NCBI RefSeq assembly: GCF_900103365.1
Contig: NZ_LT629703.1
Location: 4,526,001-4,590,000, forward strand
DNA from: Afipia sp. GAS231
GTDB lineage: Bacteria; Pseudomonadota; Alphaproteobacteria; Rhizobiales; Xanthobacteraceae
DNA length: 64,000 bases
Direction of reading: 5' to 3'
Shown here: piece after piece, positions 1 through 64,000 of the stretch
Position numbering within the stretch: position 1 is the stretch's first letter
How the letters are laid out: every line of letters begins with the position of its first letter
The notes under the pieces: generated by a model
What the model was told of the DNA's origin: nothing
What the model saw: the letters and a program-made list of their open reading frames with translations, nothing else
The model's database searches: none
Translations under genes and position numbers: made by a program

Positions 1-450
1 ACATTGAACGGAAAATCCAGAGCGCTTGACGTTGATCCTGATATGCCCCTGCTTTGGGCAATTCGCGATGTCATCGGCCTGACGGGGACGAAATATGGTT
101 GCGGCATCGCTCAATGTGGCGCTTGCACGGTCCATGTCGATGATGTTCCTGTTCGCTCCTGTCAAACCGCGATTGGCGATGTGGCGAACCGATCCGTTGT
201 GACGATTGAAGGCCTGTCGAACAAAGTTGGGCAAACGGTTCAAAGGGTTTGGACTGAATTTGACGTTCCGCAGTGTGGTTATTGCCAGTCAGGACAGATC
301 ATGTCAGCGACAGCACTTTTGTCGCAGAATCCGAAGCCGACCGACAATGACATTGATTCAGCGATGGCCGGAAATCTCTGTCGCTGTGCTACCTACCATC
401 GCATTCGTGCAGCAATTCATGAGGTAGCTCACCGTTTGGGGAGGAAATAA
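1..450 (+). CDS. [2Fe-2S] small subunit of an IorA-type molybdenum hydroxylase (5' end outside window)
   Basis: Electron-transfer subunit of a xanthine-oxidase-family molybdenum hydroxylase. It passes electrons from the molybdenum subunit encoded next to it. The reading frame is already open at base 1 and the first visible residues match a point just after the usual start, so only a few residues are missing. Two cysteine sets are visible: a plant-ferredoxin-type cluster ([11 protein letters not shown] with a later SC) and the second family-specific cluster (CGYCQSG with CRC near the end). The stop codon overlaps the start of the large-subunit gene by one base, so the pair is translationally coupled. 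The best-known relatives oxidise isoquinoline or aldehydes; the substrate here is unknown. Confidence 0.9.
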
Positions 451-2654
451 TGCAGTTGCATTTGAGAAACACCGTACACGCGTCACGCCGACAATTCATG
501 CTTGGCACGATAGCCGTAGCGGGACTCGCAGTTGGCTATCGGCTGACCGTGGCCTCGCCGGCTGCCGGACAGGCCGGGGGCTCAACGCTCAACGATGTTC
601 AGGCGTACGTCGAGATAACGCCCGAGAACCGAATTCGGATTCGAACCGCTCAGCATGATATGGGGCAGGGCGTCCACTTCGGCATCGCGACCCTCGTGCT
701 GGAAGAACTTGGTGGCGATTGGTCGCAGGTGGAAGTGGTCGGTGCTTACGGGGATCCAAAACACTACGGCAATACTGCACTGGGTGACGGCTCGTTCGAA
801 ATCACGGGTGGCTCTACCTCGATGCTGATATCCTGGCAACGTTACCGCAAGGCCGGAGCTGCCGCACGAATGATGCTAGTGGCAGCGGCGGCCAAACAAT
901 GGAAGGTCGCGGAGCGTGAAATCAGCGTCGCCAATGGCGTGATCGTGCACGGATCGAAAAAGGCTTCCTTCGGCGAGCTCGCGGCCGCCGCTGCCGAGAT
1001 GCCTATCCCCGTCGATGTTCCGCTGAAACCGAAAGCGGCATGGACGAAGATCGGTGCGGAAAACGTCCGCCGCTTCGACTCAGCGCGCAAAACTAATGGA
1101 ACGCAGCTCTATCCTATCGATCTGAAGATGGAAGGCATGCTTACGGCCGTCATCATTCACGCTCCGAAGTTCGGCGCTACGGTGAAGAGCTTCGATGCAA
1201 GCAAAGCGAAATCTGTTGCTGGTGTGGTCGACGTGGTGCAATCAGCGCGTGGTGTGTCGGTGGTTGCCCGCGACATGTGGTCCGCACTGAAGGCGCGGGA
1301 TTTGGTATCGGTACAATGGGACGAAACCGCCGCGGAGCAGCGCGGATCGGTGGAACTGATCGCTGATTTCAAAAAGGTTGCGGCGGGAACGCCGGCGGCA
1401 ATCGCGCGCAATGACGGTGATGCGAACGCCGCATTAAAGACAGCCGTCCAAAAGGTCGAAATCATTTACGAATTCCCGTACCTCGTTCATGCTCCGCTTG
1501 AGGCTCTCAACGCGGTGGTGAAGATCAGCGACGGTGGGGTCGAAATTTGGTCGGGTATTCAACATCCCGGCCTGATCCAGTATGCCGTTGCTGGTATCGC
1601 TCAGGTCCCACCAAACAAAGTGAAGTTGCACTTGATGAATACGGGCGGGGGATTTGGTCGCCGCGGTCCAATAAATGTCGACTGGATTGTCGATGCAGTA
1701 AGCACGGCAAAAGCGCTGGGCACGGATAAGCCGATCAAGCTGCAATGGACTCGCGAAAACGACATCAAAGGTGGCAACTACCGACCGGCCTTCGTGCATT
1801 CGTTTAAGGGCGGTCTCGACGAAGACGGGCGCCTTGTCGCGTTGCAGGACCATATGGTTGGACAATCGATCCTTAGTGGCACGATATTCAAGCAGATTGT
1901 CGCAAATGGCGTCGACCCGAAATCTGTGGAGGGGATCGATAATCTGCCATATGAAGTGAAGAATCTTAATGTCGGCATTACGGACGCGGAAAGTAAAATC
2001 CCTGTGCTTTGGTGGCGCTCAACTGCTAACGGACACACAATCTACGCGCTCGAGACCTTTATCGACGAACTGGCGAGTTTGGCGAAGCGCGATCCGATAG
2101 AGTTCCGCCTATCCATGCTTAAAGGGCATTCTCGTCACGCAACTGTGCTGCGACTTGCCGCGGAAAAGGCAGGTTGGGACAGGCCGCTACCAAAAGGTCG
2201 CTACCGCGGCGTTGCCGTTTACGAAAAGATCCCAGCGCATGGGCAACCGGGCACCTTCGTTGCGCAGGTGGCCGAAATTACTTTCAATGGCGGTACTGAC
2301 TTTTCCGTTGACCGTGTAGTTTGCGCGGTTGATTGCGGCATTGCTATCAATCCAGATCAGATCCGGGCGCAAATGGAAGGTGCCGTGGGCTTTGGGCTCG
2401 GCGCTATCCTTCAGGAGGAACTGACCTTGACCAATGGGGTGGTTGACCAGGAAAATTTTGATACCTACACGCCACTGCGGATCAATCAGATGCCCAAGGT
2501 TGAAGTGCATATTGTTCCATCCGAGGAGCCGCCCACCGGCGTTGGGGAGATGGGCGTGGCCCCCGTCGGCCCCGCAGTCGCCAACGCTCTAAGGGCGGCC
2601 ACCGGCAAGACAATACGCGTTCTGCCCATCAAGAAGGGTCTCTTGGCTACCTAG
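450..2654 (+). CDS. IorB-type molybdopterin-binding large subunit, Tat-exported
   Basis: Catalytic molybdenum subunit (734 aa) of a two-subunit hydroxylase that adds water-derived oxygen to an N-heteroaromatic ring or an aldehyde. The N-terminus has a twin-arginine signal (SRRQFMLG followed by a hydrophobic stretch), so the enzyme is probably folded with its cofactor and exported to the periplasm. Visible family motifs are GGGFGRR in the middle and GVGEMGVAP near residue 695, whose glutamate is the expected active-site base. The length is normal for the IorB family. There is no FAD subunit nearby, which is typical for this subfamily, where electrons leave through the [2Fe-2S] subunit to a cytochrome. 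The substrate is unknown. Confidence 0.88.
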   Translation: MQLHLRNTVHASRRQFMLGTIAVAGLAVGYRLTVASPAAGQAGGSTLNDVQAYVEITPENRIRIRTAQHDMGQGVHFGIATLVLEELGGDWSQVEVVGAYGDPKHYGNTALGDGSFEITGGSTSMLISWQRYRKAGAAARMMLVAAAAKQWKVAEREISVANGVIVHGSKKASFGELAAAAAEMPIPVDVPLKPKAAWTKIGAENVRRFDSARKTNGTQLYPIDLKMEGMLTAVIIHAPKFGATVKSFDASKAKSVAGVVDVVQSARGVSVVARDMWSALKARDLVSVQWDETAAEQRGSVELIADFKKVAAGTPAAIARNDGDANAALKTAVQKVEIIYEFPYLVHAPLEALNAVVKISDGGVEIWSGIQHPGLIQYAVAGIAQVPPNKVKLHLMNTGGGFGRRGPINVDWIVDAVSTAKALGTDKPIKLQWTRENDIKGGNYRPAFVHSFKGGLDEDGRLVALQDHMVGQSILSGTIFKQIVANGVDPKSVEGIDNLPYEVKNLNVGITDAESKIPVLWWRSTANGHTIYALETFIDELASLAKRDPIEFRLSMLKGHSRHATVLRLAAEKAGWDRPLPKGRYRGVAVYEKIPAHGQPGTFVAQVAEITFNGGTDFSVDRVVCAVDCGIAINPDQIRAQMEGAVGFGLGAILQEELTLTNGVVDQENFDTYTPLRINQMPKVEVHIVPSEEPPTGVGEMGVAPVGPAVANALRAATGKTIRVLPIKKGLLAT

Positions 2655-2668
2655 CCGTCTACGAGCTC

Positions 2669-2698
2669 GTCGGTTCCGCCTAAAATAGCGGAGCCGAC
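2669..2698 (+). terminator. Hairpin after the IorAB-like operon
   Basis: An 11-bp stem (GTCGGTTCCGC pairing with GCGGAGCCGAC through one G-U pair) with an 8-base loop begins 15 bases after the iorB-like stop. There is no clear T-tract, so this is a possible terminator or mRNA 3' stabiliser rather than a textbook intrinsic terminator. Confidence 0.5.
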
Positions 2699-2850
2699 AG
2701 AATTGATAGCTCTGATCGATCGATGCCGGTCGGTACGGGCGTCGGCGGATTGCTGATGGAAATCGTCGCGAGGCCGCAGCTGCGCTTAGCTGCCGGCACC
2801 GCGGCAAACATAACGCCGCCTTGTGGGCTTGGCTCTTCAGCTTAACGTGC

Positions 2851-2928
2851 AACAGCGCCGCCAAGCGCTTCATTACCCTGATCGATACGCTCTACGGCAA
2901 TGGTGTGAAGCTGATGGCGTCCGCCGCG
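2851..2928 (+). pseudogene. Remnant of zapE/AFG1-family ATPase gene
   Basis: A 26-codon stretch reads NSAAKRFITLIDTLY followed by a segment like GVKLMASAA. This matches, from memory, the conserved C-terminal region of the ZapE (AFG1-like, cell-division) ATPase, whose gene commonly lies just upstream of mdh in related bacteria. The sequence on both sides does not continue the ZapE protein, and no start or ATP-binding site is present. I infer it is the scar left when the accessory DNA to the left replaced or deleted zapE. The rest of the 2699-3100 stretch holds only the mdh promoter region. Confidence 0.55.
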
Positions 2929-2974
2929 CGGTTTGCCAATTTTCGGGCAGCTTTGCCGCCAGCCGGATTATTGA

Positions 2975-4066
<1,092 letters not shown>

Positions 4067-4128
4067 GTCGCTTAACGTCGCTGCTTAAGCGGCCCAAGCA
4101 TTCGGATTGAAGTCTTCAGGAGCAATCG

Positions 4129-5325
4129 ATGAATATTCACGAGTATCAGGCGAAGGCGTTGTTGAAGGAGCTCGGCGTGCCGGTGTCGCGCGGCGTGCCG
4201 ATCTTCAAGGCTTCCGAAGCGGAAGCGGCTGCGAAGGAACTCGGCGGTCCGATCTGGGTGGTCAAGAGCCAGATCCACGCCGGCGGCCGCGGCAAGGGCA
4301 AGTTCAAGGAAGCCTCGGCCGGCGACAAGGGTGGCGTTCGTATCGCCAAGTCGGTCGCCGAGGTCAACGAGTTCGCCAAGCAGATGCTGGGCGCAACCCT
4401 GGTCACGATCCAGACCGGCGCGCACGGCAAGCAGGTCAACCGCCTCTACATCGAGGACGGCTCCGACATCGACAAGGAGTTCTATCTCTCGATCCTGGTC
4501 AACCGCGAAACTAGCGAAGTCTCGTTCGTGGTCTCGACCGAGGGCGGCGTCAACATCGAGGACGTCGCACACAACACCCCTGAGAAGATCATCACCTTTT
4601 CGGTCGATCCGGCGACCGGCATCATGGGCCATCACGGCCGCACGGTGGCGAAGGCGCTCAATCTAACCGGCGATCTCGCCAAGCAGGCCGAGAAGCTGGT
4701 GGCGCAGCTCTACAACGCCTTCACCGCCAAGGACATGGCGATGCTGGAAATCAATCCGCTGGTCGTCACCAAGCAGGGCCTGTTGCGCGTGCTCGACGCC
4801 AAGGTGTCGTTCGACGACAACGCGATGTACCGCCATCCGGAAGTCGCAGCACTCCGCGACGAGACCGAAGAGGACGCCAAGGAAATCGAGGCGTCGAAAT
4901 ACGATCTCAACTACGTCACGCTCGACGGCACCATCGGCTGCATGGTCAACGGCGCCGGCCTTGCGATGGCGACCATGGACATCATCAAGCTCTACGGCAT
5001 GGAGCCGGCGAACTTCCTCGACGTCGGCGGCGGCGCCAGCAAGGAAAAGGTGGCCGCGGCGTTCAAGATCATCACCGCCGATCCCAACGTGAAGGGCATC
5101 CTGGTCAACATCTTCGGCGGCATCATGAAATGCGACATCATCGCCGAAGGCGTGGTGGCCGCCGTCAAGGAAGTCGGCCTGAAAGTGCCGCTGGTGGTGC
5201 GGCTCGAAGGTACCAACGTCGACGCTGGCAAGCAGATCATCCGCGACTCCGGTCTCAACGTCGTGGCCGCCGACAATCTCGACGATGCCGCGCAGAAAAT
5301 CGTGAACGCTGTGAAGGGGAAGTAA
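4129..5325 (+). CDS. sucC: Succinyl-CoA synthetase (ADP-forming) beta subunit
   Basis: Beta subunit of the TCA-cycle ligase interconverting succinyl-CoA and succinate with nucleotide phosphorylation. The 398-aa length is standard. The N-terminus ([20 protein letters not shown]) begins the ATP-grasp domain that fills about residues 1-240; the C-terminal CoA-ligase domain contains the conserved FLDVGGGA and [10 protein letters not shown] segments. A clear AGGAG ribosome-binding site precedes the ATG. Three bases separate it from sucD, as expected for subunits made in equal amounts. Confidence 0.97.
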
Positions 5326-5328
5326 GCG

Positions 5329-6213
5329 ATGTCCGTTCTGATCGACAAGAATACCAAAGTCATCTGCCAGGGCTTTACCGGCAAGAACGGCACGTTCCAT
5401 TCCGAGGCCGCGATCGCGTACGGCACCAAGATGATGGGCGGCACCTCGCCGGGCAAAGGCGGCGCTGTGCATCTCGGATTGCCGGTGTTCGACACCGTCG
5501 CCGAAGCGCGCGAAAAGACCGGCGCCGACGCGTCGGTGATCTATGTCCCGCCGCCGGGCGCGGCAGATGCGATCTGCGAAGCGATCGATGCGGAAATTCC
5601 GCTGATCGTCTGCATTACCGAAGGCATTCCGGTGCTCGACATGGTCTGGGTGAAGCGCTCGCTGAGCGGATCGAAATCGCGCCTGATCGGGCCGAACTGC
5701 CCGGGCGTGATGACCGCGGGCGAGTGCAAGATTGGCATCATGCCGGCCAATATCTTCAAGCCCGGCAGCGTCGGCATCGTCTCGCGTTCGGGCACCTTGA
5801 CCTATGAAGCCGTGTTCCAGACCACCCAGGAAGGCCTCGGCCAGACCACCGCGGTCGGCATCGGCGGCGACCCGGTCAAAGGCACCGAATTCATCGACGT
5901 GCTGGAGATGTTCCTGGCCGCCCCCAAGACCACCTCGATCGTCATGATCGGCGAAATCGGCGGTTCCGCCGAGGAGGACGCCGCCCAGTTCATCAAGGAC
6001 GAGGCCAAGCGTGGCCGCAAGAAGCCGATGGTCGGTTTCATCGCCGGGGTTACCGCGCCTCCCGGCCGCCGCATGGGCCATGCCGGCGCTATCATCTCCG
6101 GCGGCAAGGGCGACGCCGGTTCCAAGACCGTGGCGATGGAAGCCGCGGGGATTACCGTGTCGCCGTCCCCGGCGCGCCTCGGCAAGACGCTGGCGGAGCT
6201 GCTGCGCAAGTAA
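5329..6213 (+). CDS. sucD: Succinyl-CoA synthetase alpha subunit
   Basis: Alpha subunit (294 aa) carrying the CoA site and the phosphohistidine of succinyl-CoA synthetase. A Rossmann-type CoA-binding domain starts with the [12 protein letters not shown] segment, and the active-site histidine is H251 in [12 protein letters not shown]. Length and motifs are those of functional enzymes. In related genomes sucA (2-oxoglutarate dehydrogenase E1) usually follows; here a terminator and then accessory DNA follow instead. Confidence 0.97.
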
Positions 6214-6305
6214 CGCAGCTTTGACCCGTGCGGTGCCGGCGACCGCGACGGCTTGAAGCCGTTCGGCGGCTAAAAAAAGGCAAGAAATCTGCAAGAAATC
6301 TACAA

Positions 6306-6337
6306 GGCTCCGGAGACGCTCCGGGGCCTTTTTCTTT
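6306..6337 (+). terminator. Rho-independent terminator of mdh-sucCD
   Basis: A 10-bp GC-rich stem (GGCTCCGGAG with CTCCGGGGCC, one G-U pair) with a 3-base loop is followed by a T-rich tract. It lies 93 bases after the sucD stop. It marks the 3' end of the TCA-cycle operon. Confidence 0.85.
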
Positions 6338-6501
6338 TCCAGCGCTTCGTCGTGCGTGAAGAATTCCCAAGTCGTTGATTTGGAATCTGGAAACGGCACG
6401 CTGCGGCAATCGAGTTTGCTGGGAATCGGGCCTGCGGAAGGGGATTCCTTGCAAAATTGATTTGTGATTCACTCGCCTTTGAAGCTTTGGCGGGGGACCA
6501 G

Positions 6502-6582
6502 ATGCAGCCACGGGAACGGCGGGAGACGGGAGAGCAGGACCTGTTCCGTTCCCGGCTCGACCAGATCATCGACATGAAGCAC
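6502..6582 (+). pseudogene. N-terminal remnant of an IS5-type transposase
   Basis: Codons from the ATG at 6502 read MQPRERRETGEQDLFRSRLD and continue to MKH, matching from memory the first ~27 residues of a common rhizobial IS5-family transposase. Homology stops abruptly and only unrelated sequence follows, so the element is a truncated end. It is the first mobile-element trace after the core TCA block and may mark the core/accessory junction. The rest of 6214-6886 contains the sucD terminator and no gene I can support. Confidence 0.55.
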
Positions 6583-6886
6583 GGGACGAAGAGTGCCGAA
6601 GACTTTAGATCGGTTCATTTCTGCTACGAAGATCATTCAGCGGACTTTATTTAGTGTGTGGCGCCCCGGGCGCTCCCATCGTGTACGCTTCGCGTCGGGT
6701 CAAATCAAATCGCCGACGCAGCGAAGACGAATGTCAGCAGGGCACCTATCTTGACCAACGTTTCTGTCAAGATAGACGTGATGCCTTACATCGCGGCGCT
6801 TCGAGACCACCGCGATCACAGAGCCGGCGGTCTCGTCGCGTGACTGGGGGGCATCGGACTTCGACAATGACCCTGAAAAGGCTAGT

Positions 6887-8404
6887 CTATGCGTGGGCCG
6901 AATGGGAGGGGTCAGATGCCTTCGCCCCGCTTGTGATCCAGGCGATCACTGCTGTCATCAGGAAAAAGATTACGATGCCAGCGACCATGACGGCGACGAA
7001 GGCGCTGTCGAAGGCCGCTTTTGCCTGAGTGACCAATTTCACTGCTCCGTCGCCGGACATGTGTTCGGCAAGCAGTAACGCTTGATCGAGGCTGTCTCTG
7101 GCGAGAGCCGGGTCATGAAGTCCCTGCGGTAGTACGAGAGTAGTTGCATAGACGAACGACAGGACGCTACCCATGATGGCGATGCCAAGCACACCGCCGA
7201 GTTCAAAAGCGACGCTCTCGATCGAAGCGGCCATGCCGGCCTTGTCTTCCGGCGCGTTGATCATGATGGCGGTTGAGGCCGTCGCCGACCCCAAGCCTAC
7301 ACCGAATCCAAATATGGCAAGGCTCACGACTTGCTCGACAAGGCCGCTGTCACGGAAGATGGTATAGCCGATGAGGCCAATCGCGGCGATGACCAGACTC
7401 GCCCAGAGCGCCCGACCGACGCCTATTGTGTGCAGCACAAGTCCGCTGAGGGGACCTGCAATAAAGGACGCGATCGAGACAGGCAGTATGAAAACGGCCG
7501 CGTAAAGCGGCGAATAGCCGATCACAAGCTGCAGACGCTGTGTGAGCGCGAGTTGTACACCCATACCCGCCACAGTTGCAACGAGTGCGGTAAGCGCGCC
7601 AGATGTAAAGCGCTCGTTTTTGAACAGCGCGAAGTCAATCATAGGACTTGCCGAGCGGCTCTGCCGGCGAACGAACAGGACCCCGAACGTGATGCCGATG
7701 AAGATCGCGAAAGCGGCGTCTAGCCATTTTGCGTCCGGCTTTGCGACTTCCATCAGTCCATAGAATAAGCTGACCATTGCGGCCACGGCGAGAAGCGAAT
7801 TAACGGGATCAAGTTGCCTCCCCAAGTTGCCTTTTTCAGAAGGAATTGCGAGCGGAGTCAGGATAAGGGCGATCAACACCACGGGGACGTTGATGAGGAA
7901 GACGGAGCCCCACCAGAAATGGCCCAGCAAAGCGCCGCCAATCAACGGACCGACCGCGAAACCACCGGAAAAGACCGAGGCCCAAATGCCGATTGCGAAC
8001 GCGCGATCTTTGTCGGTCGTGAACGTTAGTCGCAGGAGCGAAAGTGTGGCTGGCATCATCATGGATGCGCCGACAGCAAGGAAAGCGCGGGCCGCGATCA
8101 GCGTGTTCGCAGAAGGCGCATAAGCCCCGACTAGAGAGGCAAGTCCGAAAGCGACGAGGCCCCAAAGAAAGGTCCGGCGGTGACCAACCCGGTCGCCAAG
8201 CGCACCCATAGTTGGGAGCAGGCCTGCCATTACAAGCGGAAACGCGTTGACGATCCAGAGTTTTTGATTGTTGCTGGCGCCAAGATCGTGGGTCAGCCGC
8301 GGCAAAGCCGTATAAAGTACCGTCATATCAATGCTAATGAGAAAAAGTGCGGTTGAGACGACGACCAACACGAGCCATCTATTGTTATTGTTGTAAAGCA
8401 TCAT
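6887..8404 (-). CDS. DHA2-family (14-TM) MFS multidrug efflux transporter
   Basis: Inner-membrane proton-driven drug/toxin exporter of the major facilitator superfamily (505 aa). The length and hydrophobic pattern fit the 14-helix DHA2 group (QacA/EmrB/SmvA-like). Visible family features are the motif D1-like segment SIDMTVLYTALPRL in helix 1, GALGDRVGHRR (motif A) between helices 2 and 3, and the proline/glycine-rich FAVGPLIGGALLG (motif C) in helix 5. It is divergent from a tetR gene with an 88-base shared control region, the usual arrangement for a repressed efflux pump. The substrate is unknown; aromatic acids or cationic biocides are plausible. Confidence 0.9.
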   Translation of the reverse strand: MMLYNNNNRWLVLVVVSTALFLISIDMTVLYTALPRLTHDLGASNNQKLWIVNAFPLVMAGLLPTMGALGDRVGHRRTFLWGLVAFGLASLVGAYAPSANTLIAARAFLAVGASMMMPATLSLLRLTFTTDKDRAFAIGIWASVFSGGFAVGPLIGGALLGHFWWGSVFLINVPVVLIALILTPLAIPSEKGNLGRQLDPVNSLLAVAAMVSLFYGLMEVAKPDAKWLDAAFAIFIGITFGVLFVRRQSRSASPMIDFALFKNERFTSGALTALVATVAGMGVQLALTQRLQLVIGYSPLYAAVFILPVSIASFIAGPLSGLVLHTIGVGRALWASLVIAAIGLIGYTIFRDSGLVEQVVSLAIFGFGVGLGSATASTAIMINAPEDKAGMAASIESVAFELGGVLGIAIMGSVLSFVYATTLVLPQGLHDPALARDSLDQALLLAEHMSGDGAVKLVTQAKAAFDSAFVAVMVAGIVIFFLMTAVIAWITSGAKASDPSHSAHA

Positions 8405-8460
8405 TCACCAGAAGTTGGATGTGACGGGGTCGCGCCGCGCTAAGCGCAGATGTTTATATA

Positions 8461-8470
8461 CATACGTATG
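8461..8470. promoter_or_regulatory. Palindromic operator candidate between the MFS pump and tetR
   Basis: A perfect 10-bp palindrome, CATACGTATG, lies in the 88-base gap between the divergent pump and TetR genes, 22 bases before the tetR start. Position and symmetry fit a TetR operator controlling both genes. No binding data. Confidence 0.5.
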
Positions 8471-8492
8471 GAATTAAAAAGAAGGATAGAAA

Positions 8493-9080
8493 ATGGCTGG
8501 CCGACGTCGCTCCATTGATCGCGAACAGGTACTCGACCTTGCTGAAGCCATTGTGAGCGAAAAAGGGCCCGCAGCTCTTACGATCGATGCCGTCGCTAAG
8601 GCCGCCGGTATTACCAAGGGCGGTGTCCAGTATTGCTTCGGCAGTAAAGATCAGTTGCTGGATAAAATGTACGAGCGGTGGATGAATGACTTTGAGGCCA
8701 GGGTCTCGGCGATAGCGGGGGAGAATCCTGATCCAGCGACCGCAATGCGCGCTTACATAGCTGCCGGGCGAGGAGAGTTTAACGCAAAGTCTTGGAGCCG
8801 TTCATCGGTGATGCTCAACCTTTTGATGCTCCAACCTGGGCGGTTGGCGCAATATTGGAAAGTCAATCAGACGCGCCTTGATGCTCTCGATCTATCTACG
8901 GAAGAGGGTCGAAGTTTGGCTCTCGCCTTTGTCGCGTCGGAAGGCGCGTTTTTCCTTCGCGGCTTCAAGGTTCTCGAATTCTCAGAAGCAACGTGGAATG
9001 CAATAACAAATCAGATCGTGAACATCCTCGAACGATCGTCAGGAGAATTACCGGCTAGCAAAAGAGCGAGAGGAATGTGA
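8493..9080 (+). CDS. TetR-family repressor, probable regulator of the adjacent efflux pump
   Basis: A 195-aa TetR-type one-component regulator. The N-terminal helix-turn-helix (about residues 10-55) includes AEAIVSEKGPAALTIDAVAK and GITKGGVQYCFGSKDQL, typical of the family; the C-terminal ligand and dimer region is variable and has a FLRGFKVLEF segment found in drug-efflux regulators. AAGGA precedes the ATG at 8493. I infer it represses the divergent pump and itself. The inducer is unknown. Confidence 0.88.
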   Translation: MAGRRRSIDREQVLDLAEAIVSEKGPAALTIDAVAKAAGITKGGVQYCFGSKDQLLDKMYERWMNDFEARVSAIAGENPDPATAMRAYIAAGRGEFNAKSWSRSSVMLNLLMLQPGRLAQYWKVNQTRLDALDLSTEEGRSLALAFVASEGAFFLRGFKVLEFSEATWNAITNQIVNILERSSGELPASKRARGM

Positions 9081-9458
9081 TCGCGGACGAGCAAAGGATC
9101 GCCGGTGGCAACGCTCTATTGCGTTACGCGGAACAGATTTTGTGCGGATGAGCGCCACGACCAGGTCAGCTAATGCCTTAACAGCAAGCTCAAGGCCCCA
9201 TCGTGATCTTGCTGACGTCGCAGAGGCTCGTATTGCATATCATGATTTTCGGAGCTGAACTAATCCGGTAGTTGGGCTGAGTGCGGCTTCTATTTGCAAA
9301 AGCCCGACGAAAGCGCCCCAATATTTCGGCGTCTTTAGCTCTGTAGGCGCCGATACCAGTTGTTTTGCGCGGTCGCGCCTACCGGCGAGCATGTGCCGAA
9401 ATCGTCTTGCTTTGCAATGTGTTAGGGGCCAACCAAAATTGGCGTCAATATTTGTTTG
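9081..9458. other. Non-coding stretch upstream of the aminobenzoyl-CoA operon
   Basis: No gene can be supported here. It contains the 3' flank of tetR and leads into the operon promoter region. Confidence 0.6.
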
Positions 9459-9482
9459 ATACTTAAACATTTTAAGTGTAAA
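9459..9482 (+). promoter_or_regulatory. Operator of the aminobenzoyl-CoA operon (site 1 of a shared motif)
   Basis: The inverted repeat ACTTAAA, CAT, TTTAAGT is perfect and runs into TTTAAGTGTAAAGG, which holds two direct TWAAGY-like hexamers 7 bp apart. The same direct repeat is seen at six other promoters in the window. It lies 62 bases before the start codon of the ring hydroxylase. The spacing to a -35 is not clear here. Confidence 0.6.
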
Positions 9483-9543
9483 GGAAGTTTTCGAGTGCAT
9501 CAGATGGCCACAAGCAATTGGCCGATGTTCGTGAGGGGCGCGC

Positions 9544-11898
9544 ATGAAGATAGTCTGCATTGGGGGCGGCCCCGCCGGCCTATACTTCGGGCTGCTCATG
9601 AAGAAGCTTCATCCGTCGCATGACGTGACAGTGGTTGAGCGCAACAAGCCCTACGACACCTTTGGTTGGGGCGTCGTGTTCTCGGATGCGACCATGGAAA
9701 ACATGGAGCGCTGGGACCCCGAGACCTGCGGAGAAATCCGCCAGTCCTTCAGTCACTGGGATGATATCGACCTGTTGTTCAAGGGCGGGCGTATTCGTTC
9801 CGGTGGGCACGGCTTTGTGGGAATCGGCCGCAAGAAGCTGCTTAACATTCTGCAGGCCCGTTGCGAGCGGCTGGGCGTGAAGCTCGTTTTCGAATGCGAA
9901 GCCGGCTCAGACGAAGATTATTCTGACGCGGACCTTGTGATTGCCAGCGACGGCATCAATTCGAGAATCCGGGAAAAATACGCGGCCACCTTCAAGCCGG
10001 ATATCGTCGTGCGTCCTAATCGCTTCATCTGGCTTGGAACACACAAGTTGTATGACGCATTCACGTTCGACTTCCAGCGCACCGAACACGGCTGGTTCCA
10101 GGCCCACATCTACAAATTCGACAAGGAAACCTCGACGTTCATTGTCGAGTGTCCGGAACACGTCTGGCTTGCCCATGGTTTGGATAAGGCCGACCAGGAT
10201 CAGTCGATCGCCTTTTGCGAGAAGCTGTTTGCGGACAATCTCGAGGGCGCCAAGCTGATGAGCAATGCGCCCCATCTTCGTGGATCGGCCTGGTTGAATT
10301 TCCAGCGGGTCGTTTGCGAACAATGGTGGCTGAAAAACCGCAATGGCAGCCATGTGGTGCTCATGGGCGACGCTGTCCACACTGCGCACTTCGCCATTGG
10401 TTCGGGCACCAAGCTTGCAATCGAGGATGCGATTGAGCTGGCCCGCCAGTTCAAAATTCATGGCGACAAGCCCGAGAATATTCCGGGCGTTCTCGCGCAG
10501 TATCAGGAAGCCCGTCGCATCGAGACGCTCAGGCTGCAGAACGCGGCCTGGAATGCGATGGAATGGTTCGAGGTTTGCGGGGAACGCTATTGCGACCAGC
10601 TTGAGCCCGAGCAATTCATGTACTCAATGCTGACCCGCAGCCAGCGGATCAGTCACGAGAATTTGCGACTGCGTGACAAGGGGTGGCTTGAGGGGTACGA
10701 GAAATGGTTCGCGGCGCGCACTCCGTTGGAGCGGGCGCCATCGCTGCGTGCTCTGCCGCCGATGTTCACGCCCTTCAAGCTGCGTTCGGTGACACTGAAG
10801 AACCGGGTCGTCGTCTCCCCGATGGCGCAATATTCCGCCGTCGATGGCATTCCCGGTGACTATCACCTGGTGCATCTGGGCGCCCGAGCGATGGGCGGCG
10901 CCGGCATGGTGGTCGCCGAAATGACCTGCCCAAGCCCGGAAGCGCGCATTACGCCCGGCTGCCCCGGCCTGTGGAACGACGAGCAGATGCAGGCCTGGAA
11001 GCGCATCGTGGACTGGGTGCACGGCATTTCTGATGCGAAGATCGCTATGCAGATCGGGCATTCCGGCGCCAAGGGTTCGACCCGCCGCCCATGGGACGGC
11101 ATCGATAAGCCGTTGCCCGAAAGCGGTGGCGAACCGAACTGGCCGCTCGTCAGTGCCTCTCCGCAGCAATACCTCGAAGGCGAAAGCCAGTTATCGCGCG
11201 CCATGACGCGGGACGAGATGGATCGCGTCCGCGACGAATTTGTCGTCGCGACGCGCCGCGCCGGACAGGCCGGGTTTGACTGGCTCGAACTGCACTGCGC
11301 GCACGGCTATCTGCTCTCGAGTTTCATTTCCCCGCTGACCAATCACCGTGACGACGAATATGGCGGCTCGCTGCAGAACCGGCTGCGTTACCCGCTGGAA
11401 GTGTTCCGCGCGGTACGCGCCGCATGGCCGGAACATCTGCCAATGTCGGTGCGAATTTCCGCCCATGACTGGGTGGAAGGCGGCATCACGCCGGCGGACG
11501 CGGTTGAAATCGCCAAGGCATTCAAGGCGGCGGGGGCGGATCTGATCGACTGCTCGTCAGGCCAGGTCAGCAAGAAGGAAAAGATTACGTTCGGACGCAT
11601 GTTCCAGACTCCCTTCGCCGACCGGGTGCGGCAGGAGGCCGGAATTGCGACGATCGCGGTCGGGGCGATCAGCGAAGCTGATCATGTGAACTCCATCATC
11701 GCGGCCGGCCGCGCCGACCTGTGCGCCGTTGCGCGACCGCATCTGGCCAATCCGGCATGGACGCTGACCGAATCTGCGAAGATTGGCTTCACGGAAGTGA
11801 GTTGGCCCCAACAATACCGCTCGGCGAAGGTCCAGATGGAGGCAAACTTCGCCCGCGAGAAGGCGATGGCTGCACTGCCTGTGCCCGAAAAGCTCTGA
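9544..11898 (+). CDS. 2-aminobenzoyl-CoA monooxygenase/reductase (or salicylyl-CoA 5-hydroxylase/oxidoreductase)
   Basis: Two-domain flavoenzyme (784 aa) that hydroxylates and reduces the ring of an aryl-CoA thioester, giving a non-aromatic product that beta-oxidation-like enzymes can open. Residues 1 to about 395 form an FAD aromatic hydroxylase ([10 protein letters not shown] near the N-terminus, [14 protein letters not shown] later). From about residue 408 an old-yellow-enzyme (OYE) domain follows ([20 protein letters not shown]; catalytic-pocket [19 protein letters not shown]). This fusion is characteristic of the anthranilate (2-aminobenzoate) CoA pathway known from Azoarcus evansii (abmA-like). 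It is the first gene of an operon running to 19.2 kb and lies behind a putative operator. 2-Aminobenzoyl-CoA is favoured over salicylyl-CoA because of the RidA module downstream. Confidence 0.88.
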
Positions 11899-11903
11899 CG
11901 TCG

Positions 11904-12686
11904 ATGGTCGACGGTATCGTTTCATCCCTTGCCGGCCGACGTGCGGTTGTGACCGGCGCCGCTCGCGGCATCGGTGCGGCGATCGCGCGGCGTCTAGCCG
12001 CGGATGGCGCGCACCTCACGCTGCTCGGACGGCAGGAAGGGCCCCTGCAGGAGCTTGCCGCCGAACTTCCTGCTTCCGCTGAGCCGCAAGTGATCGTCTG
12101 CGACGTCGCTGATCCGGCGGTGGTTAAGCTGGCGTTCGGAAAGATCTCGGGCGGCACCGCGCACATCCTGATCAACAACGCGGGGCAGGCGGCGAGTGCG
12201 CCGTTTGGCCGGACCAGTGACGAATTGTGGCAGCGGATGCTCGCGGTCAACCTGACCGGTACATTTCTATGCGCGCGCGCGGCGCTGCCGGGAATGCTTG
12301 CGGCCCGGTGGGGCCGCATCGTGAATATCTCCAGCACGGCAGGCCAGCGCGGTTACGCCTATGTCAGCGCCTACGCGGCGGCTAAACACGGTGTCATTGG
12401 CTTGACCCGCTCGCTGGCGCTGGAAGCTGCCTCCAAGGGCATTACCGTCAACGCGGTGTGCCCGGGGTACACAGAAACCGACCTGTTGCGCGAGAGTATA
12501 GATAATGTCGTCGCCAAGACCGGGCGCGGTGCCGAAGAAGCGCGCGCCGAATTCGCGCGGCACAATCCACAGGAACGGATCATCCAGCCCGAAGAAGTCG
12601 CCAGCACCGTAGCCTGGCTGTGCAGTTCCGGTGCGAGCGCCATCAATGGCCAGTCGATCTCCGTCAGTGGCGGCGAGGTAATGTGA
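11904..12686 (+). CDS. Short-chain dehydrogenase, probable 3-hydroxyacyl-CoA dehydrogenase step
   Basis: NAD(P)-dependent SDR of 260 aa. The cofactor loop [13 protein letters not shown], the NNAG motif, and the catalytic S...YxxxK set (ISSTAG then YAAAK) are all present, so it should be active. The ATG at 11904 is 6 bases after the upstream stop; a longer upstream frame overlaps the hydroxylase gene and is rejected. In this operon it most likely oxidises the 3-hydroxyacyl-CoA intermediate of the ring-cleavage sequence. Confidence 0.85.
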
Positions 12687-12687
12687 G

Positions 12688-13272
12688 ATGGAAAAGCCGC
12701 CTAAATTGAAGTTGGCGGATGCGCTGGACGAAAACAGCATCGGGCGCGAGGCCCGCGCGCAGTCGACTGACCATGGTGTGGTTAAGTTATGGTTGCGGCT
12801 GCTCTCATGCAGCACCCAAATCGAGCAGGAAATACGTAGCCGCCTGCGTAAGCGCTTCGAGACAACCTTGCCTCGCTTCGATTATCTTGCCCAGCTCGAG
12901 CGCTACCCCGAAGGCCTGCGGATGAGCGCGCTTTCGCGATACCTGATGGTGACCGGCGGTAATGTAACGGGCCTTACCGATCAATTGGTGGCCGATGGCT
13001 GGGTCGAGCGGGCGTCTGATAGCTTCGACCGCCGTTCGATGATCGTCAAGCTCACCGTCGCCGGCCGCAAGCAATTCCTGCTGATGGCCGAAGCGCATGA
13101 GGCCTGGCTGGTGGAAATGCTCGACGGCCTCGGCATCGACCAAAGGGACGCGCTCCACGAGCTCCTTGGTCAGTTTCGAGTTCATCTGTCCCGAAAGGAA
13201 ATCGACGCTCCCAGTGAGAGATCGAGCAGTCCAGGCAAGCCCCGCCGGAACAATCGCAAGGAAATTCGATGA
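12688..13272 (+). CDS. MarR-family regulator inside the aminobenzoyl-CoA operon
   Basis: Winged-helix MarR regulator (194 aa). The DNA-binding core is visible at [20 protein letters not shown] (recognition helix region) followed by the wing with [10 protein letters not shown]. Regulators at this position in aryl-CoA operons usually repress the operon and release DNA on binding an aryl-CoA; that is family knowledge, not shown here. It is closely related in the core to the MarR at 40971. Its gene starts 1 base after the SDR stop and overlaps the next gene in ATGA, so it is made with the enzymes. The basic C-terminal tail ([11 protein letters not shown]) is unusual. Confidence 0.88.
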
Positions 13273-14120
13273 CCTCGCATCTCGATCCCGCGTTGGTGGA
13301 AGGTAATCGCCGCCAGTTCAACGGCTATCGAGCCGTGAATTTCCGCTGGCAGGTGGAAGGCGGCGTTGCCACCATCGCCCTCAACCGTCCTGAGCGCAAG
13401 AACCCTCTCACCTTTGCGAGCTACGCGGAGCTGCGTGATCTGTTTCGTCTGCTTGCCTATGCAACCGACGTGCACGCCGTCGTGATTGCGGGGGCCGGCG
13501 ACAATTTCTGCTCTGGCGGCGATGTGCACGAGATCATTGGCCCCTTGGTGCAGCTTAGTGCGCCGGATCTGCTGACGTTCACACGCATGACCGGCGATCT
13601 CGTGCTTGCGATGCGCCGCTGTCCGCAGCCCATCGTGGCGGCGGTCGATGGCGTATGCGCCGGTGCCGGCGCGATTGTCGCGATGGCGAGCGATCTGCGT
13701 CTGGGCACGGCGCGAAGCAAGGTCGCCTTTCTGTTCAATCGGGTGGGCCTGGCGGGCTGCGACATGGGAGCCTGCGCGATTCTGCCGCGGATCATTGGTC
13801 AAGGTCGTGCCAGCGAACTGCTCTACAGCGGTCGCTCACTGGGTGGCGAGGAGGGGGAACGCTGGGGCTTCTTCAACCGACTTGTGACGCCGGAGAATCT
13901 TCTGACGGAGGCAGCGAGCCTGGCCCGTGATTTCGCGGCCGGTCCCACCTTTGCCAACGGGATCACCAAGACCATGCTGCACCAGGAATGGTCCATGACG
14001 ATCGAGCAATCGATCGAGGCTGAAGCGCAGGCGCAGGCGCTGTGCATGCTCACCCAGGACTTCAAGCGGGCTTATGAGGCTTTCGTCGATCGTCGCAAGC
14101 CGGCATTCGAAGGCAATTGA
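13269..14120 (+). CDS. Enoyl-CoA hydratase/isomerase-family protein
   Basis: Crotonase-fold enzyme (283 aa) expected to hydrate or open the alicyclic enoyl-CoA made by the upstream flavoenzyme. Seen: the N-terminal strand [14 protein letters not shown], the first oxyanion-hole segment [13 protein letters not shown] and the second, [20 protein letters not shown]. The start overlaps the MarR stop (ATGA). It sits 12 bases before the acyl-CoA dehydrogenase gene. The exact reaction within the anthranilate pathway cannot be fixed from sequence. Confidence 0.85.
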
Positions 14121-14132
14121 GAGGGACATGAC

Positions 14133-15308
14133 ATGACCGATACAAGCTATCTGGACTGGCCATTTTTTGAGCCGCGTCACCGTGAATTGGCGTTGACGCT
14201 GGATGCATGGGCCAAACGCTTAGTGTCGCAACACCATGGCCATGACATCGATGCCGAATGCCGAGCGCTGGTGCGTGCTCTGGGGGCGGACGGCTGGCTG
14301 AGCAATGCCGTCGGCGGTCGCGAATGGGGCGGCGCCACGGATGCCATCGATACGCGCGCGATCTGTCTGATCCGCGAGACGCTGGCGCGCCATTCGGGCC
14401 TCGCCGACTTTGCATTTGCCATGCAGGGTCTGGGTTCCGGCGCGATCAGTCTGGCCGGCACCGACAAGCAGAAAGCACGCTACCTGACGCGCGTTGCGCG
14501 CGGTGAAGCGATCGCGGCATTTGCTCTCTCGGAGGCTGCGGCCGGTTCGGACGTCGCCGCCATGAGTTGCGCCGCAAGGGCCGACGGCAGCGACTACGTG
14601 CTCGATGGCGAGAAGACCTGGATATCGAATGGTGGTATCGCCGATTTCTACGTTGTTTTCGCGCGCACCGGCGAGGCGCCAGGGGCGAGGGGTATCAGCG
14701 CCTTCATCGTTGATGCCGACACGCCGGGATTCGAGATCGCCGAGCGTATCAATGTCATCGCGCCGCATCCGCTGGCGCGCTTGCGATTTACCAATTGCCG
14801 CGTGAGCGAGACGCAGCGCGTGGGTGCACCGGGCGAAGGATTCAAGGTGGCGATGCGCACGCTCGACGTGTTCCGCACGTCGGTTGCGGCGGCTGCTGTT
14901 GGGTTCGCGCGTCGCGCATTGGCCGAGGGGTTCGCGCGGGCCACGAGCCGCAAGATGTTCAATGGCGTGCTATCCGATTTCCAGCTCACTCAGGCCAAGT
15001 TGGCGCAGATGGCGACTACGATCGATAGCGCCGCCCTTCTGACCTATCGCGCTGCCTGGCAGCGCGACCAGGGCCGCAATGTCACCAAGGAAGCGGCGAT
15101 GGCTAAGATGGTGGCTACTGAGGGTGCGCAGCAGGTTATTGACGCCGCGGTGCAGCTCTGGGGCGGCCTGGGCGTGGTTTCCGAAATGCCCGTCGAACGT
15201 TTGTACCGCGAGATCCGCGCGCTGCGGATCTATGAGGGCGCCACCGAAGTACAGCAGCTGATCATCGCGCGCGAGTTGTTGCGCAGCGTCAGTCAAAGTC
15301 CCGGCTAG
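14133..15308 (+). CDS. Acyl-CoA dehydrogenase of the aminobenzoyl-CoA pathway
   Basis: FAD-dependent acyl-CoA dehydrogenase (391 aa). The signature [17 protein letters not shown] (FAD and substrate contacts) and the C-terminal [16 protein letters not shown] with the catalytic-base glutamate are present. It most likely oxidises an alicyclic or linear acyl-CoA intermediate between ring reduction and thiolysis. Normal length, no gaps. The next gene starts 115 bases downstream. Confidence 0.87.
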
Positions 15309-15423
15309 TGGTTCCGATTGAATCAGAATCGACGCTCTCTAGTTTGAAGTGTCTTCCTGGCGCGAACCGGCATCCACTTCGCTTGGAAATGCTCTGGATC
15401 GAACTGCCGTAACGAGGTCTTTC

Positions 15424-17034
15424 ATGCCCAGTGCCCACATAGACACCTTCGCTCGCGACAGGTTGCCTGCCCCGGAACTGCAGCCGGAGTTCCTGTTCGA
15501 ATTGCCGGAGCTGACGTTTCCGGAGCGGATGAATTGTGCGACCGAGCTTCTCGACCGCCATGTTATCGAAGGACGCGGGGAACGCGTCTGCATCCGCGCG
15601 CCCGGTCTGACCTGGACTTATAGTGACTTGAAGGACAAGGCTGATCGTATCGCGCATGTGCTGGTCAATGAGATGGGTCTCATTCCGGGCAATCGCGTGC
15701 TGTTGCGCGCGCCCAACAATCCGATGCTCGCGGCTTGCTGGTTTGCTGTAATCAAGGCCGGCGGCATTGCGGTGGCAACCATGCCGTTGCTGCGCGCCAA
15801 GGAATTGAAGGCTATCATCGACATCGGTCAGGTCAGTCACGCGCTGTGTGACGCCAGCCTGGCGGACGACATGCGTGAAGCTTCGCAGGCTTGTCCGGAC
15901 ATGCGCTGGATGCGTCACTTCAACTATGATGGCCCGGATAGCCTCGAGCACGCCATGGAGCGCTTTTCCCCCCCGTTCGAGAACGTCGACACCGCCTCGG
16001 ACGACATCTGCTTGCTGGGCTTTACGTCGGGAACCACAGGCGTGCCGAAGGCAACGATGCATTTCCATCGGGATATTATGGCAAGCTGCCGCTGCTGGCC
16101 GCCGCACGTGTTGCGCGCGATGCCTGACGACGTGTTCATTGGCAGCCCGCCCCTGGCATTTACCTTCGGCCTGGGTGGCATGCTGCTTTTCCCGATGTCG
16201 ATTGGCGCCTCGACGGTATTGCTCGAAAAGTGCAGCCCTCCGCAATTGCTCGACGCTATCAAGGAATTTGGCGCCACCGTGCTATTCACGGCGCCGACAT
16301 CGTACCGGACCTTGGCGGCACGCGGTGTGGAGCTGCGCAGGACGCCGCTGCGCAAATGCGTCTCGGCCGGCGAGGCGTTGCCGGCATCGACGCGGGCGTT
16401 GTGGAAGGAGGCGACCGGAATCGAATTGATCGACGGCATCGGCGCGACCGAGATGCTGCACATCTTCATTTCAGCTGACGAGGCGAACGCACGGCCTGGC
16501 GCCACGGGACTTCCCGTGCCCGGCTATCGGGCCGAAGTGGTTGACGACAACGATCACGAAGTGCCGCCCGGCGTGGTTGGAAAGTTGCGCGTAAAGGGAC
16601 CGACCGGCTGCCGCTATCTCGCTGACGATCGCCAGAAGAGCTATGTTCGGAATGGATGGAACTACACGGGAGACGCCTATATGCGCGACGCCGACGGCTA
16701 TTTCTACTACCACGCGCGCACCGACGACATGATCATTTCGGCTGGATACAACATTGCTAGCCCTGAGATCGAGGACGCCTTGATGCTGCATCCGGCGGTG
16801 GCCGAATGTGGTGTGATTGGCGAGCCGGATGAAGAACGCGGTCAAATCGTCAAGGCCTTTGTCGTCCTGAGGCCCGGCCATGTTGCCGACGAAACGATGG
16901 TCAAAACGCTGCAGGATTTCGTCAAGAAGACCGTGGCGCCCTATAAATATCCGCGCGCGGTGGCCTTCATCGAGAAGCTGCCAAGAACGCAGACGGGGAA
17001 GCTGCAGCGGTTCAAGCTGCACGATTTTCACTAG
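15424..17034 (+). CDS. Aryl-CoA ligase (2-aminobenzoate/benzoate-CoA ligase family)
   Basis: AMP-forming acid-CoA ligase (536 aa) that activates the aromatic acid, the entry reaction of the pathway. Motifs: phosphate loop FTSGTTGVPKATMHFH, the GIGATEMLHIF segment of the benzoate-CoA ligase group, the TGDAYMRDADGYF hinge, and the catalytic lysine in PRTQTGKLQRF. The start at 15424 (MPSAHIDTF) follows AACGAGG; an in-frame ATG 75 bases upstream lacks a ribosome site and family similarity. Together with the ring hydroxylase it points to 2-aminobenzoate as substrate (abmG-like). Confidence 0.88.
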   Translation: MPSAHIDTFARDRLPAPELQPEFLFELPELTFPERMNCATELLDRHVIEGRGERVCIRAPGLTWTYSDLKDKADRIAHVLVNEMGLIPGNRVLLRAPNNPMLAACWFAVIKAGGIAVATMPLLRAKELKAIIDIGQVSHALCDASLADDMREASQACPDMRWMRHFNYDGPDSLEHAMERFSPPFENVDTASDDICLLGFTSGTTGVPKATMHFHRDIMASCRCWPPHVLRAMPDDVFIGSPPLAFTFGLGGMLLFPMSIGASTVLLEKCSPPQLLDAIKEFGATVLFTAPTSYRTLAARGVELRRTPLRKCVSAGEALPASTRALWKEATGIELIDGIGATEMLHIFISADEANARPGATGLPVPGYRAEVVDDNDHEVPPGVVGKLRVKGPTGCRYLADDRQKSYVRNGWNYTGDAYMRDADGYFYYHARTDDMIISAGYNIASPEIEDALMLHPAVAECGVIGEPDEERGQIVKAFVVLRPGHVADETMVKTLQDFVKKTVAPYKYPRAVAFIEKLPRTQTGKLQRFKLHDFH

Positions 17035-17090
17035 CCCTATCGGCAATACCGGTGACCCCGACCTTCGCACCCACTTTGTCGGAGCCTGAC

Positions 17091-17957
17091 GTGGCAAACG
17101 AACCTATCCGGCGTTCACGTTTTGAAAGAACGATGCGTATTCGCTTCAGCGACTGCGACCCGTCCGGCATCGTGTTTTTTCCGCAGTATTTCGTCCGCTT
17201 GAACGGTCTGGTCGAGGATTGGATCACGGATGGTCTCGGTATTTCCTATGCCGACCTGATTGGCAGCCGCCGCATCGGCATGCCAACCGTGAGCTTGCAG
17301 ACCGACTTTCGCGCCATCAGTCGCTTGGGCGACGTCGTCTCTTTCGGTCTCCAAGTGGAAAAAATCGGGACACGCTCCCTGGTGCTTTTGCTGTATTGTA
17401 GATCTGGTGGCGAGGAGCGTCTCCGGGCGCGCCAAGTCATCGTCACAACAAGCCTTCAAACGCACTGGGCCACGCCAATCCCGCCGGACCTTCGCGTCGC
17501 CATTGAACGCTTCTGCGATGCTTGCTCATCGCAAATAACCACTGGATCAACAAGGAAATCAGCGATGCATACATTGTTGCCACAAGGCTGGAAGCGTCCA
17601 AAGGGTTACGCCAATGGTGTCTCGGTCACCGGCCGGCAGATCTTCGTGTCGGGTATGATTGGCTGGGACGCCAACGAGGTATTCCACACCGACGATTTCG
17701 CAGGGCAGGCGCGGCAAGCCCTGCAGAACATCGTGGCCGTGCTCGGCGCAGGCGACGCAAAGCCTGCGCACATCTCGCGCATGACCTGGTACGTAATGGA
17801 CAAACGGGAATACCTGACTGCGTTGCCTTCCATCGGCGCGGCGTTTCGCGAAATTATCGGCAGTTATGACATCGCCATGACGGCGGTTCAGGTCAGCGCG
17901 TTGATGGACGACCGCGCGAGAGTTGAAATCGAAGTCACTGCCGTCGTGCCTGAATGA
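17091..17957 (+). CDS. Fused acyl-CoA thioesterase (4HBT hot-dog) and RidA enamine deaminase
   Basis: A single 288-aa reading frame carrying two normally separate proteins. The first part (about residues 1-150) is a 4-hydroxybenzoyl-CoA-thioesterase-type hot-dog domain (MRIRFSDCDPSGIVFFPQYF, with the catalytic aspartate in that loop). The second (about 160-288) is a RidA domain (MHTLLPQGWKRPKGYANGVS, VSGMIGWD, and the arginine region near the end). RidA proteins hydrolyse enamine/imine intermediates, which fits release of the amino nitrogen of ring-reduced 2-aminobenzoyl-CoA. An ATG at 17565 with AAGGAAA before it could let the RidA part also be made alone. The GTG start at 17091 has GGAG upstream; an earlier GTG at 17052 is less likely. 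Confidence 0.82.
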   Translation: MANEPIRRSRFERTMRIRFSDCDPSGIVFFPQYFVRLNGLVEDWITDGLGISYADLIGSRRIGMPTVSLQTDFRAISRLGDVVSFGLQVEKIGTRSLVLLLYCRSGGEERLRARQVIVTTSLQTHWATPIPPDLRVAIERFCDACSSQITTGSTRKSAMHTLLPQGWKRPKGYANGVSVTGRQIFVSGMIGWDANEVFHTDDFAGQARQALQNIVAVLGAGDAKPAHISRMTWYVMDKREYLTALPSIGAAFREIIGSYDIAMTAVQVSALMDDRARVEIEVTAVVPE

Positions 17958-18006
17958 CAACGCGGGTCGTGCAAATGTCCACGCAAAATGTTGAGGAGAA
18001 CCTGAC

Positions 18007-19188
18007 ATGAGTTCGTCACATGCCGCATTCGATTGGTCCGATCCCCTGCATCTCGGTAACCAGCTGAGCGAGGATGAGCGAGCCGTGCGCGATACCTCGC
18101 AGCAATATTGCCAGGATAGGCTGCTTCCGCGTGTGCTTGAGGCCTTCCGCCACGAGCGCACCGATATCGCGATCTTTCGGGAAATGGGCGAATTGGGTCT
18201 GCTCGGTGCGACTATTCCTGAAGGGTATGGCGGCGCGGGGCTGAATTATGTGAGCTACGGGCTCATTGCACGAGAGGTCGAGCGGGTGGACTCCGGCTAC
18301 CGCTCCATGATGAGCGTGCAGAGTTCGCTGGTGATGGTGCCAATCAACGAATTCGGAAACGAAGCCACCAAGCAAAAATTTCTGCCCAAGCTCGCCAGTG
18401 GAGAGTGGATCGGGTGTTTCGGCCTGACGGAGCCCAACCATGGCTCGGATCCCGGCAGCATGGTCACGCGCGCGCGCAAGGTAAGCGGTGGATACTCTTT
18501 ATCCGGCGCGAAAATGTGGATCACGAACAGCCCGATCGCGGATGTTTTTGTCGTTTGGGCCAAGGATGACGAGGGCTCGATCCGTGGATTTGTGCTGGAG
18601 AAGGGGGCCAAGGGTCTCTCGGCTCCGGTGGTGCACGGCAAGGTCGGCCTGAAGGCCTCCATCACGGGCGAGATCGTTCTGGACGAGGTTTTCTGTCCGG
18701 AAGAGAATGCCTTTCCCCATGTTCGCGGGTTGAAGGGCCCGTTCACATGCCTCAATAGCGCACGCTACGGCATCGCATGGGGCGCGCTCGGTGCAGCGGA
18801 GGATTGCTACCTGCGCGCGCGCCAGTACGTGCTCGACCGCAAGCAGTTCGGCAAGCCTCTCGCGTCGAACCAACTGGTCCAGAAGAAACTCGCCGACATG
18901 CTCACCGACATTACGCTCGGCCTGCAAGGCTGCTTGCGTTTGGGTCGCCTGAAAGATGAGGGCGACGCCGCAGTTGAGATCACCAGCATCATGAAACGCA
19001 ATAGTTGCGGCAAAGCGTTGGAGATTGCCCGAACAGCCCGCGATATGCTCGGCGGTAACGGTATCAGCGACGAGTTTGGCGTCGCGCGGCATCTGGTGAA
19101 CCTTGAGGTGGTGAACACATACGAGGGCACGCACGACATTCACGCGTTGATACTCGGTCGCGCGATCACGGGCATAGCGGCGTTCTGA
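18007..19188 (+). CDS. gcdH: Glutaryl-CoA dehydrogenase
   Basis: Decarboxylating acyl-CoA dehydrogenase (393 aa) converting glutaryl-CoA to crotonyl-CoA. Family signatures are [32 protein letters not shown] and the C-terminal [20 protein letters not shown], with the catalytic glutamate in YEGTHD. GAGGAG precedes the ATG. As last enzyme of the operon it shows where the pathway enters central metabolism: ring carbon leaves as glutaryl-CoA plus acetyl-CoA. Confidence 0.92.
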
Positions 19189-19279
19189 TACAATCGAAGC
19201 GCCTCAGCCGTTAGCGGAAGCGAGCGGAAGGAGGCGGAGAAGAATCGCCAAAGTTTCACCCCTCAGTTTCTACATAATT

Positions 19280-19585
19280 ATGATTCGTCACATCGTTCTG
19301 TTCAGCGCCAAAAATGAGGCCGACATCGCACGCGTTATCGATGGCCTCGCGCTTCTCGCCAAGATCCCACACGCGCGTCGATTCGAAATTGCGCGCAATG
19401 CAAAAACGGACCAAATTGAAAATAAGATCGATGTCGTCGTCTATGGCGAATTCGATGATGAAACAGCGCTTGCTGCCTATAAAGCACACGCGCTCTATGA
19501 AGAAGCCATCAGGCTCGTACGGCCGCTTCGAGAGCTAAGATTCGCCGTGGACTACGACACAGCAAGCGCCGTGCGGTCCATGTGA
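19280..19585 (+). CDS. Dabb-family (dimeric alpha-beta barrel) small protein
   Basis: A 101-aa single-domain protein with the stress-responsive A/B-barrel pattern (MIRHIVLFSAKNEAD at the start; YGEFDDETALAAYKAHALYEE in the middle). Some relatives are small enzymes acting on polyketide-like or aromatic substrates; most have no known function. It has no strong ribosome site and lies between the anthranilate operon and panD. It may belong with the vitamin genes downstream, but the sequence does not show this. Confidence 0.72.
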   Translation: MIRHIVLFSAKNEADIARVIDGLALLAKIPHARRFEIARNAKTDQIENKIDVVVYGEFDDETALAAYKAHALYEEAIRLVRPLRELRFAVDYDTASAVRSM

Positions 19586-19753
19586 GATAAGTGGTATCAC
19601 AAACAGAAATCGCGTCCTCGTGGTGAATTGTTCAGCGCGACGTTGAATTGGAATGAAATGATTTGGTTCGAGGCGCGCACTGTCTGCGCGGCATTGCAAT
19701 CGTTTCAATGACGGACTGAGGCGAGACTTTCAACTACCGAGGAAGGAGTAATC

Positions 19754-19909
19754 GTGAAGGGGGCGTGGGCGGAGTTTATGGAGGATGACGTTCTCGCAAA
19801 GCCATTACTTGGAGAACGTTTGAACGACGCTCGTTTCAGCCGAGCTAATTTTGATTGGCTAAAGTTTTGTCGGGGAGAAGCCGCCAACCACAATTGTCAT
19901 AGCCTATAG
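19754..19909 (+). CDS. Possible small protein (51 aa), unrecognised
   Basis: A GTG codon with an excellent GGAAGGAG site 5 bases upstream opens a 51-codon frame (MKGAWAEFMEDDVLAKPLLG at the start). I do not recognise it. It sits in the otherwise gene-free 19586-20019 stretch upstream of panD and could be a leader peptide or a chance frame. Confidence 0.25.
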   Translation: MKGAWAEFMEDDVLAKPLLGERLNDARFSRANFDWLKFCRGEAANHNCHSL

Positions 19910-20019
19910 GTGCGCAGCCTATCGGCGCATCTGTACGGCAAGCTTGAAGATTGACCGGAGGCTGAGAGCGTCCTAACGCGATGCCTGCAATTCCGGCCCT
20001 CAAAAAACGGATATCGTCG

Positions 20020-20367
20020 ATGCAAGTCACCCTGATGAAAGGCAAGATCCACCGTGCGCACGTAACGGAAGCGGATTTGCACTATGAAGGTTCAATCTCG
20101 ATCGATCGGACGCTGATCGATGCTGCCGGCTTCCTCCTCAACGAGCGCGTCGATATCTATAATATCGACACCGGCGCGCGTTTTTCGACCTATGTCATCG
20201 AGGCGCCTGCCGGTTCCGGTATCATCGGGCTAAACGGCGCGGCCGCGCGACTCGCGATGGCGGGCGACAAAGTCATCATCGTCGCCTACGCGAATTTCGA
20301 CGATGCTGAAGCGCGCGGCTTTCAACCGCGCGTCGTCCTCGTCAACGAGAAGAATCAGGAGGTCTAG
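20020..20367 (+). CDS. panD: Aspartate 1-decarboxylase (pantothenate synthesis)
   Basis: Pyruvoyl enzyme making beta-alanine from aspartate for pantothenate and CoA. It is made as a proenzyme that self-cleaves between Gly and Ser; that site is present in [32 protein letters not shown] and [18 protein letters not shown] are also diagnostic. The ATG at 20020 ([15 protein letters not shown]) matches the family start; an in-frame ATG at 19981 would add 13 residues. No other pantothenate genes are nearby, so this is probably an accessory copy, as seen on rhizobial symbiosis islands. Confidence 0.9.
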
Positions 20368-20538
20368 GAGTTGACACCGACGAGTGCTGGCATCGGTTCG
20401 AAATGGCTCGCTGCTGTGCTGACGAGACGGGCACGCAAAGCCGGCAGCGGCTAAGCTAGACTTGATGTCGAAGAGGACGATCCAGATGAGGACACCCAGG
20501 CAGTGCCAGGCTTAGTTAACCGTGCGGGATGAAAGCTA

Positions 20539-21669
20539 ATGCATGAGGGATTCGAAACGGATCTGCGCGAACTCGCAGGGCAGGGTCGGTTGCGCTCGCT
20601 TCGGATGCGCTCAGGAATAGATTTCACGTCGAACGATTATCTTGGCTTGGCCGAATCCGAGGAATTGAGGCGTGCGGCTGCCGACGCGGTGGCACGTGGC
20701 GTGCCCATGGGAGCGGGCGGATCGCGCCTGTTGCGCGGCAATCATCCTGAGCACGAAGCGCTCGAAAGCGAAGCCGCAGCCTATTTCGGTGCCGAAACAG
20801 CGCTGTATTTTGGCGGTGGTTACGTAGCCAATTTTGCGATCTTCTCGACTTTGCCGCAGCAGCGGGATCTTGTAGTCCACGACGAGTTGATCCATGCGAG
20901 CGTCCACGAAGGCCTGCGTCGGGGACGTACGAATTTCGTGGGAGTTCCCCATAACAATATCGACGCCTTTGACACAGCAATCGTCCGTTGGCGCGCGGCC
21001 GGCGGCAAAGGTCGGCCCTGGCTGTCGGTCGAGAGCCTCTACAGTATGGACGGCGACAGCCCGGACCTTGCTGAATTATTTGCTGTCGCAAATCGCCATG
21101 AAGCCATGGTCGTCATCGATGAGGCGCATGCGACCGGCGTGCTCGGGCCGCAGGGGCGGGGGCTCGCCGCAACCTTCGAGGGCCGCGACAATGTCATCAC
21201 AGTGCACACCTGCGGCAAGGCGCTAGGGACGGTCGGCGGCTTTATCCTTGCGCCGAGAATCGTCCGCGATTTTCTCGTCAACCGCGCCCGCCCCTTCATC
21301 TACGCGACCGCGCCTTCGCCGCTGATCGCCGCGGTCACCCGTGTGGCCCTCGAACTGTCCCGAACCAATCCCGAGCGCCGTGGTCGGCTCGCGCGTCTGG
21401 TTCAATTCGCGGGAAGCGAGCTTCGCCGTCGCTGCAACATCGAGCCGTCTGGATCCCATATTCTTCCTATAATCGTCGGCGCGGATCAGGCAGCTGTTGC
21501 ACTTGCTGACTCTTTGCAGCGACGAGGTTTTGATATCCGAGCGATACGCCCGCCGACCGTTGCCGAGGGCACGGCGCGCGTCCGCATCGCGCTGACCGCG
21601 AACGTCGACGAGGCAATCGTCGCAGGTTTGTTCGAAGCGCTCGCGGAAGAAATGCGAAACGCCGGATGA
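20539..21669 (+). CDS. bioF: 8-amino-7-oxononanoate synthase (biotin synthesis)
   Basis: PLP enzyme condensing pimeloyl-thioester with alanine in biotin synthesis (376 aa). Seen: substrate-binding [12 protein letters not shown], the PLP site [16 protein letters not shown] and the Schiff-base lysine in [14 protein letters not shown]. All catalytic parts are intact. The start at 20539 lies 171 bases after panD. The stop overlaps bioD (ATGA), showing operon structure. Confidence 0.93.
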
Positions 21670-22307
21670 CTGCGCGCATCATTGTAGCTGGTACCGATAC
21701 TGGCGTCGGCAAGACTGTTTTTGCTGCCGCGCTCGTCGGTGCTCTTGGAGCGATCTATTGGAAACCGATCCAGGCCGGTCTGCTAGAGGAGACGGACAGG
21801 CAAGCGGTCCTGCGGCTTTCGGGTCTGTCTGAAGAGCGGGCGTTGCCGGAGGCCTATCGGCTGAAGACGCCGGCTTCGCCGCATCTTGCTGCCGAAATTG
21901 ATGGCATTACCATCGATCCAGAGGCGCTCGTTCTGCCGGATACGAACCGGCCGCTGGTGGTGGAGGGGGCCGGCGGGTTGCTAGTGCCGCTGACGCGAGA
22001 AGTCGCTTACATCGACGTCATTGCGCGGTGGTGCGAGCCGGTGGCGCTCTGTGCCCGGACGACGCTCGGAACGATTAATCACAGCCTCTTGTCGATAGAG
22101 GCGCTGCGTGCTCGCGGTATTCCGCTTCTTGGTATCGCCTTCATTGGTGACGAGAATCCCGAATCTGAGCGTATCATCGTCGAAATGGGTCGCGCCCGGC
22201 GCCTTGGCCGCCTCCCGCATCTCGCTCCGCTAACGGGTGGCACGCTAGGGGCCGCCTTTGCCCGCCATTTCAATATTGGCGACTTGTTGAAGGACTCTGC
22301 CGGATGA
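21666..22307 (+). CDS. bioD: Dethiobiotin synthetase
   Basis: ATP-dependent carboxylase closing the ureido ring of dethiobiotin (213 aa). The P-loop [15 protein letters not shown] is at the N-terminus; KPIQAGL (substrate lysine) and [11 protein letters not shown] (conserved acidic patch) are present. The start overlaps bioF and the stop overlaps the broken bioA by four bases (ATGA). Normal length and intact motifs suggest it still works, although its usual partner bioA is dead. Confidence 0.93.
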
Positions 22308-22571
22308 AGTCGACGTCTCCGATATGGCATCCGTTCACTCAGCATGCCGTGCAGCCCGCCCGACGCTGATTGCCAAGAATGAGGTCGCCTGGCTCGAGAC
22401 CGCCGATGGCTGCCGCATCTTCGACGCCATTTCCTCCAGGTAGGTCATGACCCACGGTCATCGTCATCCGCACATGTGCAGGCAATCAAGGATCAGGTGG
22501 ACCGTCTCGCTCAGGTGATCTTCGCTGGTTTCACGCGCGAACCGGCGGAACAGCTTGCGCGTCGGCGCTAG
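22304..22571 (+). pseudogene. bioA: Broken and truncated bioA (DAPA aminotransferase)
   Basis: Translation from the ATG at 22304 gives [19 protein letters not shown], the standard BioA start, then a frameshift leads to stop. The next frame continues TLIAKNEVAWLETADGCRIF, hits another stop after DAISSR, resumes with THGHRHPH, and after a further shift reads VQAIKDQVDRLAQVIFAGF before ending at 22571. At least two frameshifts plus loss of the C-terminal ~80% make this a pseudogene. It overlaps bioD exactly as an intact operon would. Confidence 0.85.
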
Positions 22572-22694
22572 TCTAGTCGCCGCAGATGACGCGGAAGATT
22601 ACGCCCCCTTTTTCTCCGCATCGAAGCGCGTTTGTTACGTAAGCATTTGAAATTAAACAAAAAGACAAAGAATTGCGGATCTTTCTTTTCTCTC

Positions 22695-22748
22695 TTGCAT
22701 CCCGCTTCGATGTACTTTAGATATATCAAATAATCAGATATATCTAAA
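22695..22748 (+). promoter_or_regulatory. padR promoter with overlapping 12-bp inverted-repeat operator
   Basis: A perfect 12-bp inverted repeat (TTTAGATATATC, 9-base spacer, GATATATCTAAA; 22716-22748) lies over the -10 of a sigma-70-like promoter (TTGCAT at 22695, 17-bp spacer, TAGATA at 22718). Each half contains the palindrome GATATATC. This layout fits autorepression by the PadR protein that begins 20 bases downstream. Confidence 0.75.
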
Positions 22749-22767
22749 TAGCATCTAGGGAAACAAC

Positions 22768-23382
22768 ATGCAACACGGACATAGAGACCACGAACATCAC
22801 GAACATCGAGATCACCACGACCGCTACGGCAGGCACTTCGGCCGCAGGTCCCATGACGACAGCGATACCAGGCACCCGCATGATGACGGGCACGGCCGCC
22901 ACCGGCGCGGACGCGGCCGTCAATCGGGACGTCTGTTCGATCACGGCGAGCTGCGCCTGGTCGTGCTCGCTTTGATTTCGGAGCGCCCGCGACACGGCTA
23001 CGAGATCATCAAGGAGATCGAGGATCGCGTCGCCGGCACCTACAGTCCGAGCCCCGGCGTGATTTATCCGACCCTGACTATGCTCGAAGAACTCGGACAC
23101 GCGACCGTGGCGGAAGCCGACGGCAAGAAGCTCTACACCATCACGCCCGATGGCACCGCCTACATCGAAGCGAACAAAACCGCGCTGGATCAGGCGCTGG
23201 CGCGCATGCAATCGGTCAACACCGCGCATGGCGGTGGTCCCGCGCCGGAGATTCTACGCGCCCGGATCAACCTGAAGATGGCGCTTCGCTTGCGCGCGGC
23301 CCGCGGTCCCCTTACCGAGCAGCAGGTCCGCGATATCGCCGCCGCCCTCGATGCGGCCGCCGTCGCGATCGAGCGCAGCTAG
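22768..23382 (+). CDS. PadR-family regulator with histidine-rich N-terminus (YqjI/NfeR-like)
   Basis: A 204-aa regulator. Residues 1-45 contain 14 histidines in H-D/R-rich repeats, a likely metal-binding extension. Residues about 57-140 are a PadR winged helix (ELRLVVLALISERPRHGYEI, SPGVIYPTLTMLEELG, DGKKLYTITPDG), followed by the helical dimer region. This matches E. coli YqjI/NfeR, a nickel/iron-responsive repressor of the adjacent ferric reductase gene yqjH; that link is family knowledge. No yqjH-like gene is present here, only an insertion sequence downstream, so the usual target is missing locally. Confidence 0.85.
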   Translation: MQHGHRDHEHHEHRDHHDRYGRHFGRRSHDDSDTRHPHDDGHGRHRRGRGRQSGRLFDHGELRLVVLALISERPRHGYEIIKEIEDRVAGTYSPSPGVIYPTLTMLEELGHATVAEADGKKLYTITPDGTAYIEANKTALDQALARMQSVNTAHGGGPAPEILRARINLKMALRLRAARGPLTEQQVRDIAAALDAAAVAIERS

Positions 23383-23427
23383 CGCATGATCCCGCGAAAC
23401 GTTTGCCCGGAGAAGAAGATGGACGAC

Positions 23428-23458
23428 GAGCATGATTCAACCCAGTTGAATCATGCTC
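23428..23458. repeat. Long perfect hairpin downstream of padR
   Basis: GAGCATGATTCAAC and its exact reverse complement flank a 3-base loop (14-bp stem). It ends two bases before the IS element, whose TA target follows it. The GCATGAT-type ends resemble the intergenic palindromes common in Bradyrhizobium relatives. It may act as a bidirectional terminator. Confidence 0.65.
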
Positions 23459-23460
23459 TA

Positions 23461-24308
23461 GGTGGTGTGGACACTTATCGCATCCATAAGATGATGGCCG
23501 CGAGAGTGACGACGGCCCTGTAATTTCGTGCGGTCTTTTCGAAGCGGGTTGCGACGCGGCGGAACTGCTTGAGCTTTGAGAAGCAGCATTCCACGAGATG
23601 GCGCTGGGCATAGAGATGCTTGTCGAGCGGATATTTGAGCGCACGTGACGGGTTGTTGGGAATGACGGCGAGCGCGCCCTTGGCGGCGATGGCTTGGCGC
23701 AAGTGATCGGCGTCATAGGCCGTATCGGCCATGACGACTTCGGCGGATAATCCCTCGATCAATGCTGCGGCTTGCGGTGCATCGCCCTTCTGACCTGCGG
23801 TAAGCGTGAACCGCACCGGGCATCCCAAGCCGCGAACGGCCATATGTATCTTGGTGCTCAGGCCACCGCGCGAGCGGCCGATCGCCTGATCTTCAGACCC
23901 CCTTTTTTCGCCCCGGCGGCATGCTGATGCGCCCGGACGATGGTGGAGTCGTCGATCAGATATTCGAAGTCCGGATCATCGGACATCGCCTCGAAGATCC
24001 GCCACCAAACACCCTTGATGCTCCATCGACTGAAGCGCCGGAACACGCTGTTCCAATCCCCAAACGCCTCCGGAAGATCACGCCAGGGAGAGCCCGTACG
24101 CACGATCCACAGCACGCCCTCCACGAACATCCGGTTGTCGCGTCCGGTGGAGCCTTTCTGGTCAGGTCGGCCGATAATCAGCGGCGCCATCCGCTCCCAC
24201 GCCGCTTCGCTCAAAACCAAACGGTCCTTCACACCCAAGACTGCCTCCCCAAAAGCAGCCTTGAATCTGATTTGCGCCTAAAAGGGAATCCTTAGAGTCC
24301 ACACCACC
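23461..24308 (-). mobile_element. IS5-family (IS427 group) insertion sequence, complete
   Basis: An 848-bp element with terminal inverted repeats beginning GGTGGTGTGGAC at both ends and a TA duplication at 23459-23460 and 24309-24310. It carries one transposase made from two overlapping frames. Size, ends and frameshift are typical of the IS427 group. It inserted beside the padR hairpin. Confidence 0.9.
23475..24238 (-). CDS. IS5/IS427 transposase, expressed by -1 frameshifting
   Basis: DDE transposase encoded in two frames. The first (23858-24238) begins MGVKDRLVLSEAAWERMAPL and includes the first catalytic aspartate in YLIDDSTIVRAHQH. It reaches a slippery run AAAAAAGGGGG (plus-strand 23898-23908); a -1 shift there gives GGSEDQAIGRSRGG and joins the second frame, whose open part is 23475-23843. 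That part supplies the second aspartate (MADTAYDADHL) and the glutamate (LVECCFSKLKQFRRVATRFEK). No extra stops are seen, so the element may still move. Confidence 0.85.
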
Positions 24309-24598
24309 TAGAGTCCGTCTTTTTTCTGATAGCGGGTCGACGTCGGTCGAAGTTGCATTGAAAATGGCGCTAAGCTTCTGACGGCATCGCGGCAAGAAGC
24401 AAACGCAGCCGTATTTTGGCCCTGGAGCGCGCCTATCACCGCGACATGAGTGGCGGCAGGTCGGTTGGTGAACGTGGTGTCTTCAATGCACCATACGATC
24501 CCCTTCTGTTCGACGTTGAGCGGCTTCCCTTGCCGTGAGCGGGCGACCTTGGATGCGTTGAACGCGGCATCCCGGAATGGAGCGATCGCCGCGCTCAT
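24308..24598 (-). CDS. Unrecognised small protein, 3' end altered by the IS insertion
   Basis: A frame of about 96 aa beginning MSAAIAPFRDAAFNASKVAR, with a conserved-looking middle (GIVWCIEDTTFTNRP, HVAVIGALQG). I do not recognise the family. Its stop codon (CTA on the plus strand at 24308) lies exactly at the IS5 junction, so the original C-terminus may be lost. It begins 39 bases after the tetR gene on the same strand and could be its operon partner. Confidence 0.35.
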   Translation of the reverse strand: MSAAIAPFRDAAFNASKVARSRQGKPLNVEQKGIVWCIEDTTFTNRPAATHVAVIGALQGQNTAAFASCRDAVRSLAPFSMQLRPTSTRYQKKDGL

Positions 24599-24636
24599 CG
24601 TTGACCTCTGATTCTCGGAGCGGGCGGTAGGCCGAT

Positions 24637-25215
24637 CTATCCAACGCCGCAAGGGAGACAACGTCCGGCTAGCACCCCGACGACGATGGCTCGCGCGTGG
24701 AGCAGGACGGATTTGTGCTCCGCCGCCGAGACCTCGACGAAGCCTAGTCCTCGGAGTAGGAAAATTCCCTCAACAGCCAGCAGGGCGTGACGAACGTCGT
24801 GGGCAGCGCCTGCCTTAGACAGAAGTGGATCGAGCAGCGCGCGGTAATAAAGTCTCGCTGGTTCCATCATATCGGGCGCGTGCACCAACGCGGTAACGAG
24901 AAAAGCCGCCTTGCGCGTCGCGGCGTCGTCCTCATCCAGCGCTTCGTCGATGTGGGCGAGGACCAATTCGAAAGGCTCAACCTGCCTGCCGCCAAGCCGC
25001 TGGCGCACCGCTTCTTGAAAGCGCGTTACTTCCCGCTCTAACGCCGCGCGGATTAATCCATCCTTGGTCGGGAAGCTGTAAACGAGACCGCCCTTGCTGA
25101 TCCCCGCACGCTCGGCGACGGCATCGAGCGTGAAATTTCGGCCACCAGATTCGAGGATCACGGCCTCGACCGCGTCCAGAATCCGATCCGGATCAATTTC
25201 CTTTTTTCGCGTCAA
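24637..25215 (-). CDS. TetR-family repressor facing a broken efflux gene
   Basis: A 192-aa TetR regulator with helix-turn-helix DRILDAVEAVILESGGRNFT and ISKGGLVYSFPTKDGLIRAAL. The start is TTG at 25215 with AGAGG upstream; there is no ATG in the right place. The gene is divergent from the remnant of an MFS drug exporter, and two operator-like repeats lie between. I infer it formerly repressed that pump and itself. Its regulated partner is now dead, so it may be drifting. Confidence 0.85.
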   Translation of the reverse strand: MTRKKEIDPDRILDAVEAVILESGGRNFTLDAVAERAGISKGGLVYSFPTKDGLIRAALEREVTRFQEAVRQRLGGRQVEPFELVLAHIDEALDEDDAATRKAAFLVTALVHAPDMMEPARLYYRALLDPLLSKAGAAHDVRHALLAVEGIFLLRGLGFVEVSAAEHKSVLLHARAIVVGVLAGRCLPCGVG

Positions 25216-25233
25216 AATAGCCTCTTGCTTTTC

Positions 25234-25273
25234 CGACTGGTCAGTCGTATAACATTTCCGACTGGTTGGTCAG
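25234..25273. promoter_or_regulatory. Two tandem TetR operator-like repeats
   Basis: CGACTGGTCAGTCG (25234-25247, a 6-2-6 palindrome) and CGACTGGTTGGTCAG (25259-25273) lie 25 bp apart, centred between the tetR start and the broken pump. The spacing and the CTGGTC core fit TetR autoregulation. Confidence 0.65.
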
Positions 25274-25332
25274 ATTAGCATGGCGATGGGCGCAGTGCAA
25301 GATTGCTCTCAGCTAACTTACTGGGAGAATTT

Positions 25333-25508
25333 ATGAATCCGGAGAAACGCCTTAGGGCGTCATCACCGCCTTCGATCGATGGCGATTGGCCTGTATCTGC
25401 CGGGCTTCCGCGATATCGGGCGTTCTCTCGGAGCAGGCCCCGGCACTTGCAAACATCTCTCACCGAGTTCGTCGGCGGAGCCGCTGTCGGACAACCTTCT
25501 GAAGAGGA
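25333..25508 (+). pseudogene. N-terminal fragment of a Bcr/CflA-type MFS drug exporter
   Basis: One frame reads AIGLYLPGFRDIGRSLGAGPG, the first-helix region of Bcr/CflA exporters (usual form IDMYLPAFPDIARSL). A shifted frame continues LQTSLTEFVGGAAVGQ, the second helix, then ends. At least one frameshift is present. The C-terminal part of the same kind of protein appears at 26111-26350, so the gene was interrupted and its middle lost. Confidence 0.75.
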
Positions 25509-25516
25509 TTAGAAAT

Positions 25517-25951
25517 ATGAACAGCAATTTACCCGCAGCAGCCCTCGGACATTTTGTCATGAAGGTTAATGACGTTAATATCAGTTATCAATTTTATACA
25601 AAATTTGGTTTGCGCCCAATGGGAATATTTCCGGATGGCGTAGGCATCATCGAATTGCGAGGCGGAACACACATTGTGCTTTTTAATAAAAATGATGAAT
25701 TTCCATTTTCAATAATTCCTAGCCATCTTGGCCAACGCGGAGATTTTTCTAGCGAACGCCTCGACTTGATGATTGACAGCAAATCTAGGAGCGACCTGGA
25801 ATTGTATAGGACGACTCTGGTGAAAAATGGATTGTCGGTAGGTGAAATTGCTCCGGACCAATTTTTTGGTCACTATTACTTCCAGTTGGCTGATCCTGAT
25901 GGCAATGGGATAACGGTCTACACCAGCCACGTGGGAGAATTACCAGTCTAG
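25517..25951 (+). CDS. VOC-superfamily (glyoxalase/bleomycin-resistance-like) protein
   Basis: A 144-aa protein with the paired beta-alpha-beta-beta-beta layout of vicinal-oxygen-chelate proteins. The N-terminal half begins GHFVMKVNDVNISYQFYTKF; the C-terminal half contains YYFQLADPDGNGITVYT with the usual metal-site glutamate replaced. It could be a dioxygenase, lyase or binding protein; nothing decides. The gene is clearly more AT-rich than its surroundings and lies between two fragments of one efflux gene, which indicates horizontal arrival. The start at 25517 has GAGGA upstream. Confidence 0.78.
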   Translation: MNSNLPAAALGHFVMKVNDVNISYQFYTKFGLRPMGIFPDGVGIIELRGGTHIVLFNKNDEFPFSIIPSHLGQRGDFSSERLDLMIDSKSRSDLELYRTTLVKNGLSVGEIAPDQFFGHYYFQLADPDGNGITVYTSHVGELPV

Positions 25952-26110
25952 GAATCCGGGGTCGACTAGCGGAACAGAAAGTCGGGTTCGGCCCCTAGTG
26001 TTAGGGAAATGGCGAAAATCATGTGTCTGCCAACAGGCACGGCGAAGGCGTCAAAGCCACAATCACAACCCGCCCGGAAATATGCGGAAAACTCTGGCAT
26101 CGCGCTCGTC

Positions 26111-26350
26111 ATGAAAAACGCTCCCATCAGCTATGCCGGGGCAGTCTCCTCGTTGCTGGGTGTCTTGCGATACGCCTTCGCTGGAGTCAGTGGCGCGACT
26201 TTGGCGCTCGCATATGACGCCACCCTTACCCCCTTCATTACGGCAATGCTGTTGTGTGCCGTCGGCGCACTTATCGCCTTTGTCGTCGCAACGAGACTGA
26301 CCGCGGAAACGGTCACGCCGCTCGATGGCAGGACAGCCGAATACTCCTAA
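26111..26350 (+). pseudogene. C-terminal fragment of the same MFS drug exporter
   Basis: About 80 codons read PISYAGAVSSLLGVLRYAFA, GVSGATLALAYD and LLCAVGALIAFVVATRL, the last two helices of a Bcr/CflA-family exporter. There is no plausible start or N-terminal half in frame. The matching N-terminal piece is at 25333-25508 on the other side of the AT-rich VOC gene. Confidence 0.75.
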
Positions 26351-26480
26351 CCCTTGCAAATCGGAACGAGGCTCCAAGCGATCAGTGAGATTGCGATGGC
26401 AGCTTTTTGAAAGATATTTACCCGCTATCTCTGTTGAGAAATCTTGTTTCCTGCGCTGCTGGAATTAAGGGGATGAAACG

Positions 26481-27482
26481 ATGATGCAGTTGGAGGAAAA
26501 CATGACCGTTATATCTGCCGAGGCGCTGCTATCCCCGCATGATCCCACGGGGCGCAAACTTCAATTGCCACCCATTTCCTACCCAATCCGGTCCCCCACC
26601 ATGCATCCTCTTGCTGAAATTGCGGGGCAAGCGGCATTTGAATGGGGATTGGCGCACGGAATATACAGTGAATTTAAGCAGGAAACGTACCGCCAGATTC
26701 GTGTCGGGCCGCTTGTTGGACTGATTTCCCCCAACGGAACTCCCGAAGGACTAAAAATGTCGGCAAACTGGGTGTTATGGCTGTTTGCCTTTGACGATCA
26801 TTACTGCGACGAGTCAGCAATCGGCTGCTCCCCAGAAAAGACGGTTTCAATCATCACGAGGCTTCTAGGTATTTTGGAAGGCTCTCCGCACGGCGTCCAC
26901 AGCGGGCCTTTTGAAGCCTCTTTCGCGGATTTTATGCGGCAATTCTTGGACCTCGCGACGCCTGTCCAATTAGCCCGGTTTCAGAGTTCAGTCGGCGGTT
27001 ATTTTTTATCCATGGGCTGGGAAGCACTAAATCGTGCTCGTTCGTCGGTCCCACAGATCCCCGCATATTTACACATGCGCTACCATAGCGGTGCCGTCCC
27101 TACCTGCGTTTCTCAACTCGATATTATCGATGCGTATGAGTTATCATCCGTCGATTATTGTGATCCCGACGTAGAGATGTTGAAGCGCTCTGCCGTAAAC
27201 ATCATTTGTTGGAGCAATGATGTTCTTTCTTACTATAAAGAGACCAAACTTAGCCGAGTGGTTCATTCACTTCCGACTATTCTACAGCATCACTATGGCA
27301 TAGGTCCCCAGCAGTCCCTAGAAAGGACCGTCGCTATGCACGATACAGAGGTAAAGTCCTACATTAAAGTCAGAGACATGGTGGTAGAACGCTCTAACGA
27401 GAACTTACGCTACTTCATAGGAGGGTTAGATAACTGGATTGTCGCTAATTTTGAGTGGTCTATACTATCAGGTCGTTATTGA
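26481..27482 (+). CDS. Class I terpene synthase
   Basis: A 333-aa bacterial class I terpene cyclase. The metal-binding aspartate motif is DDHYCDE (105-111), the NSE triad is NDVLSYYKE (246-254), a sensor arginine fits R200 in YLHMRYHSG, and the protein ends in the conserved RY pair (332-333). It should ionise a prenyl diphosphate with three Mg2+ and cyclise it. The motif spelling resembles the 2-methylisoborneol-synthase side of the family, but no methyltransferase is nearby, so a farnesyl or geranyl product is equally possible. The gene is AT-rich, has AAGGGG before its start, stands alone, and is followed by a broken IS3 element. Probably acquired by transfer. Confidence 0.92.
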   Translation: MMQLEENMTVISAEALLSPHDPTGRKLQLPPISYPIRSPTMHPLAEIAGQAAFEWGLAHGIYSEFKQETYRQIRVGPLVGLISPNGTPEGLKMSANWVLWLFAFDDHYCDESAIGCSPEKTVSIITRLLGILEGSPHGVHSGPFEASFADFMRQFLDLATPVQLARFQSSVGGYFLSMGWEALNRARSSVPQIPAYLHMRYHSGAVPTCVSQLDIIDAYELSSVDYCDPDVEMLKRSAVNIICWSNDVLSYYKETKLSRVVHSLPTILQHHYGIGPQQSLERTVAMHDTEVKSYIKVRDMVVERSNENLRYFIGGLDNWIVANFEWSILSGRY

Positions 27483-27539
27483 CTTTTTTCCCACAATTTT
27501 TTGAGTCGTCGTCGAGTAGCTCAGCCTCCAGTGACCTGC

Positions 27540-28811
27540 TGACCTGAGCCCCATCTTTCATCCAACGATAGGTAGAGCCCTTGGATCATTTGAGCCTGTG
27601 TGGCTCGGTGATGCAACGGGACGGTGCGCGGAGCACTCGACATAGCGCAGCGTCACGTCCCGTTGCATGTCGGACGCTGTGAGCATTGCGTAAGTTGCCG
27701 GCGGCCGATCGAGCTGTGTGGGCGAACCGTGTTGTAGTCTTTTTGCCAGTCGGCAAGCGGTCTGCGGGCATGATCAAGCGACGAGAACAGCGTCTCGTTC
27801 AGAAGCTCGTCACGCAGACGGCCGTTGAAGCTCTCCACGAAAGCATTCTGCTGCGGCTTGCCTGGAGCGATTTAGTGCCACTCGATCCCTGTCTGTTGGG
27901 ACCAGCGCAGGATCGCCATGCTGGTGAACTCGGTGCCGTTGTCGCTGACGATCATCAACGGCCTACCGCGATTGGCGATGGCCGTATCCAGTTCCCGGGT
28001 CACCCTCGCTCCGGCTAGCGAGGTGTCGGCGACCAGGACAATGCACTCCCGGGTGAAGTCGTCTACGACAGCCAGCATGCGGAACTTGCGGCTGTCGGTC
28101 AGCGTGTCGCTGACGAAATCCAGCGACCAGCGCTGGTTCGGTGCTTGCGGCAACGTCATGGGAGCCCTTGTTCCCAGTGCTCTCTTGCGTCCGCCACGCC
28201 TGCGCACCTGGAGCCGTTCCTCGGCATACAGACGCCGCAGCTTCTTATGATTGATCTTCAAACCTTCGCCCCGGATCATGAGAAGCAGACGGCGATAACC
28301 AAACCGCCGCCGCGTCGTTGCCAGCTCACGCAGTCTTGCCCGGATAGTCCCGTCGTCAGATCGCCGGCTGCGATAGCGCACCGATGTGCGATCGACACCG
28401 ATCGCTGAACACGCCCGCCGCTGACTGACCTCGTGCTAGGAGCAAAGGTGAGCCACGGCCTGCCGCTTCGCAGCGGGCGTCACCATTTTTCTGCGTTGAA
28501 ATCCTTCAGCATGGCGTTGTCGAGGCGTCGCCTCGGCCAGCAACTTCTTCAGCTTGGCGTTCTCGTCCGTTAGAACCTTCAACCGCCGGGCCTCTGATAC
28601 GTCCAGCCCGCCATACTTGGCCTTCCACTTGTAGAAGGTCGCGCTGCTGACGCCGTATTTGCGACAGACGTCGCCGGTCTTCAATCCCGCCTCGTGCTCG
28701 CGCAGGATGGCAATAATCCGCCCTTCCGTGAACCTCGACTGCCTCATCCTCCGTCTCCCGCAAGGTGACGGACTCTACTTATTTTTGGAGGAACTTCAGG
28801 GGCTCAGGTCA
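27540..28811 (-). mobile_element. IS3-family (IS407-like) insertion sequence, inactive
   Basis: A 1272-bp element bounded by perfect 13-bp inverted repeats (TGACCTGAGCCCC at the left, its complement at the right). The transposase reading frames run on the minus strand and are broken. I could not see a convincing target duplication. Confidence 0.8.
27653..28747 (-). pseudogene. Broken IS3 transposase (OrfA/OrfB)
   Basis: OrfA (28436-28747) has the helix-turn-helix and coiled-coil start MRQSRFTEGRIIAILREHEA and GVSSATFYKWKAKYGGLDVS, with a shifted C-terminal part. OrfB supplies the rve integrase core: NQRWSLDFVSDTL (first D) and VSDNGTEFTS (second D). The tyrosine codon expected after the WH dipeptide in the IEWH segment is a stop (TAA), separating the last catalytic glutamate ([17 protein letters not shown]) into 27653-27838. 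The element cannot make a whole transposase. Confidence 0.82.
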
Positions 28812-28853
28812 CTCTCTGCAAACGCTAAAATAAGTTCAACTCCGAGCGTCATG

Positions 28854-28916
28854 ATTGGCATCGATACTCGATATCAATCGTATGCGTTTGTCTGCATGTA
28901 TCGTCGCTATTATAAT
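28854..28916 (+). promoter_or_regulatory. Promoter and candidate LysR operator of flavin reductase copy 1
   Basis: A near-perfect inverted repeat (ATTGGCATCGA, TAC, TCGATATCAAT; 9 of 11 paired) at 28854-28878 lies 9 bases upstream of a strong sigma-70-like promoter, TTGTCT at 28888, 17-bp spacer, TATAAT at 28911. The half-site ATTGGCATC recurs before hpaB. Position just upstream of -35 suits a LysR activator. Confidence 0.65.
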
Positions 28917-29094
28917 TTTAGCGTCGTTTCACTTACGGCTCGGTGCCGCTGAAACACAAGATGGGCTTGTCAATTCACGTCGCCGTGTCAAGCATAGTCG
29001 ACATAGTGCAGGGCCGATGAGCGCGGAGCGAGATGAAGACAAGAATGTAACTTCGTATTCCACCAAATTTGCTGCATTTTCGACTGCAGGCGGA

Positions 29095-29628
29095 ATGGAC
29101 GAGAAGATGGAGGGTGTCGTGCAGCCAGGTGACAATGAAACTATTCGGGCGGCATTTCGTGACGTCATGCGCCAATATGCGACCTCGGTATCGGTTGTCG
29201 CGACGTTGGATGAGCAGGGCAATCCGCACGGCATGGCCGCCTCCTCGGTGATTTCCGTGTCCATGGAGCCGCCGTCGATGCTGTTCGCTGTGAACAAGGC
29301 CGCAAGTCTCCATAGTATCCTGGAGCGCGCCAGTCATTTCGTGGTCAACATGCTGGGGTCGGAGCAGCTCGACATTGTCGAATGCTTTTCGCGGTCCGAG
29401 TTACGGGAGCAGCGATTCAAGGTCGGTAATTGGGGTACCGGCGCCTTCGGGCTGCCATTCGTGACCAACGGGCGCGCCGCGATCTTTTGCAGATTGGATC
29501 GCGTTGTCGCGTACGGCACTCACAGTTTGCATATCGGTGTCGTTGAGCACGTGATCGATGGGATCGCGGGGGCGCCGCTCATTTGGCTGGACGGAAGCCG
29601 TGCCGAACTCTTGCTGCGTGCCGGGTGA
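29095..29628 (+). CDS. Flavin reductase (HpaC-like), copy 1
   Basis: A 177-aa flavin-reductase-like FMN-binding protein that would supply reduced flavin to a separate monooxygenase. Seen: FRDVMRQYATSVSVVATLDE, the flavin-contact PHGMAASSVISVSMEPPSML and the SILERASHFVVNML segment typical of the HpaC/DszD group. The probable partner is the HpaB-like oxygenase at 33772. A longer upstream frame exists but the ATG at 29095 aligns with copy 2. The protein is about 95% identical to copy 2. Confidence 0.85.
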   Translation: MDEKMEGVVQPGDNETIRAAFRDVMRQYATSVSVVATLDEQGNPHGMAASSVISVSMEPPSMLFAVNKAASLHSILERASHFVVNMLGSEQLDIVECFSRSELREQRFKVGNWGTGAFGLPFVTNGRAAIFCRLDRVVAYGTHSLHIGVVEHVIDGIAGAPLIWLDGSRAELLLRAG

Positions 29629-29704
29629 ATAGCGTGCAGCACCCTCGTGGTCGTCACAGGCTCACGCCAGATATGGTTACCTCAGACGTTACAAGGAAAT
29701 TCGA

Positions 29705-30073
29705 ATGATCGGATCGTTGATGATGTGCGTGAGCGTGGTGATCCTGCTCATCGGAACGCTGGCCGGCGTTGCGATGGGCATGCAGGAAGACTTCGCGCTG
29801 CAGCCTGCCCACGCGCATCTCAATCTGGTCGGCGGTGTGCTGCTGTTTCTGTTTGGGCTGTATTACCGGCTGATTCCAGCCGCCGGCGCGAGCCGGCTCG
29901 CCAAAATCCAAGGCTGGCTGCACATCGTCGGCGGCATCCTGTTTCCGATCGGCGTTGCCGTTGTGATCCTGAAGGGCCCCTCGTTGATCGTACTGCCGAT
30001 CGTGGGGTCGCTGATCGTGGTGGCGGCCACGGCGCTGTTTGCGTTTATCGTGTTCCGGACGGCATGGGATTGA
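29705..30073 (+). CDS. Small four-helix membrane protein, HAHLNLVGG family
   Basis: A 122-aa integral membrane protein with four hydrophobic segments. The AHAHLNLVGGVLLFLFGLYY segment is the family hallmark and places two histidines near the start of helix 2, as in heme- or copper-handling cytochrome-oxidase-like proteins; that role is inference. It is found as a short conserved protein in Bradyrhizobium relatives. It lies between the two flavin-reductase copies and is not part of the duplication. Confidence 0.7.
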   Translation: MIGSLMMCVSVVILLIGTLAGVAMGMQEDFALQPAHAHLNLVGGVLLFLFGLYYRLIPAAGASRLAKIQGWLHIVGGILFPIGVAVVILKGPSLIVLPIVGSLIVVAATALFAFIVFRTAWD

Positions 30074-30203
30074 GCGTCTCCGGGCGTCAATGGAGCCCGG
30101 TCGGGACCGTCGCCCGCCCCAACCCCGCCGTCACTTTTTGCGTCCGTATTTTCCCAAGGCCATCGCTGCAAACGCTAAAATGGGTTCAACTCCGAGTGTC
30201 ATG

Positions 30204-30266
30204 ATTGGCGTCGATACTCGATATCAATCGTATGCGTTTGTCTGCATGTATCGTCTCTATTATAAC
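30204..30266 (+). promoter_or_regulatory. Promoter and candidate LysR operator of flavin reductase copy 2
   Basis: The same layout as in copy 1: ATTGGCGTCGA, TAC, TCGATATCAAT at 30204-30228, then TTGTCT at 30238, a 17-bp spacer and TATAAC at 30261. The -10 has one change from the perfect TATAAT of copy 1. Confidence 0.6.
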
Positions 30267-30437
30267 TTGCCTTCGTTTACGGCTTGGCGTCGCTTGAACA
30301 AAAGATGACTTATCAATTCACGTCGCTGCGTCGAACATGGCTGACATAAGTGCCGCGCCGACGAGCGCGGAGCGAGATGAAGACGAGAATATAACTCCGC
30401 ATTCCATCAAATTTGCTGCATTTCGACTGCAGGCGGA

Positions 30438-30971
30438 ATGGACGAGAGAAGGAGGGGGGGCGTGCAGCCAGGCGACAAGGAAATCATTCGGGCGGCATTT
30501 CGTGATGTCATGCGCCAATATGCGACCTCGGTATCGGTTGTCGCGACGTTGGATGAGCAGGGCAATCCGCACGGCATGGTCGCATCCTCGGTGATTTCCG
30601 TGTCCATGGAGCCGCCGTCGATGCTGTTCGCTGTGAACAAGGCCGCAAGTCTCCATAGTATCCTGGAGCGCGCCAGTCATTTCGTTGTCAATGTCCTGGG
30701 GGCGGAGCAGCTCGACATCGTCGAATGCTTTTCGCGGTCCGAGTTGCGGGAGCAGCGATTCAAGGTCGGTAATTGGGATACCGGCGCCTTCGGGCTGCCA
30801 TTCGTGACCAACGGGCGCGCCGCGATCTTTTGCAGATTGGATCGCGTTGTCGCGTACGGCACTCACAGTTTGCATATCGGTGTCGTTGAGCACGTGATCG
30901 ATGGCATCGCGGCGGCACCGCTCATTTGGCTGGACGGAAGCCGTGCCGAACTCTTGCTGCGCGCCGGGTGA
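30438..30971 (+). CDS. Flavin reductase (HpaC-like), copy 2
   Basis: A 177-aa paralogue of the protein at 29095, differing at only a few residues (for example DERRRGGVQPGDKE at the start). All flavin-contact segments are retained, so both copies should be active. It is followed 15 bases later by a [2Fe-2S] protein gene with a GAGGAG ribosome site, so copy 2 now heads a short operon with molybdenum-hydroxylase genes that copy 1 lacks. Confidence 0.85.
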   Translation: MDERRRGGVQPGDKEIIRAAFRDVMRQYATSVSVVATLDEQGNPHGMVASSVISVSMEPPSMLFAVNKAASLHSILERASHFVVNVLGAEQLDIVECFSRSELREQRFKVGNWDTGAFGLPFVTNGRAAIFCRLDRVVAYGTHSLHIGVVEHVIDGIAAAPLIWLDGSRAELLLRAG

Positions 30972-30986
30972 ATAGAGGAGAAGATC

Positions 30987-31535
30987 TTGGCAGCGGAGGC
31001 GGAGAGGCGGAAAAATATCGACGACGTGGCACAGTCCCGCGGCAATGTCCTCCATCTACGCGTCAATGGTCAGGCAGTTGACACTGGCTCCGATCCGAAT
31101 GTGACCTTGCTCTCTGTTATTCGGAACCAACTGCACCTGCGCGGAACCAAGGAATCGTGCGGGCGCGGCGAGTGCGGTGCGTGCACGGTCCTGCTTGATG
31201 GACAGCCCATAACGTCATGTAGCCGGTTGGCGGCTCTCACATGGGGCGAGGTGACCACCATCGAGGGCTTGCAGGACGAAGCGCGAGATCTGCGCGAGGC
31301 GTTCGCCGAGTTTGGCGGTTTCCAATGCGGTTTTTGCACGGCCGGACAGGTTGTGCATGCGACGGCGATCCTGCGGCGGCTCGCCGCCGATTCAGTCGCT
31401 GATCTCGAGTCTTATGTTCGCAAGCAGCTAAGCGGGAATATCTGTCGCTGCACCGGCTATAACGGCATAGTCGAGGCGGTCCTGCAGACCTATCTCCGGC
31501 GCCAGGGGATCAAGACGGCGGGGCAGATACCATGA
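30987..31535 (+). CDS. [2Fe-2S] subunit of a CoxS/HcrC-type molybdenum hydroxylase
   Basis: A 182-aa electron-transfer subunit. The plant-type cluster (CGRGECGACTVLLDG with a later SC) and the second cluster (CGFCTAGQ and CRC) are complete. The start is TTG, with GAGGAG 7 bases upstream. The stop overlaps the start of the large-subunit gene (ATGA), but that gene is broken, so this subunit has lost its cognate partner. It might serve the Mo-FAD fusion protein encoded at 36561, which lacks its own [2Fe-2S] domain. Confidence 0.88.
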   Translation: MAAEAERRKNIDDVAQSRGNVLHLRVNGQAVDTGSDPNVTLLSVIRNQLHLRGTKESCGRGECGACTVLLDGQPITSCSRLAALTWGEVTTIEGLQDEARDLREAFAEFGGFQCGFCTAGQVVHATAILRRLAADSVADLESYVRKQLSGNICRCTGYNGIVEAVLQTYLRRQGIKTAGQIP

Positions 31536-31911
31536 CCCCAGGAACCGTCTTGGACGCCGCGCCTGGCCTATCGACTGGGAAACGCGCGACGCTGGACAAG
31601 CACGTTATGTCGGTGATCATAGATCGCAGGATACGCTTTTCGGAAAAACTCTGCGTTCGCCGCATGCGTACGCGACGATCGGAGCGATCGATGCCTTGGC
31701 TGCGAGCAGCATGCCCGGCGCCAATATGAATATCACCGCCAACAATTTCCCGGAGCTCGCGCGCTATCCATTCGAGTTCTATTATCCGCTGCTTGCAGAC
31801 GGGGTTGTCCGCCATGTTGGCGAAGGCGCTGCCGTCGTCGCAGCCCAGACTCGTGAGCAGGCGCTCGACGCCATAGCAACCATCAATCTCTCGCTTTTTG
31901 GCAGTCGCTAA
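31532..31911 (+). pseudogene. Truncated molybdenum-hydroxylase large subunit
   Basis: Starts MTPGTVLDAAPGLSTGKRAT, then a frameshift; the second frame reads SQDTLFGKTLRSPHAYATIG and GAIDALAASSMPG, continuing with GVVRHVGEGAAVVAAQTREQ. These are the N-terminal ~120 residues of a xanthine-oxidase-family large subunit. The molybdopterin-binding part is absent; the sequence ends against the converging lysR gene. Confidence 0.8.
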
Positions 31912-31912
31912 G

Positions 31913-32869
31913 TTAGCGAATGTGACACAACGGCATCGCCATCCGGCGTTTCGTACCGGTGGCGCTCACCGAAACCGCATGCCGCATCAGGCGCTCTCTG
32001 AGCCACCGATGGCCCAAGTCATTCCGATTGTGGGGCATCCAGACTATGCTCTCTGTCGATCCGTTCAGCCGCATTGGAGGCTCCAGCAGACGCAAGTTCA
32101 GTTTCTGGGCCACAGTTTCCCCGAGTTTCTCGTGCAGCAGGCTGATGCGCCGCGTCCCCTGAAGCATGAAATACGCAAGCGTGGAGCCTGAAGTAGTTAT
32201 CTCGACATTCCTCGAAATTCCCAGCCTATCGAGCTGCCTCTCGACCAAGGAGCTTGCTTTGCCGAAGCTTGTTGCAAGATACGGCAACTTCGAAAATTGC
32301 TGCAGAGTAATCTTGGAACCAATGTCAGGGTGATCGGCATCAACGACGCAAACATAGCGATCCGAGAAGAGGGGCTCGACAATGAAGTCACCGTTATCCG
32401 GGAGAACGTCATATGGAACTATCAGGAGGTCATTGTCTTGGTGCCGAATCTGTTCAACGCAGTTTTCGCCCGCCAACTCGATGCGCAGATGAATATTAGG
32501 AGCTTCGATGGAGAGCGTCCTCATCAGTGGCTGAAGAAACAGTAGGGTGGCGTAGTCGCTGGCGACAATCGAAAAAGTCCTGCGGTCTTTGGCAGGATCA
32601 AAATCTCGGTACCGATCGAATGCCGATTGAACAAGCGCTAGGAACTGGCTCACCGGAGCAACTAGTCCTTGAGCGACCGGCGTCGCAACGAGATCTCGCC
32701 CTTGCTTGACCAAGAGCGGATCATTGAACAATTCGCGAAGACGAGCGAGCGTAGCGCTCGCCGCCGACTGCGTGATGCAAAGCCGGTCGGCCGCTCGCGT
32801 TACGCTGCGCTCAGCTATCAATATGTCGAGCGCAACCAGAAGGTTAAGATCAATGCCCTTCAAGTCCAT
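31913..32869 (-). CDS. LysR-family regulator (NahR/NodD-like), divergent from hpaB region
   Basis: A LysR-type transcriptional activator of 318 aa. The N-terminal winged helix (DLKGIDLNLLVALDILIAER and ITQSAASATLARLRELFNDP) has the spelling of the NahR/NodD/LinR group, whose members sense aromatic compounds. The C-terminal effector domain is complete. It is a clear paralogue of the LysR at 35581. An upstream ATG at 32890 would add seven residues. Its gene points away from hpaB (33772) with a 900-base gap that holds an ATTGGCATC half-site, so control of hpaB and the flavin reductases is a reasonable inference. Confidence 0.87.
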   Translation of the reverse strand: MDLKGIDLNLLVALDILIAERSVTRAADRLCITQSAASATLARLRELFNDPLLVKQGRDLVATPVAQGLVAPVSQFLALVQSAFDRYRDFDPAKDRRTFSIVASDYATLLFLQPLMRTLSIEAPNIHLRIELAGENCVEQIRHQDNDLLIVPYDVLPDNGDFIVEPLFSDRYVCVVDADHPDIGSKITLQQFSKLPYLATSFGKASSLVERQLDRLGISRNVEITTSGSTLAYFMLQGTRRISLLHEKLGETVAQKLNLRLLEPPMRLNGSTESIVWMPHNRNDLGHRWLRERLMRHAVSVSATGTKRRMAMPLCHIR

Positions 32870-32890
32870 CGTGGCGATTCCGCAAACCAT

Positions 32891-33771
32891 CTCTTTAGGC
32901 CTGCGCTCCAGGTTTGCTCGCCGCGCGGGTCAATTTTTATCGGGTTAGTGCGGCACTTGAGGACTTGCTGACTGGCCCTCGAAACGTCGACCTTATCGTA
33001 AGCGTATGCCATTTCGCAATCAGCAATAAGGCTTCAAAGCAAAAATCGTGCCGACGCCGGTTGGTGGTTCGACGTCTTTCCTCGCCCATCAACGCTGGCA
33101 TGGCCGAATCAGTTCAGGCGTGCATGCGCCTCGCGATTTGCTGACGCCAACGGTTCACTCGACCTGCTGAGGGGCGCGGACCAACCGCTAACCAGAGGAA
33201 CTGGCGCAACGCCGTTTCGTCGGTGTCAGTGATGACGCGGCGCACAATTTTGAAAGCTCTCTGTCGACAAGGGGGCGGCAGGCAACCCACCGCAGCCGCA
33301 TCGAGCCCATCCCATCTCCGTCTTGGCAGGGATTCTTATCGACACACGGCAATCGCATCAAAGCGGACTTGTGGCTGCCCACCGCGTGGACTGCCTGATC
33401 GCGGGCAAGTAGGCGCACGAAGGCTGCGCCGCTAAATTTTTCACACCGAACTTGGTTAGTCCGGCTCCTGTCAATAGCTTCAAATTGAATCCCATGGCCA
33501 AGGCGCCCTTTGACGCTGACATCCCGCAATGCTGCCTGTCGCGAGCGATCGTTAAACACCGCCCCGTCCGCGCCACCATCCTATGACCGACCGAACCGAA
33601 GCGTAGTCCATTCATGCTCCATCGCCTCAGGCAGCAGTCTCATTGATTATTGGCATCAACGCATTGCGTTGGACAGCCTCTGAGCCCGGCTGCAAGGTAA
33701 AGCAGGGCAACCCCTCATTGCCCGATCGAACAAATACCTAACCGAGGAATGCCTCTTTATGGAGATCTCTT
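32891..33771. other. Gap between the lysR gene and hpaB, with candidate operator
   Basis: No gene can be supported in this 880-base stretch; the longer frames have no recognisable family. At 33643-33659 the repeat TTGAT, TATTGGC, ATCAA includes ATTGGCATCAA, which matches the flavin-reductase operator half-site at 10 of 11 bases. GGAG at 33761 is the hpaB ribosome site. Confidence 0.45.
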
Positions 33772-35211
33772 ATGGCCCTGCGTACGGGGAAAGAATACAT
33801 CGATAGCCTCGACGACGATCGTCAGGTCTGGCTCGATGGCAAGCAAGTGAATGTGCTTAAACACGAGCAGCTCCGCCCATGCGTGGACGCATTCGCCCAG
33901 ATCTACGATCTTCAGCACGATCCGAAACACCAAGATCTGCTGGTCACGAAATCGCCGACGACTGGCGACCCGGTGAGCCTTGCTTATCTCGAGCCGCGAT
34001 CGGGCGACGACCTGCGCAAAAAGCGAACGATGATCGAGTTCCTGGCCCGGCGAAGTGGCGGGACGCTTGGTCGGCTGACTGACTACAAGGCGCCCCTGCT
34101 TCTCGGCCTGTACGACATCCGGGACGATGTCGCGAATGTGAATCCGGAGTGGCGTGACAACATCATTAATTATGTAGAGTCGTATCGGGAAAAAGACTTG
34201 TGCGGCACGCACGGCTTCGCTGACCCCCCACACGATCGTTCGGTCGACACGAACTTCCCGTTCTTGAAGGTCGTCAATGAAACGTCGAAGGGCATCACGT
34301 TGCGTGGGGCCAAGGCTGTCGCGACGCTCGCGCCCTTCGCGAATGACTTCATCGGGTTGACGATCCCTCGCCCTGGCCTAAAGCCCGAAGAAGTGCTGAT
34401 GTTCGCCGTGCCGCTCAATTCACGCAACCTGAAGATTGTCTGTCGCGCCAGCCACACCCACGTCAAGAACAGCGAGGATCACCCCCTCGCTGCTCACTAC
34501 GACGAGATGGACGCGTGGATGATATTCGACGACGTCTTTGTACCGCGCGATCGGATTTTCTTCCGTGATCGTGCGGACCTGCTTCCCGGAATGTTCGAGC
34601 GTGTAGTGCCGGTCGGCATTAACCACATCGTCATTCGCATGGCGATTAAGGCCGAAGTGCTGCTTGGAACGGGCGTTGCGATCGCGGAGTACATGGGCTC
34701 CACGAAGACGCCTGCCGTGCAGGCGGCCTTGTTCGACATGACTGCGTATCTGGAAACGCTCAGGGCGTTTCTCACAGCCGCCGAAGCGCAAGCTACGACG
34801 ACCCCCACCGGCATGATGCTGGGCAACCGCCAGCAACTCGTTCTTGGGCGCATCTACGGCGTGGACAACTTGCCGAAGATACTGCAGCGTCTGCGCGAAA
34901 TCTGCGGGTCAAGTCTCTTGCTCGCGCCTGGCGAGCAAGACCGCAACAATCCTGAGATCGGCCAGCTCATCAAGACCTTCCTGATGGGCCAGGATCCGCG
35001 CACCACTGATCGCTACAAGATGATGAAGTTGGCGTGGGACTACATTGCCGATTCCTTCGGCGGGCGGCAGCTGCTGTTCGAACAATACAACGCCCAGACC
35101 AGCCCATTCAACAAGGGTTTGGTGACGGCTCACTACAACTTCGACTCTGTGGTGGAGGTTGCCAAGAAGATTGCTCGCGTCGCCTCAACAAGGGCGGAAG
35201 CTACGCCATGA
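33772..35211 (+). CDS. hpaB: HpaB-family FADH2-dependent aromatic monooxygenase
   Basis: Oxygenase component (479 aa) of a two-component flavin hydroxylase of the 4-hydroxyphenylacetate 3-monooxygenase family (acyl-CoA-dehydrogenase fold). Family segments: TGKEYIDSLDDDRQVWLDGK at the N-terminus, AHYDEMDAWMIFDDVFVPRD, and the C-terminal SPFNKGLVTAHYNF. It uses reduced FAD from a separate reductase, most likely the HpaC-like proteins at 29095 and 30438. Length is a little below classic HpaB (about 520), close to the PvcC/phenol-hydroxylase branch. The true substrate may be another phenol or a heterocycle. Confidence 0.87.
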   Translation: MALRTGKEYIDSLDDDRQVWLDGKQVNVLKHEQLRPCVDAFAQIYDLQHDPKHQDLLVTKSPTTGDPVSLAYLEPRSGDDLRKKRTMIEFLARRSGGTLGRLTDYKAPLLLGLYDIRDDVANVNPEWRDNIINYVESYREKDLCGTHGFADPPHDRSVDTNFPFLKVVNETSKGITLRGAKAVATLAPFANDFIGLTIPRPGLKPEEVLMFAVPLNSRNLKIVCRASHTHVKNSEDHPLAAHYDEMDAWMIFDDVFVPRDRIFFRDRADLLPGMFERVVPVGINHIVIRMAIKAEVLLGTGVAIAEYMGSTKTPAVQAALFDMTAYLETLRAFLTAAEAQATTTPTGMMLGNRQQLVLGRIYGVDNLPKILQRLREICGSSLLLAPGEQDRNNPEIGQLIKTFLMGQDPRTTDRYKMMKLAWDYIADSFGGRQLLFEQYNAQTSPFNKGLVTAHYNFDSVVEVAKKIARVASTRAEATP

Positions 35212-35580
35212 CCGCGTAGCTGGAGAGGCTGCATGGAGAACCCGAAGGGACCTGGCCATGAGACCCGGATCGTCACTTGGCGTGCCCCTTCGGACTTCGT
35301 GCTCTTCATGACCACTCGTGACTTGCATCGAGCCGAGGCGATGCGGTCCATATGTGGACATCCCACTTCGTTACCCGGAAACTGAGTTGACCTCTCGCCA
35401 CTTCTGCGTCGGACGTCGGGCTTTAAAATTCGACAGTCCGGAACTCAGCGAAATAATGCTGGACGGAGCGGTGGACTCCTTTAAGAACGAGGATCTAGCT
35501 AGGTTGTCTTCGGCACGTTCGCGGCGAACCGGCGGACGCGACACCCACTCTACGAGCAGCTTGGAGGATCGCGAACAGGC
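35212..35580. other. Gap between hpaB and the second lysR
   Basis: No gene or clear regulatory repeat can be supported. It includes the promoter region expected for the downstream lysR operon. Confidence 0.4.
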
Positions 35581-36564
35581 ATGGAGTTGAAGAACGTCGA
35601 CCTCAATCTTCTCGTCGCCTTCGACGCGCTTCTCAGCGAGCGCAATGTCACTCGCGCAGCTGAGCGCCTTACTCTCACTCAACCGGCTGTGAGTGCCGCC
35701 TTGGCGCGGCTGCGGGTTCTCTTCGAAGACCCGCTGCTCGTTCGCCAAGGTCGGCACCTCGTCGCTACGCCTGTGGCCGAGCGTTTGGTCGAGCCGGTCC
35801 GCGAAGCACTTTTGCTGGTCCAGTCCACTCTTTCCATGTACCGGAAATTCGACCCCAAAGTGGATCGCCGGACCTTCTCCATCATTGCCAGCGACTACGT
35901 CACCCTTCTCTTCCTTCAGCCGTTGCTCTCCTTGCTGGCCGAGGAAGCGCCCAACGTGCAGTTTCGCATTCGACCTGCAAGCGACGTACGCGACAACAAC
36001 CACGCCGAGCAGGTGCGAACGTCGGGCACAGACATTCTCATCATTCCGCGTGAGATATTTCCGCTGCGGATGGAGTATCCTTTCGAGCCCCTGTTCACCG
36101 AACGGTACGTTTGCGTGTGCGACGCGGATCATCCCGAGGTTAGCACAAGTATCACGCTTGAACAGTTTTCGAGACTTCCTTACCTCGCGACGAGCATAGG
36201 CTCGATGAGTTCGCTGGCCGATGCTCAACTCGACAAGCTCGGAATTCCGCGGAACACCGAAGTTACCGCTGCTGGGTTCACCTTCGCCTACTTTATGCTA
36301 CCGGGCACCAGGTTGATCAGCCTCTCTCACGAGAAGTTCGGGCTCAAGATGGCGAAGAAGCTCAATCTTCGCCTTCTCGAACCACCTATGCCCCTTGCAC
36401 CGTTCACCGAGTGCATGGTCTGGCTGCCGCAAAATGCCAACGACGCCGGACATCGTTGGCTGAGGGAGCGAATCAAGTTGCACGCCTCTAGCTTTTTCAG
36501 CGATGCCTTGTCGAATGAGACAGAGGGCGCGGTAGGCTTGTCCGACGGTGGGCGGGCTGTATGA
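35581..36564 (+). CDS. LysR-family regulator (NahR/NodD-like), coupled to a molybdenum hydroxylase
   Basis: A 327-aa LysR activator with winged helix ELKNVDLNLLVAFDALLSER and LTQPAVSAALARLRVLFEDP, closely related to the LysR at 31913 throughout (for example FSIIASDYVTLLFLQPLL in both). The ATG follows GGAGGATCG. Its stop overlaps the start of the Mo-FAD hydroxylase gene (ATGA), so regulator and enzyme are co-translated. That is unusual for LysR genes, which are normally divergent. The effector is unknown but probably aromatic. Confidence 0.88.
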   Translation: MELKNVDLNLLVAFDALLSERNVTRAAERLTLTQPAVSAALARLRVLFEDPLLVRQGRHLVATPVAERLVEPVREALLLVQSTLSMYRKFDPKVDRRTFSIIASDYVTLLFLQPLLSLLAEEAPNVQFRIRPASDVRDNNHAEQVRTSGTDILIIPREIFPLRMEYPFEPLFTERYVCVCDADHPEVSTSITLEQFSRLPYLATSIGSMSSLADAQLDKLGIPRNTEVTAAGFTFAYFMLPGTRLISLSHEKFGLKMAKKLNLRLLEPPMPLAPFTECMVWLPQNANDAGHRWLRERIKLHASSFFSDALSNETEGAVGLSDGGRAV

Positions 36565-39500
36565 CCGTAGCCGACGGCGATCACGGCGCGACGAAGCGGC
36601 GTGGCGACGTGCGTGACGAATCAACCGTTCTTCCTCCGGCAGGGCAGATCGGGCAACGCGTCTGGGCGCTCGACTGGGAGGCGCGAACCACCGGGGGAGC
36701 CGGTTACGTCGGCGACATCCTGCCGGACGGCACGTTGTTTGGTGCCGTGTTGCGTTCGCCATACCCGCATGCCGCAATCGAATCGATCGACTTTTCGGAA
36801 GCACAGCGCATGCGCGGTGTTCATGCAGTCATCACCGCGCGGCACTTCCCCAAGGGCGCGCGTTATGCGGCCTATAACAACTTCGATCGCCCGCCCTTGG
36901 CCGATGACGTCGTGCGGTTCATCGGGCAGGAAGTCGCCGCGGTCGCGGCCGATACGCGCGAACAGGCTCGAGCCGCGGCGGCGGCTATCCGCGTCCGCTA
37001 CCGGCGCCTGAAGGCGCCACTCAGCGTCGCCGCGGCGCTGGCGCCAGATGCGCCCCTCCTGCATGCTCCACCAGCACAGGTGCCCGCAGCTGCTGGCACA
37101 GCGCCTGCGCCCGCGGTGAAGCCCGTGGTTCAGGGAGCCAGGAATGTACGTCACACACTGCGCGTCGCCTGGGGGGACCTCGATAAGGGGCGCAACGCCG
37201 ACGTAGTCGTGTCCGGGTGCTTCGAGTTTCCCCAGCAGAACCACTGCTGCATGGAGACGCAGCACACGCTGGCGGAATGGACGGAGGATGGGCGGCTGCA
37301 CGTGTGGTCCGCGACGGGAACGCCACTAGCGTTGAAGCGTCATTTGATGGCACTTTTGGAGCTGCCGTCCGAACGCGTCGTCGTGCACGAGGTAGCCGTC
37401 GGGGGCAGTTTCGGATCCAAGATCCAGATCAATGGGCATGAGGCGTTGGCCGTTCGTTTGGCGCAGGAGTCAAGCCGGCCGGTGCTGATAGCGTTGACCC
37501 GCGAAGAGGAGTTCGAGACCAATTACACCCGGCATGCGTTTAAGGTCGACCTGTCGCTGAGCGGTGATGTGGACGGCCGCATGCGCCGTCTCGACGGCAA
37601 GGTTACCATTGACAACGGTGCCTATATCGGGGCGGGGCGGACCGTCATGGCGGCTTCGATGACGGTGCTCGGTGCTGCCTATAACCTTGACGCTGTGGCG
37701 GTCGATGCCCAACTCGTCGACACCTGCAAGGTACCGGGCGGCGCCATGCGCGGCTATGGGGGGCCACAGACCACTCTGGCCCGCGAGAGCCTGATCGACG
37801 AATTGGCTGAGCGCCTGGGGCGCGACCCTATCGAACTACGTTTGCAGAATGCGTACGGCTCCCATGTGCAGTCGCTGATAGGCCACATTGGTACGAATGG
37901 CACCGCCAATTGTCTGATTGCTGTGCGCGATGCAATCGGCTGGACAGAGGAGAAGGAGCATCCGCGGCACGGGCAAGGCCGAGGAGTCGGCGTTGCACTC
38001 GGCGAACACCCGAGCGGGGCCTATACCTTCCCAGACTCGAACCGAGCCGAGGCTTTTATCGATCTCACACCGGACGGGCGATTCCGCGTACGCTGTGGCT
38101 GCAGCGATGTCGGAACCGGGCAGCGGACCATGCTTGCGCAGATCGCGGCCCATGAACTGGGCGTGCGGCCGCAGCAGGTCGACGTGCTGACGATGGACAC
38201 CGACCAGACCCCACTCGAATGGGGTGGCTGGGGCTCTAGGGGTACCCACTACACCGGTCACTCCGTTGGCCGAGCAGCCCGCAATTTCACCGCACGCTTG
38301 AAAGCGATAGCGGCCAGGGAGCTGGGCAATGGACCTATCCAGCTGGAAGGCGGCTATGTGCATGGTGACAGGGGCTCGCTGCCGCTGGGGAACTTGGTCG
38401 GCCTCAGCGGCGAAGCCAAGGAGGGCATGCTCACGCACTTCGAGTCCTACGTGCAGGATGACGTTGAGCGCATCAAGCCCGACGGTAGCGGCGACTGGAC
38501 TGCAACGCACAACTACGCGGTCCATGCCGCCGTCGTCGAGGTGGACGCCAAGACCGGCAAGGTGCTGGTTGCGGACTACGTGTCGGCCAGCGACTCCGGC
38601 ACGGTGATGAATCCGATCAACCTTGAGGGCCAGATCGCTGGCGCTACGGTCATCGGCCTTGGCGGCGCTTTGGGCGAAGAAATGATCTTTGAGCAGGGCA
38701 AAGTCGTCAATCCGGCGTTCCTGCACTATGCGGTGCCACGTGCCGCCGACGTGCCTCGGATCCGGATCGTCCATGCGGGCCTGCCGGACGAAAGAGGACC
38801 TTACGGGGCGAAGGGCACCGGCGAGCTAGGGGTAAATCCCGTCGGTGCTGCACTCGCTAATGCCATCTACGATGCGGTCGGTGTGCGGTTGCGGTCGGCG
38901 CCGTTCACGCCCGATAAGGTCCTGACGGCTTTGGCGGCCAAAGCCGGACGCAAGCGCAACTTTCGGCTCTGGCGCAGGCCAATGGTGCTTTACGTCGAAA
39001 TGGTGCGGCGGGCGTATCCGCTCGGACTGCTCAAGGTCTTGCATTGGCTGCGTATCCGTAACTACCGCGTGCCGCCGCCTGTGGCGCCCCTTCAATCCCT
39101 CAGCAGGCCGAGCAGCTTAGCTGAACTCGTCGCCGATCTCGGGCCTGACGCTAGGCCTTGCGGAGGTGGGACCGATGTTCAGCTCTGCCGCCGGCAGCAT
39201 CTGTACGCACCTAAGCGGCTGGTCTCTGTCTCCCGCGTGATGGAGATGCAGGGCGTCACTGTGCAGGCAGGCGGAGACATCAGCATCGGCGCGGCTGTGA
39301 CGCTCTCGGAGCTAGCCAACGCATTACGCACGAAGCTTCCAGTAATCGCCGAGACTATTGACGAGATCGCGTCGCCGCAGGTCAGAAACGTCGCAACCGT
39401 GGCGGGAAACCTGCGCCAGTGGAAGCGCTGCTGGTTCTTCCGCAATGGATTCCAGTGCTACAAACGAACAGGCCTTTCGACCGCGCCGTGTTACGCGATT

Positions 39501-40052
39501 CAAGGTGATCATCGCTTCTACCACGCCGTGATCGACGGCCATCGCTGCCAGGCGGTCACACCATCGGACTTGGCGACGACGTTCACCGCGCTTGACGCGA
39601 GCGTGGCGATTTTCGGCCCCTCGGGCGAACGCGTCATCCCGGCCACTGAGCTCTACACAGGTCCGGGTGAAACTTGCCTGAGAGTGAACGAGGTCATCAC
39701 CCGAATCGTGATTCCCGAACAGGCCGTCCGCAGACGCACGCATTTCAAGAAGTTGAATCTTTGGCAGGGCGACTTCGCCGTTGCATCCGCCGCCGTCTCG
39801 ATTGCACTGGACGAGGAGGAGCGTTGCCAGGACGCACGCATCGTCCTTGGTGCGGTCGCGCCTGTACCGTTCCGCGCTACCAGAAGCGAGAAGCGGTTGC
39901 AGGGGCGTACGCTCTCGTCCGAAGTGTTACGCAGCGCGCTTGACGAAGAGCTAGACGCGCGAGCGCATCCATTGGCCCGCAATGCCTGGAAGCTTGACGC
40001 TGTGGCCGGTCTGGCCGAGAGGGCCTTGGAGCAGATGCTCGAACGACGATAG
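36561..40052 (+). CDS. Molybdenum hydroxylase: molybdopterin and FAD/[4Fe-4S] subunits fused
   Basis: A 1163-aa protein joining two subunits that are normally separate. Residues ~1-790 are the molybdopterin subunit (GGAGYVGDILPDGTLFGAVL, AVGGSFGSKIQ, PGGAMRGYGGPQ; catalytic glutamate in GAKGTGELGVNP). A basic, amphipathic linker (MVLYVEMVRRAYPLGLLKVL) leads to an FAD domain from about residue 850 (PCGGGTDVQL). That domain has four cysteines in RCWFFRNGFQCYK, PCYAI and HRCQAV, the [4Fe-4S] pattern of the PaoB/YagS group. The [2Fe-2S] domain is missing; the candidate partner is the orphan at 30987. It is coupled to the LysR gene. The substrate is unknown. Confidence 0.88.
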   Translation: MTVADGDHGATKRRGDVRDESTVLPPAGQIGQRVWALDWEARTTGGAGYVGDILPDGTLFGAVLRSPYPHAAIESIDFSEAQRMRGVHAVITARHFPKGARYAAYNNFDRPPLADDVVRFIGQEVAAVAADTREQARAAAAAIRVRYRRLKAPLSVAAALAPDAPLLHAPPAQVPAAAGTAPAPAVKPVVQGARNVRHTLRVAWGDLDKGRNADVVVSGCFEFPQQNHCCMETQHTLAEWTEDGRLHVWSATGTPLALKRHLMALLELPSERVVVHEVAVGGSFGSKIQINGHEALAVRLAQESSRPVLIALTREEEFETNYTRHAFKVDLSLSGDVDGRMRRLDGKVTIDNGAYIGAGRTVMAASMTVLGAAYNLDAVAVDAQLVDTCKVPGGAMRGYGGPQTTLARESLIDELAERLGRDPIELRLQNAYGSHVQSLIGHIGTNGTANCLIAVRDAIGWTEEKEHPRHGQGRGVGVALGEHPSGAYTFPDSNRAEAFIDLTPDGRFRVRCGCSDVGTGQRTMLAQIAAHELGVRPQQVDVLTMDTDQTPLEWGGWGSRGTHYTGHSVGRAARNFTARLKAIAARELGNGPIQLEGGYVHGDRGSLPLGNLVGLSGEAKEGMLTHFESYVQDDVERIKPDGSGDWTATHNYAVHAAVVEVDAKTGKVLVADYVSASDSGTVMNPINLEGQIAGATVIGLGGALGEEMIFEQGKVVNPAFLHYAVPRAADVPRIRIVHAGLPDERGPYGAKGTGELGVNPVGAALANAIYDAVGVRLRSAPFTPDKVLTALAAKAGRKRNFRLWRRPMVLYVEMVRRAYPLGLLKVLHWLRIRNYRVPPPVAPLQSLSRPSSLAELVADLGPDARPCGGGTDVQLCRRQHLYAPKRLVSVSRVMEMQGVTVQAGGDISIGAAVTLSELANALRTKLPVIAETIDEIASPQVRNVATVAGNLRQWKRCWFFRNGFQCYKRTGLSTAPCYAIQGDHRFYHAVIDGHRCQAVTPSDLATTFTALDASVAIFGPSGERVIPATELYTGPGETCLRVNEVITRIVIPEQAVRRRTHFKKLNLWQGDFAVASAAVSIALDEEERCQDARIVLGAVAPVPFRATRSEKRLQGRTLSSEVLRSALDEELDARAHPLARNAWKLDAVAGLAERALEQMLERR

Positions 40053-40143
40053 CAAGCTTCGCTACCTGCGTGTGACCTATCTCGGTGGCGAGGCAACGGC
40101 AAAGGAAATCCCGAGATCCGAAATTTCCCATGCATGTAGTTCG

Positions 40144-40389
40144 CGTCTGCAAGTGGTTGTCCAAGCCATCCGCCTTGGAGCACAAGGCATCGTGGGCGTC
40201 GAGTTGCGCTCGCCCGCCGTGCACGAACAGTTGCAGGTGGGGTCGACATTCGAAATCTCCGCTCCTCGCAACCACCTTGCGCTCGACGAGTTATCACCGA
40301 AGTCCGTGCTGGTCGCCGGTGACATCGGTGTGTCCAATTGTGCCGAAGTCTGTCTAACGGTCGGGAAGGGGCCGGGATGGCTGCTCTGA
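40144..40389 (+). pseudogene. Internally deleted VanB-type oxygenase reductase
   Basis: The frame reads LQVVVQAIRLGAQGIVGVEL, the N-terminus of a Rieske-oxygenase reductase (compare LEVVVKKVAGEAEGISVWEF at 54678), then jumps to FEISAPRNHLALDE and PKSVLVAGDIGVSN, the NAD-site region, and ends. The flavin-binding RxYSL segment and the ferredoxin domain are missing. No start codon fits. It suggests a Rieske-type oxygenase system once existed here. Confidence 0.65.
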
Positions 40390-40881
40390 CGTCTCAAGCT
40401 GGGCAAACGCCGCAGGACCAGACCGCGCGCTACTTCCTCTCCGAGCACTTCTAGAGAAGGCCTTGGGTGGCGGAATAACGTTAAAGATTTCCGTGGCGCG
40501 ATGCTTTTGCGATGTCGCTTTCTCAAGCTGCGTCCATCCTTACTTATCGCCCAGATGAGTTTCGCGACGCGCTCTGCGGTATTGGGCTGCAAATCATCGA
40601 GATGGTCAAGCGACCGGCCGGCCCAACCTCTTCCTCTGTGCTGTTGTCGAGCGTGCCTCCGCTTGGTCCGACCGATGTCGTCACCTCGGCAAGAACTTCG
40701 CAGTATCACTGCCACTGAGGTATCGCATGACCCCGGCCTCACCGTGTATGGCTTTTGACAAGAAGTCTGGCCAATGCCTCAGAAGAAAATTGTTCCCGAT
40801 CTCCGCCACTGCTCGCAGCTCCGTGATCGCCTTGATGGCTCAACGCAAAATATATGCGGCTAAAATCGCAGGTAGAGATAT
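40390..40881. other. Non-coding stretch before the second marR
   Basis: Nothing recognisable; short frames have no family signal. Confidence 0.45.
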
Positions 40882-40925
40882 TTGACTTGAGAGCCCGCCT
40901 AAATTACTTAAGGTTCAAAGTATTG
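40882..40925 (+). promoter_or_regulatory. Promoter of the second marR with weak copy of the shared motif
   Basis: TTGACT at 40882, a 17-bp spacer and TACTTA at 40905 form a sigma-70-like promoter. Overlapping it, TACTT and AAGTA flank 8 bases, and on the reverse strand TTGAAC and TTAAGT are 7 bp apart, like the direct repeat at other promoters in the window. This fits MarR autorepression. Confidence 0.5.
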
Positions 40926-40970
40926 ATCCTCTTTTACCATACGCTCGTAAGCATATGGAGGTGTATTTTC

Positions 40971-41459
40971 ATGATCCTCGATGCCGAGACGAAGGCCGTC
41001 GAATTACCTGCAGATCACGACGATGAACTCAGGTTGTGGCTGCGTCTTCTGACCTGTACGACGCTAATTGAAGGGACGATACGGAGCCGTTTGCGGGAAC
41101 GGTTCGACGTCACGTTGCCGCGCTTTGACCTGATGGCTCAACTCGACCGGCTGCCCGATGGAATGAACTTGTCAGATGTCTCGAAACGAATGATGGTCTC
41201 GAACGCTAACATTACCGGGCTTGCTGAGCGGCTGGTCGAATCCGGTCATATTGAGCGGCGTACATCGTCATCGGATCGTCGTGTCCAGGTAATACGCCTG
41301 ACCAAGGCCGGCCGTGCAGAGTTTCGCAAAATGTCGGACGAACACCACAAGTGGGTCGCGGACATTTTTTCTGATCTCTCTGCTAAAGAAGTCCGCGAAC
41401 TGATGCGCCTGTTTGCCAAGATCAAAAGTTCAGCGCGGAATGCCGGAAGTCAGCTATAG
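40971..41459 (+). CDS. MarR-family regulator, paralogue of the one in the aminobenzoyl-CoA operon
   Basis: A 162-aa MarR protein. The core LWLRLLTCTTLIEGTIRSRL, VSKRMMVSNANITGLAERLV and the wing DRRVQVIRLT align closely with the regulator at 12688, so both probably recognise similar DNA. The ATG at 40971 has a perfect GGAGGTG site; a longer upstream frame starting at 40854 would run through the promoter and is rejected. It stands alone, with IS66 debris downstream. It is a candidate regulator of the direct-repeat promoters. Confidence 0.88.
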   Translation: MILDAETKAVELPADHDDELRLWLRLLTCTTLIEGTIRSRLRERFDVTLPRFDLMAQLDRLPDGMNLSDVSKRMMVSNANITGLAERLVESGHIERRTSSSDRRVQVIRLTKAGRAEFRKMSDEHHKWVADIFSDLSAKEVRELMRLFAKIKSSARNAGSQL

Positions 41460-41600
41460 TTAGCCAAATCGAGGTCGATAGGGGCAATAGTGACACGCGA
41501 AACCGCCAATAACTTCCGGCGCCGTGCTAGTTGAAGAGCGGGCGGTGCAGCTGGAGGTCGATGCCACCGGTTTATCCTTGGGGTTATCGGCTTTTGAAGT

Positions 41601-42019
41601 CTACTTGAGGACCGCCCTAACAGTCTTCGCGTCCGCGCCGCGGCCAACCCGAACCGTCACGCCGTCGATCTCGACCGCGATCATTCCCGCACCGGGCTCA
41701 CTTTGCCCCCGCAGCATTTTGCGTTGGCGACGGACAAACGGAGAAGACGGTGCCACGTTCAGGACTGCTGGAACGAACTGCAGTTCTTCAGCATGCGAGA
41801 GCGCAGTCTGGCACGCTCGCAATTCCCGCCGCCAGCCAAATAATTGCTGCGGCGAAAGTCCGTGCCGCCGGGATACCGTAGAGACAGAATCGTCGCTCGC
41901 GCGACCTCATCGACAATCCGTCCCTCGTTCTCGTCGCTCCGCGTTCGCCGACGACCCGCATCGGTGAACACCTCAAGCCGATGAACCGGCTTAGTGATAG
42001 CATTATCCACTGTGTCCAT
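41601..42019 (-). pseudogene. IS66-family tnpA remnant
   Basis: Frames starting at 42019 (MDTVDNAITKPVHRLEVFTD) and continuing in another frame (RACQTALSHAEELQFVPAVL, GAGMIAVEIDGVTVRVGRGA) are the two halves of an IS66 TnpA-type accessory protein, split by frameshifts. No tnpB or tnpC follows. The remaining stretches 41460-41600 and 42020-42359 hold no gene I can support. Confidence 0.7.
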
Positions 42020-42359
42020 TCTAAGCCTAACGGTTATGAGAACCGCCAGACTCGCAGATCAGGACATCTTCAGGAAGGTGACCACGGCACACCGCTTGCT
42101 GATGACCACTCGGACCGAGCGTAATATCCCCCGCGTCTCCGCCTTCGCGGTTCTAAGGAACTAGATCAGAATATTGGCGTCCCGCGCTACTGCCATTGCA
42201 AAATTCGACGAAACTGCAGTCCTGGCACGCCCGTCCATCGTATTGCTAAGCCCAAGCTCCCAGAAGATTAGCCATTGGTCCTTGGTAACAGCTGCACGCG
42301 CTTTGGCGCCGCTTGCAGATTGTATAGAAACAATTGGTTTTCCGACCGGAAATGTCGAA

Positions 42360-43910
42360 TCAGCTACCGGCGAGGAATTTTGGCCAAATTGTAAGCTCTT
42401 GCCGGCGTGGAGCCTCTACAACCGTCACTGCTTCGGGGCCACCGAATATCGCAACAGAAGGCCGCGCTGGATCGAAGGCTGGCCACGCCTTCCCATTGAG
42501 CAAAGCGGGTACTCCGTCACGCGCGAATGATGACCAAGCGTTCATCATCGAAGCAGATAGCGCTCTTGCACGATCGTCGTTCACTACCTTCCCCTGAAAG
42601 TGCGGATGCGAGAACGTCCCGAACACAAACGGCATTTCTGAGCAATGGGGCGAACCTTCGCCAGGCGGCGTCAATGGCTCTGCAAATTCGTAGAGGTAGG
42701 CGGGTGCACCAGCCGCAGTCTGCATCGCTGCAGCGCGATAGGCGTAACCACGCATATTTACGTCTGCCGTAATATCCAGCCACAGCGCCTTCGTCGATAT
42801 GTTGCTTTGTGCACATTTTCGAAAGTGGTCAACTACCGCGCTCGCGCTCGGACGATCGTCAAATGGATAGTAACTGGAAGAGAACGCGTGAACTCGCTCG
42901 ACAAGGTTGTCATTGGAGGGAATATCCTCCATGAGGATCTTGTCGCCAGGACCTTTCAAGTTGAAGAAAAAATTTGTTTCATTTCTATTCGTGCCGATCA
43001 GGATTGGAATATCGCCGATCGGCCTCTCGAAAGGCCAGCCAGGAATAGTTTTGCCGTCGACGAATGGTAGATAACGATGTCCTCCCATATGCCGCTGAGA
43101 CTCGGGATCGTTACTCAGCCGAAGCTCCTCCAACTGGAGCGCAAGTGCAGGAATCTCTCTAAGGCCAGAAACAGTGCACCCGAGACGTGAAGCAAGCCGT
43201 TCGCAGTACCCGAAGGCCTGCGCTTGATCCATAAATCGAGGCGCCCCGAACATCGCCGAACTCTGTAGGATGGCTTTGTTGAACAATCGTTCTGCCGAAT
43301 GAAACTGTGCCATTACGGCGATGGTTTGCCCGCCGGCGGACTGGCCGATGGCTGTGACATTATCCGGATCGCCACCAAAGATCGCAATATTACGTTTTAT
43401 CCAACGAAACGCTTCAACCTGATCCTGGATGCTCCAATTGGCAAACGCGCCGGTGTCTGAATCCATCAAGTCCGGGTGGCCAAGCCAGCCGAGCGCTCCC
43501 TGACGTGACGTGATAGTAACGACGACAACCTGGCCAGCAAGTGCCAGCGCACGTCCGTTCGTAACTGCTACGTTGCCATGACCCGCCCGCCATGCGCCTC
43601 CATTTAGCCAAACGAGCACCGGCAGTTTCGCATCTGTCCTCGGCGTCCAGACATTTAAAGTCAGGCAGCTTTCGTCCATGAAGTGTGGCGGATCATAAAT
43701 CCAACCAGCCGCGGGATTCAGCCATTGAATTGGAGCGGCAACGCTATTGGCATCGACGGAAATAGGCGATGGCTCCAAGCTTTCTATTGGTCGTGGCGAG
43801 CCGAAGCGAAATTTTCCCATCGGGGGTCTCGCATACGGAATTCCATGGAACGACAGGACGCCATTTTCTCGCAGGCCAGACAGGCCTCCAATTAAGGGTT
43901 TAGCGATCAT
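42360..43910 (-). CDS. Type-B carboxylesterase
   Basis: Serine hydrolase of the carboxylesterase/lipase (COesterase) family, 516 aa, cleaving carboxylic esters. Seen: HGIPYARPPMGKFRFGSPRP, DESCLTLNVWTP, oxyanion-hole NGGAWRAG, nucleophile elbow TAIGQSAGG (usually GESAGG; the Glu-to-Gln change is seen in some members) and the catalytic histidine near SPHCSEMPFVFG. No signal peptide is evident, so it is probably cytoplasmic. With the alpha/beta hydrolase and decarboxylase-like genes to the right it may belong to the same catabolic set. Confidence 0.87.
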   Translation of the reverse strand: MIAKPLIGGLSGLRENGVLSFHGIPYARPPMGKFRFGSPRPIESLEPSPISVDANSVAAPIQWLNPAAGWIYDPPHFMDESCLTLNVWTPRTDAKLPVLVWLNGGAWRAGHGNVAVTNGRALALAGQVVVVTITSRQGALGWLGHPDLMDSDTGAFANWSIQDQVEAFRWIKRNIAIFGGDPDNVTAIGQSAGGQTIAVMAQFHSAERLFNKAILQSSAMFGAPRFMDQAQAFGYCERLASRLGCTVSGLREIPALALQLEELRLSNDPESQRHMGGHRYLPFVDGKTIPGWPFERPIGDIPILIGTNRNETNFFFNLKGPGDKILMEDIPSNDNLVERVHAFSSSYYPFDDRPSASAVVDHFRKCAQSNISTKALWLDITADVNMRGYAYRAAAMQTAAGAPAYLYEFAEPLTPPGEGSPHCSEMPFVFGTFSHPHFQGKVVNDDRARALSASMMNAWSSFARDGVPALLNGKAWPAFDPARPSVAIFGGPEAVTVVEAPRRQELTIWPKFLAGS

Positions 43911-44208
43911 GAATTCCTACCTTTGGTCATACGCTTGATCCTATTTCGACGGGAAGCTTCAGATTTGCCCGTACCCCTTCGAATTGTGGATTTTGATCGT
44001 CACGATAGCGCCGTAGTTCTTATCCCGTCATCGTCACCCAGAAGTTCAATCGCGCAGGTCATTAAATTCCCGCATTGCTGCCGAATAGACCGACTCATCC
44101 GTATCGAATTCCCTTATTTCTCATCTGCTTTAGGAAGCAGGCGATGCCGTGGCCGCTAGGCGTGACCCTCCATCCTAGCTGTACCGCACGAAGCCGTTTT
44201 GAAGATCC
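43911..44208. other. Gap between two minus-strand hydrolase genes
   Basis: Nothing recognisable. Confidence 0.4.
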
Positions 44209-44934
44209 TCAGTCACAACGGCTAAAATGCCGGGCGAGAGCCCCCCGGAATTCGGCCGGACGCTCAAGTGGCAGCATGTGCGGACCGTCGATGACGTCCA
44301 AGACCGACCCACGAACTAATTGAGCCATCCGATCCATCAGTGCTACGGTAGAGGCGCCGTCGTGCGTCCCGGCGATAAAGGTCGTCGGTACAGTTATAGC
44401 GGCCAAGTTGGGCTCAACAACATTGTCAGCCATCGCCTCCCAGTAGGTGGCGATGACCTCAGGGTCGTCTTCGAGTAGTCGCCTCCTAGCATACTCTACG
44501 CCGGCATGACTGGGTGTCGCGAGTGCCTCCTTCGTGAACCAGCGCGCTAGAGTGCCCTCGACCACGTGTTGCATGCCCTTTCTGAAGGCGTTCGCGCGTT
44601 CCCGCTGACCTGTTGGATTTGGGCTCGACGCGACGCAGCAAGCTACGACGAGCGATGTGACGGACTGCGGTGCGCGGAGGGCTGCCTGCAGAGCCACAGT
44701 GCCACCCAAGGAGAGCCCCACCAAAGTGACAGGGGCAGATACGTGCGCGAGGACGTACTCCACTAGCCGAGCGATACTAACATTATCGACTGACGGTTCC
44801 GAGCCGTGGCCAGGAAAGTCAAGGGTCCGAGCGCCGGTGGGTATGACCTCCGACCATACGTTGCGGTCCAGTCCGATTGGATGAAGAAATAGGAGCTCGG
44901 AATCCGCTTTTCCGGTGTTTCGATCGGCACTCAT
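44209..44934 (-). CDS. Alpha/beta hydrolase (3-oxoadipate enol-lactonase-like)
   Basis: A 241-aa alpha/beta hydrolase. Nucleophile elbow VGLSLGGTVALQAAL, acid in AGTHDGAS and the late histidine in IDGPHMLPLERP form a complete triad. The size and the HPIG oxyanion segment fit the enol-lactonase branch. The start at 44934 (MSADRNTG) has GAGGG upstream; an earlier start at 45039 is possible but lacks family support. It lies behind a promoter with the shared direct-repeat operator and is divergent from the carboxymuconolactone-decarboxylase-like gene. Lactone hydrolysis in ring cleavage is a plausible role. Confidence 0.83.
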   Translation of the reverse strand: MSADRNTGKADSELLFLHPIGLDRNVWSEVIPTGARTLDFPGHGSEPSVDNVSIARLVEYVLAHVSAPVTLVGLSLGGTVALQAALRAPQSVTSLVVACCVASSPNPTGQRERANAFRKGMQHVVEGTLARWFTKEALATPSHAGVEYARRRLLEDDPEVIATYWEAMADNVVEPNLAAITVPTTFIAGTHDGASTVALMDRMAQLVRGSVLDVIDGPHMLPLERPAEFRGALARHFSRCD

Positions 44935-45146
44935 GGATATTCCCTCTTCATCGCGAACCACTCTTAGAGGAATCGCTGAATTGTTTCTGGCTAAGGACAA
45001 CTTCTCCTTGGCCAGGATGTAGAAACGCTTGCCAAGCAAACTAGTCGCTAAACCGAGCTGGTCGTCCGGCTTAAATTTCCCAAGTCCAAGCGCCGACCTA
45101 AACTCTCGATCGCAGTCTTGAATGCGAGTGACATTAGAAATGCTTT

Positions 45147-45183
45147 ATGCTTTAAAGAAACATTGAGATGCCTATTTGTCAAC
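45147..45183 (-). promoter_or_regulatory. Promoter of the 44-kb hydrolase with shared operator (site 3)
   Basis: On the minus strand TTGACA (45182-45177) is followed by a 17-bp spacer, TTCTTT, and TAAAGC-A-TAAAGC, two direct hexamers 7 bp apart. The 37-bp block aligns without gaps to the one at 54784-54820 (26 of 37 identical), the promoter of the Rieske reductase. Confidence 0.7.
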
Positions 45184-45311
45184 CGATAAACGCGAGAGAA
45201 AGCGTTGAACAAAATGAAGGCTTACTCTTCTGTCTGCATGTTTGACGTATGATGCGTCACAATGCTCACGATGCGACTGCAACCAAGTGTCTTTGAGAGA
45301 GAGCCTTTCAC

Positions 45312-45857
45312 ATGCCGCGCCTGCCTTATCTTAACAAAGGTGATATCCCTGGCTTTCCGGATCTGCCCCGCAGCAAGAACAACATCAGCCGCGCGGTTTG
45401 CCACAGCCCACGCGCCGCGCAGGTTCAGGGCGCTCTCTCAATGTATTTCCGCCAACAGAGCAAGCTAGACCCGCGGTTGCGCGAGTTGGCAATCCTCCAG
45501 GTCGGCTATGTGACAAAATCGGCGTACGAATATGCGCATCACTGTGCGTTAAGCTTGGATTGCGGCGCGACGGAAGCCGATATTCTTTCGGTCGCTGATG
45601 AAACCGCGGGTAAGCCGACTCATTTCGATCCGCTAACCAAAGCGGTGCTTTGCGCTGCACGTCAGATGTCGCTTGAGATCGATCTATCGGATGAAATATT
45701 TGCGGTCCTTCGCCGTTACCTCGACGACGAGCTTCTCATGGATCTGCTAATGGTAATTGCCAATTATAACTCCGTTGTTCGTCTTCTCTCGGCGCTGCGG
45801 ATTGACCTGGAAGAGGAATATGAAGGATTTCTAGACAAATTTCCGTTGTCTTCGTGA
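45312..45857 (+). CDS. Carboxymuconolactone decarboxylase/AhpD-family protein
   Basis: A 181-aa all-helical CMD-family protein. The region RELAILQVGYVTKSAYEYAH followed by HCALSLDCGATEADI has the E...HH pattern of carboxymuconolactone decarboxylases rather than the CxxC of AhpD peroxidases, which favours decarboxylase/isomerase chemistry on ring-cleavage lactones. Divergent from the enol-lactonase-like gene with a shared control region. In the classic beta-ketoadipate pathway these two activities act in consecutive steps, which supports a joint role here. Confidence 0.8.
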   Translation: MPRLPYLNKGDIPGFPDLPRSKNNISRAVCHSPRAAQVQGALSMYFRQQSKLDPRLRELAILQVGYVTKSAYEYAHHCALSLDCGATEADILSVADETAGKPTHFDPLTKAVLCAARQMSLEIDLSDEIFAVLRRYLDDELLMDLLMVIANYNSVVRLLSALRIDLEEEYEGFLDKFPLSS

Positions 45858-46461
45858 TTGCTGTTCAACGGTTTAGTTTTAGCGGGCCAAGACTGCCACC
45901 GAATCACAAAATGTCGGAAGGCCGCGGTACGCGGACGCGTCAGTCAATTTTCGAAATGTCTCTCGGTAGCTGTGCAGGCGTCTATAAGCGGTGAGGACGA
46001 CGCGCACAGTGGCAGTCAAGCTTCTTGATGATCCCGGCACGTTGCCGCCCAGCCGGGAAGATCAACCCTCGATCGCTGCCCTATGCACGTTGCTAGACGC
46101 AGCAACCAGCTTAGTAAAGGATGCAACGTCGCGTAACTAAGAGGGCCGTAGTAGGGTGCTATCAATGTCACGAGTCTCGGACGCGAACGCATCTTGGGAT
46201 TGCGGAACGGCATGTCTTTTTCGTATGTTACCCGTGTCGCGCACGATCCCAATTTAAGACGCTCTTTTCGTTAGTATTGCAGGCGTTTGAAATGAAATCG
46301 CATTCGATACCGCTGGGCGCGTCGAAGTCATTCCATGCTGTCATTCCTGACGCCGGTCCTGCGACGTGCCCTTCATCCCCTGCAACGTGCTTTGCTGCTT
46401 GCATTCCAAATGTTTACTGATTGGATGCATATGGATGGAAAACTGAAATTTGGAGAGTCTC
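45858..46461. other. Intergenic stretch
   Basis: No gene supported. A short open segment around 46010-46140 has no recognisable family. Confidence 0.4.
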
Positions 46462-46707
46462 ATGAGAGTACTGATTCTTGTCGCGGCTTTAGGCGCATTG
46501 ACGGTGAGTTCAGCGGCTTCCTTGGCTTCGCCGAAGTTGCAGGGTCGTGTTAGTGCTAACTCCAATCAGCGGGTCGCTAAGTGTGCGGTGTTCGGTTCAA
46601 GGGATGTTTATACGCCGCCTCGAAACCTGAGGTTCGAGGGGAGCCCTAGTTACGAGGGAGCGAGCTACTGGCAGTTTGCTAATCGATGTCGCCAAGGATG
46701 CAGATAA
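46462..46707 (+). CDS. Small secreted protein, unrecognised
   Basis: An 81-aa frame with a clear cleavable signal peptide (MRVLILVAALGALTVSSAAS, cleavage probably after ASLAS) and a short basic, polar mature part with three cysteines. GGAGAG precedes the ATG. No family recognised. It lies 390 bases upstream of the porin gene on the same strand and might be related to the envelope; that is only suggested by the signal peptide. Confidence 0.5.
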   Translation: MRVLILVAALGALTVSSAASLASPKLQGRVSANSNQRVAKCAVFGSRDVYTPPRNLRFEGSPSYEGASYWQFANRCRQGCR

Positions 46708-47099
46708 CTTCCAACGCCAGTGCGTATTGTCATGGAGCGCCAGTTTCTCATTCCGCGGGAAACGGAGTTTCATTCCTCTGCTCGATTAAGCTTACGACCA
46801 ACGCAGCGTTCGCATTTGAACGCCACTCGCCGCGCGATAATGTGTATGGCTCGCTTGGCGTTTCGATGCCTGGTTACTGTCGAATCACGAAACGAAGCGA
46901 TTTAGACAGAATTGAAAAATGCAGCCTCTCGCGGTCTCGCTTAACTCTACGCAACCTCGGGTCGTGCGGAATGTGACCGAATTATAGCTAAGTCTTTCGT
47001 TTTTCTGCTCGACAGACAAATTCCCGATTCTCAGACATGTAATTCAAGTCAACTTGCTGTCAGCTTGATCCATGGAAAGATATTTCAGGGGGACTGACG
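46708..47099. other. Upstream region of the porin gene
   Basis: No gene supported. An open frame through 46686-46976 overlaps the small secreted protein and has no family signal. Confidence 0.4.
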
Positions 47100-48665
47100 A
47101 TGAAGAACGACGCACGGGCGATCAAGCGGGTTAAAAGACTTTGCCGGAGCCTTATGGCAACCACATGTCTGGCAGCCGTGGGCACGGTCTATGTCGGATC
47201 CGTTGCCTATGCAGATGATTTGAGTGATCTGCGGGCCGAAATGCGGGCAATGGCAAAGCGCATGGAGAAGCTCGAGGCAGATAAGAGAGAACTCGAGAAA
47301 CGTAATAAGGAACGAGCCGCGGCGGGGCGCTCAGACCCTAACGCTGCGCGCGTCGCAAGTTCGGGAGACCCAACCATTAATCCTCGCTGGCCTCTGCCGA
47401 GCGTGCGCGATCCAGGCTATTTCGATATTCCTGGCACGGGCACCTCGATGAAAATCGGGGGATCGATCCGCGTAGACGCCATTCGCGGCATTAACGGGCT
47501 GGGCCTCGGAGGTATCCCGGGTACCGATTTCCGATTAATCAGCCTTGACGGCTCGAACAATGCGAGACGCGGCGGCAGCATCGATTTCAGTGCGCGGAAC
47601 ACGCAGATCACGCTTGGTACGATCACTGCGACGCCCATAGGCGACTTGAAAACGTTCACGTCTATGGATTTTAACGCGAACAATAACGGCAGTACGGTCC
47701 AGACAAACTCCTATTCTCCGCGACTGCGTGAAGCTTTCGGCCAATTGGACTCTGGCGCCAATCAGTTGCTCGTCGGTCAGACGTGGTCGACCTTCATGGA
47801 TCTTATCGCTTATCCAGAAACGCTCGACCCAAACGGACCGGTGGGTGGCATCTATGTTCGACAGCCTATGGTCCGTTACACACGCAATCTAGGTGGCGGA
47901 AGCAATTTCATTTTAGCGGTTGAAAATGCCAATTCCGATTTCGAAGGGGCTGTTCAGCAGACAATTCTCGGATCCAATCTTCCTAGTTTGAACCAGACCA
48001 CACCTTACCCGGATGTGGTTGCGAAGTATACTTACGATGGTGGCTGGGGACACTTCGCGGTAGCGGGCATGGTCAGATATATTTCTCTCAACACGGGAGA
48101 CGTGGGCCTTGCTGGAGGTACGAATCTGAATCCGGCGACGTTCGTCGGCACCGTAGCGAACCCACTCGTTCCTGGAACTAAAACTACGGTGGCCGAAGCG
48201 GCCATGGTGGCCCTTTCGGTAAAGACGTTCGGGAAGGATTCGATCAACATGCAAGTCTCAGGCGGAAGCGGTTTGGGGCGCTACCAAGTCGGCGATCTTG
48301 ACAACCGTACCGCCGCATCGCTTCAATTCTGTAACATAACCCGAACTATCGTTTGCGGTTTGGAAAACACCAGGCAAGTCGGTGGTGTTGCCTCCTATCA
48401 GCACTATTGGGCCGACAACTTGCGCTCGAACATTGCTGGCGGCTATTTCCGATATTTAAACACGGAATTCCCCGACAATACCGCCAATTCCGTAAAGGAT
48501 ATGACCTCGGTCCATGCGAACCTTATTTGGACTCCCGTGGAACGCGTTAGCCTCGGGGTGGAGTATATATGGGGCAAGTTAAACATGCTGCAACAACCCA
48601 CCCCAGGTGTCGGTCCGTCAGGCGTGGGGCAACGGATAGGAACGAACCTAAAGGTATTTTTCTAG
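47100..48665 (+). CDS. DcaP-like trimeric outer-membrane porin
   Basis: A 521-aa outer-membrane channel of the DcaP type. A signal peptide (hydrophobic core LMATTCLAAVGTVYVGSVAY) is followed by a short charged coiled coil (LRAEMRAMAKRMEKLEADKR) that trimerises the N-termini, then a beta-barrel rich in alternating aromatic/polar strands, ending in phenylalanine (LKVFF), the outer-membrane insertion signal. Relatives take up dicarboxylates and small aromatic acids. Between two catabolic clusters it is the likely entry route for their substrate. The ATG follows GGGGGACTGACG. Confidence 0.85.
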   Translation: MKNDARAIKRVKRLCRSLMATTCLAAVGTVYVGSVAYADDLSDLRAEMRAMAKRMEKLEADKRELEKRNKERAAAGRSDPNAARVASSGDPTINPRWPLPSVRDPGYFDIPGTGTSMKIGGSIRVDAIRGINGLGLGGIPGTDFRLISLDGSNNARRGGSIDFSARNTQITLGTITATPIGDLKTFTSMDFNANNNGSTVQTNSYSPRLREAFGQLDSGANQLLVGQTWSTFMDLIAYPETLDPNGPVGGIYVRQPMVRYTRNLGGGSNFILAVENANSDFEGAVQQTILGSNLPSLNQTTPYPDVVAKYTYDGGWGHFAVAGMVRYISLNTGDVGLAGGTNLNPATFVGTVANPLVPGTKTTVAEAAMVALSVKTFGKDSINMQVSGGSGLGRYQVGDLDNRTAASLQFCNITRTIVCGLENTRQVGGVASYQHYWADNLRSNIAGGYFRYLNTEFPDNTANSVKDMTSVHANLIWTPVERVSLGVEYIWGKLNMLQQPTPGVGPSGVGQRIGTNLKVFF

Positions 48666-48766
48666 GTTCTTGGGGGCCGTTGGGCGCTCATCGTCGGCAC
48701 GTTCCGCCATTCATGCCCCGTTTGGCCTGGATTGGTCCGGCGAAGAAAGCCATTGCAGGTGTGAAA

Positions 48767-48814
48767 GCGAGAAGTTGCTAGTAAAACAGACCCTCTGTTT
48801 GAGCAACTTTTCGC
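48767..48814. repeat. Long two-part stem-loop downstream of the porin gene
   Basis: GCGAGAAGTTGCT pairs with AGCAACTTTTCGC (one mismatch) outside, and AAACAGA with TCTGTTT inside, around CCC. There is no T-tract. It lies 100 bases after the porin stop; it could be a terminator, a mobile-element end or an RNA stabiliser. Confidence 0.5.
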
Positions 48815-48996
48815 CGAGCATCTGCTTATGATGAGCTTCATTTGCAACGGTCTGCAAATGCGTCTTTTAGTCCGCGTTGCTCACCCGAATCGCGTTGACG
48901 CGGCGCCGATTGGTCTGGACAGGCGAGGATTGCGCCCGCGCTAAGCGACTCCTGAGCATAGCTCTCTCAGGAGGTGTCCTAATAGGAGCACGCAGC

Positions 48997-49143
48997 ATGA
49001 GTGTCTCTGATTTGGTTTATCTTGTTCGAATGGCGGCGCTGGAAGTAATGCGTTATGGCGCGTTGCCCTACTTCGCAGACGAAACAGGTGACTTGCTCTC
49101 ATGGACTCTTTGTCGCCGGCAACGGATCATGTCGCGTGAATAG
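48997..49143 (+). CDS. Possible small protein (48 aa), unrecognised
   Basis: ATG at 48997 with AGGAG upstream opens a 48-codon frame (MSVSDLVYLVRMAALEVMRY at the start, helical). No family recognised; it ends where IS66 debris begins. Could be a chance frame. Confidence 0.25.
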   Translation: MSVSDLVYLVRMAALEVMRYGALPYFADETGDLLSWTLCRRQRIMSRE

Positions 49144-49149
49144 CGGGCG

Positions 49150-50010
49150 GAACGCGGGGTTTGCGCGCCTCAGGCGTCGACGGAGACCACCGCCGAGCTT
49201 GGACAGCCGCGTGCCGCCACAGCAGGCGCGGCCACAGGTCCCGGAACGATCACCCGCTCGCGAGGCCGTTGCTCCGGGAACGGCTGGCGTGACGGCTGCT
49301 TGCGCGTGAAGGACGCCACCTTCGTGGTTTTGGTCACGGCCATTTCGGCTGCGAGTTCGTCCTCCGTCGCCGAACTCTCCAGCTCCTCCAGCGTCAGTTC
49401 GAACTGATCCAGCAGCCGCGCGATACGCTCCGAGCGCGGGCCATAGCCGTTGCGGTCGAGTTTTTCGATCTACAGCTTCAAATGGCGATCAGCGCCTGGT
49501 CATCGGATTATTGAGCTCGGGCGGACGTGGCTTCCGCGCGAGCAATCATCAACGCCGCTTTCAGCGTTTCGATAGAGCGACAATCCAATTCCATCGTGCC
49601 ACAAGGTCTTGATTAGCGAACCGCCGCGTCGGCGGAACACGGCGAACGGGTCGCGGCCGAGGCCTTCCTGCACCGATAATGACAAACCCTGCATGCCCTT
49701 GCGGCAGGTCAGTGTAGCCGGTCGCAATCCAGATGCGTGCGCTCGAAGAGATCGGGATCATCGGCGCTCCAGAACCTGCAGCACCCGCGAAGGCGGCCGC
49801 ATCGACGCCGGCATTGACAATCACCCGACGATCCCTGCCAAGGACGATCACCATCTGCCCGCCCGTCGGTATGGCAGCAACCGCTGGCTCGACCTCTGCG
49901 GCAAGGACGACCGGCGCAAAGCCGGATTGCTTGCTTTGAGGGCTAATCGGCTCGAGACCGAACGAGCGCCGCCATGTCATCAGCAACCAAACGTGATATG
50001 CTATGGCGTC
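49150..50010 (-). pseudogene. Degenerate IS66-family element (tnpA-tnpB-tnpC remnants)
   Basis: Reading the minus strand: the C-terminal part of TnpA (SGFAPVVLAAEVEPAVAAIP, RRVIVNAGVDAAAF) is followed by TnpB (MIPISSSARIWIATGYTDLP, then in another frame MQGLSLSVQEGLGRDPFAVF) and the N-terminal part of TnpC (GPRSERIARLLDQFELTLEE). Several frameshifts and stops are present and the catalytic part of TnpC is missing. The flanking 48666-49149 and 50011-50335 contain no other gene except the doubtful 48-aa frame. Confidence 0.75.
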
Positions 50011-50335
50011 TTGCTGTCGACGACATCGCGCGCGGCGCTTGAAAGCTCTCGGTCACGATCGGCAGCTTCTCGTCATCCGACCATCGCTGCTGGCGACCAA
50101 TCTCGACCACCGCAAGCCCGTCAAGCTGAGTACTGCCTTATGGCTGTCCATAAGGACTGTTACGCACCAATTGGACCAGGGCGCGCACTCATAAATCGAG
50201 CTTGATTGGTGCTGGCTTGATCAGTGTCCGCTAGGCCGGTAGCGACCAAATTCCGCGCCGCAGCGAAATGACGCGATATGCCAAAAGCAGAAGTTTGCCC
50301 CCAACAGTTCGTACAGCCTGCTACACGCCATCCGC

Positions 50336-51538
50336 CTACGTGGGCTCGGCAGGCACCTCGCCGTCTTGGCACAACCCGTACAAGGACTGATGCTGACGGA
50401 AGCCGCGCAATTCGAAATGGCCGATTTCAAAGACCGGTGCCGCGACTTCTGCGGCAAAAGCACCAGTCATGAGCAGTGGCCGGCCAACATCCTTGCAGAG
50501 GAGTTCCAGCCGGCTGAGGATGTTGATGTCGCGTCCGACGGCAGTGAAGTCGAGGCGATTGCCAGAGCCAATATTGCCGTATGCGGCATCACCATAGTGC
50601 AGAGCAATATCGATTGAAATATGCTCCCGGACCTCGGGGGGTGAAGCCTGGAGCGCAGCCAGCGTTGTCTGCGCTGCAGCCAGGGCCAACTCACAGGCCG
50701 GCGCCGGATCATCGCCGGTGACTGGAAAGATCGCGATGACCGCATCACCGATATACTTCAGAATGTCCCCTTCGCTGCCGATGACGCCAGGGACGACCAG
50801 ATCGAAGAAGGCATTTAGGAGTTCAATGATTCTTTGCTCCGGAAGCTCATCTGTCAGTCGGCTGAAACCACGCAAGTCGGCGAGCAGCATTGCCGCCTTG
50901 ATATGGCGGACGTTGCCACGTTGGACAGCGCCCGCCATAATCCGCGCGCACGGATCTCGACCTACATAGGTGGCAAGAAGTTCATCATAGATACGCCGGC
51001 CGACCGTCACTTCGAGAACTGGGGCAAAGGTCGGCACTAGATGGCGAAAGAGTTCAACGTCCGCTTCCCCAAACCCGTTGGGAGCGTCGCTTCCCCACGA
51101 TATCGCGTTAACGATCCGATTCGAAAAGATAAGAGGCGCCATCACGTAATGGGTAATGCCTTGCGCCCGCAGCGCTGCGAGGATCGGGAAGCGCCGATCG
51201 GTGGTTTCGCTAAGGACAGTATCAAGCCACTGTCCGGTTTCGATAACGTACTGAAGGGGGCTATTCTGGTAATCCGACGTAGACTCGATACCGTGTCGCG
51301 ATGTTCGGAACTCGGTACTCTGTCCACGGCGCCAGATACGCGATACTCCCCGGAATTCCGGATGCAGCGTACGGACTTGCACCGTGGCGCGGGCTATCGG
51401 CGCCCCGAGTACGGTGAGCTTCTCGCAGAGCATCTCAAGAAGCCCACCGGTATCGGGCGCAAAACGTCCCTCCTCGCTTAGCCAGCGCAGAAGCTCGGCC
51501 TTGCGATCAGCAAGTGACAAATCGAGCGCCTTGGTCAC
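50336..51538 (-). CDS. Class III adenylate/guanylate cyclase with N-terminal sensory domain
   Basis: A 400-aa soluble signalling protein. Residues ~1-190 form a GAF-like sensory region; residues ~215-380 are a class III nucleotide cyclase. The two metal-binding aspartates are visible in MLLADLRGFSRLTDELPEQR and GDILKYIGDAVIAIFP, and the late AVGRDINILSRLE segment carries the transition-state residues, so it should be active. Such cyclases are numerous in Bradyrhizobium relatives. It stands alone among transposon remnants and has no obvious regulated partner. Confidence 0.85.
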   Translation of the reverse strand: MTKALDLSLADRKAELLRWLSEEGRFAPDTGGLLEMLCEKLTVLGAPIARATVQVRTLHPEFRGVSRIWRRGQSTEFRTSRHGIESTSDYQNSPLQYVIETGQWLDTVLSETTDRRFPILAALRAQGITHYVMAPLIFSNRIVNAISWGSDAPNGFGEADVELFRHLVPTFAPVLEVTVGRRIYDELLATYVGRDPCARIMAGAVQRGNVRHIKAAMLLADLRGFSRLTDELPEQRIIELLNAFFDLVVPGVIGSEGDILKYIGDAVIAIFPVTGDDPAPACELALAAAQTTLAALQASPPEVREHISIDIALHYGDAAYGNIGSGNRLDFTAVGRDINILSRLELLCKDVGRPLLMTGAFAAEVAAPVFEIGHFELRGFRQHQSLYGLCQDGEVPAEPT

Positions 51539-51887
51539 ATTTCACCTGAAGTTTCCCAGGGCACATCCGCAACGATAAGTTCCTGTAGTAGCGCGCTTGC
51601 AGCTCGGCTGCAAATTTCGTGCTGGCAGTGTCATGCCGGGTCGTTGCTTCATCGAGCTACCTCTCAGCCCGAGTAGAGTAACTTAGCACTGCCTGATGGA
51701 AGAGTGGCGGCCTCGCGGGTCACAGCAAATGGGGTGCTCGACTTCCGACTTGGGTCATTCGCGACCGGGTCGAGCCAGCAGTAAGTGCGGCCATGTCCGC
51801 TATGCCGCCGAAAGCGGATGTAAATTCAGAGCATTAGCGGCTCCGCGACGGACGTCATTCAAGCTCCGAAAACCGGAGCCCCGACTC

Positions 51888-52610
51888 ATGCGCTACGAAC
51901 TCGGCGACATTGAATGGACCGCCATCAAGCCAATGCTGCCGAACAAGACGCGCGGCGTTCGGCGTGTAAATGGCCGTCGCGTGCTCAATGGCATCTTTTG
52001 GGTGCTGCGTTCAGGTGCACCGTGGCGCGACCTGCCGGAAAACTATGGGCCATACACGACTTGCTACAAGCGCTTCGTGCGCTGGCGACGGGCTGGCATC
52101 TGAGACCAGATAATGGAGACGCTGGCCTCCGGTCATGACGCGACGGTGCAGATGATCGATACCTCCGTCGTGCGTGTACGCCAGCATGTTGCCTGCATCG
52201 TGGACAACAATCACAAGAGATGGGTCGCTCACGAGGGGGCCTGGGATACCAATGGCCTGCCGGTCCATCTCGCCCTCACGCCCGGTGAAGCGCACGACAA
52301 TTGGCTGTGTTCGGCTCTCTTCAGCGCCTTGCTTCCACAAACGATGCTGCTTGCAGATCGGGAATACGATGCGGATTGGATTAGGGAGCTTGCTCGTTAG
52401 CAAGGAGCATGGGCAAACATTCCGCCGAAACGAAACCGTAGATCCGATCTGATTCGGCCCGTATCTGTATCGCGCGCGCAATCTGGTCGAACGGTTCTTC
52501 AACAAGGTCAAGCAGTGTCGGCGTGTCGCGACCCGATACGACAAACTCGCGGCAAACTATCTGGCGTTCATCAAGCTTGCATCAATCCGAATTTGGCTGC
52601 GGACTAATGA
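51888..52610 (+). pseudogene. Broken IS5-family transposase
   Basis: MRYELGDIEWTAIKPMLPNK at 51888 starts a standard IS5-type transposase. A tryptophan codon after RRAGI has become TGA, and another stop follows IRELAR; translation resumes METLASGHDATVQMIDTSVV and VHLALTPGEAHDNW. Frames are shifted again after 52400. The upstream stretch 51539-51887 includes a rhizobial intergenic-repeat-like segment near 51770-51835; 52611-52767 holds nothing. Confidence 0.8.
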
Positions 52611-52767
52611 GTCCGCGCCCTAATCGAACAAGGCGGCCCTCGCCGGCGGGAGCCCCTCAAACCGTTTAGCGCAAGTGTTATGAGAGGTTACGCGGCTCGA
52701 GCATCTCGGGGGTATTCAATTGCGGAGGCTGTCTGAACGATTCGCGGCGATTCGAGACCGAATCTGA

Positions 52768-53613
52768 TCAGCCAAATGTGTTTATGTATTTCAACGCCTC
52801 GACTGGAGCGATCTTGGTGAGAGCGTCCAGTTCGAGCGAGCAATTCTTCCGTAGTTCGCGGGGAGAAAAGCCCGTGAACGCTTTTACTTCGCGCGACAAA
52901 TGAAAATGAGATTGAAACCCGCATCTCTCAGCGATCTCGACAAGCCCTAGGCTTGTCGTTTTGATGGCTTCTGCGGCCATTTTTGTGCGCTGCGCCCAAA
53001 GGTAGCGAACCGGAGAAACTCCGAGATGCTTTCGGAACTCACACGTCAGATGTCCTTTGCTGACACCTGCTATTTCGGAAAGTAGATCAAGATCACACGC
53101 CTCGCGATAATGTGAATTAACATACACGCAAACATTGCGTACGAAGCTTGGCAGTCGCTGTGGTGACTGATCGGCGAATCCTGCGATATGGGCAGCCAAC
53201 ACCGCCTCACCTATTGCATCGCGAAGATGAAGGTTCGCATCGGAAACCGCGCCGCTGAGTTCAAGGCCCAGTTGAAACAAGGTTCTAAGTTGATCCGATG
53301 CAAAAACCTTCGAGGGGAGAAGCTCGCCTTTGGAGGGGGCGATGTTTCGAACAGATTTTAAAGGAATAAGGCATCGTAGAATCTGCGTTTGCCCGTTGTG
53401 CTGTACCGTTATCGAATCAGAGCCGTCATTGAGGATCAGGCCACATTCTTTTGCCCGCAGTTGGCTGCTCGACTGCCCATTTGAAACGATCATTGCCCCT
53501 TTCTGAACGAGAACCAGCATGACGCGACCGCGTCGCCAGCTCGGCTCCAACCCTGTATTGTGATCGACCCGGTCAAAAAAGAAACCCGGCTCGTATTTGG
53601 AGTTTGAAGTCAT
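52768..53613 (-). CDS. AraC-family regulator
   Basis: A 281-aa regulator with a C-terminal double helix-turn-helix (about 170-265: LLSEIAGVSKGHLTCEFRKH and VEIAERCGFQSHFHLSREVK, then GFSPRELR). The N-terminal half is a cupin-like sensing domain without clear ligand residues. It is transcribed in the same direction as, and downstream of, the Rieske reductase gene (53707-54678), 93 bases away, so it may be the activator of that cluster. Confidence 0.87.
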   Translation of the reverse strand: MTSNSKYEPGFFFDRVDHNTGLEPSWRRGRVMLVLVQKGAMIVSNGQSSSQLRAKECGLILNDGSDSITVQHNGQTQILRCLIPLKSVRNIAPSKGELLPSKVFASDQLRTLFQLGLELSGAVSDANLHLRDAIGEAVLAAHIAGFADQSPQRLPSFVRNVCVYVNSHYREACDLDLLSEIAGVSKGHLTCEFRKHLGVSPVRYLWAQRTKMAAEAIKTTSLGLVEIAERCGFQSHFHLSREVKAFTGFSPRELRKNCSLELDALTKIAPVEALKYINTFG

Positions 53614-53706
53614 CCAAGCTCCCCTTTTTAGGAATCAGGTCTGGTCTCACCGCACTCAGCATATCTAGAACGACAGACGACCATCGGCTCAGCCCGGTCT
53701 AGTGAA

Positions 53707-54678
53707 CTAGATATCTAAAACAAGAGTTTTGCTTTTACTGCCGGAACAACAGATCATCATCGTCTTGTTCGATGCCTGCTCTTCGGGACTCAGCACCGAA
53801 TCCCGATGGTCCGGGATGCCGTCAATGACCCTGGTTTCGCAGGTTGCGCATACGCCCTGCATGCACGAGTACGGCACGGCGACGCCGTTGGCGAGAAGCG
53901 CGTCGAGAATTGTATTGCCGCTAGAAACCTCGAAGCTCTTGCCACTCCGCTGAAGCACCACGGTGAAGCCGCCTTCCATCGACGGAGCTTCCTTCGCGGT
54001 AAAGTACTCGGTGTGCATCTGCTCTGAGGGGATGCCGGCCGCGACACATGCACCTTCGAACGCCCGCAACATTGGGCTAGGGCCGCAGCAATAGTAATGC
54101 GCATCGAACGGTAGCGTGCCGATTAGCCTGTCCAAGTCCAGCACTTTGCCGCCTGGCAAATGATCAAAGTTGAAATGCACGCGGCCGGGCCTGTAGGCTT
54201 CCAGCGTCTCCAACTTGTTCTTAAACGCGCACGTCTCCGGCACGCGCGTGCTATAGTATAGTTCCCAAGATCCACCGAGCTGCTCTAAGCGCTGTATCAT
54301 CCCGTAGATTGGCGTGATTCCGATGCCGCCGGCGATGAACACGACGTGTTTGGCGCCTTCCACAAGCGGAAAGTTGTTGTGGGGCGTTGTGATCTTTAGC
54401 CGGTCACCCACCCGCAATGTTTCATGGATGAGCTTCGAGCCGCCACGGCCGCGGGCGTCCTTGTTGATTGCGACGACGTAGCGATGTTGCTCGTCCTGGG
54501 AATTGCAGAGCGAATAGCTGCGGACCAGTCCGTTGGAAAGATGCATGTCAATATGCGCTCCAGCGGTAAAAGACGGGAGATCCTCGCCAGAAACTGACCC
54601 AAATTCCCAGACGCTAATGCCCTCCGCCTCGCCGGCTACCTTCTTGACGACGACTTCGAGTTTCGAAGACTCAGTCAT
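53707..54678 (-). CDS. Rieske oxygenase reductase (VanB/phthalate-dioxygenase-reductase type)
   Basis: A 323-aa flavin, NADH and [2Fe-2S] reductase feeding electrons to a class IA Rieske oxygenase. Domains in order: flavin domain (RSYSLCNSQDE), NAD domain (GGIGITPIYGM, YYCCGPSPML) and a C-terminal plant ferredoxin (YSCMQGVCATCETRV with a later CC). It is divergent from the Rieske oxygenase gene at 55008 and almost certainly its partner. Its promoter carries the shared direct-repeat operator. Confidence 0.92.
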   Translation of the reverse strand: MTESSKLEVVVKKVAGEAEGISVWEFGSVSGEDLPSFTAGAHIDMHLSNGLVRSYSLCNSQDEQHRYVVAINKDARGRGGSKLIHETLRVGDRLKITTPHNNFPLVEGAKHVVFIAGGIGITPIYGMIQRLEQLGGSWELYYSTRVPETCAFKNKLETLEAYRPGRVHFNFDHLPGGKVLDLDRLIGTLPFDAHYYCCGPSPMLRAFEGACVAAGIPSEQMHTEYFTAKEAPSMEGGFTVVLQRSGKSFEVSSGNTILDALLANGVAVPYSCMQGVCATCETRVIDGIPDHRDSVLSPEEQASNKTMMICCSGSKSKTLVLDI

Positions 54679-54783
54679 AGCGCCTCAAATGACCCGCGCT
54701 TGCTCGGGTCAGTCTTGATCTGCATGGCCAGTTCCCTCAAAGCTTCTCCCACTTTAAAAAAACGTGACACGGGAAATTGCTTA

Positions 54784-54820
54784 ATGCTTAAAACAAGCAT
54801 CCTCATGTGTCTCTGTCAAC
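54784..54820 (-). promoter_or_regulatory. Promoter of the Rieske reductase with shared operator (site 4)
   Basis: On the minus strand TTGACA (54819-54814), a 17-bp spacer, TTGTTT, then TTAAGC-A-TTAAGC, two identical direct hexamers 7 bp apart. An ATGCTT/AAGCAT inverted repeat overlaps it. Same layout as the promoter at 45147-45183. Confidence 0.72.
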
Positions 54821-54903
54821 AAAAAAAGCCAATGACTTGAGTTACGAGCGAACGCCATCGGCGGCGTTCTTCCACTGCTACCCGATCTAACCCCGTTTGG
54901 CTG

Positions 54904-54944
54904 TTGACACATAACCTTCAAGGTGTTTATATTTTAAGTCTAAA
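54904..54944 (+). promoter_or_regulatory. Promoter of the Rieske oxygenase operon with shared operator (site 5)
   Basis: TTGACA at 54904, a 17-bp spacer, TTATAT at 54927, and immediately TTTAAGTCTAAA (54933-54944), which contains TTAAGT and TAAAGT 7 bp apart. A repressor bound here would block the start region. Confidence 0.75.
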
Positions 54945-55007
54945 GTAAACCGCAGGCGATCTGCATGCGAGAATCTCAATGTTTGTATGCTCCGATGGAG
55001 ATCGATA

Positions 55008-56186
55008 ATGGATGCTCAGCCAAAATCTAACGCCGAGTTTGATCCGCGTATGGCCTTCTACACAGGTCCGGGTACCCTAGGGGGCCGGTACTTGCGGAGC
55101 TTTTGGCAGCCGATTTACGCGGGCAAGCTGGTTAAGCCCGGGCGGGCGCGCCCTGTGCGAGTGCTCGGGGAGGAGTTCACTCTCTATCGCGGCGAAGAAG
55201 GGCAGCCGCACCTTGTTGACCATCGGTGCGCTCATCGCGGCACCCAGCTATCGGCCGGGACCGTGGAGGGTGATGCTATCCGTTGCTTTTATCACGGTTG
55301 GAAGTACGGCGCCGATGGGCAGTGTCTTGAGCAGCCTGGCGAGCTTAAGCCCTTCTGCGATAAGATTCGTATTCGCAGCTTTCCGGTCAAGGAGTATTTG
55401 GGCGTCGTCTTTGCGTATTTTGGTGAAGGCGAGCCGCCGCCGTTCCCAAGATATGAGCGTTTTGAGCGCTGGGATGGTACCCCCAATCTAAGCTTGATGG
55501 CTGAGATTGCGCCCTACAATTTTTTCCAGCGCATCGAAAACTCGCATGATTTTGTGCACCTGCCCTTCGTGCATAAGCAGGCCTTTCCGCCGGTCAAGCC
55601 TACGCTTGACACTATCATTCCGCGGGTCACGACGAGGGAGTGTTCGTGGGGTATGGAGACGCACCGGGTCGACCCGAATGGCTTTGACCTTGTTGCCTAC
55701 TTCGGAATGCCAAACATCAATTATATCTCGATTGGCAAAGGTGCGGGCAAAGAGTGGGAGGGTGGGGGTGAATTGCTTTTCATCCGCGTTCCCGTAGATG
55801 ACCACAGTCACATGCAGTTCATGTGGAACTGGACAGACGGCGACCACAGCGAACTACCGCAGGGCGATCAGCTCGATCTCGTCAACAAGACGCGTAACGA
55901 AATCGCGATGGCTATTCTAAATGGCGATACGACGATGGACGCGGTCATCGCTGCTGGAACGCCTGGCCTGTTCGATATTGAAGATGACGTCGCGCAGTTG
56001 GGTCAGGGTGTCCTCTGGAACCGTGAGGGTGAGCACTTGGGAAGCAGCGACGTATCCTTGGCGCTGATGCGGAGATTGTGGACGAGAGATTTGCGGGCTT
56101 TGTCAGAGGGGCGTCCACGTCACGACTGGCATCGCACGTCTGACATGATTCCTAATGTGGCCGCGCTTCCGAGAGATGCTCGGTGA
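55008..56186 (+). CDS. Rieske non-heme iron oxygenase, alpha subunit (phthalate/PobA-like group)
   Basis: Catalytic subunit (392 aa) of an aromatic-ring or demethylating oxygenase. The Rieske cluster ligands are C74-x-H76 and C93-x2-H96 (CAHRG, CFYHGW). The mononuclear iron site shows D181-x2-H184-x4-H189 (SHDFVHLPFVH). All key residues are present. The single-component alpha-only form with a VanB-type reductase is typical of class IA systems that hydroxylate or demethylate small aromatic acids. The ATG at 55008 follows GGAG. The stop overlaps the next gene (GTGA). Confidence 0.92.
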   Translation: MDAQPKSNAEFDPRMAFYTGPGTLGGRYLRSFWQPIYAGKLVKPGRARPVRVLGEEFTLYRGEEGQPHLVDHRCAHRGTQLSAGTVEGDAIRCFYHGWKYGADGQCLEQPGELKPFCDKIRIRSFPVKEYLGVVFAYFGEGEPPPFPRYERFERWDGTPNLSLMAEIAPYNFFQRIENSHDFVHLPFVHKQAFPPVKPTLDTIIPRVTTRECSWGMETHRVDPNGFDLVAYFGMPNINYISIGKGAGKEWEGGGELLFIRVPVDDHSHMQFMWNWTDGDHSELPQGDQLDLVNKTRNEIAMAILNGDTTMDAVIAAGTPGLFDIEDDVAQLGQGVLWNREGEHLGSSDVSLALMRRLWTRDLRALSEGRPRHDWHRTSDMIPNVAALPRDAR

Positions 56187-57109
56187 AGTTGGGCTGCGTT
56201 AACGCGGAGCGCCCGTCAGTGGGGGCTGTATCGGTCAAGTCCGGCTATGTGATGAACCAAGGGCTTGCGCTGAGCTATCTCGAGTGGGGAGCGCAAGGTG
56301 CGCCTGCCGTGGTGCTTTCGGGTCCTTTCCGGAATGCTGCTTACGAATGGCGTCATACAGCCGAGCTTCTCGAGGACAGGTTTCGCGTTATTGCGGTTAA
56401 TCTTCGCGGACAAGGGGATAGTTCGCCGTTTCCAGTTCGTGAATTTAACCCCGATGGTTACGTCGAAGATCTGAAGGCTGTGGTTGACGAGTTGAACGCG
56501 GCGCCTGCCGTCATTGTGGGCTTTTCGGTCGTTATATCGGGCGTCGCCGTGGCATTCGCGGCAGCGCACCCCGAATTGGTCAAGGGCATTGTGCTTGTAG
56601 ATGGCGGGCTCGGATATTCGCAGGAGCAGGCTGGGGCGGCGGGCGAACGGGCTCGTTCCATGCCGAGCACCTTTCCAGACTGGGACGCTGCGCGGCTTTA
56701 TTTCAGTCGAATGGTTGACCAGTCCTTTGCGTCACCAGAAGACCTCGAAGAGCGCGCTGCCTATACATTCCGACGCCTTCCAGACGGATCGGTGATTTGG
56801 AAGAGCGACCCGGTTCTTCGCGAGTGCTGGCCGGGTGAAGAGTTTGCCCGCAACACAGGCGCTCAACCGGCGCAGGTTTGGGAGCAGGTGCGTTGCCCCA
56901 TCCTCGTCGCCAAAGGTGCATCGAAAAATACGACGCTAAAGGGACGCGAGCATCTGTCCATCGAAGGTTGCGAGCAAATCGCCAAGTACGGAACGGGGAG
57001 CTCCTGGGTTGCGGTTCCAAATGTTACGTCTCACTTCGTCCACGAGGAAAATCCGGCCGGCTTCGTCGGCGTGATCAGGCCGTTTCTCGAGAAGGCTCAT
57101 AGCATCTGA
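56183..57109 (+). CDS. Alpha/beta-hydrolase-fold protein with degenerate elbow (paralogue 1)
   Basis: A 308-aa alpha/beta-hydrolase-fold protein. The nucleophile serine position is kept (S115 in IVGFSVVISG), but the usual glycine two residues later is valine, and the HG oxyanion motif is replaced by SGPFRNAA. The late histidine is present (TSHFVHEENP); no clear acid follows strand 6. Close paralogue of the next gene; they share VKSGYV, AVNLRGQGDS and EENP. The start is GTG overlapping the Rieske stop. Function unknown: hydrolysis, C-C cleavage or a non-hydrolytic role. Confidence 0.83.
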   Translation: MKLGCVNAERPSVGAVSVKSGYVMNQGLALSYLEWGAQGAPAVVLSGPFRNAAYEWRHTAELLEDRFRVIAVNLRGQGDSSPFPVREFNPDGYVEDLKAVVDELNAAPAVIVGFSVVISGVAVAFAAAHPELVKGIVLVDGGLGYSQEQAGAAGERARSMPSTFPDWDAARLYFSRMVDQSFASPEDLEERAAYTFRRLPDGSVIWKSDPVLRECWPGEEFARNTGAQPAQVWEQVRCPILVAKGASKNTTLKGREHLSIEGCEQIAKYGTGSSWVAVPNVTSHFVHEENPAGFVGVIRPFLEKAHSI

Positions 57110-57150
57110 GCGGCTAAAGCGAGCAACGCGCAATTGGAGGCATTACGTCG

Positions 57151-58017
57151 ATGAAGTCGGCTCCCGTCAAATCCGGGTACGTTTTGAACGAAGGTAATCC
57201 ACTTTATTTTCACGAGTGGGGGCAGACTGGGGCGCCGGACGTCTTGTTTCTCGGTCCCTTACGCTCTGCTGCCTATTTCTGGAAGCCAGTCATCGAGCGT
57301 CTTGACGACCGTTTCCATTGTGTGGCGGTCAACTTGCGCGGTCATGGTGACAGCGGCCCCATGCTGCGCCGTAACACCGATGTCAACGACTATGTCAGCG
57401 ACGTGGCAGCTACAATCCGCCAATTGGGACTCGCTCGTCCGACCGTCATTGCGTTCGCGCCGATAATTGCCGGTGCTGGCGTTGCCTTTGCGGCGCAGCA
57501 CGCGGATATGTTAAGTTCCCTGGTTCTAATCGACGGAGGGCCGGGACTTCCACCGCAGAACCTTCCGATGGTCAAGCAGCGAATGTCGGCGATCCCGTCG
57601 GATTTCGCTAGTTGGGGAGACGCGATCTCCTTTTTGCGCCAAGGATTGGCGCCACCGGTTCAGGCTCTGGCCGAAGAGCGCGCTCCATACGTATTCCGTC
57701 GGACGATCGAGGGGCGGATCAACTGGAAATACGATCCGGTTTTGCGAGAAGAGTTCCTTCGTCCGGAGTTGCCGCCCTACGTGGGCGCTCTTCCAGACAG
57801 CGTTTGGGGTAAAGTTCGTTGCCCTATGCTGCTGCTCGTTCCGCAGGGCGGCACCGCTCAGATGACGTTGAGCGACTGCGAGCGCCTTGCAAAATACGGC
57901 GATGGGAGCCGATGGATCGAAGTCCCTAATTGCCAACACTTCATCCAGGAGGAGAATCCGGACGGCTTCAATGAAGCCCTTACGCCGTTTCTCCGGGATG
58001 TCCATGGTCTCGCATAA
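57151..58017 (+). CDS. Alpha/beta-hydrolase-fold protein lacking the catalytic serine (paralogue 2)
   Basis: A 288-aa paralogue of the preceding protein. The nucleophile elbow reads VIAFAPIIAG, so alanine (A103) stands where serine is expected; the HG oxyanion motif is LGPLRSAA and no acid is evident. The histidine is retained (CQHFIQEENP). It cannot work by the normal serine mechanism. It could be a non-hydrolytic enzyme of this fold, or a structural partner of paralogue 1. GGAGG precedes the ATG at a good distance, so it is well translated. Confidence 0.83.
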   Translation: MKSAPVKSGYVLNEGNPLYFHEWGQTGAPDVLFLGPLRSAAYFWKPVIERLDDRFHCVAVNLRGHGDSGPMLRRNTDVNDYVSDVAATIRQLGLARPTVIAFAPIIAGAGVAFAAQHADMLSSLVLIDGGPGLPPQNLPMVKQRMSAIPSDFASWGDAISFLRQGLAPPVQALAEERAPYVFRRTIEGRINWKYDPVLREEFLRPELPPYVGALPDSVWGKVRCPMLLLVPQGGTAQMTLSDCERLAKYGDGSRWIEVPNCQHFIQEENPDGFNEALTPFLRDVHGLA

Positions 58018-58047
58018 GCTTAAAATAGTTGAGAGAAAGAATTCCGC

Positions 58048-58971
58048 GTGATTGAGATCGATAAGGAATCCGCCGGTTGGCGTAAAATTGTTCCTGAGAC
58101 CGGGAGTCCAGAAAAAATCTTGACGGGCTGCGCCAACTTTGCGGATGGCCCCGTCTGGGATGAAGCCGATGGCGCGCTCATTTTCACCGAAGCATGGATG
58201 AATCGGTCACCGGGCAAGATTTGGAAATGGCGGCCCAATCGGGGAGTTGAGTTTGTTTTCGGCCCCTGCAAGGGTCTGGGCGCTACGCTCGATCTTGAGG
58301 GGCGGTTAGTCGTCGCCGGCTGGTCATCGCGTTCGATCTGGCGCCGCGAACACGATGGATCCACGACAGTCCTCGCATCCCATTACGGGGCGTTGCGTAT
58401 CAACTCGCCGAATGACGTTGTCGTGCATTCGAGTGGGGCAATTTATTGGACTGACCCTGCTACTGGACTCAACGGTAACGGTCGTGGTGCTGATCGTACC
58501 GATGATCTTCAGCGTTATCTGCCTTTCGAAAGTGTATTTCGTGTATGGCCAGGCAGTGGACAAGTTGAACCGGTCGCGGACGATTTTGCATTGCCAAATG
58601 GCATCACTTTCTCGCCGGATGAACGGTTGCTGTATGTAAATGATACAATTCGTCAGCACATACGCGTGTTTGACGTCCAGCCAGATGGATCATTGGCGAA
58701 TGGGCGGCTTTTTTACGAAGCTGAGGCCGACCTTCCTGGCACTTTCGACGGTATGAAGGTGGACGTGGAGGGGAATGTTTATTGTACCGCCGCGGGTGGG
58801 ATTCACGTGATCGATCCCGAGGGCAAGCTTCTCGTGCGCATCCGATTTCCGACACCGGTGGGCAATATAGCCTGGGGCGGTCCCGATTGGCGATGGATGT
58901 TCTGTACACTGCAGGAGTCAATCTATCGAATCGAACTAAAGATTCCAGGTGTACCTGTGCGACGTCGGTGA
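58048..58971 (+). CDS. SMP-30/gluconolactonase-family protein 1
   Basis: A 307-aa six-bladed beta-propeller of the SMP-30/LRE family, calcium- or zinc-dependent lactonases. Family elements: CANFADGPVWDEADGALIFT (metal glutamate position varied), NSPNDVVVHSSGAIYWTDP (metal asparagine) and LPNGITFSPDERLLYVND (metal aspartate). The GTG start is 30 bases after the hydrolase. Likely opens a lactone produced downstream of the Rieske reaction. No signal peptide, so cytoplasmic. Confidence 0.85.
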   Translation: MIEIDKESAGWRKIVPETGSPEKILTGCANFADGPVWDEADGALIFTEAWMNRSPGKIWKWRPNRGVEFVFGPCKGLGATLDLEGRLVVAGWSSRSIWRREHDGSTTVLASHYGALRINSPNDVVVHSSGAIYWTDPATGLNGNGRGADRTDDLQRYLPFESVFRVWPGSGQVEPVADDFALPNGITFSPDERLLYVNDTIRQHIRVFDVQPDGSLANGRLFYEAEADLPGTFDGMKVDVEGNVYCTAAGGIHVIDPEGKLLVRIRFPTPVGNIAWGGPDWRWMFCTLQESIYRIELKIPGVPVRRR

Positions 58972-58982
58972 TGGGGGTTAGA

Positions 58983-59837
58983 ATGGCGTGGGTAATTGAA
59001 CGGGTTGCTGGGCCATACTCAGGCGAGGCCGATGGGCCGGTATGGGATGGCGAAGCGCTCTTGTTCTCTTTGGTCACCGAGAGCCGGATACTGCGTTATC
59101 ACCCCGACGCGGGGCGTGTGGTCGAATACCGCAAATATACCAATAATACCCGGGGATTGGCGCTGGCCCCCGAGGGAGGCCTCTTCGGATGTCAAGGTTC
59201 GGCGCGCCGGGTCGGTCGGTTCAATGTTGATGGCACTCTTTCGATGCTTGCCGATCGGCTCGATGGACGCCTTCACAATCAGCCCTACGACTTAGCAGTC
59301 GATCGGACCGGTCGCATCTGGTTTACTGATCCCGAACCTCCGCTTCGCATGATGGAGCCCCCGGTTGATCATGCTTCGGTGCTCCGCCTCGACCATGTCG
59401 GAGGCGGCGCGTGGGTGCTCAAGCGTATGACGCTGGACACTGAGTTTCCGATGGCCATAGCCTTTTCGAAGGATGAGCGGTCGCTTTATGTCGCCGATAA
59501 TCCTAGAGGTGGACGGAAGCTATCAGAGTTGCGAGTGTACCCTCTTCAATCTGACGATACACTTGGGCAGAGCTCCGTCCTCCATTCTTGGGATGGCTTT
59601 GCGGTGACAGGCATGTGCGTCACATCGCGTGGAAATATTGTTGCATGCCTCGATGGCGGAAAAGATGGCGAATCTGCTGCAGTAGTAGTGATGTCTGACA
59701 CGGGGATTATATTAGAGCAGTTTTCATTCGGCCCGAGCAAACCAACCAATTGTGCATTCGGCGGGCCCGGCCTGAAGACACTCTACGTCACTTCGGCCGA
59801 TGGCTGTTTGTACAAGGTGCGGAATTTCAAGCTGTAG
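58983..59837 (+). CDS. SMP-30/gluconolactonase-family protein 2
   Basis: A 284-aa second beta-propeller lactonase-like protein, 11 bases after the first. It has GEADGPVWDGEALLFSLVTE, HNQPYDLAVDRTGRIWFTDP and FPMAIAFSKDERSLYVADN, again the metal-binding strands. It is clearly diverged from protein 1. The ATG at 58983 has GGGGG upstream; a longer frame from 58782 overlaps gene 1 and is rejected. Tandem lactonases suggest two lactone intermediates or two isomers in the pathway. Confidence 0.84.
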   Translation: MAWVIERVAGPYSGEADGPVWDGEALLFSLVTESRILRYHPDAGRVVEYRKYTNNTRGLALAPEGGLFGCQGSARRVGRFNVDGTLSMLADRLDGRLHNQPYDLAVDRTGRIWFTDPEPPLRMMEPPVDHASVLRLDHVGGGAWVLKRMTLDTEFPMAIAFSKDERSLYVADNPRGGRKLSELRVYPLQSDDTLGQSSVLHSWDGFAVTGMCVTSRGNIVACLDGGKDGESAAVVVMSDTGIILEQFSFGPSKPTNCAFGGPGLKTLYVTSADGCLYKVRNFKL

Positions 59838-59976
59838 GAGCGGAGGTGCATCACCAGATTGCGCCTCTCGCTCGATGTAATGACGGAAAGATGTCAGCTC
59901 CGCGACCTTGTCTGACGCTGCGCGGAGATCCTGGGTACGAAAAACGGCGACATCGGTTTCGCGAGGCTAGACGCGC
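59838..59976. other. Gap after the lactonase genes
   Basis: No gene supported. It leads into the promoter of the binding-protein gene. Confidence 0.4.
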
Positions 59977-60017
59977 TTGAGAACTAAGTGATTTGTTGCC
60001 TTAACTCGAAGTATAAA
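59977..60017 (+). promoter_or_regulatory. Promoter of the binding-protein gene with shared operator (site 6)
   Basis: TTGAGA at 59977, a 17-bp spacer, CTTAAC at 60000, then TCGAAGTATAAA (60006-60017). Same architecture as the Rieske oxygenase promoter, with two mismatches in the operator core. Confidence 0.55.
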
Positions 60018-60129
60018 ATTTCTTCAAGGAAGATCATGATCCGGACAGCGGATCGGACTGGCCGGTAGCTTAGCATCTGCGCGCGCAGAGCGCGTATCAT
60101 CAATCTAAACGAGCGGAAGAGAAAGCATC

Positions 60130-61236
60130 ATGTCAAAAGCTTCGTCTATTTCCCGCCGTGGTTTACTAGCGGGCGCTGCGGCGGTGCTTGGCACCGGTTC
60201 CCGTGGTCTAGCTCAGGGCAATTCTGACTGGCAGGCTGGTGCTCCACCGGAGTGGGATCGAGTACTCGCGGCGGCCCGCAGCGAAGGGCAGGTCACTGTC
60301 GCTGCGTTTCCGCTGTTGAGCGAGACGATGAGCGCCGCGTTCAAGCGCGACACAGGAATCCAGCTGAATTTCCTCGGCGGTAATACGGCGGCGCAGTCGG
60401 CACGGCTCGAAGCGGAAGCGCGCGCGAAGAACGTGACTATCGACGTCATGATAGCCGGCGGCCGAGAACTGCATATGATGCGGGAAAATCTGCTGGAGCC
60501 GATCCTGCCGCAGCTAATTCTTCCCGGCGTTGCGCCTCAAAACTTTCATGACGGCAAGCACAAATTCGTGGACGATGCCGGTCAGTATCTTTTGCAAGGA
60601 GCTTCCTACGTCTTTGGTTGGCTAACGGTCAATACCGACATCGTGAAGCCCGGCGAAATCAAGGTATGGCAAGATCTGTTGGACCCAAAGTACCGCGGCA
60701 AGATTGCGGCGTACGATGTCCGATTTCCTGGGCCGGGGCAAGGAGCTGCGACTTGGCTTTACAAGGCGAGAGGCCTTCAGTTCATCAAGGATCTCTACTT
60801 GGGACAACAGGTCAAATTTTCCACTGAAAATCGCTCGTTGATGGAGGGGGTTGTTCGTGGGACGGCGCCGATCCTTCTGGGAGGAGTTCAGATCGAGGTT
60901 GAGCGCTTTCGCGCGAACTTTAAGAATATTGGCGTTGTCCTTCCCGATGATGGGCCCGGCTACCTCACGGGAGGTTACAGTGCTATCAAGCAAGCCAAGG
61001 GTGTACCACACCCGAATGCAGCGAAAGTGTTCACCAACTGGTACATGAGCAAGCCCGGTCAGGAAGTCTATGAATCCATTATGCTTGAGGCCAGCCGGCG
61101 CCTTGACGTTAACACCGGTTTGCCCAGCTATCTCGTGCCAGGTAAGTTCAACTATCTTGATGATTACAACGAAGAATCCTACTTCTCGCGCGAGGTTCTG
61201 GTTAAGAGCATCAACGAGGCACTGGGGCAGCGCTGA
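60130..61236 (+). CDS. Tat-exported extracellular solute-binding protein (AfuA/family 1 type)
   Basis: A 368-aa periplasmic binding protein of an ABC importer, with a twin-arginine signal (SRRGLLAGAAAVLGTG). The mature part has the two-lobe pattern of the iron(III)/thiamine/spermidine-like family (ERVLAAARSEGQ-like start, WQDLLDPKYRGKIA, PNAAKVFTNWYMSKPGQE). No permease or ATPase gene is in the window. In Bradyrhizobium relatives such proteins often accompany aromatic-acid catabolic genes, so it probably binds an aromatic acid or a metal-ligand complex. A decayed second copy lies at 62021. Confidence 0.87.
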   Translation: MSKASSISRRGLLAGAAAVLGTGSRGLAQGNSDWQAGAPPEWDRVLAAARSEGQVTVAAFPLLSETMSAAFKRDTGIQLNFLGGNTAAQSARLEAEARAKNVTIDVMIAGGRELHMMRENLLEPILPQLILPGVAPQNFHDGKHKFVDDAGQYLLQGASYVFGWLTVNTDIVKPGEIKVWQDLLDPKYRGKIAAYDVRFPGPGQGAATWLYKARGLQFIKDLYLGQQVKFSTENRSLMEGVVRGTAPILLGGVQIEVERFRANFKNIGVVLPDDGPGYLTGGYSAIKQAKGVPHPNAAKVFTNWYMSKPGQEVYESIMLEASRRLDVNTGLPSYLVPGKFNYLDDYNEESYFSREVLVKSINEALGQR

Positions 61237-61875
61237 GGGTTGACGCGGCTAAGAATTTTCTTGAAGCGTCGGTGACGCCTTATTTGACGCTATTGTGCGG
61301 AACGTCGGGAGCGGCCAGCGCAGGTGCAGGTGTCTATTTGCGCAACGGGCCTGTTTTCATACGAGCAACGCGAATGTGAGATGGATCCGAGAATGGTGGC
61401 CAGGAGCTTTCACGACGCCAGGCCACTAAACAGGCACTTAATGGTAGGAAGACGAACGCCGGAATGAGCTAGAGCGCGCCAGAAGTATGGACCGTGCGTC
61501 TATTATGATCTGCGAACTCAGCTGCGGGTCGTCGTTTGCTCGCGATCAAGAAAACTAGGCGTTAACGCGATCGCAGGGACGAGTCGACGTCAAGCAAGCA
61601 AAACGCTCTCGCTTCAGTTTGCTTTAGAGGTTCTCGACCGTAATCTGCACTGTTGCGTCCAGGCTTGACCCTATGAAGCGACCTTGGATCGATCGCGCTC
61701 AATGGAGCTTTCATAAAATATCGCGATTAGGCGTTCCAACTGAGTCTGCAGCATGGGCGCAAGCGGCTCTTCGGCCTGAGCATAGACAGTCCATTCGCCT
61801 TGGGCTTTGGGCGTCTAGCCCATTCCGCCGCTGTCCCCCATCGCCGACCAATTTACGGTTCCTACGCTAAAACAT
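61237..61875. other. Gap downstream of the binding-protein gene
   Basis: 640 bases without a recognisable gene. Several short frames have no family signal. Confidence 0.45.
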
Positions 61876-61916
61876 TTGTCCTAGAAGCTTGCATTGCCAA
61901 ATAGTTTAAGTATAAA
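61876..61916 (+). promoter_or_regulatory. Promoter of the decayed binding-protein copy, with shared operator (site 7)
   Basis: TTGTCC at 61876, a 17-bp spacer, AAATAG, then TTTAAGTATAAA (61905-61916). The stretch AAGTATAAAAT also matches the first copy's promoter. It may now drive the TPP-enzyme genes. Confidence 0.6.
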
Positions 61917-62020
61917 ATATATTCAGGTTAGGCCCTCGCCGTTCTAACTGTTTCATACGGCCGGAGTCTGGGCTGGGGGACAAGTGACCAATTCAACCGA
62001 GCGGAAGAGATCGGCATTTA

Positions 62021-62357
62021 TGCGCATGACGTTGCCAAGCGTCTTTCCAAGATGTCGGTGTTCTCCTTTCACGGGGAGAGTCCGGCTGCTACGAGGAGAT
62101 CTAGTGTGAGTAAGCATGGCGAGGGTGTATCGCCCCCGAGTGCAGCGAAGATATTTTATAGCTGGTACATGAACGGGCCCGGTCGTGAGACCGAGGAGTG
62201 CATTTCGCCGGAAGTCGTCCGACGCAGTGCCGCTAACGCCGAGGTGGCCACCTATCTCGAGCCGGGTAAACGTCAGCGCACGGATGATTGGGAGGAGTGT
62301 TATTCCTCGATCGTCGCGCGGATCAACGAAGCGAACGATGCACTGGGGCTGCACTAA
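62021..62357 (+). pseudogene. Internally deleted second solute-binding protein
   Basis: The leader GAGCGGAAGAG and start region match those of the gene at 60130. After about 80 bases of unrelated frame, codons from about 62110 encode PSAAKIFYSWYMNGPGRETE, VATYLEPGK and ARINEANDALG, aligning with the last ~80 residues of the first copy. The binding lobes are missing. Its stop overlaps the TPP alpha gene by one base (TAATG). Confidence 0.8.
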
Positions 62358-62896
62358 TGACTGATGCAAACAAGAGCGGGCAGGGATCTCTTCTGGCTAC
62401 TGCCATGGCGGACGCCATCGTGCGCGGTGCGGAGCGAGCCGGCATCGATTCGTGCGTTTACCTCCCCGACAGCGTGCTAACGGGGACGATTCGAAAATTT
62501 GAATCCTCTGGTAAGTTCCTAATGTTGCCCTGCGCTCGCGAAGATGAGGGTATCGCTGCCGCGGTGGGCCTCTATATTGGCGGGCGCAGCCCGATTTGCC
62601 TGATGGAATCGTCGGGGCTGGGATATTCGCCACTCATCCTGGCGCGTGCCATCGCTCAGCGTACACCGGTTTTCATCGTCGCTAGCCACGGTTACGGTCC
62701 TGGCGAACTATTCGACTATCATTGCGCGACGTTTTTGGTCGCGGAGGGCGTCTTTCGAGGGCTTAACATTCCATACTCGATCGCCAGCAACATTGAGTCG
62801 CTCGATGATCTGGTTGAGCGAAGCGTTCAAACGACCCGTGGCCAACTTACTTGTTACGGCGTGATTGTTCCCCCCTATCTTACGAGAGACCGCTGA
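62357..62896 (+). CDS. TPP-dependent decarboxylase alpha subunit (sulfopyruvate/phosphonopyruvate-decarboxylase type)
   Basis: A 179-aa PYR-domain subunit of a two-subunit thiamine-diphosphate enzyme like ComD. It has the catalytic glutamate context CAREDEGIAAAVGLYIGGRS and the following MESSGLGYSPL segment, and is split from the PP domain as in sulfopyruvate decarboxylase. It should decarboxylate an alpha-keto acid. The start overlaps the decayed binding-protein stop; the stop overlaps the beta gene (TGATG). The substrate is not sulfopyruvate by any local evidence; a keto acid from ring cleavage is more likely. Confidence 0.84.
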   Translation: MTDANKSGQGSLLATAMADAIVRGAERAGIDSCVYLPDSVLTGTIRKFESSGKFLMLPCAREDEGIAAAVGLYIGGRSPICLMESSGLGYSPLILARAIAQRTPVFIVASHGYGPGELFDYHCATFLVAEGVFRGLNIPYSIASNIESLDDLVERSVQTTRGQLTCYGVIVPPYLTRDR

Positions 62897-63489
62897 TGAA
62901 TCGCAGTGAAGCAATGCTGATTGTTGCGAAGTCCCGTGGTGATGCTGCGTTGATTGTTGGTCCTGGTGTCAGCGGAGGGCTGATTTACGAGCACGGTGAC
63001 AGTCCGGCCTCAATTTACAACATGGACATGGCTTACGCAGCCCCGATGGGGCTCGGCATAGCGCTTAGCCGTCCGGATCGGAAGGTTCTAGTAGTGGAGG
63101 GCGAGGGATCATTCTTTGCCGGCTCCACCACGCTCTCGACGATCTGGCGCATGCGTCCGAAAAATCTGACAATCTTGATAACTGATAACACGGTCTGGGG
63201 AACGGGTGACGGCAAGGTGCCTACTGCCACCAGTTTCGGTACGGACCTAGGGGCGCTCGCATTGGCGAATGGATGGGACAAAAAGCACGTACACACGTGC
63301 GATCAGCCTGAGGAGTTCCGTGCGCGACTTGAGGAAGCGCTTGGAGGTGTTGGACCAAATTTCATTGTCTGCAAAAATGACCCGACCGCAGACGAGCATA
63401 TGCAATCCTCGTTGCTTAGACCACGCGCTTCTCGCCACCAGCTCGACTGCGCGGTGCTGATGCGGAGAGATCTGAACGGCGACGGGTAG
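62896..63489 (+). CDS. TPP-dependent decarboxylase beta subunit (ComE-like PP domain)
   Basis: A 197-aa PP-domain subunit that binds thiamine diphosphate and Mg. The signature is GEGSFFAGSTTLSTI, then about 20 residues to ILITDN; the normal GDG is GEG here, a change seen in related decarboxylases. DMAYAAPMGLGIALSRPDRK precedes it. It pairs with the alpha subunit through overlapping stop/start codons. The C-terminal ~25 residues (ASRHQLDCAVLMRRDLNGDG) have no counterpart I know. Confidence 0.84.
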   Translation: MNRSEAMLIVAKSRGDAALIVGPGVSGGLIYEHGDSPASIYNMDMAYAAPMGLGIALSRPDRKVLVVEGEGSFFAGSTTLSTIWRMRPKNLTILITDNTVWGTGDGKVPTATSFGTDLGALALANGWDKKHVHTCDQPEEFRARLEEALGGVGPNFIVCKNDPTADEHMQSSLLRPRASRHQLDCAVLMRRDLNGDG

Positions 63490-63492
63490 CTG

Positions 63493-63663
63493 ATGTTCGC
63501 TGCAATAGCAGCTCTGATTGCATATCTGCTAGGTGCTTTCGTAGGGATTGAACACGCCAGAGGGGCAGCCGATCAATCCGGGTTCATGCTGTGTCCCGTC
63601 GAGAAGGCCTCGATCATGATGATGATTTGGTGTTCAGGCGGTAGGACATCTACCTCGCACTAA
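63493..63663 (+). CDS. Possible small membrane protein (56 aa)
   Basis: ATG at 63493, three bases after the beta-subunit stop, opens a 56-codon frame with one hydrophobic helix at the N-terminus (FAAIAALIAYLLGAFVGIEH) and a short polar tail. Its tight position in the operon argues for translation; no family recognised and the ribosome site is weak. Confidence 0.35.
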   Translation: MFAAIAALIAYLLGAFVGIEHARGAADQSGFMLCPVEKASIMMMIWCSGGRTSTSH

Positions 63664-63705
63664 AAATGTCAACTTATGCATATTGCCATTGGGCAAGGAC
63701 AAGAC

Positions 63706-64000
63706 ATGGAACTGATTGGCGAATACCGGATTTCCGCATCTCGCGAAACTGTTTGGCTGGCGCTAAACGATCCCGACATCCTAAAGCAGTGCATACCTGG
63801 CTGCGAGAGTGTCGAAAAGCTATCCGATACGGAGTTTAAGGCCAACATCGTGCTGGCGATCGGCCCAGTGAAGGCCAAGTTCGCCGGCAAGGGCGTGCTG
63901 TCCGATTTCGATCCACCCAACAGTTACAAGATCACCGGCGAGGGCTCCGGCGGTATTGCCGGATTCGGGAAGGGCACCGCTGACGTCAAATTGGTGCAGG
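63706..64000 (+). CDS. CoxG-family (SRPBCC) protein, 3' end outside window
   Basis: First 98 residues of a START/SRPBCC-fold protein like CoxG (carbon monoxide dehydrogenase accessory subunit G). Seen: MELIGEYRISASRETVWLAL, the DPDILKQCIPGCESVEKLSD segment and GPVKAKFAGKGVLSDFDPPN. AAGGA precedes the ATG at 63706. CoxG-like proteins usually accompany molybdenum hydroxylases and anchor or assemble them, so a hydroxylase operon may follow beyond the window edge. Confidence 0.87.
   Translation, partial: MELIGEYRISASRETVWLALNDPDILKQCIPGCESVEKLSDTEFKANIVLAIGPVKAKFAGKGVLSDFDPPNSYKITGEGSGGIAGFGKGTADVKLVQ

Follow-up and report, generated by a model that had tools for sequence, protein, structure and literature searches.

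The element that recurs before catabolic genes in our window, a stretch of 64,000 nucleotides from Afipia sp. GAS231, is a 20-bp palindrome (approximately WTAnTTnA-N4-TnAAnTAW), and we put at roughly 80% the probability that it acts as the operator of a group of MarR-family repressors guarding the aerobic anthranilate (2-aminobenzoyl-CoA) pathway. The palindrome is conserved at the ABM, MarR, ligase and SDR promoters of this pathway, is enriched in the low-GC island around the window, and overlaps promoter-like elements. ABM denotes the 2-aminobenzoyl-CoA monooxygenase/reductase-like protein, a name we presume to be right from its domain make-up and operon content and partly from general knowledge; NCBIfam places the protein in the bifunctional salicylyl-CoA 5-hydroxylase/oxidoreductase family.

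Table. Candidate operators, with matrix (PWM) scores, and genes of the window
Feature	Position	Strand	Remarks
ABM operator 1, TTGTTTGATACTTAAACATT	9452..9471	+	PWM 16.1; overlaps operator 2 by 5 bp
ABM operator 2, ACATTTTAAGTGTAAAGGAA (originally 9472)	9467..9486	+	PWM 17.8
ABM, 2-aminobenzoyl-CoA monooxygenase/reductase-like	9544..11898	+	FAD_binding_3 + Oxidored_FMN
SDR of ABM operon	11721..12686	+	true start probably ~11940, since homology begins near residue 74
MarR1, candidate binder	12688..13272	+	MarR_2, 39.9 bits (Pfam cut-off 27)
Remainder of ABM operon: enoyl-CoA hydratase, acyl-CoA dehydrogenase, CoA ligase, thioesterase+RidA	13269..17957	+	Pfam
MarR2-promoter operator, TTACTTAAGGTTCAAAGTAT	40904..40923	+	PWM 16.2
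MarR2, candidate binder	40971..41459	+	MarR, 40.5 bits (Pfam cut-off 24.6)
Enol-lactonase-like alpha/beta hydrolase	44209..45039	-	
Hydrolase-promoter operator, marginal	45140..45159	-	PWM 12.2; -35 TTGACA 45177-45182 (minus strand)
AraC-type protein	52768-53613		
Rieske-type reductase (FAD, NAD, Fer2)	53707..54678	-	
Reductase-promoter operator	54777..54796	-	PWM 14.5; -35 TTGACA 54814-54819 (minus strand)
Rieske oxygenase operator	54929..54948	+	PWM 28.6, best in window; -35 TTGACA 54904-54909, -10 TTATAT 54927-54932
Rieske oxygenase, phthalate-dioxygenase / O-demethylase-like	54987..56186	+	
Two alpha/beta hydrolases, two SMP-30/gluconolactonase-like proteins	56183..59837	+	probably one transcription unit with the Rieske oxygenase, from gene order
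Weak operator-like site before binding protein	60002..60021	+	PWM 10.5
ABC solute-binding protein	60130..61236	+	four island paralogues, 66-81%
Strong operator before decayed binding-protein copy	61901..61920	+	PWM 27.4
Decayed binding-protein remnant	~62103-62348		43% over 83 aa

Matrices were trained only on ABM-orthologue promoters of organisms other than Afipia sp. GAS231. From at least 592 ABM relatives, the best 80 (75-84% identity to ABM) formed the locus set; L093 and L111, in which ABM starts right at the edge of the locus, were left out. In the upstream regions of the 78 remaining loci, a palindromic matrix built de novo found a site in 73, and an unconstrained motif search returned the same motif in 72. 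The original prediction had described the element as TWAAGY repeated 7 bp on. Among the 73 orthologous sites, 62 of them distinct, the exact 7-bp repeat is kept in one of the distinct sites and the palindrome in 61, a count biased by the preselection of sites with the palindromic matrix; for this reason the unconstrained matrix was also run, and it correlates to 0.94 with its own reverse complement as against 0.33 with itself shifted by 7. The predicted sites are real, but their direct-repeat form is rejected. A role as direct-repeat operator of the AraC-type protein, with the MarRs irrelevant, is very improbable: that gene adjoins the Rieske genes and three sites are exact 7-bp repeats, but the motif's symmetry is of the other kind and sites stand at ABM and MarR promoters throughout the genus. 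An AraC-type gene also lies beside an extra site in one relative (L176). MarR-family regulators usually bind palindromic sequences of 16-20 bp (PMC10458429, available sections), and, judged by sequence, the element appears to be an operator of just this kind near its target promoters.

The exact pattern TWAAGYNTWAAGY occurs three times in the window (45142 and 54779 on the minus strand, 54934 on the plus strand) versus 0.03 expected, a number reached in none of 100 shuffles. At up to two mismatches it shows no enrichment, since 16 matches are seen against 15.3 expected; 9472 and 61906 have one mismatch and 40905 has two, while 60006 is absent from the two-mismatch scan of the window. With the foreign palindromic matrix, all seven originally predicted sites, whose coordinates had been correct to about 5 bp, fall within the top eight of the window, and the unconstrained matrix selects the same eight. 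The eighth, at 9452, is a second, overlapping ABM operator that had been missed. Compared with 30 first-order Markov simulations, the window holds 8 sites versus 1.8 above a score of 10, 7 versus 0.63 above 12 and 5 versus 0.1 above 15, so that 60002 taken alone is at chance level and 45140 is marginal. The site given as a weaker one at 60006 does rank in the top eight, but with a score of 10.5 it is not above chance by itself; the one described as a changed form at 40905 scores 16.2, and all 20 relatives have a site at the corresponding MarR promoter.

Of 146 same-genus genomes sampled, 142 have an ABM homologue (E <= 1e-100). In 20 same-genus relatives, picked by hand from the genomes with an ABM match and lying outside the training set, a common operator stands before ABM (20/20), its MarR (20/20; in two, ABM is divergent and a single site is common to both genes) and its CoA ligase (18/20), as well as before the SDR gene (17/20). 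Forty-four of the 80 ABM loci, chosen for a full upstream flank and a length of about 22 kb, amount to 982 kb; a site above 15 lies directly upstream of ABM in 41 of them, and only five such sites lie elsewhere, two in loci without an ABM site. These five are the telling number, because the 44 loci also belonged to the training set of the matrix. The prediction had been staked on the element being rarer in random DNA than at promoters and conserved before orthologues, and at the ABM, MarR and ligase promoters it withstood both checks.

At most of its sites, the original prediction had the element begin at the -10 hexamer or within 3 bp of it. An exact TTGACA lies 23-25 bp ahead of the operators at 54929, 54777 and 45140, and the operator covers the -10 position at all three. 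At 54929 the promoter reads TTGACA-17-TTATAT, but the -10 under the operator matches at only 3/6 positions at the reductase (54777) and the hydrolase (45140), and at the other four predicted sites the best -35 is a 5/6 match. Four of the 20 site-promoter pairs examined have an exact TTGACA 22-25 bp ahead of the operator, and three of these four belong to the window. For the core MarR and LivH, the promoter that fits best falls entirely outside the operator, and for an island permease only its -35 overlaps.

The low-GC island around the window has 240 kb with 15 sites above 14, of which six fall inside the window and four come from a single repeated piece (about 80-300 bp); the 400 kb sampled from the core have one. 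When the columns of the palindromic matrix were permuted (200 matrices), none reached the island count at thresholds from 12 to 20; 1% did so at 10 and 3% at 8. The genome's own core (second) ABM cluster has four sites, before SDR, ABM, MarR and ligase. The proposal that one cis-element links distant catabolic clusters is supported, and the predicted regulon is wider than first proposed, taking in, outside the window, the second ABM cluster, an ABC transporter and additional promoters of the island. We also consider it very improbable that the sites are merely AT-rich promoter DNA, alike through composition and serving no regulator. The loose pattern is indeed unenriched, several sites overlap -10 boxes, and GC content is lower in the island than in the core (0.58 versus 0.62), but Markov simulations of the island give a mean of 0.95 sites above 14 where 15 are seen, and sites away from the ABM promoter are rare in the ABM loci. 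Composition is contradicted as an explanation for ABM, MarR and ligase; it keeps some plausibility for 60002 and less for 45140.

A third explanation is unlikely, though less so than the other two: the operator may have no function beyond the ABM operon and MarR genes, the other strong island sites being relics of duplicated promoters that exert no control over the Rieske and binding-protein genes. Four island sites do stem from the repeated piece, the site at 61901 precedes a decayed gene, and one island MarR copy is itself decayed. Against this, the high-scoring operator at 54929 sits on its TTGACA-17-TTATAT promoter 58 bp upstream of an intact gene, and of the four other intact binding-protein paralogues two have sites, 55 and 141 bp ahead of them. 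The non-ABM target sites rest on one genome, because their genes are almost without relatives in the genomes sampled: among same-genus genomes, the hydrolase (E 1e-40) and the binding protein (E 1e-60) each matched 1 of 257, their own, and the Rieske oxygenase (E 1e-60) matched 3 of 265, its own and two at 40-41%. Order-wide, the binding protein again matched only its own genome (1/397). Looking for the Rieske and binding proteins on plasmids led nowhere, and in three Rieske relatives at 36-41% (L144, L145, L035) the site is absent from the 4-kb loci scanned.

Exact TTTAAGYNTWAA occurs at 13 places in the genome (a reversed control pattern at nine), and we rejected these as 13 independent lines of support because four copy one promoter piece and an open frame of 681 codons encloses the one at 4666147. 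The repeated piece was considered as a tts box, an assignment we dropped because one copy turned out to stand between two divergent genes, of which one leads into an aromatic-ring hydroxylase. A symbiosis island is likewise unsupported, the nifH match covering only 36 positions at 27.7 bits, just over the cut-off. A search for nodA gave zero matches, but its control likewise matched nowhere, so nodA may still be present.

The two MarR paralogues singled out originally remain the best candidate binders of the palindrome. Both have a MarR-type winged helix domain above the Pfam cut-offs. MarR1 resembles Burkholderiales MarRs adjoining ABM: its 11 best tblastn matches listed (62-71%) all lie in ABM loci of other organisms, and its distance of 3144 bp from the ABM start compares with a median of 3145 in loci with a MarR match. 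MarR2 shares 79% identity with the core ABM cluster's MarR and 44% with MarR1. MarR1, MarR2 and the core MarR have a similar recognition-helix region, as do most of the 14 relatives aligned with them; its motif deviates in L193, L194, L086 and L119. An abm-type MarR was not found in 23 of the 78 ABM loci (E 1e-15; several loci incomplete), 20 of which have a site; the full tabulation (site in 53 loci with and 20 without MarR, no site in two and three) is uninformative because several loci are incomplete. The island ABM operon with MarR1 looks to have been acquired from a Burkholderiales-like donor, MarR2 being kin to the resident regulator. An operator apparently common to both lineages could let the incoming operon join the resident regulon, which suggests how such an operon plugs in.

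With the palindrome as a MarR operator, a dimer of MarR1 and/or MarR2 would bind it and, at the best-defined promoters, cover the -10 element and block RNA polymerase. Build-up of anthranilate or its CoA ester would release the repressor, and the ABM operon, the MarR gene and peripheral genes would then be transcribed together, the Rieske, hydrolase and binding-protein genes presumably feeding the anthranilate node. CouR, FerC and BadR are CoA-thioester-responsive MarRs of aromatic degradation, and the present system likely shares their logic, in which an aromatic acid or the corresponding CoA ester releases the repressor. With MarR catabolic repressors that have palindromic operators, the system has in common the Pfam family, the palindrome length and a MarR gene within the operon under its own site. 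The openly searchable literature yielded neither this operator nor its link to ABM, and the available sections of the regulon survey PMC5343134 contain no anthranil- or aminobenzo- terms. The operator would provide a sequence code, tested computationally, for how ABM clusters are controlled.

IadR and IadR2 are MarR regulators of iad auxin degradation, a pathway ending in anthranilate, and for IadR2 (MarR_50), the second of them, neither ligand nor DNA site is known according to the available sections of PMC9613470. We tentatively suggest, at less than even odds, that a single operator code, shared among MarRs from different phyla and lineages, makes the anthranilate node a common regulon, and that upstream pathways ending in anthranilate, such as iad-like auxin loci and the island Rieske pathway, acquire the palindrome. 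If so, it would be the missing DNA site of orphan IadR2-type MarRs, with anthranilate or 2-aminobenzoyl-CoA rather than auxin as ligand. For the MarRs of iad-like loci the operator predicts both targets and a DNA site. Six genomes were chosen from those in which a ring-hydroxylase beta subunit lies within about 33 kb of a MarR. The two MarRs of relative G121 differ from IadR, whose B. japonicum structure is 7kym (PMC11630574, available sections): their best PDB match is 3boq, and 7kym is a weak match (27 bits) for one and unlisted for the other. In G121, at a locus with iadA/iadB/iadD-like genes, the operator occurs before the iadA-like gene and again between ABM and a divergent MarR.

A direct repeat with a 7-bp period had been proposed as the operator at seven promoters of the window, with coordinates and sequences that agree with the window to within about 5 bp. 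Three exact copies of this repeat, TWAAGYNTWAAGY, are found in the window against an expectation of 0.03; when two mismatches are allowed, there is no enrichment (16 matches, 15.3 expected). From at least 592 loci with orthologues of the window's 2-aminobenzoyl-CoA monooxygenase/reductase-like protein (ABM), we took the 80 best, which encode proteins 75–84% identical to it. Their titles are mostly Burkholderiales, with some Gemmatimonas, Nocardia, and others, and many are metagenome-assembled. In the 250 bp 5' of ABM, the best match to TTTAAGYNTWAA has one or two mismatches in 48 of 78 loci, compared with about 7 in shuffles and 2 in random windows. A de novo search with palindromic symmetry imposed returned a single motif, present in 73 of the 78 upstream regions with a score above 13, and a search without this constraint returned the same motif (consensus TTACTTGAGATCTAAACTAT; 72/78).

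Compared in register with its reverse complement, the unconstrained motif gives a correlation of 0.94; shifted by 7 against itself, it gives 0.33. Among 62 distinct orthologous ABM sites, 61 fit TTnA-N4-TnAA, a count due in part to site selection, whereas a single one keeps the exact direct repeat. The element is a palindrome, and the direct-repeat reading is rejected; the proposed repeat is seen where an AAGY centre is followed by a right arm that by chance reads TAAAGY. These comparisons point to a real, conserved palindromic operator, predicted to be of the MarR type.

When the window was scanned with matrices trained without any of its sequence, all seven proposed sites were among the top eight distinct matches, the eighth being a second operator that overlaps the first at the ABM promoter. 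Seven window matches score above 12, versus 0.63 in simulations. The site before the binding-protein gene (window 60002, score 10.5) is by itself indistinguishable from chance, and that before the hydrolase gene (45140, score 12.2) is marginal; the exact TTGACA preceding the latter has the same spacing as at both Rieske promoters.

The genome is a single contig of 7.58 Mb, and the window lies in a low-GC island of 240 kb (4.40–4.64 Mb, limits set by us). Fifteen sites scoring above 14 occur in this island, six of them in the window and four from one repeated piece, versus one in 400 kb sampled at 20 places elsewhere in the genome. The repeated piece has apparently spread within the island by duplication.

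Coordinates of operators and associated features (positions on G000:C1, the contig of this genome, unless marked as window)
Feature	Position	Remarks
Operator pair, ABM promoter	window 9452-9486	share 5 bp; centre-to-centre 15 bp
Island operator	4515852	strong; 141 bp before binding-protein paralogue
Island operator	4617520	strong; 55 bp before binding-protein paralogue
Island operator	4619718	strong; 632 bp before binding-protein paralogue
Island operator	4523186	strong; before weakly propeller-like gene, then aromatic-ring hydroxylase
Further island sites, three		duplicates of the 4523186 piece
Island operator	4594473	strong; before divergent Mo-hydroxylase/ABC permease pair
Island site	4434955	score 14.9; no clear target
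Repeated promoter piece with operator	4423969, 4491281, 4523186, 4602151	about 80-300 bp; all outside window
Core site (L014, L224)	4257753	score 24.1; between branched-chain-type binding-protein gene and following LivH-type permease gene
Solute-binding protein	window 60130-61236	intact
Binding-protein island paralogues, four	4488726, 4516041, 4616317-4617432 (-), 4620359	intact
Binding-protein remnant	4588103	
Decayed third island MarR (L020)	4501683-4502090 (-)	stop and altered helix region
Split thiamine-pyrophosphate enzyme	window 62288-63489	two open frames; behind decayed binding protein

A second ABM cluster, outside the island (the core cluster), carries four operators, before its SDR, ABM, MarR, and CoA ligase genes. 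We scanned 20 same-genus genomes at a threshold of 11, counting sites within 400 bp of a gene start. The operator is conserved before ABM and before MarR in 20/20 (two genomes have one site common to MarR and the divergent ABM), before the ligase in 18/20, and before the SDR in 17/20. Across 44 of the 80 ABM loci (982 kb), a site above 15 lies directly before ABM in 41, with five such sites elsewhere. In several relatives the core ABM cluster has an additional site: L176, where gene families were checked, has one (position 12049, score 16.8) between an AraC-type and a cupin gene, and L177–L180 and L183 have one at the corresponding position.

The operator is conserved, and the predicted regulon exceeds the set of the original prediction. 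The Rieske genes likely belong to it; membership of the hydrolase and binding-protein genes is less sure, and for all three the support comes from one genome.

Exact TTGACA lies 22–25 bp 5' of the operator in 4 of 20 site–promoter pairs (Rieske oxygenase, reductase, hydrolase, and one binding-protein paralogue), placing the operator over the -10 element. Beneath it, the oxygenase has a good -10, the reductase and hydrolase a poor one (3/6). For the core MarR and LivH genes, the most likely predicted promoter lies clear of the operator. Where the two overlap, the arrangement suggests that a MarR-type repressor would block RNA polymerase. Membership of the MarR family, together with the pathway, is the basis on which we infer the putative ligand and direction of control.

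Both window MarR paralogues are candidate binders. MarR1 is 62–71% identical to its 11 best matches, every one in another organism's ABM locus. Its distance to the start of ABM is 3144 bp (median in those loci, 3145). MarR2 is 79% identical to the core MarR and 44% to MarR1. The recognition-helix region is alike in all three and in most of 14 aligned relatives. The decayed third island MarR shares 70% identity with MarR2 and 63% with the core MarR.

We also read 36–40 kb around iad-like gene sets in six same-genus genomes (L236 to L247). The motif occurs in all six, with four to seven matches above 12 in each. In G121, the one genome in which gene families were checked, the locus encodes IorA/IorB-like iadA and iadB, Rieske alpha subunit, reductase, cyclase, CoA ligase, and acyl-CoA dehydrogenase, as well as a beta subunit (PF00866; minus strand, 6011379-6011780); one match falls in the gap separating ABM from a divergent MarR, another 47 bp before the iadA-like gene. 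Both G121 MarRs and one from G019, another genome, match PDB 3boq best; to 7kym, the IadR structure of B. japonicum, their similarity is weak (27 bits) or absent. According to PMC9613470, the second MarR of iad loci, IadR2, has no known ligand or DNA site.

The island ABM (window 9544-11898) shares 75–84% identity with the 80 retained orthologues, most of which carry Burkholderiales titles, but about 50% with the core ABM (G000:C1 5903002), which suggests acquisition from a Burkholderiales-type donor. The five intact binding-protein paralogues of the island share 66–81% identity, and at an E-value of 1e-60 matches were confined to this genome among 257 same-genus and 397 same-order genomes. 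The split thiamine-pyrophosphate enzyme is apparently a pseudogene.
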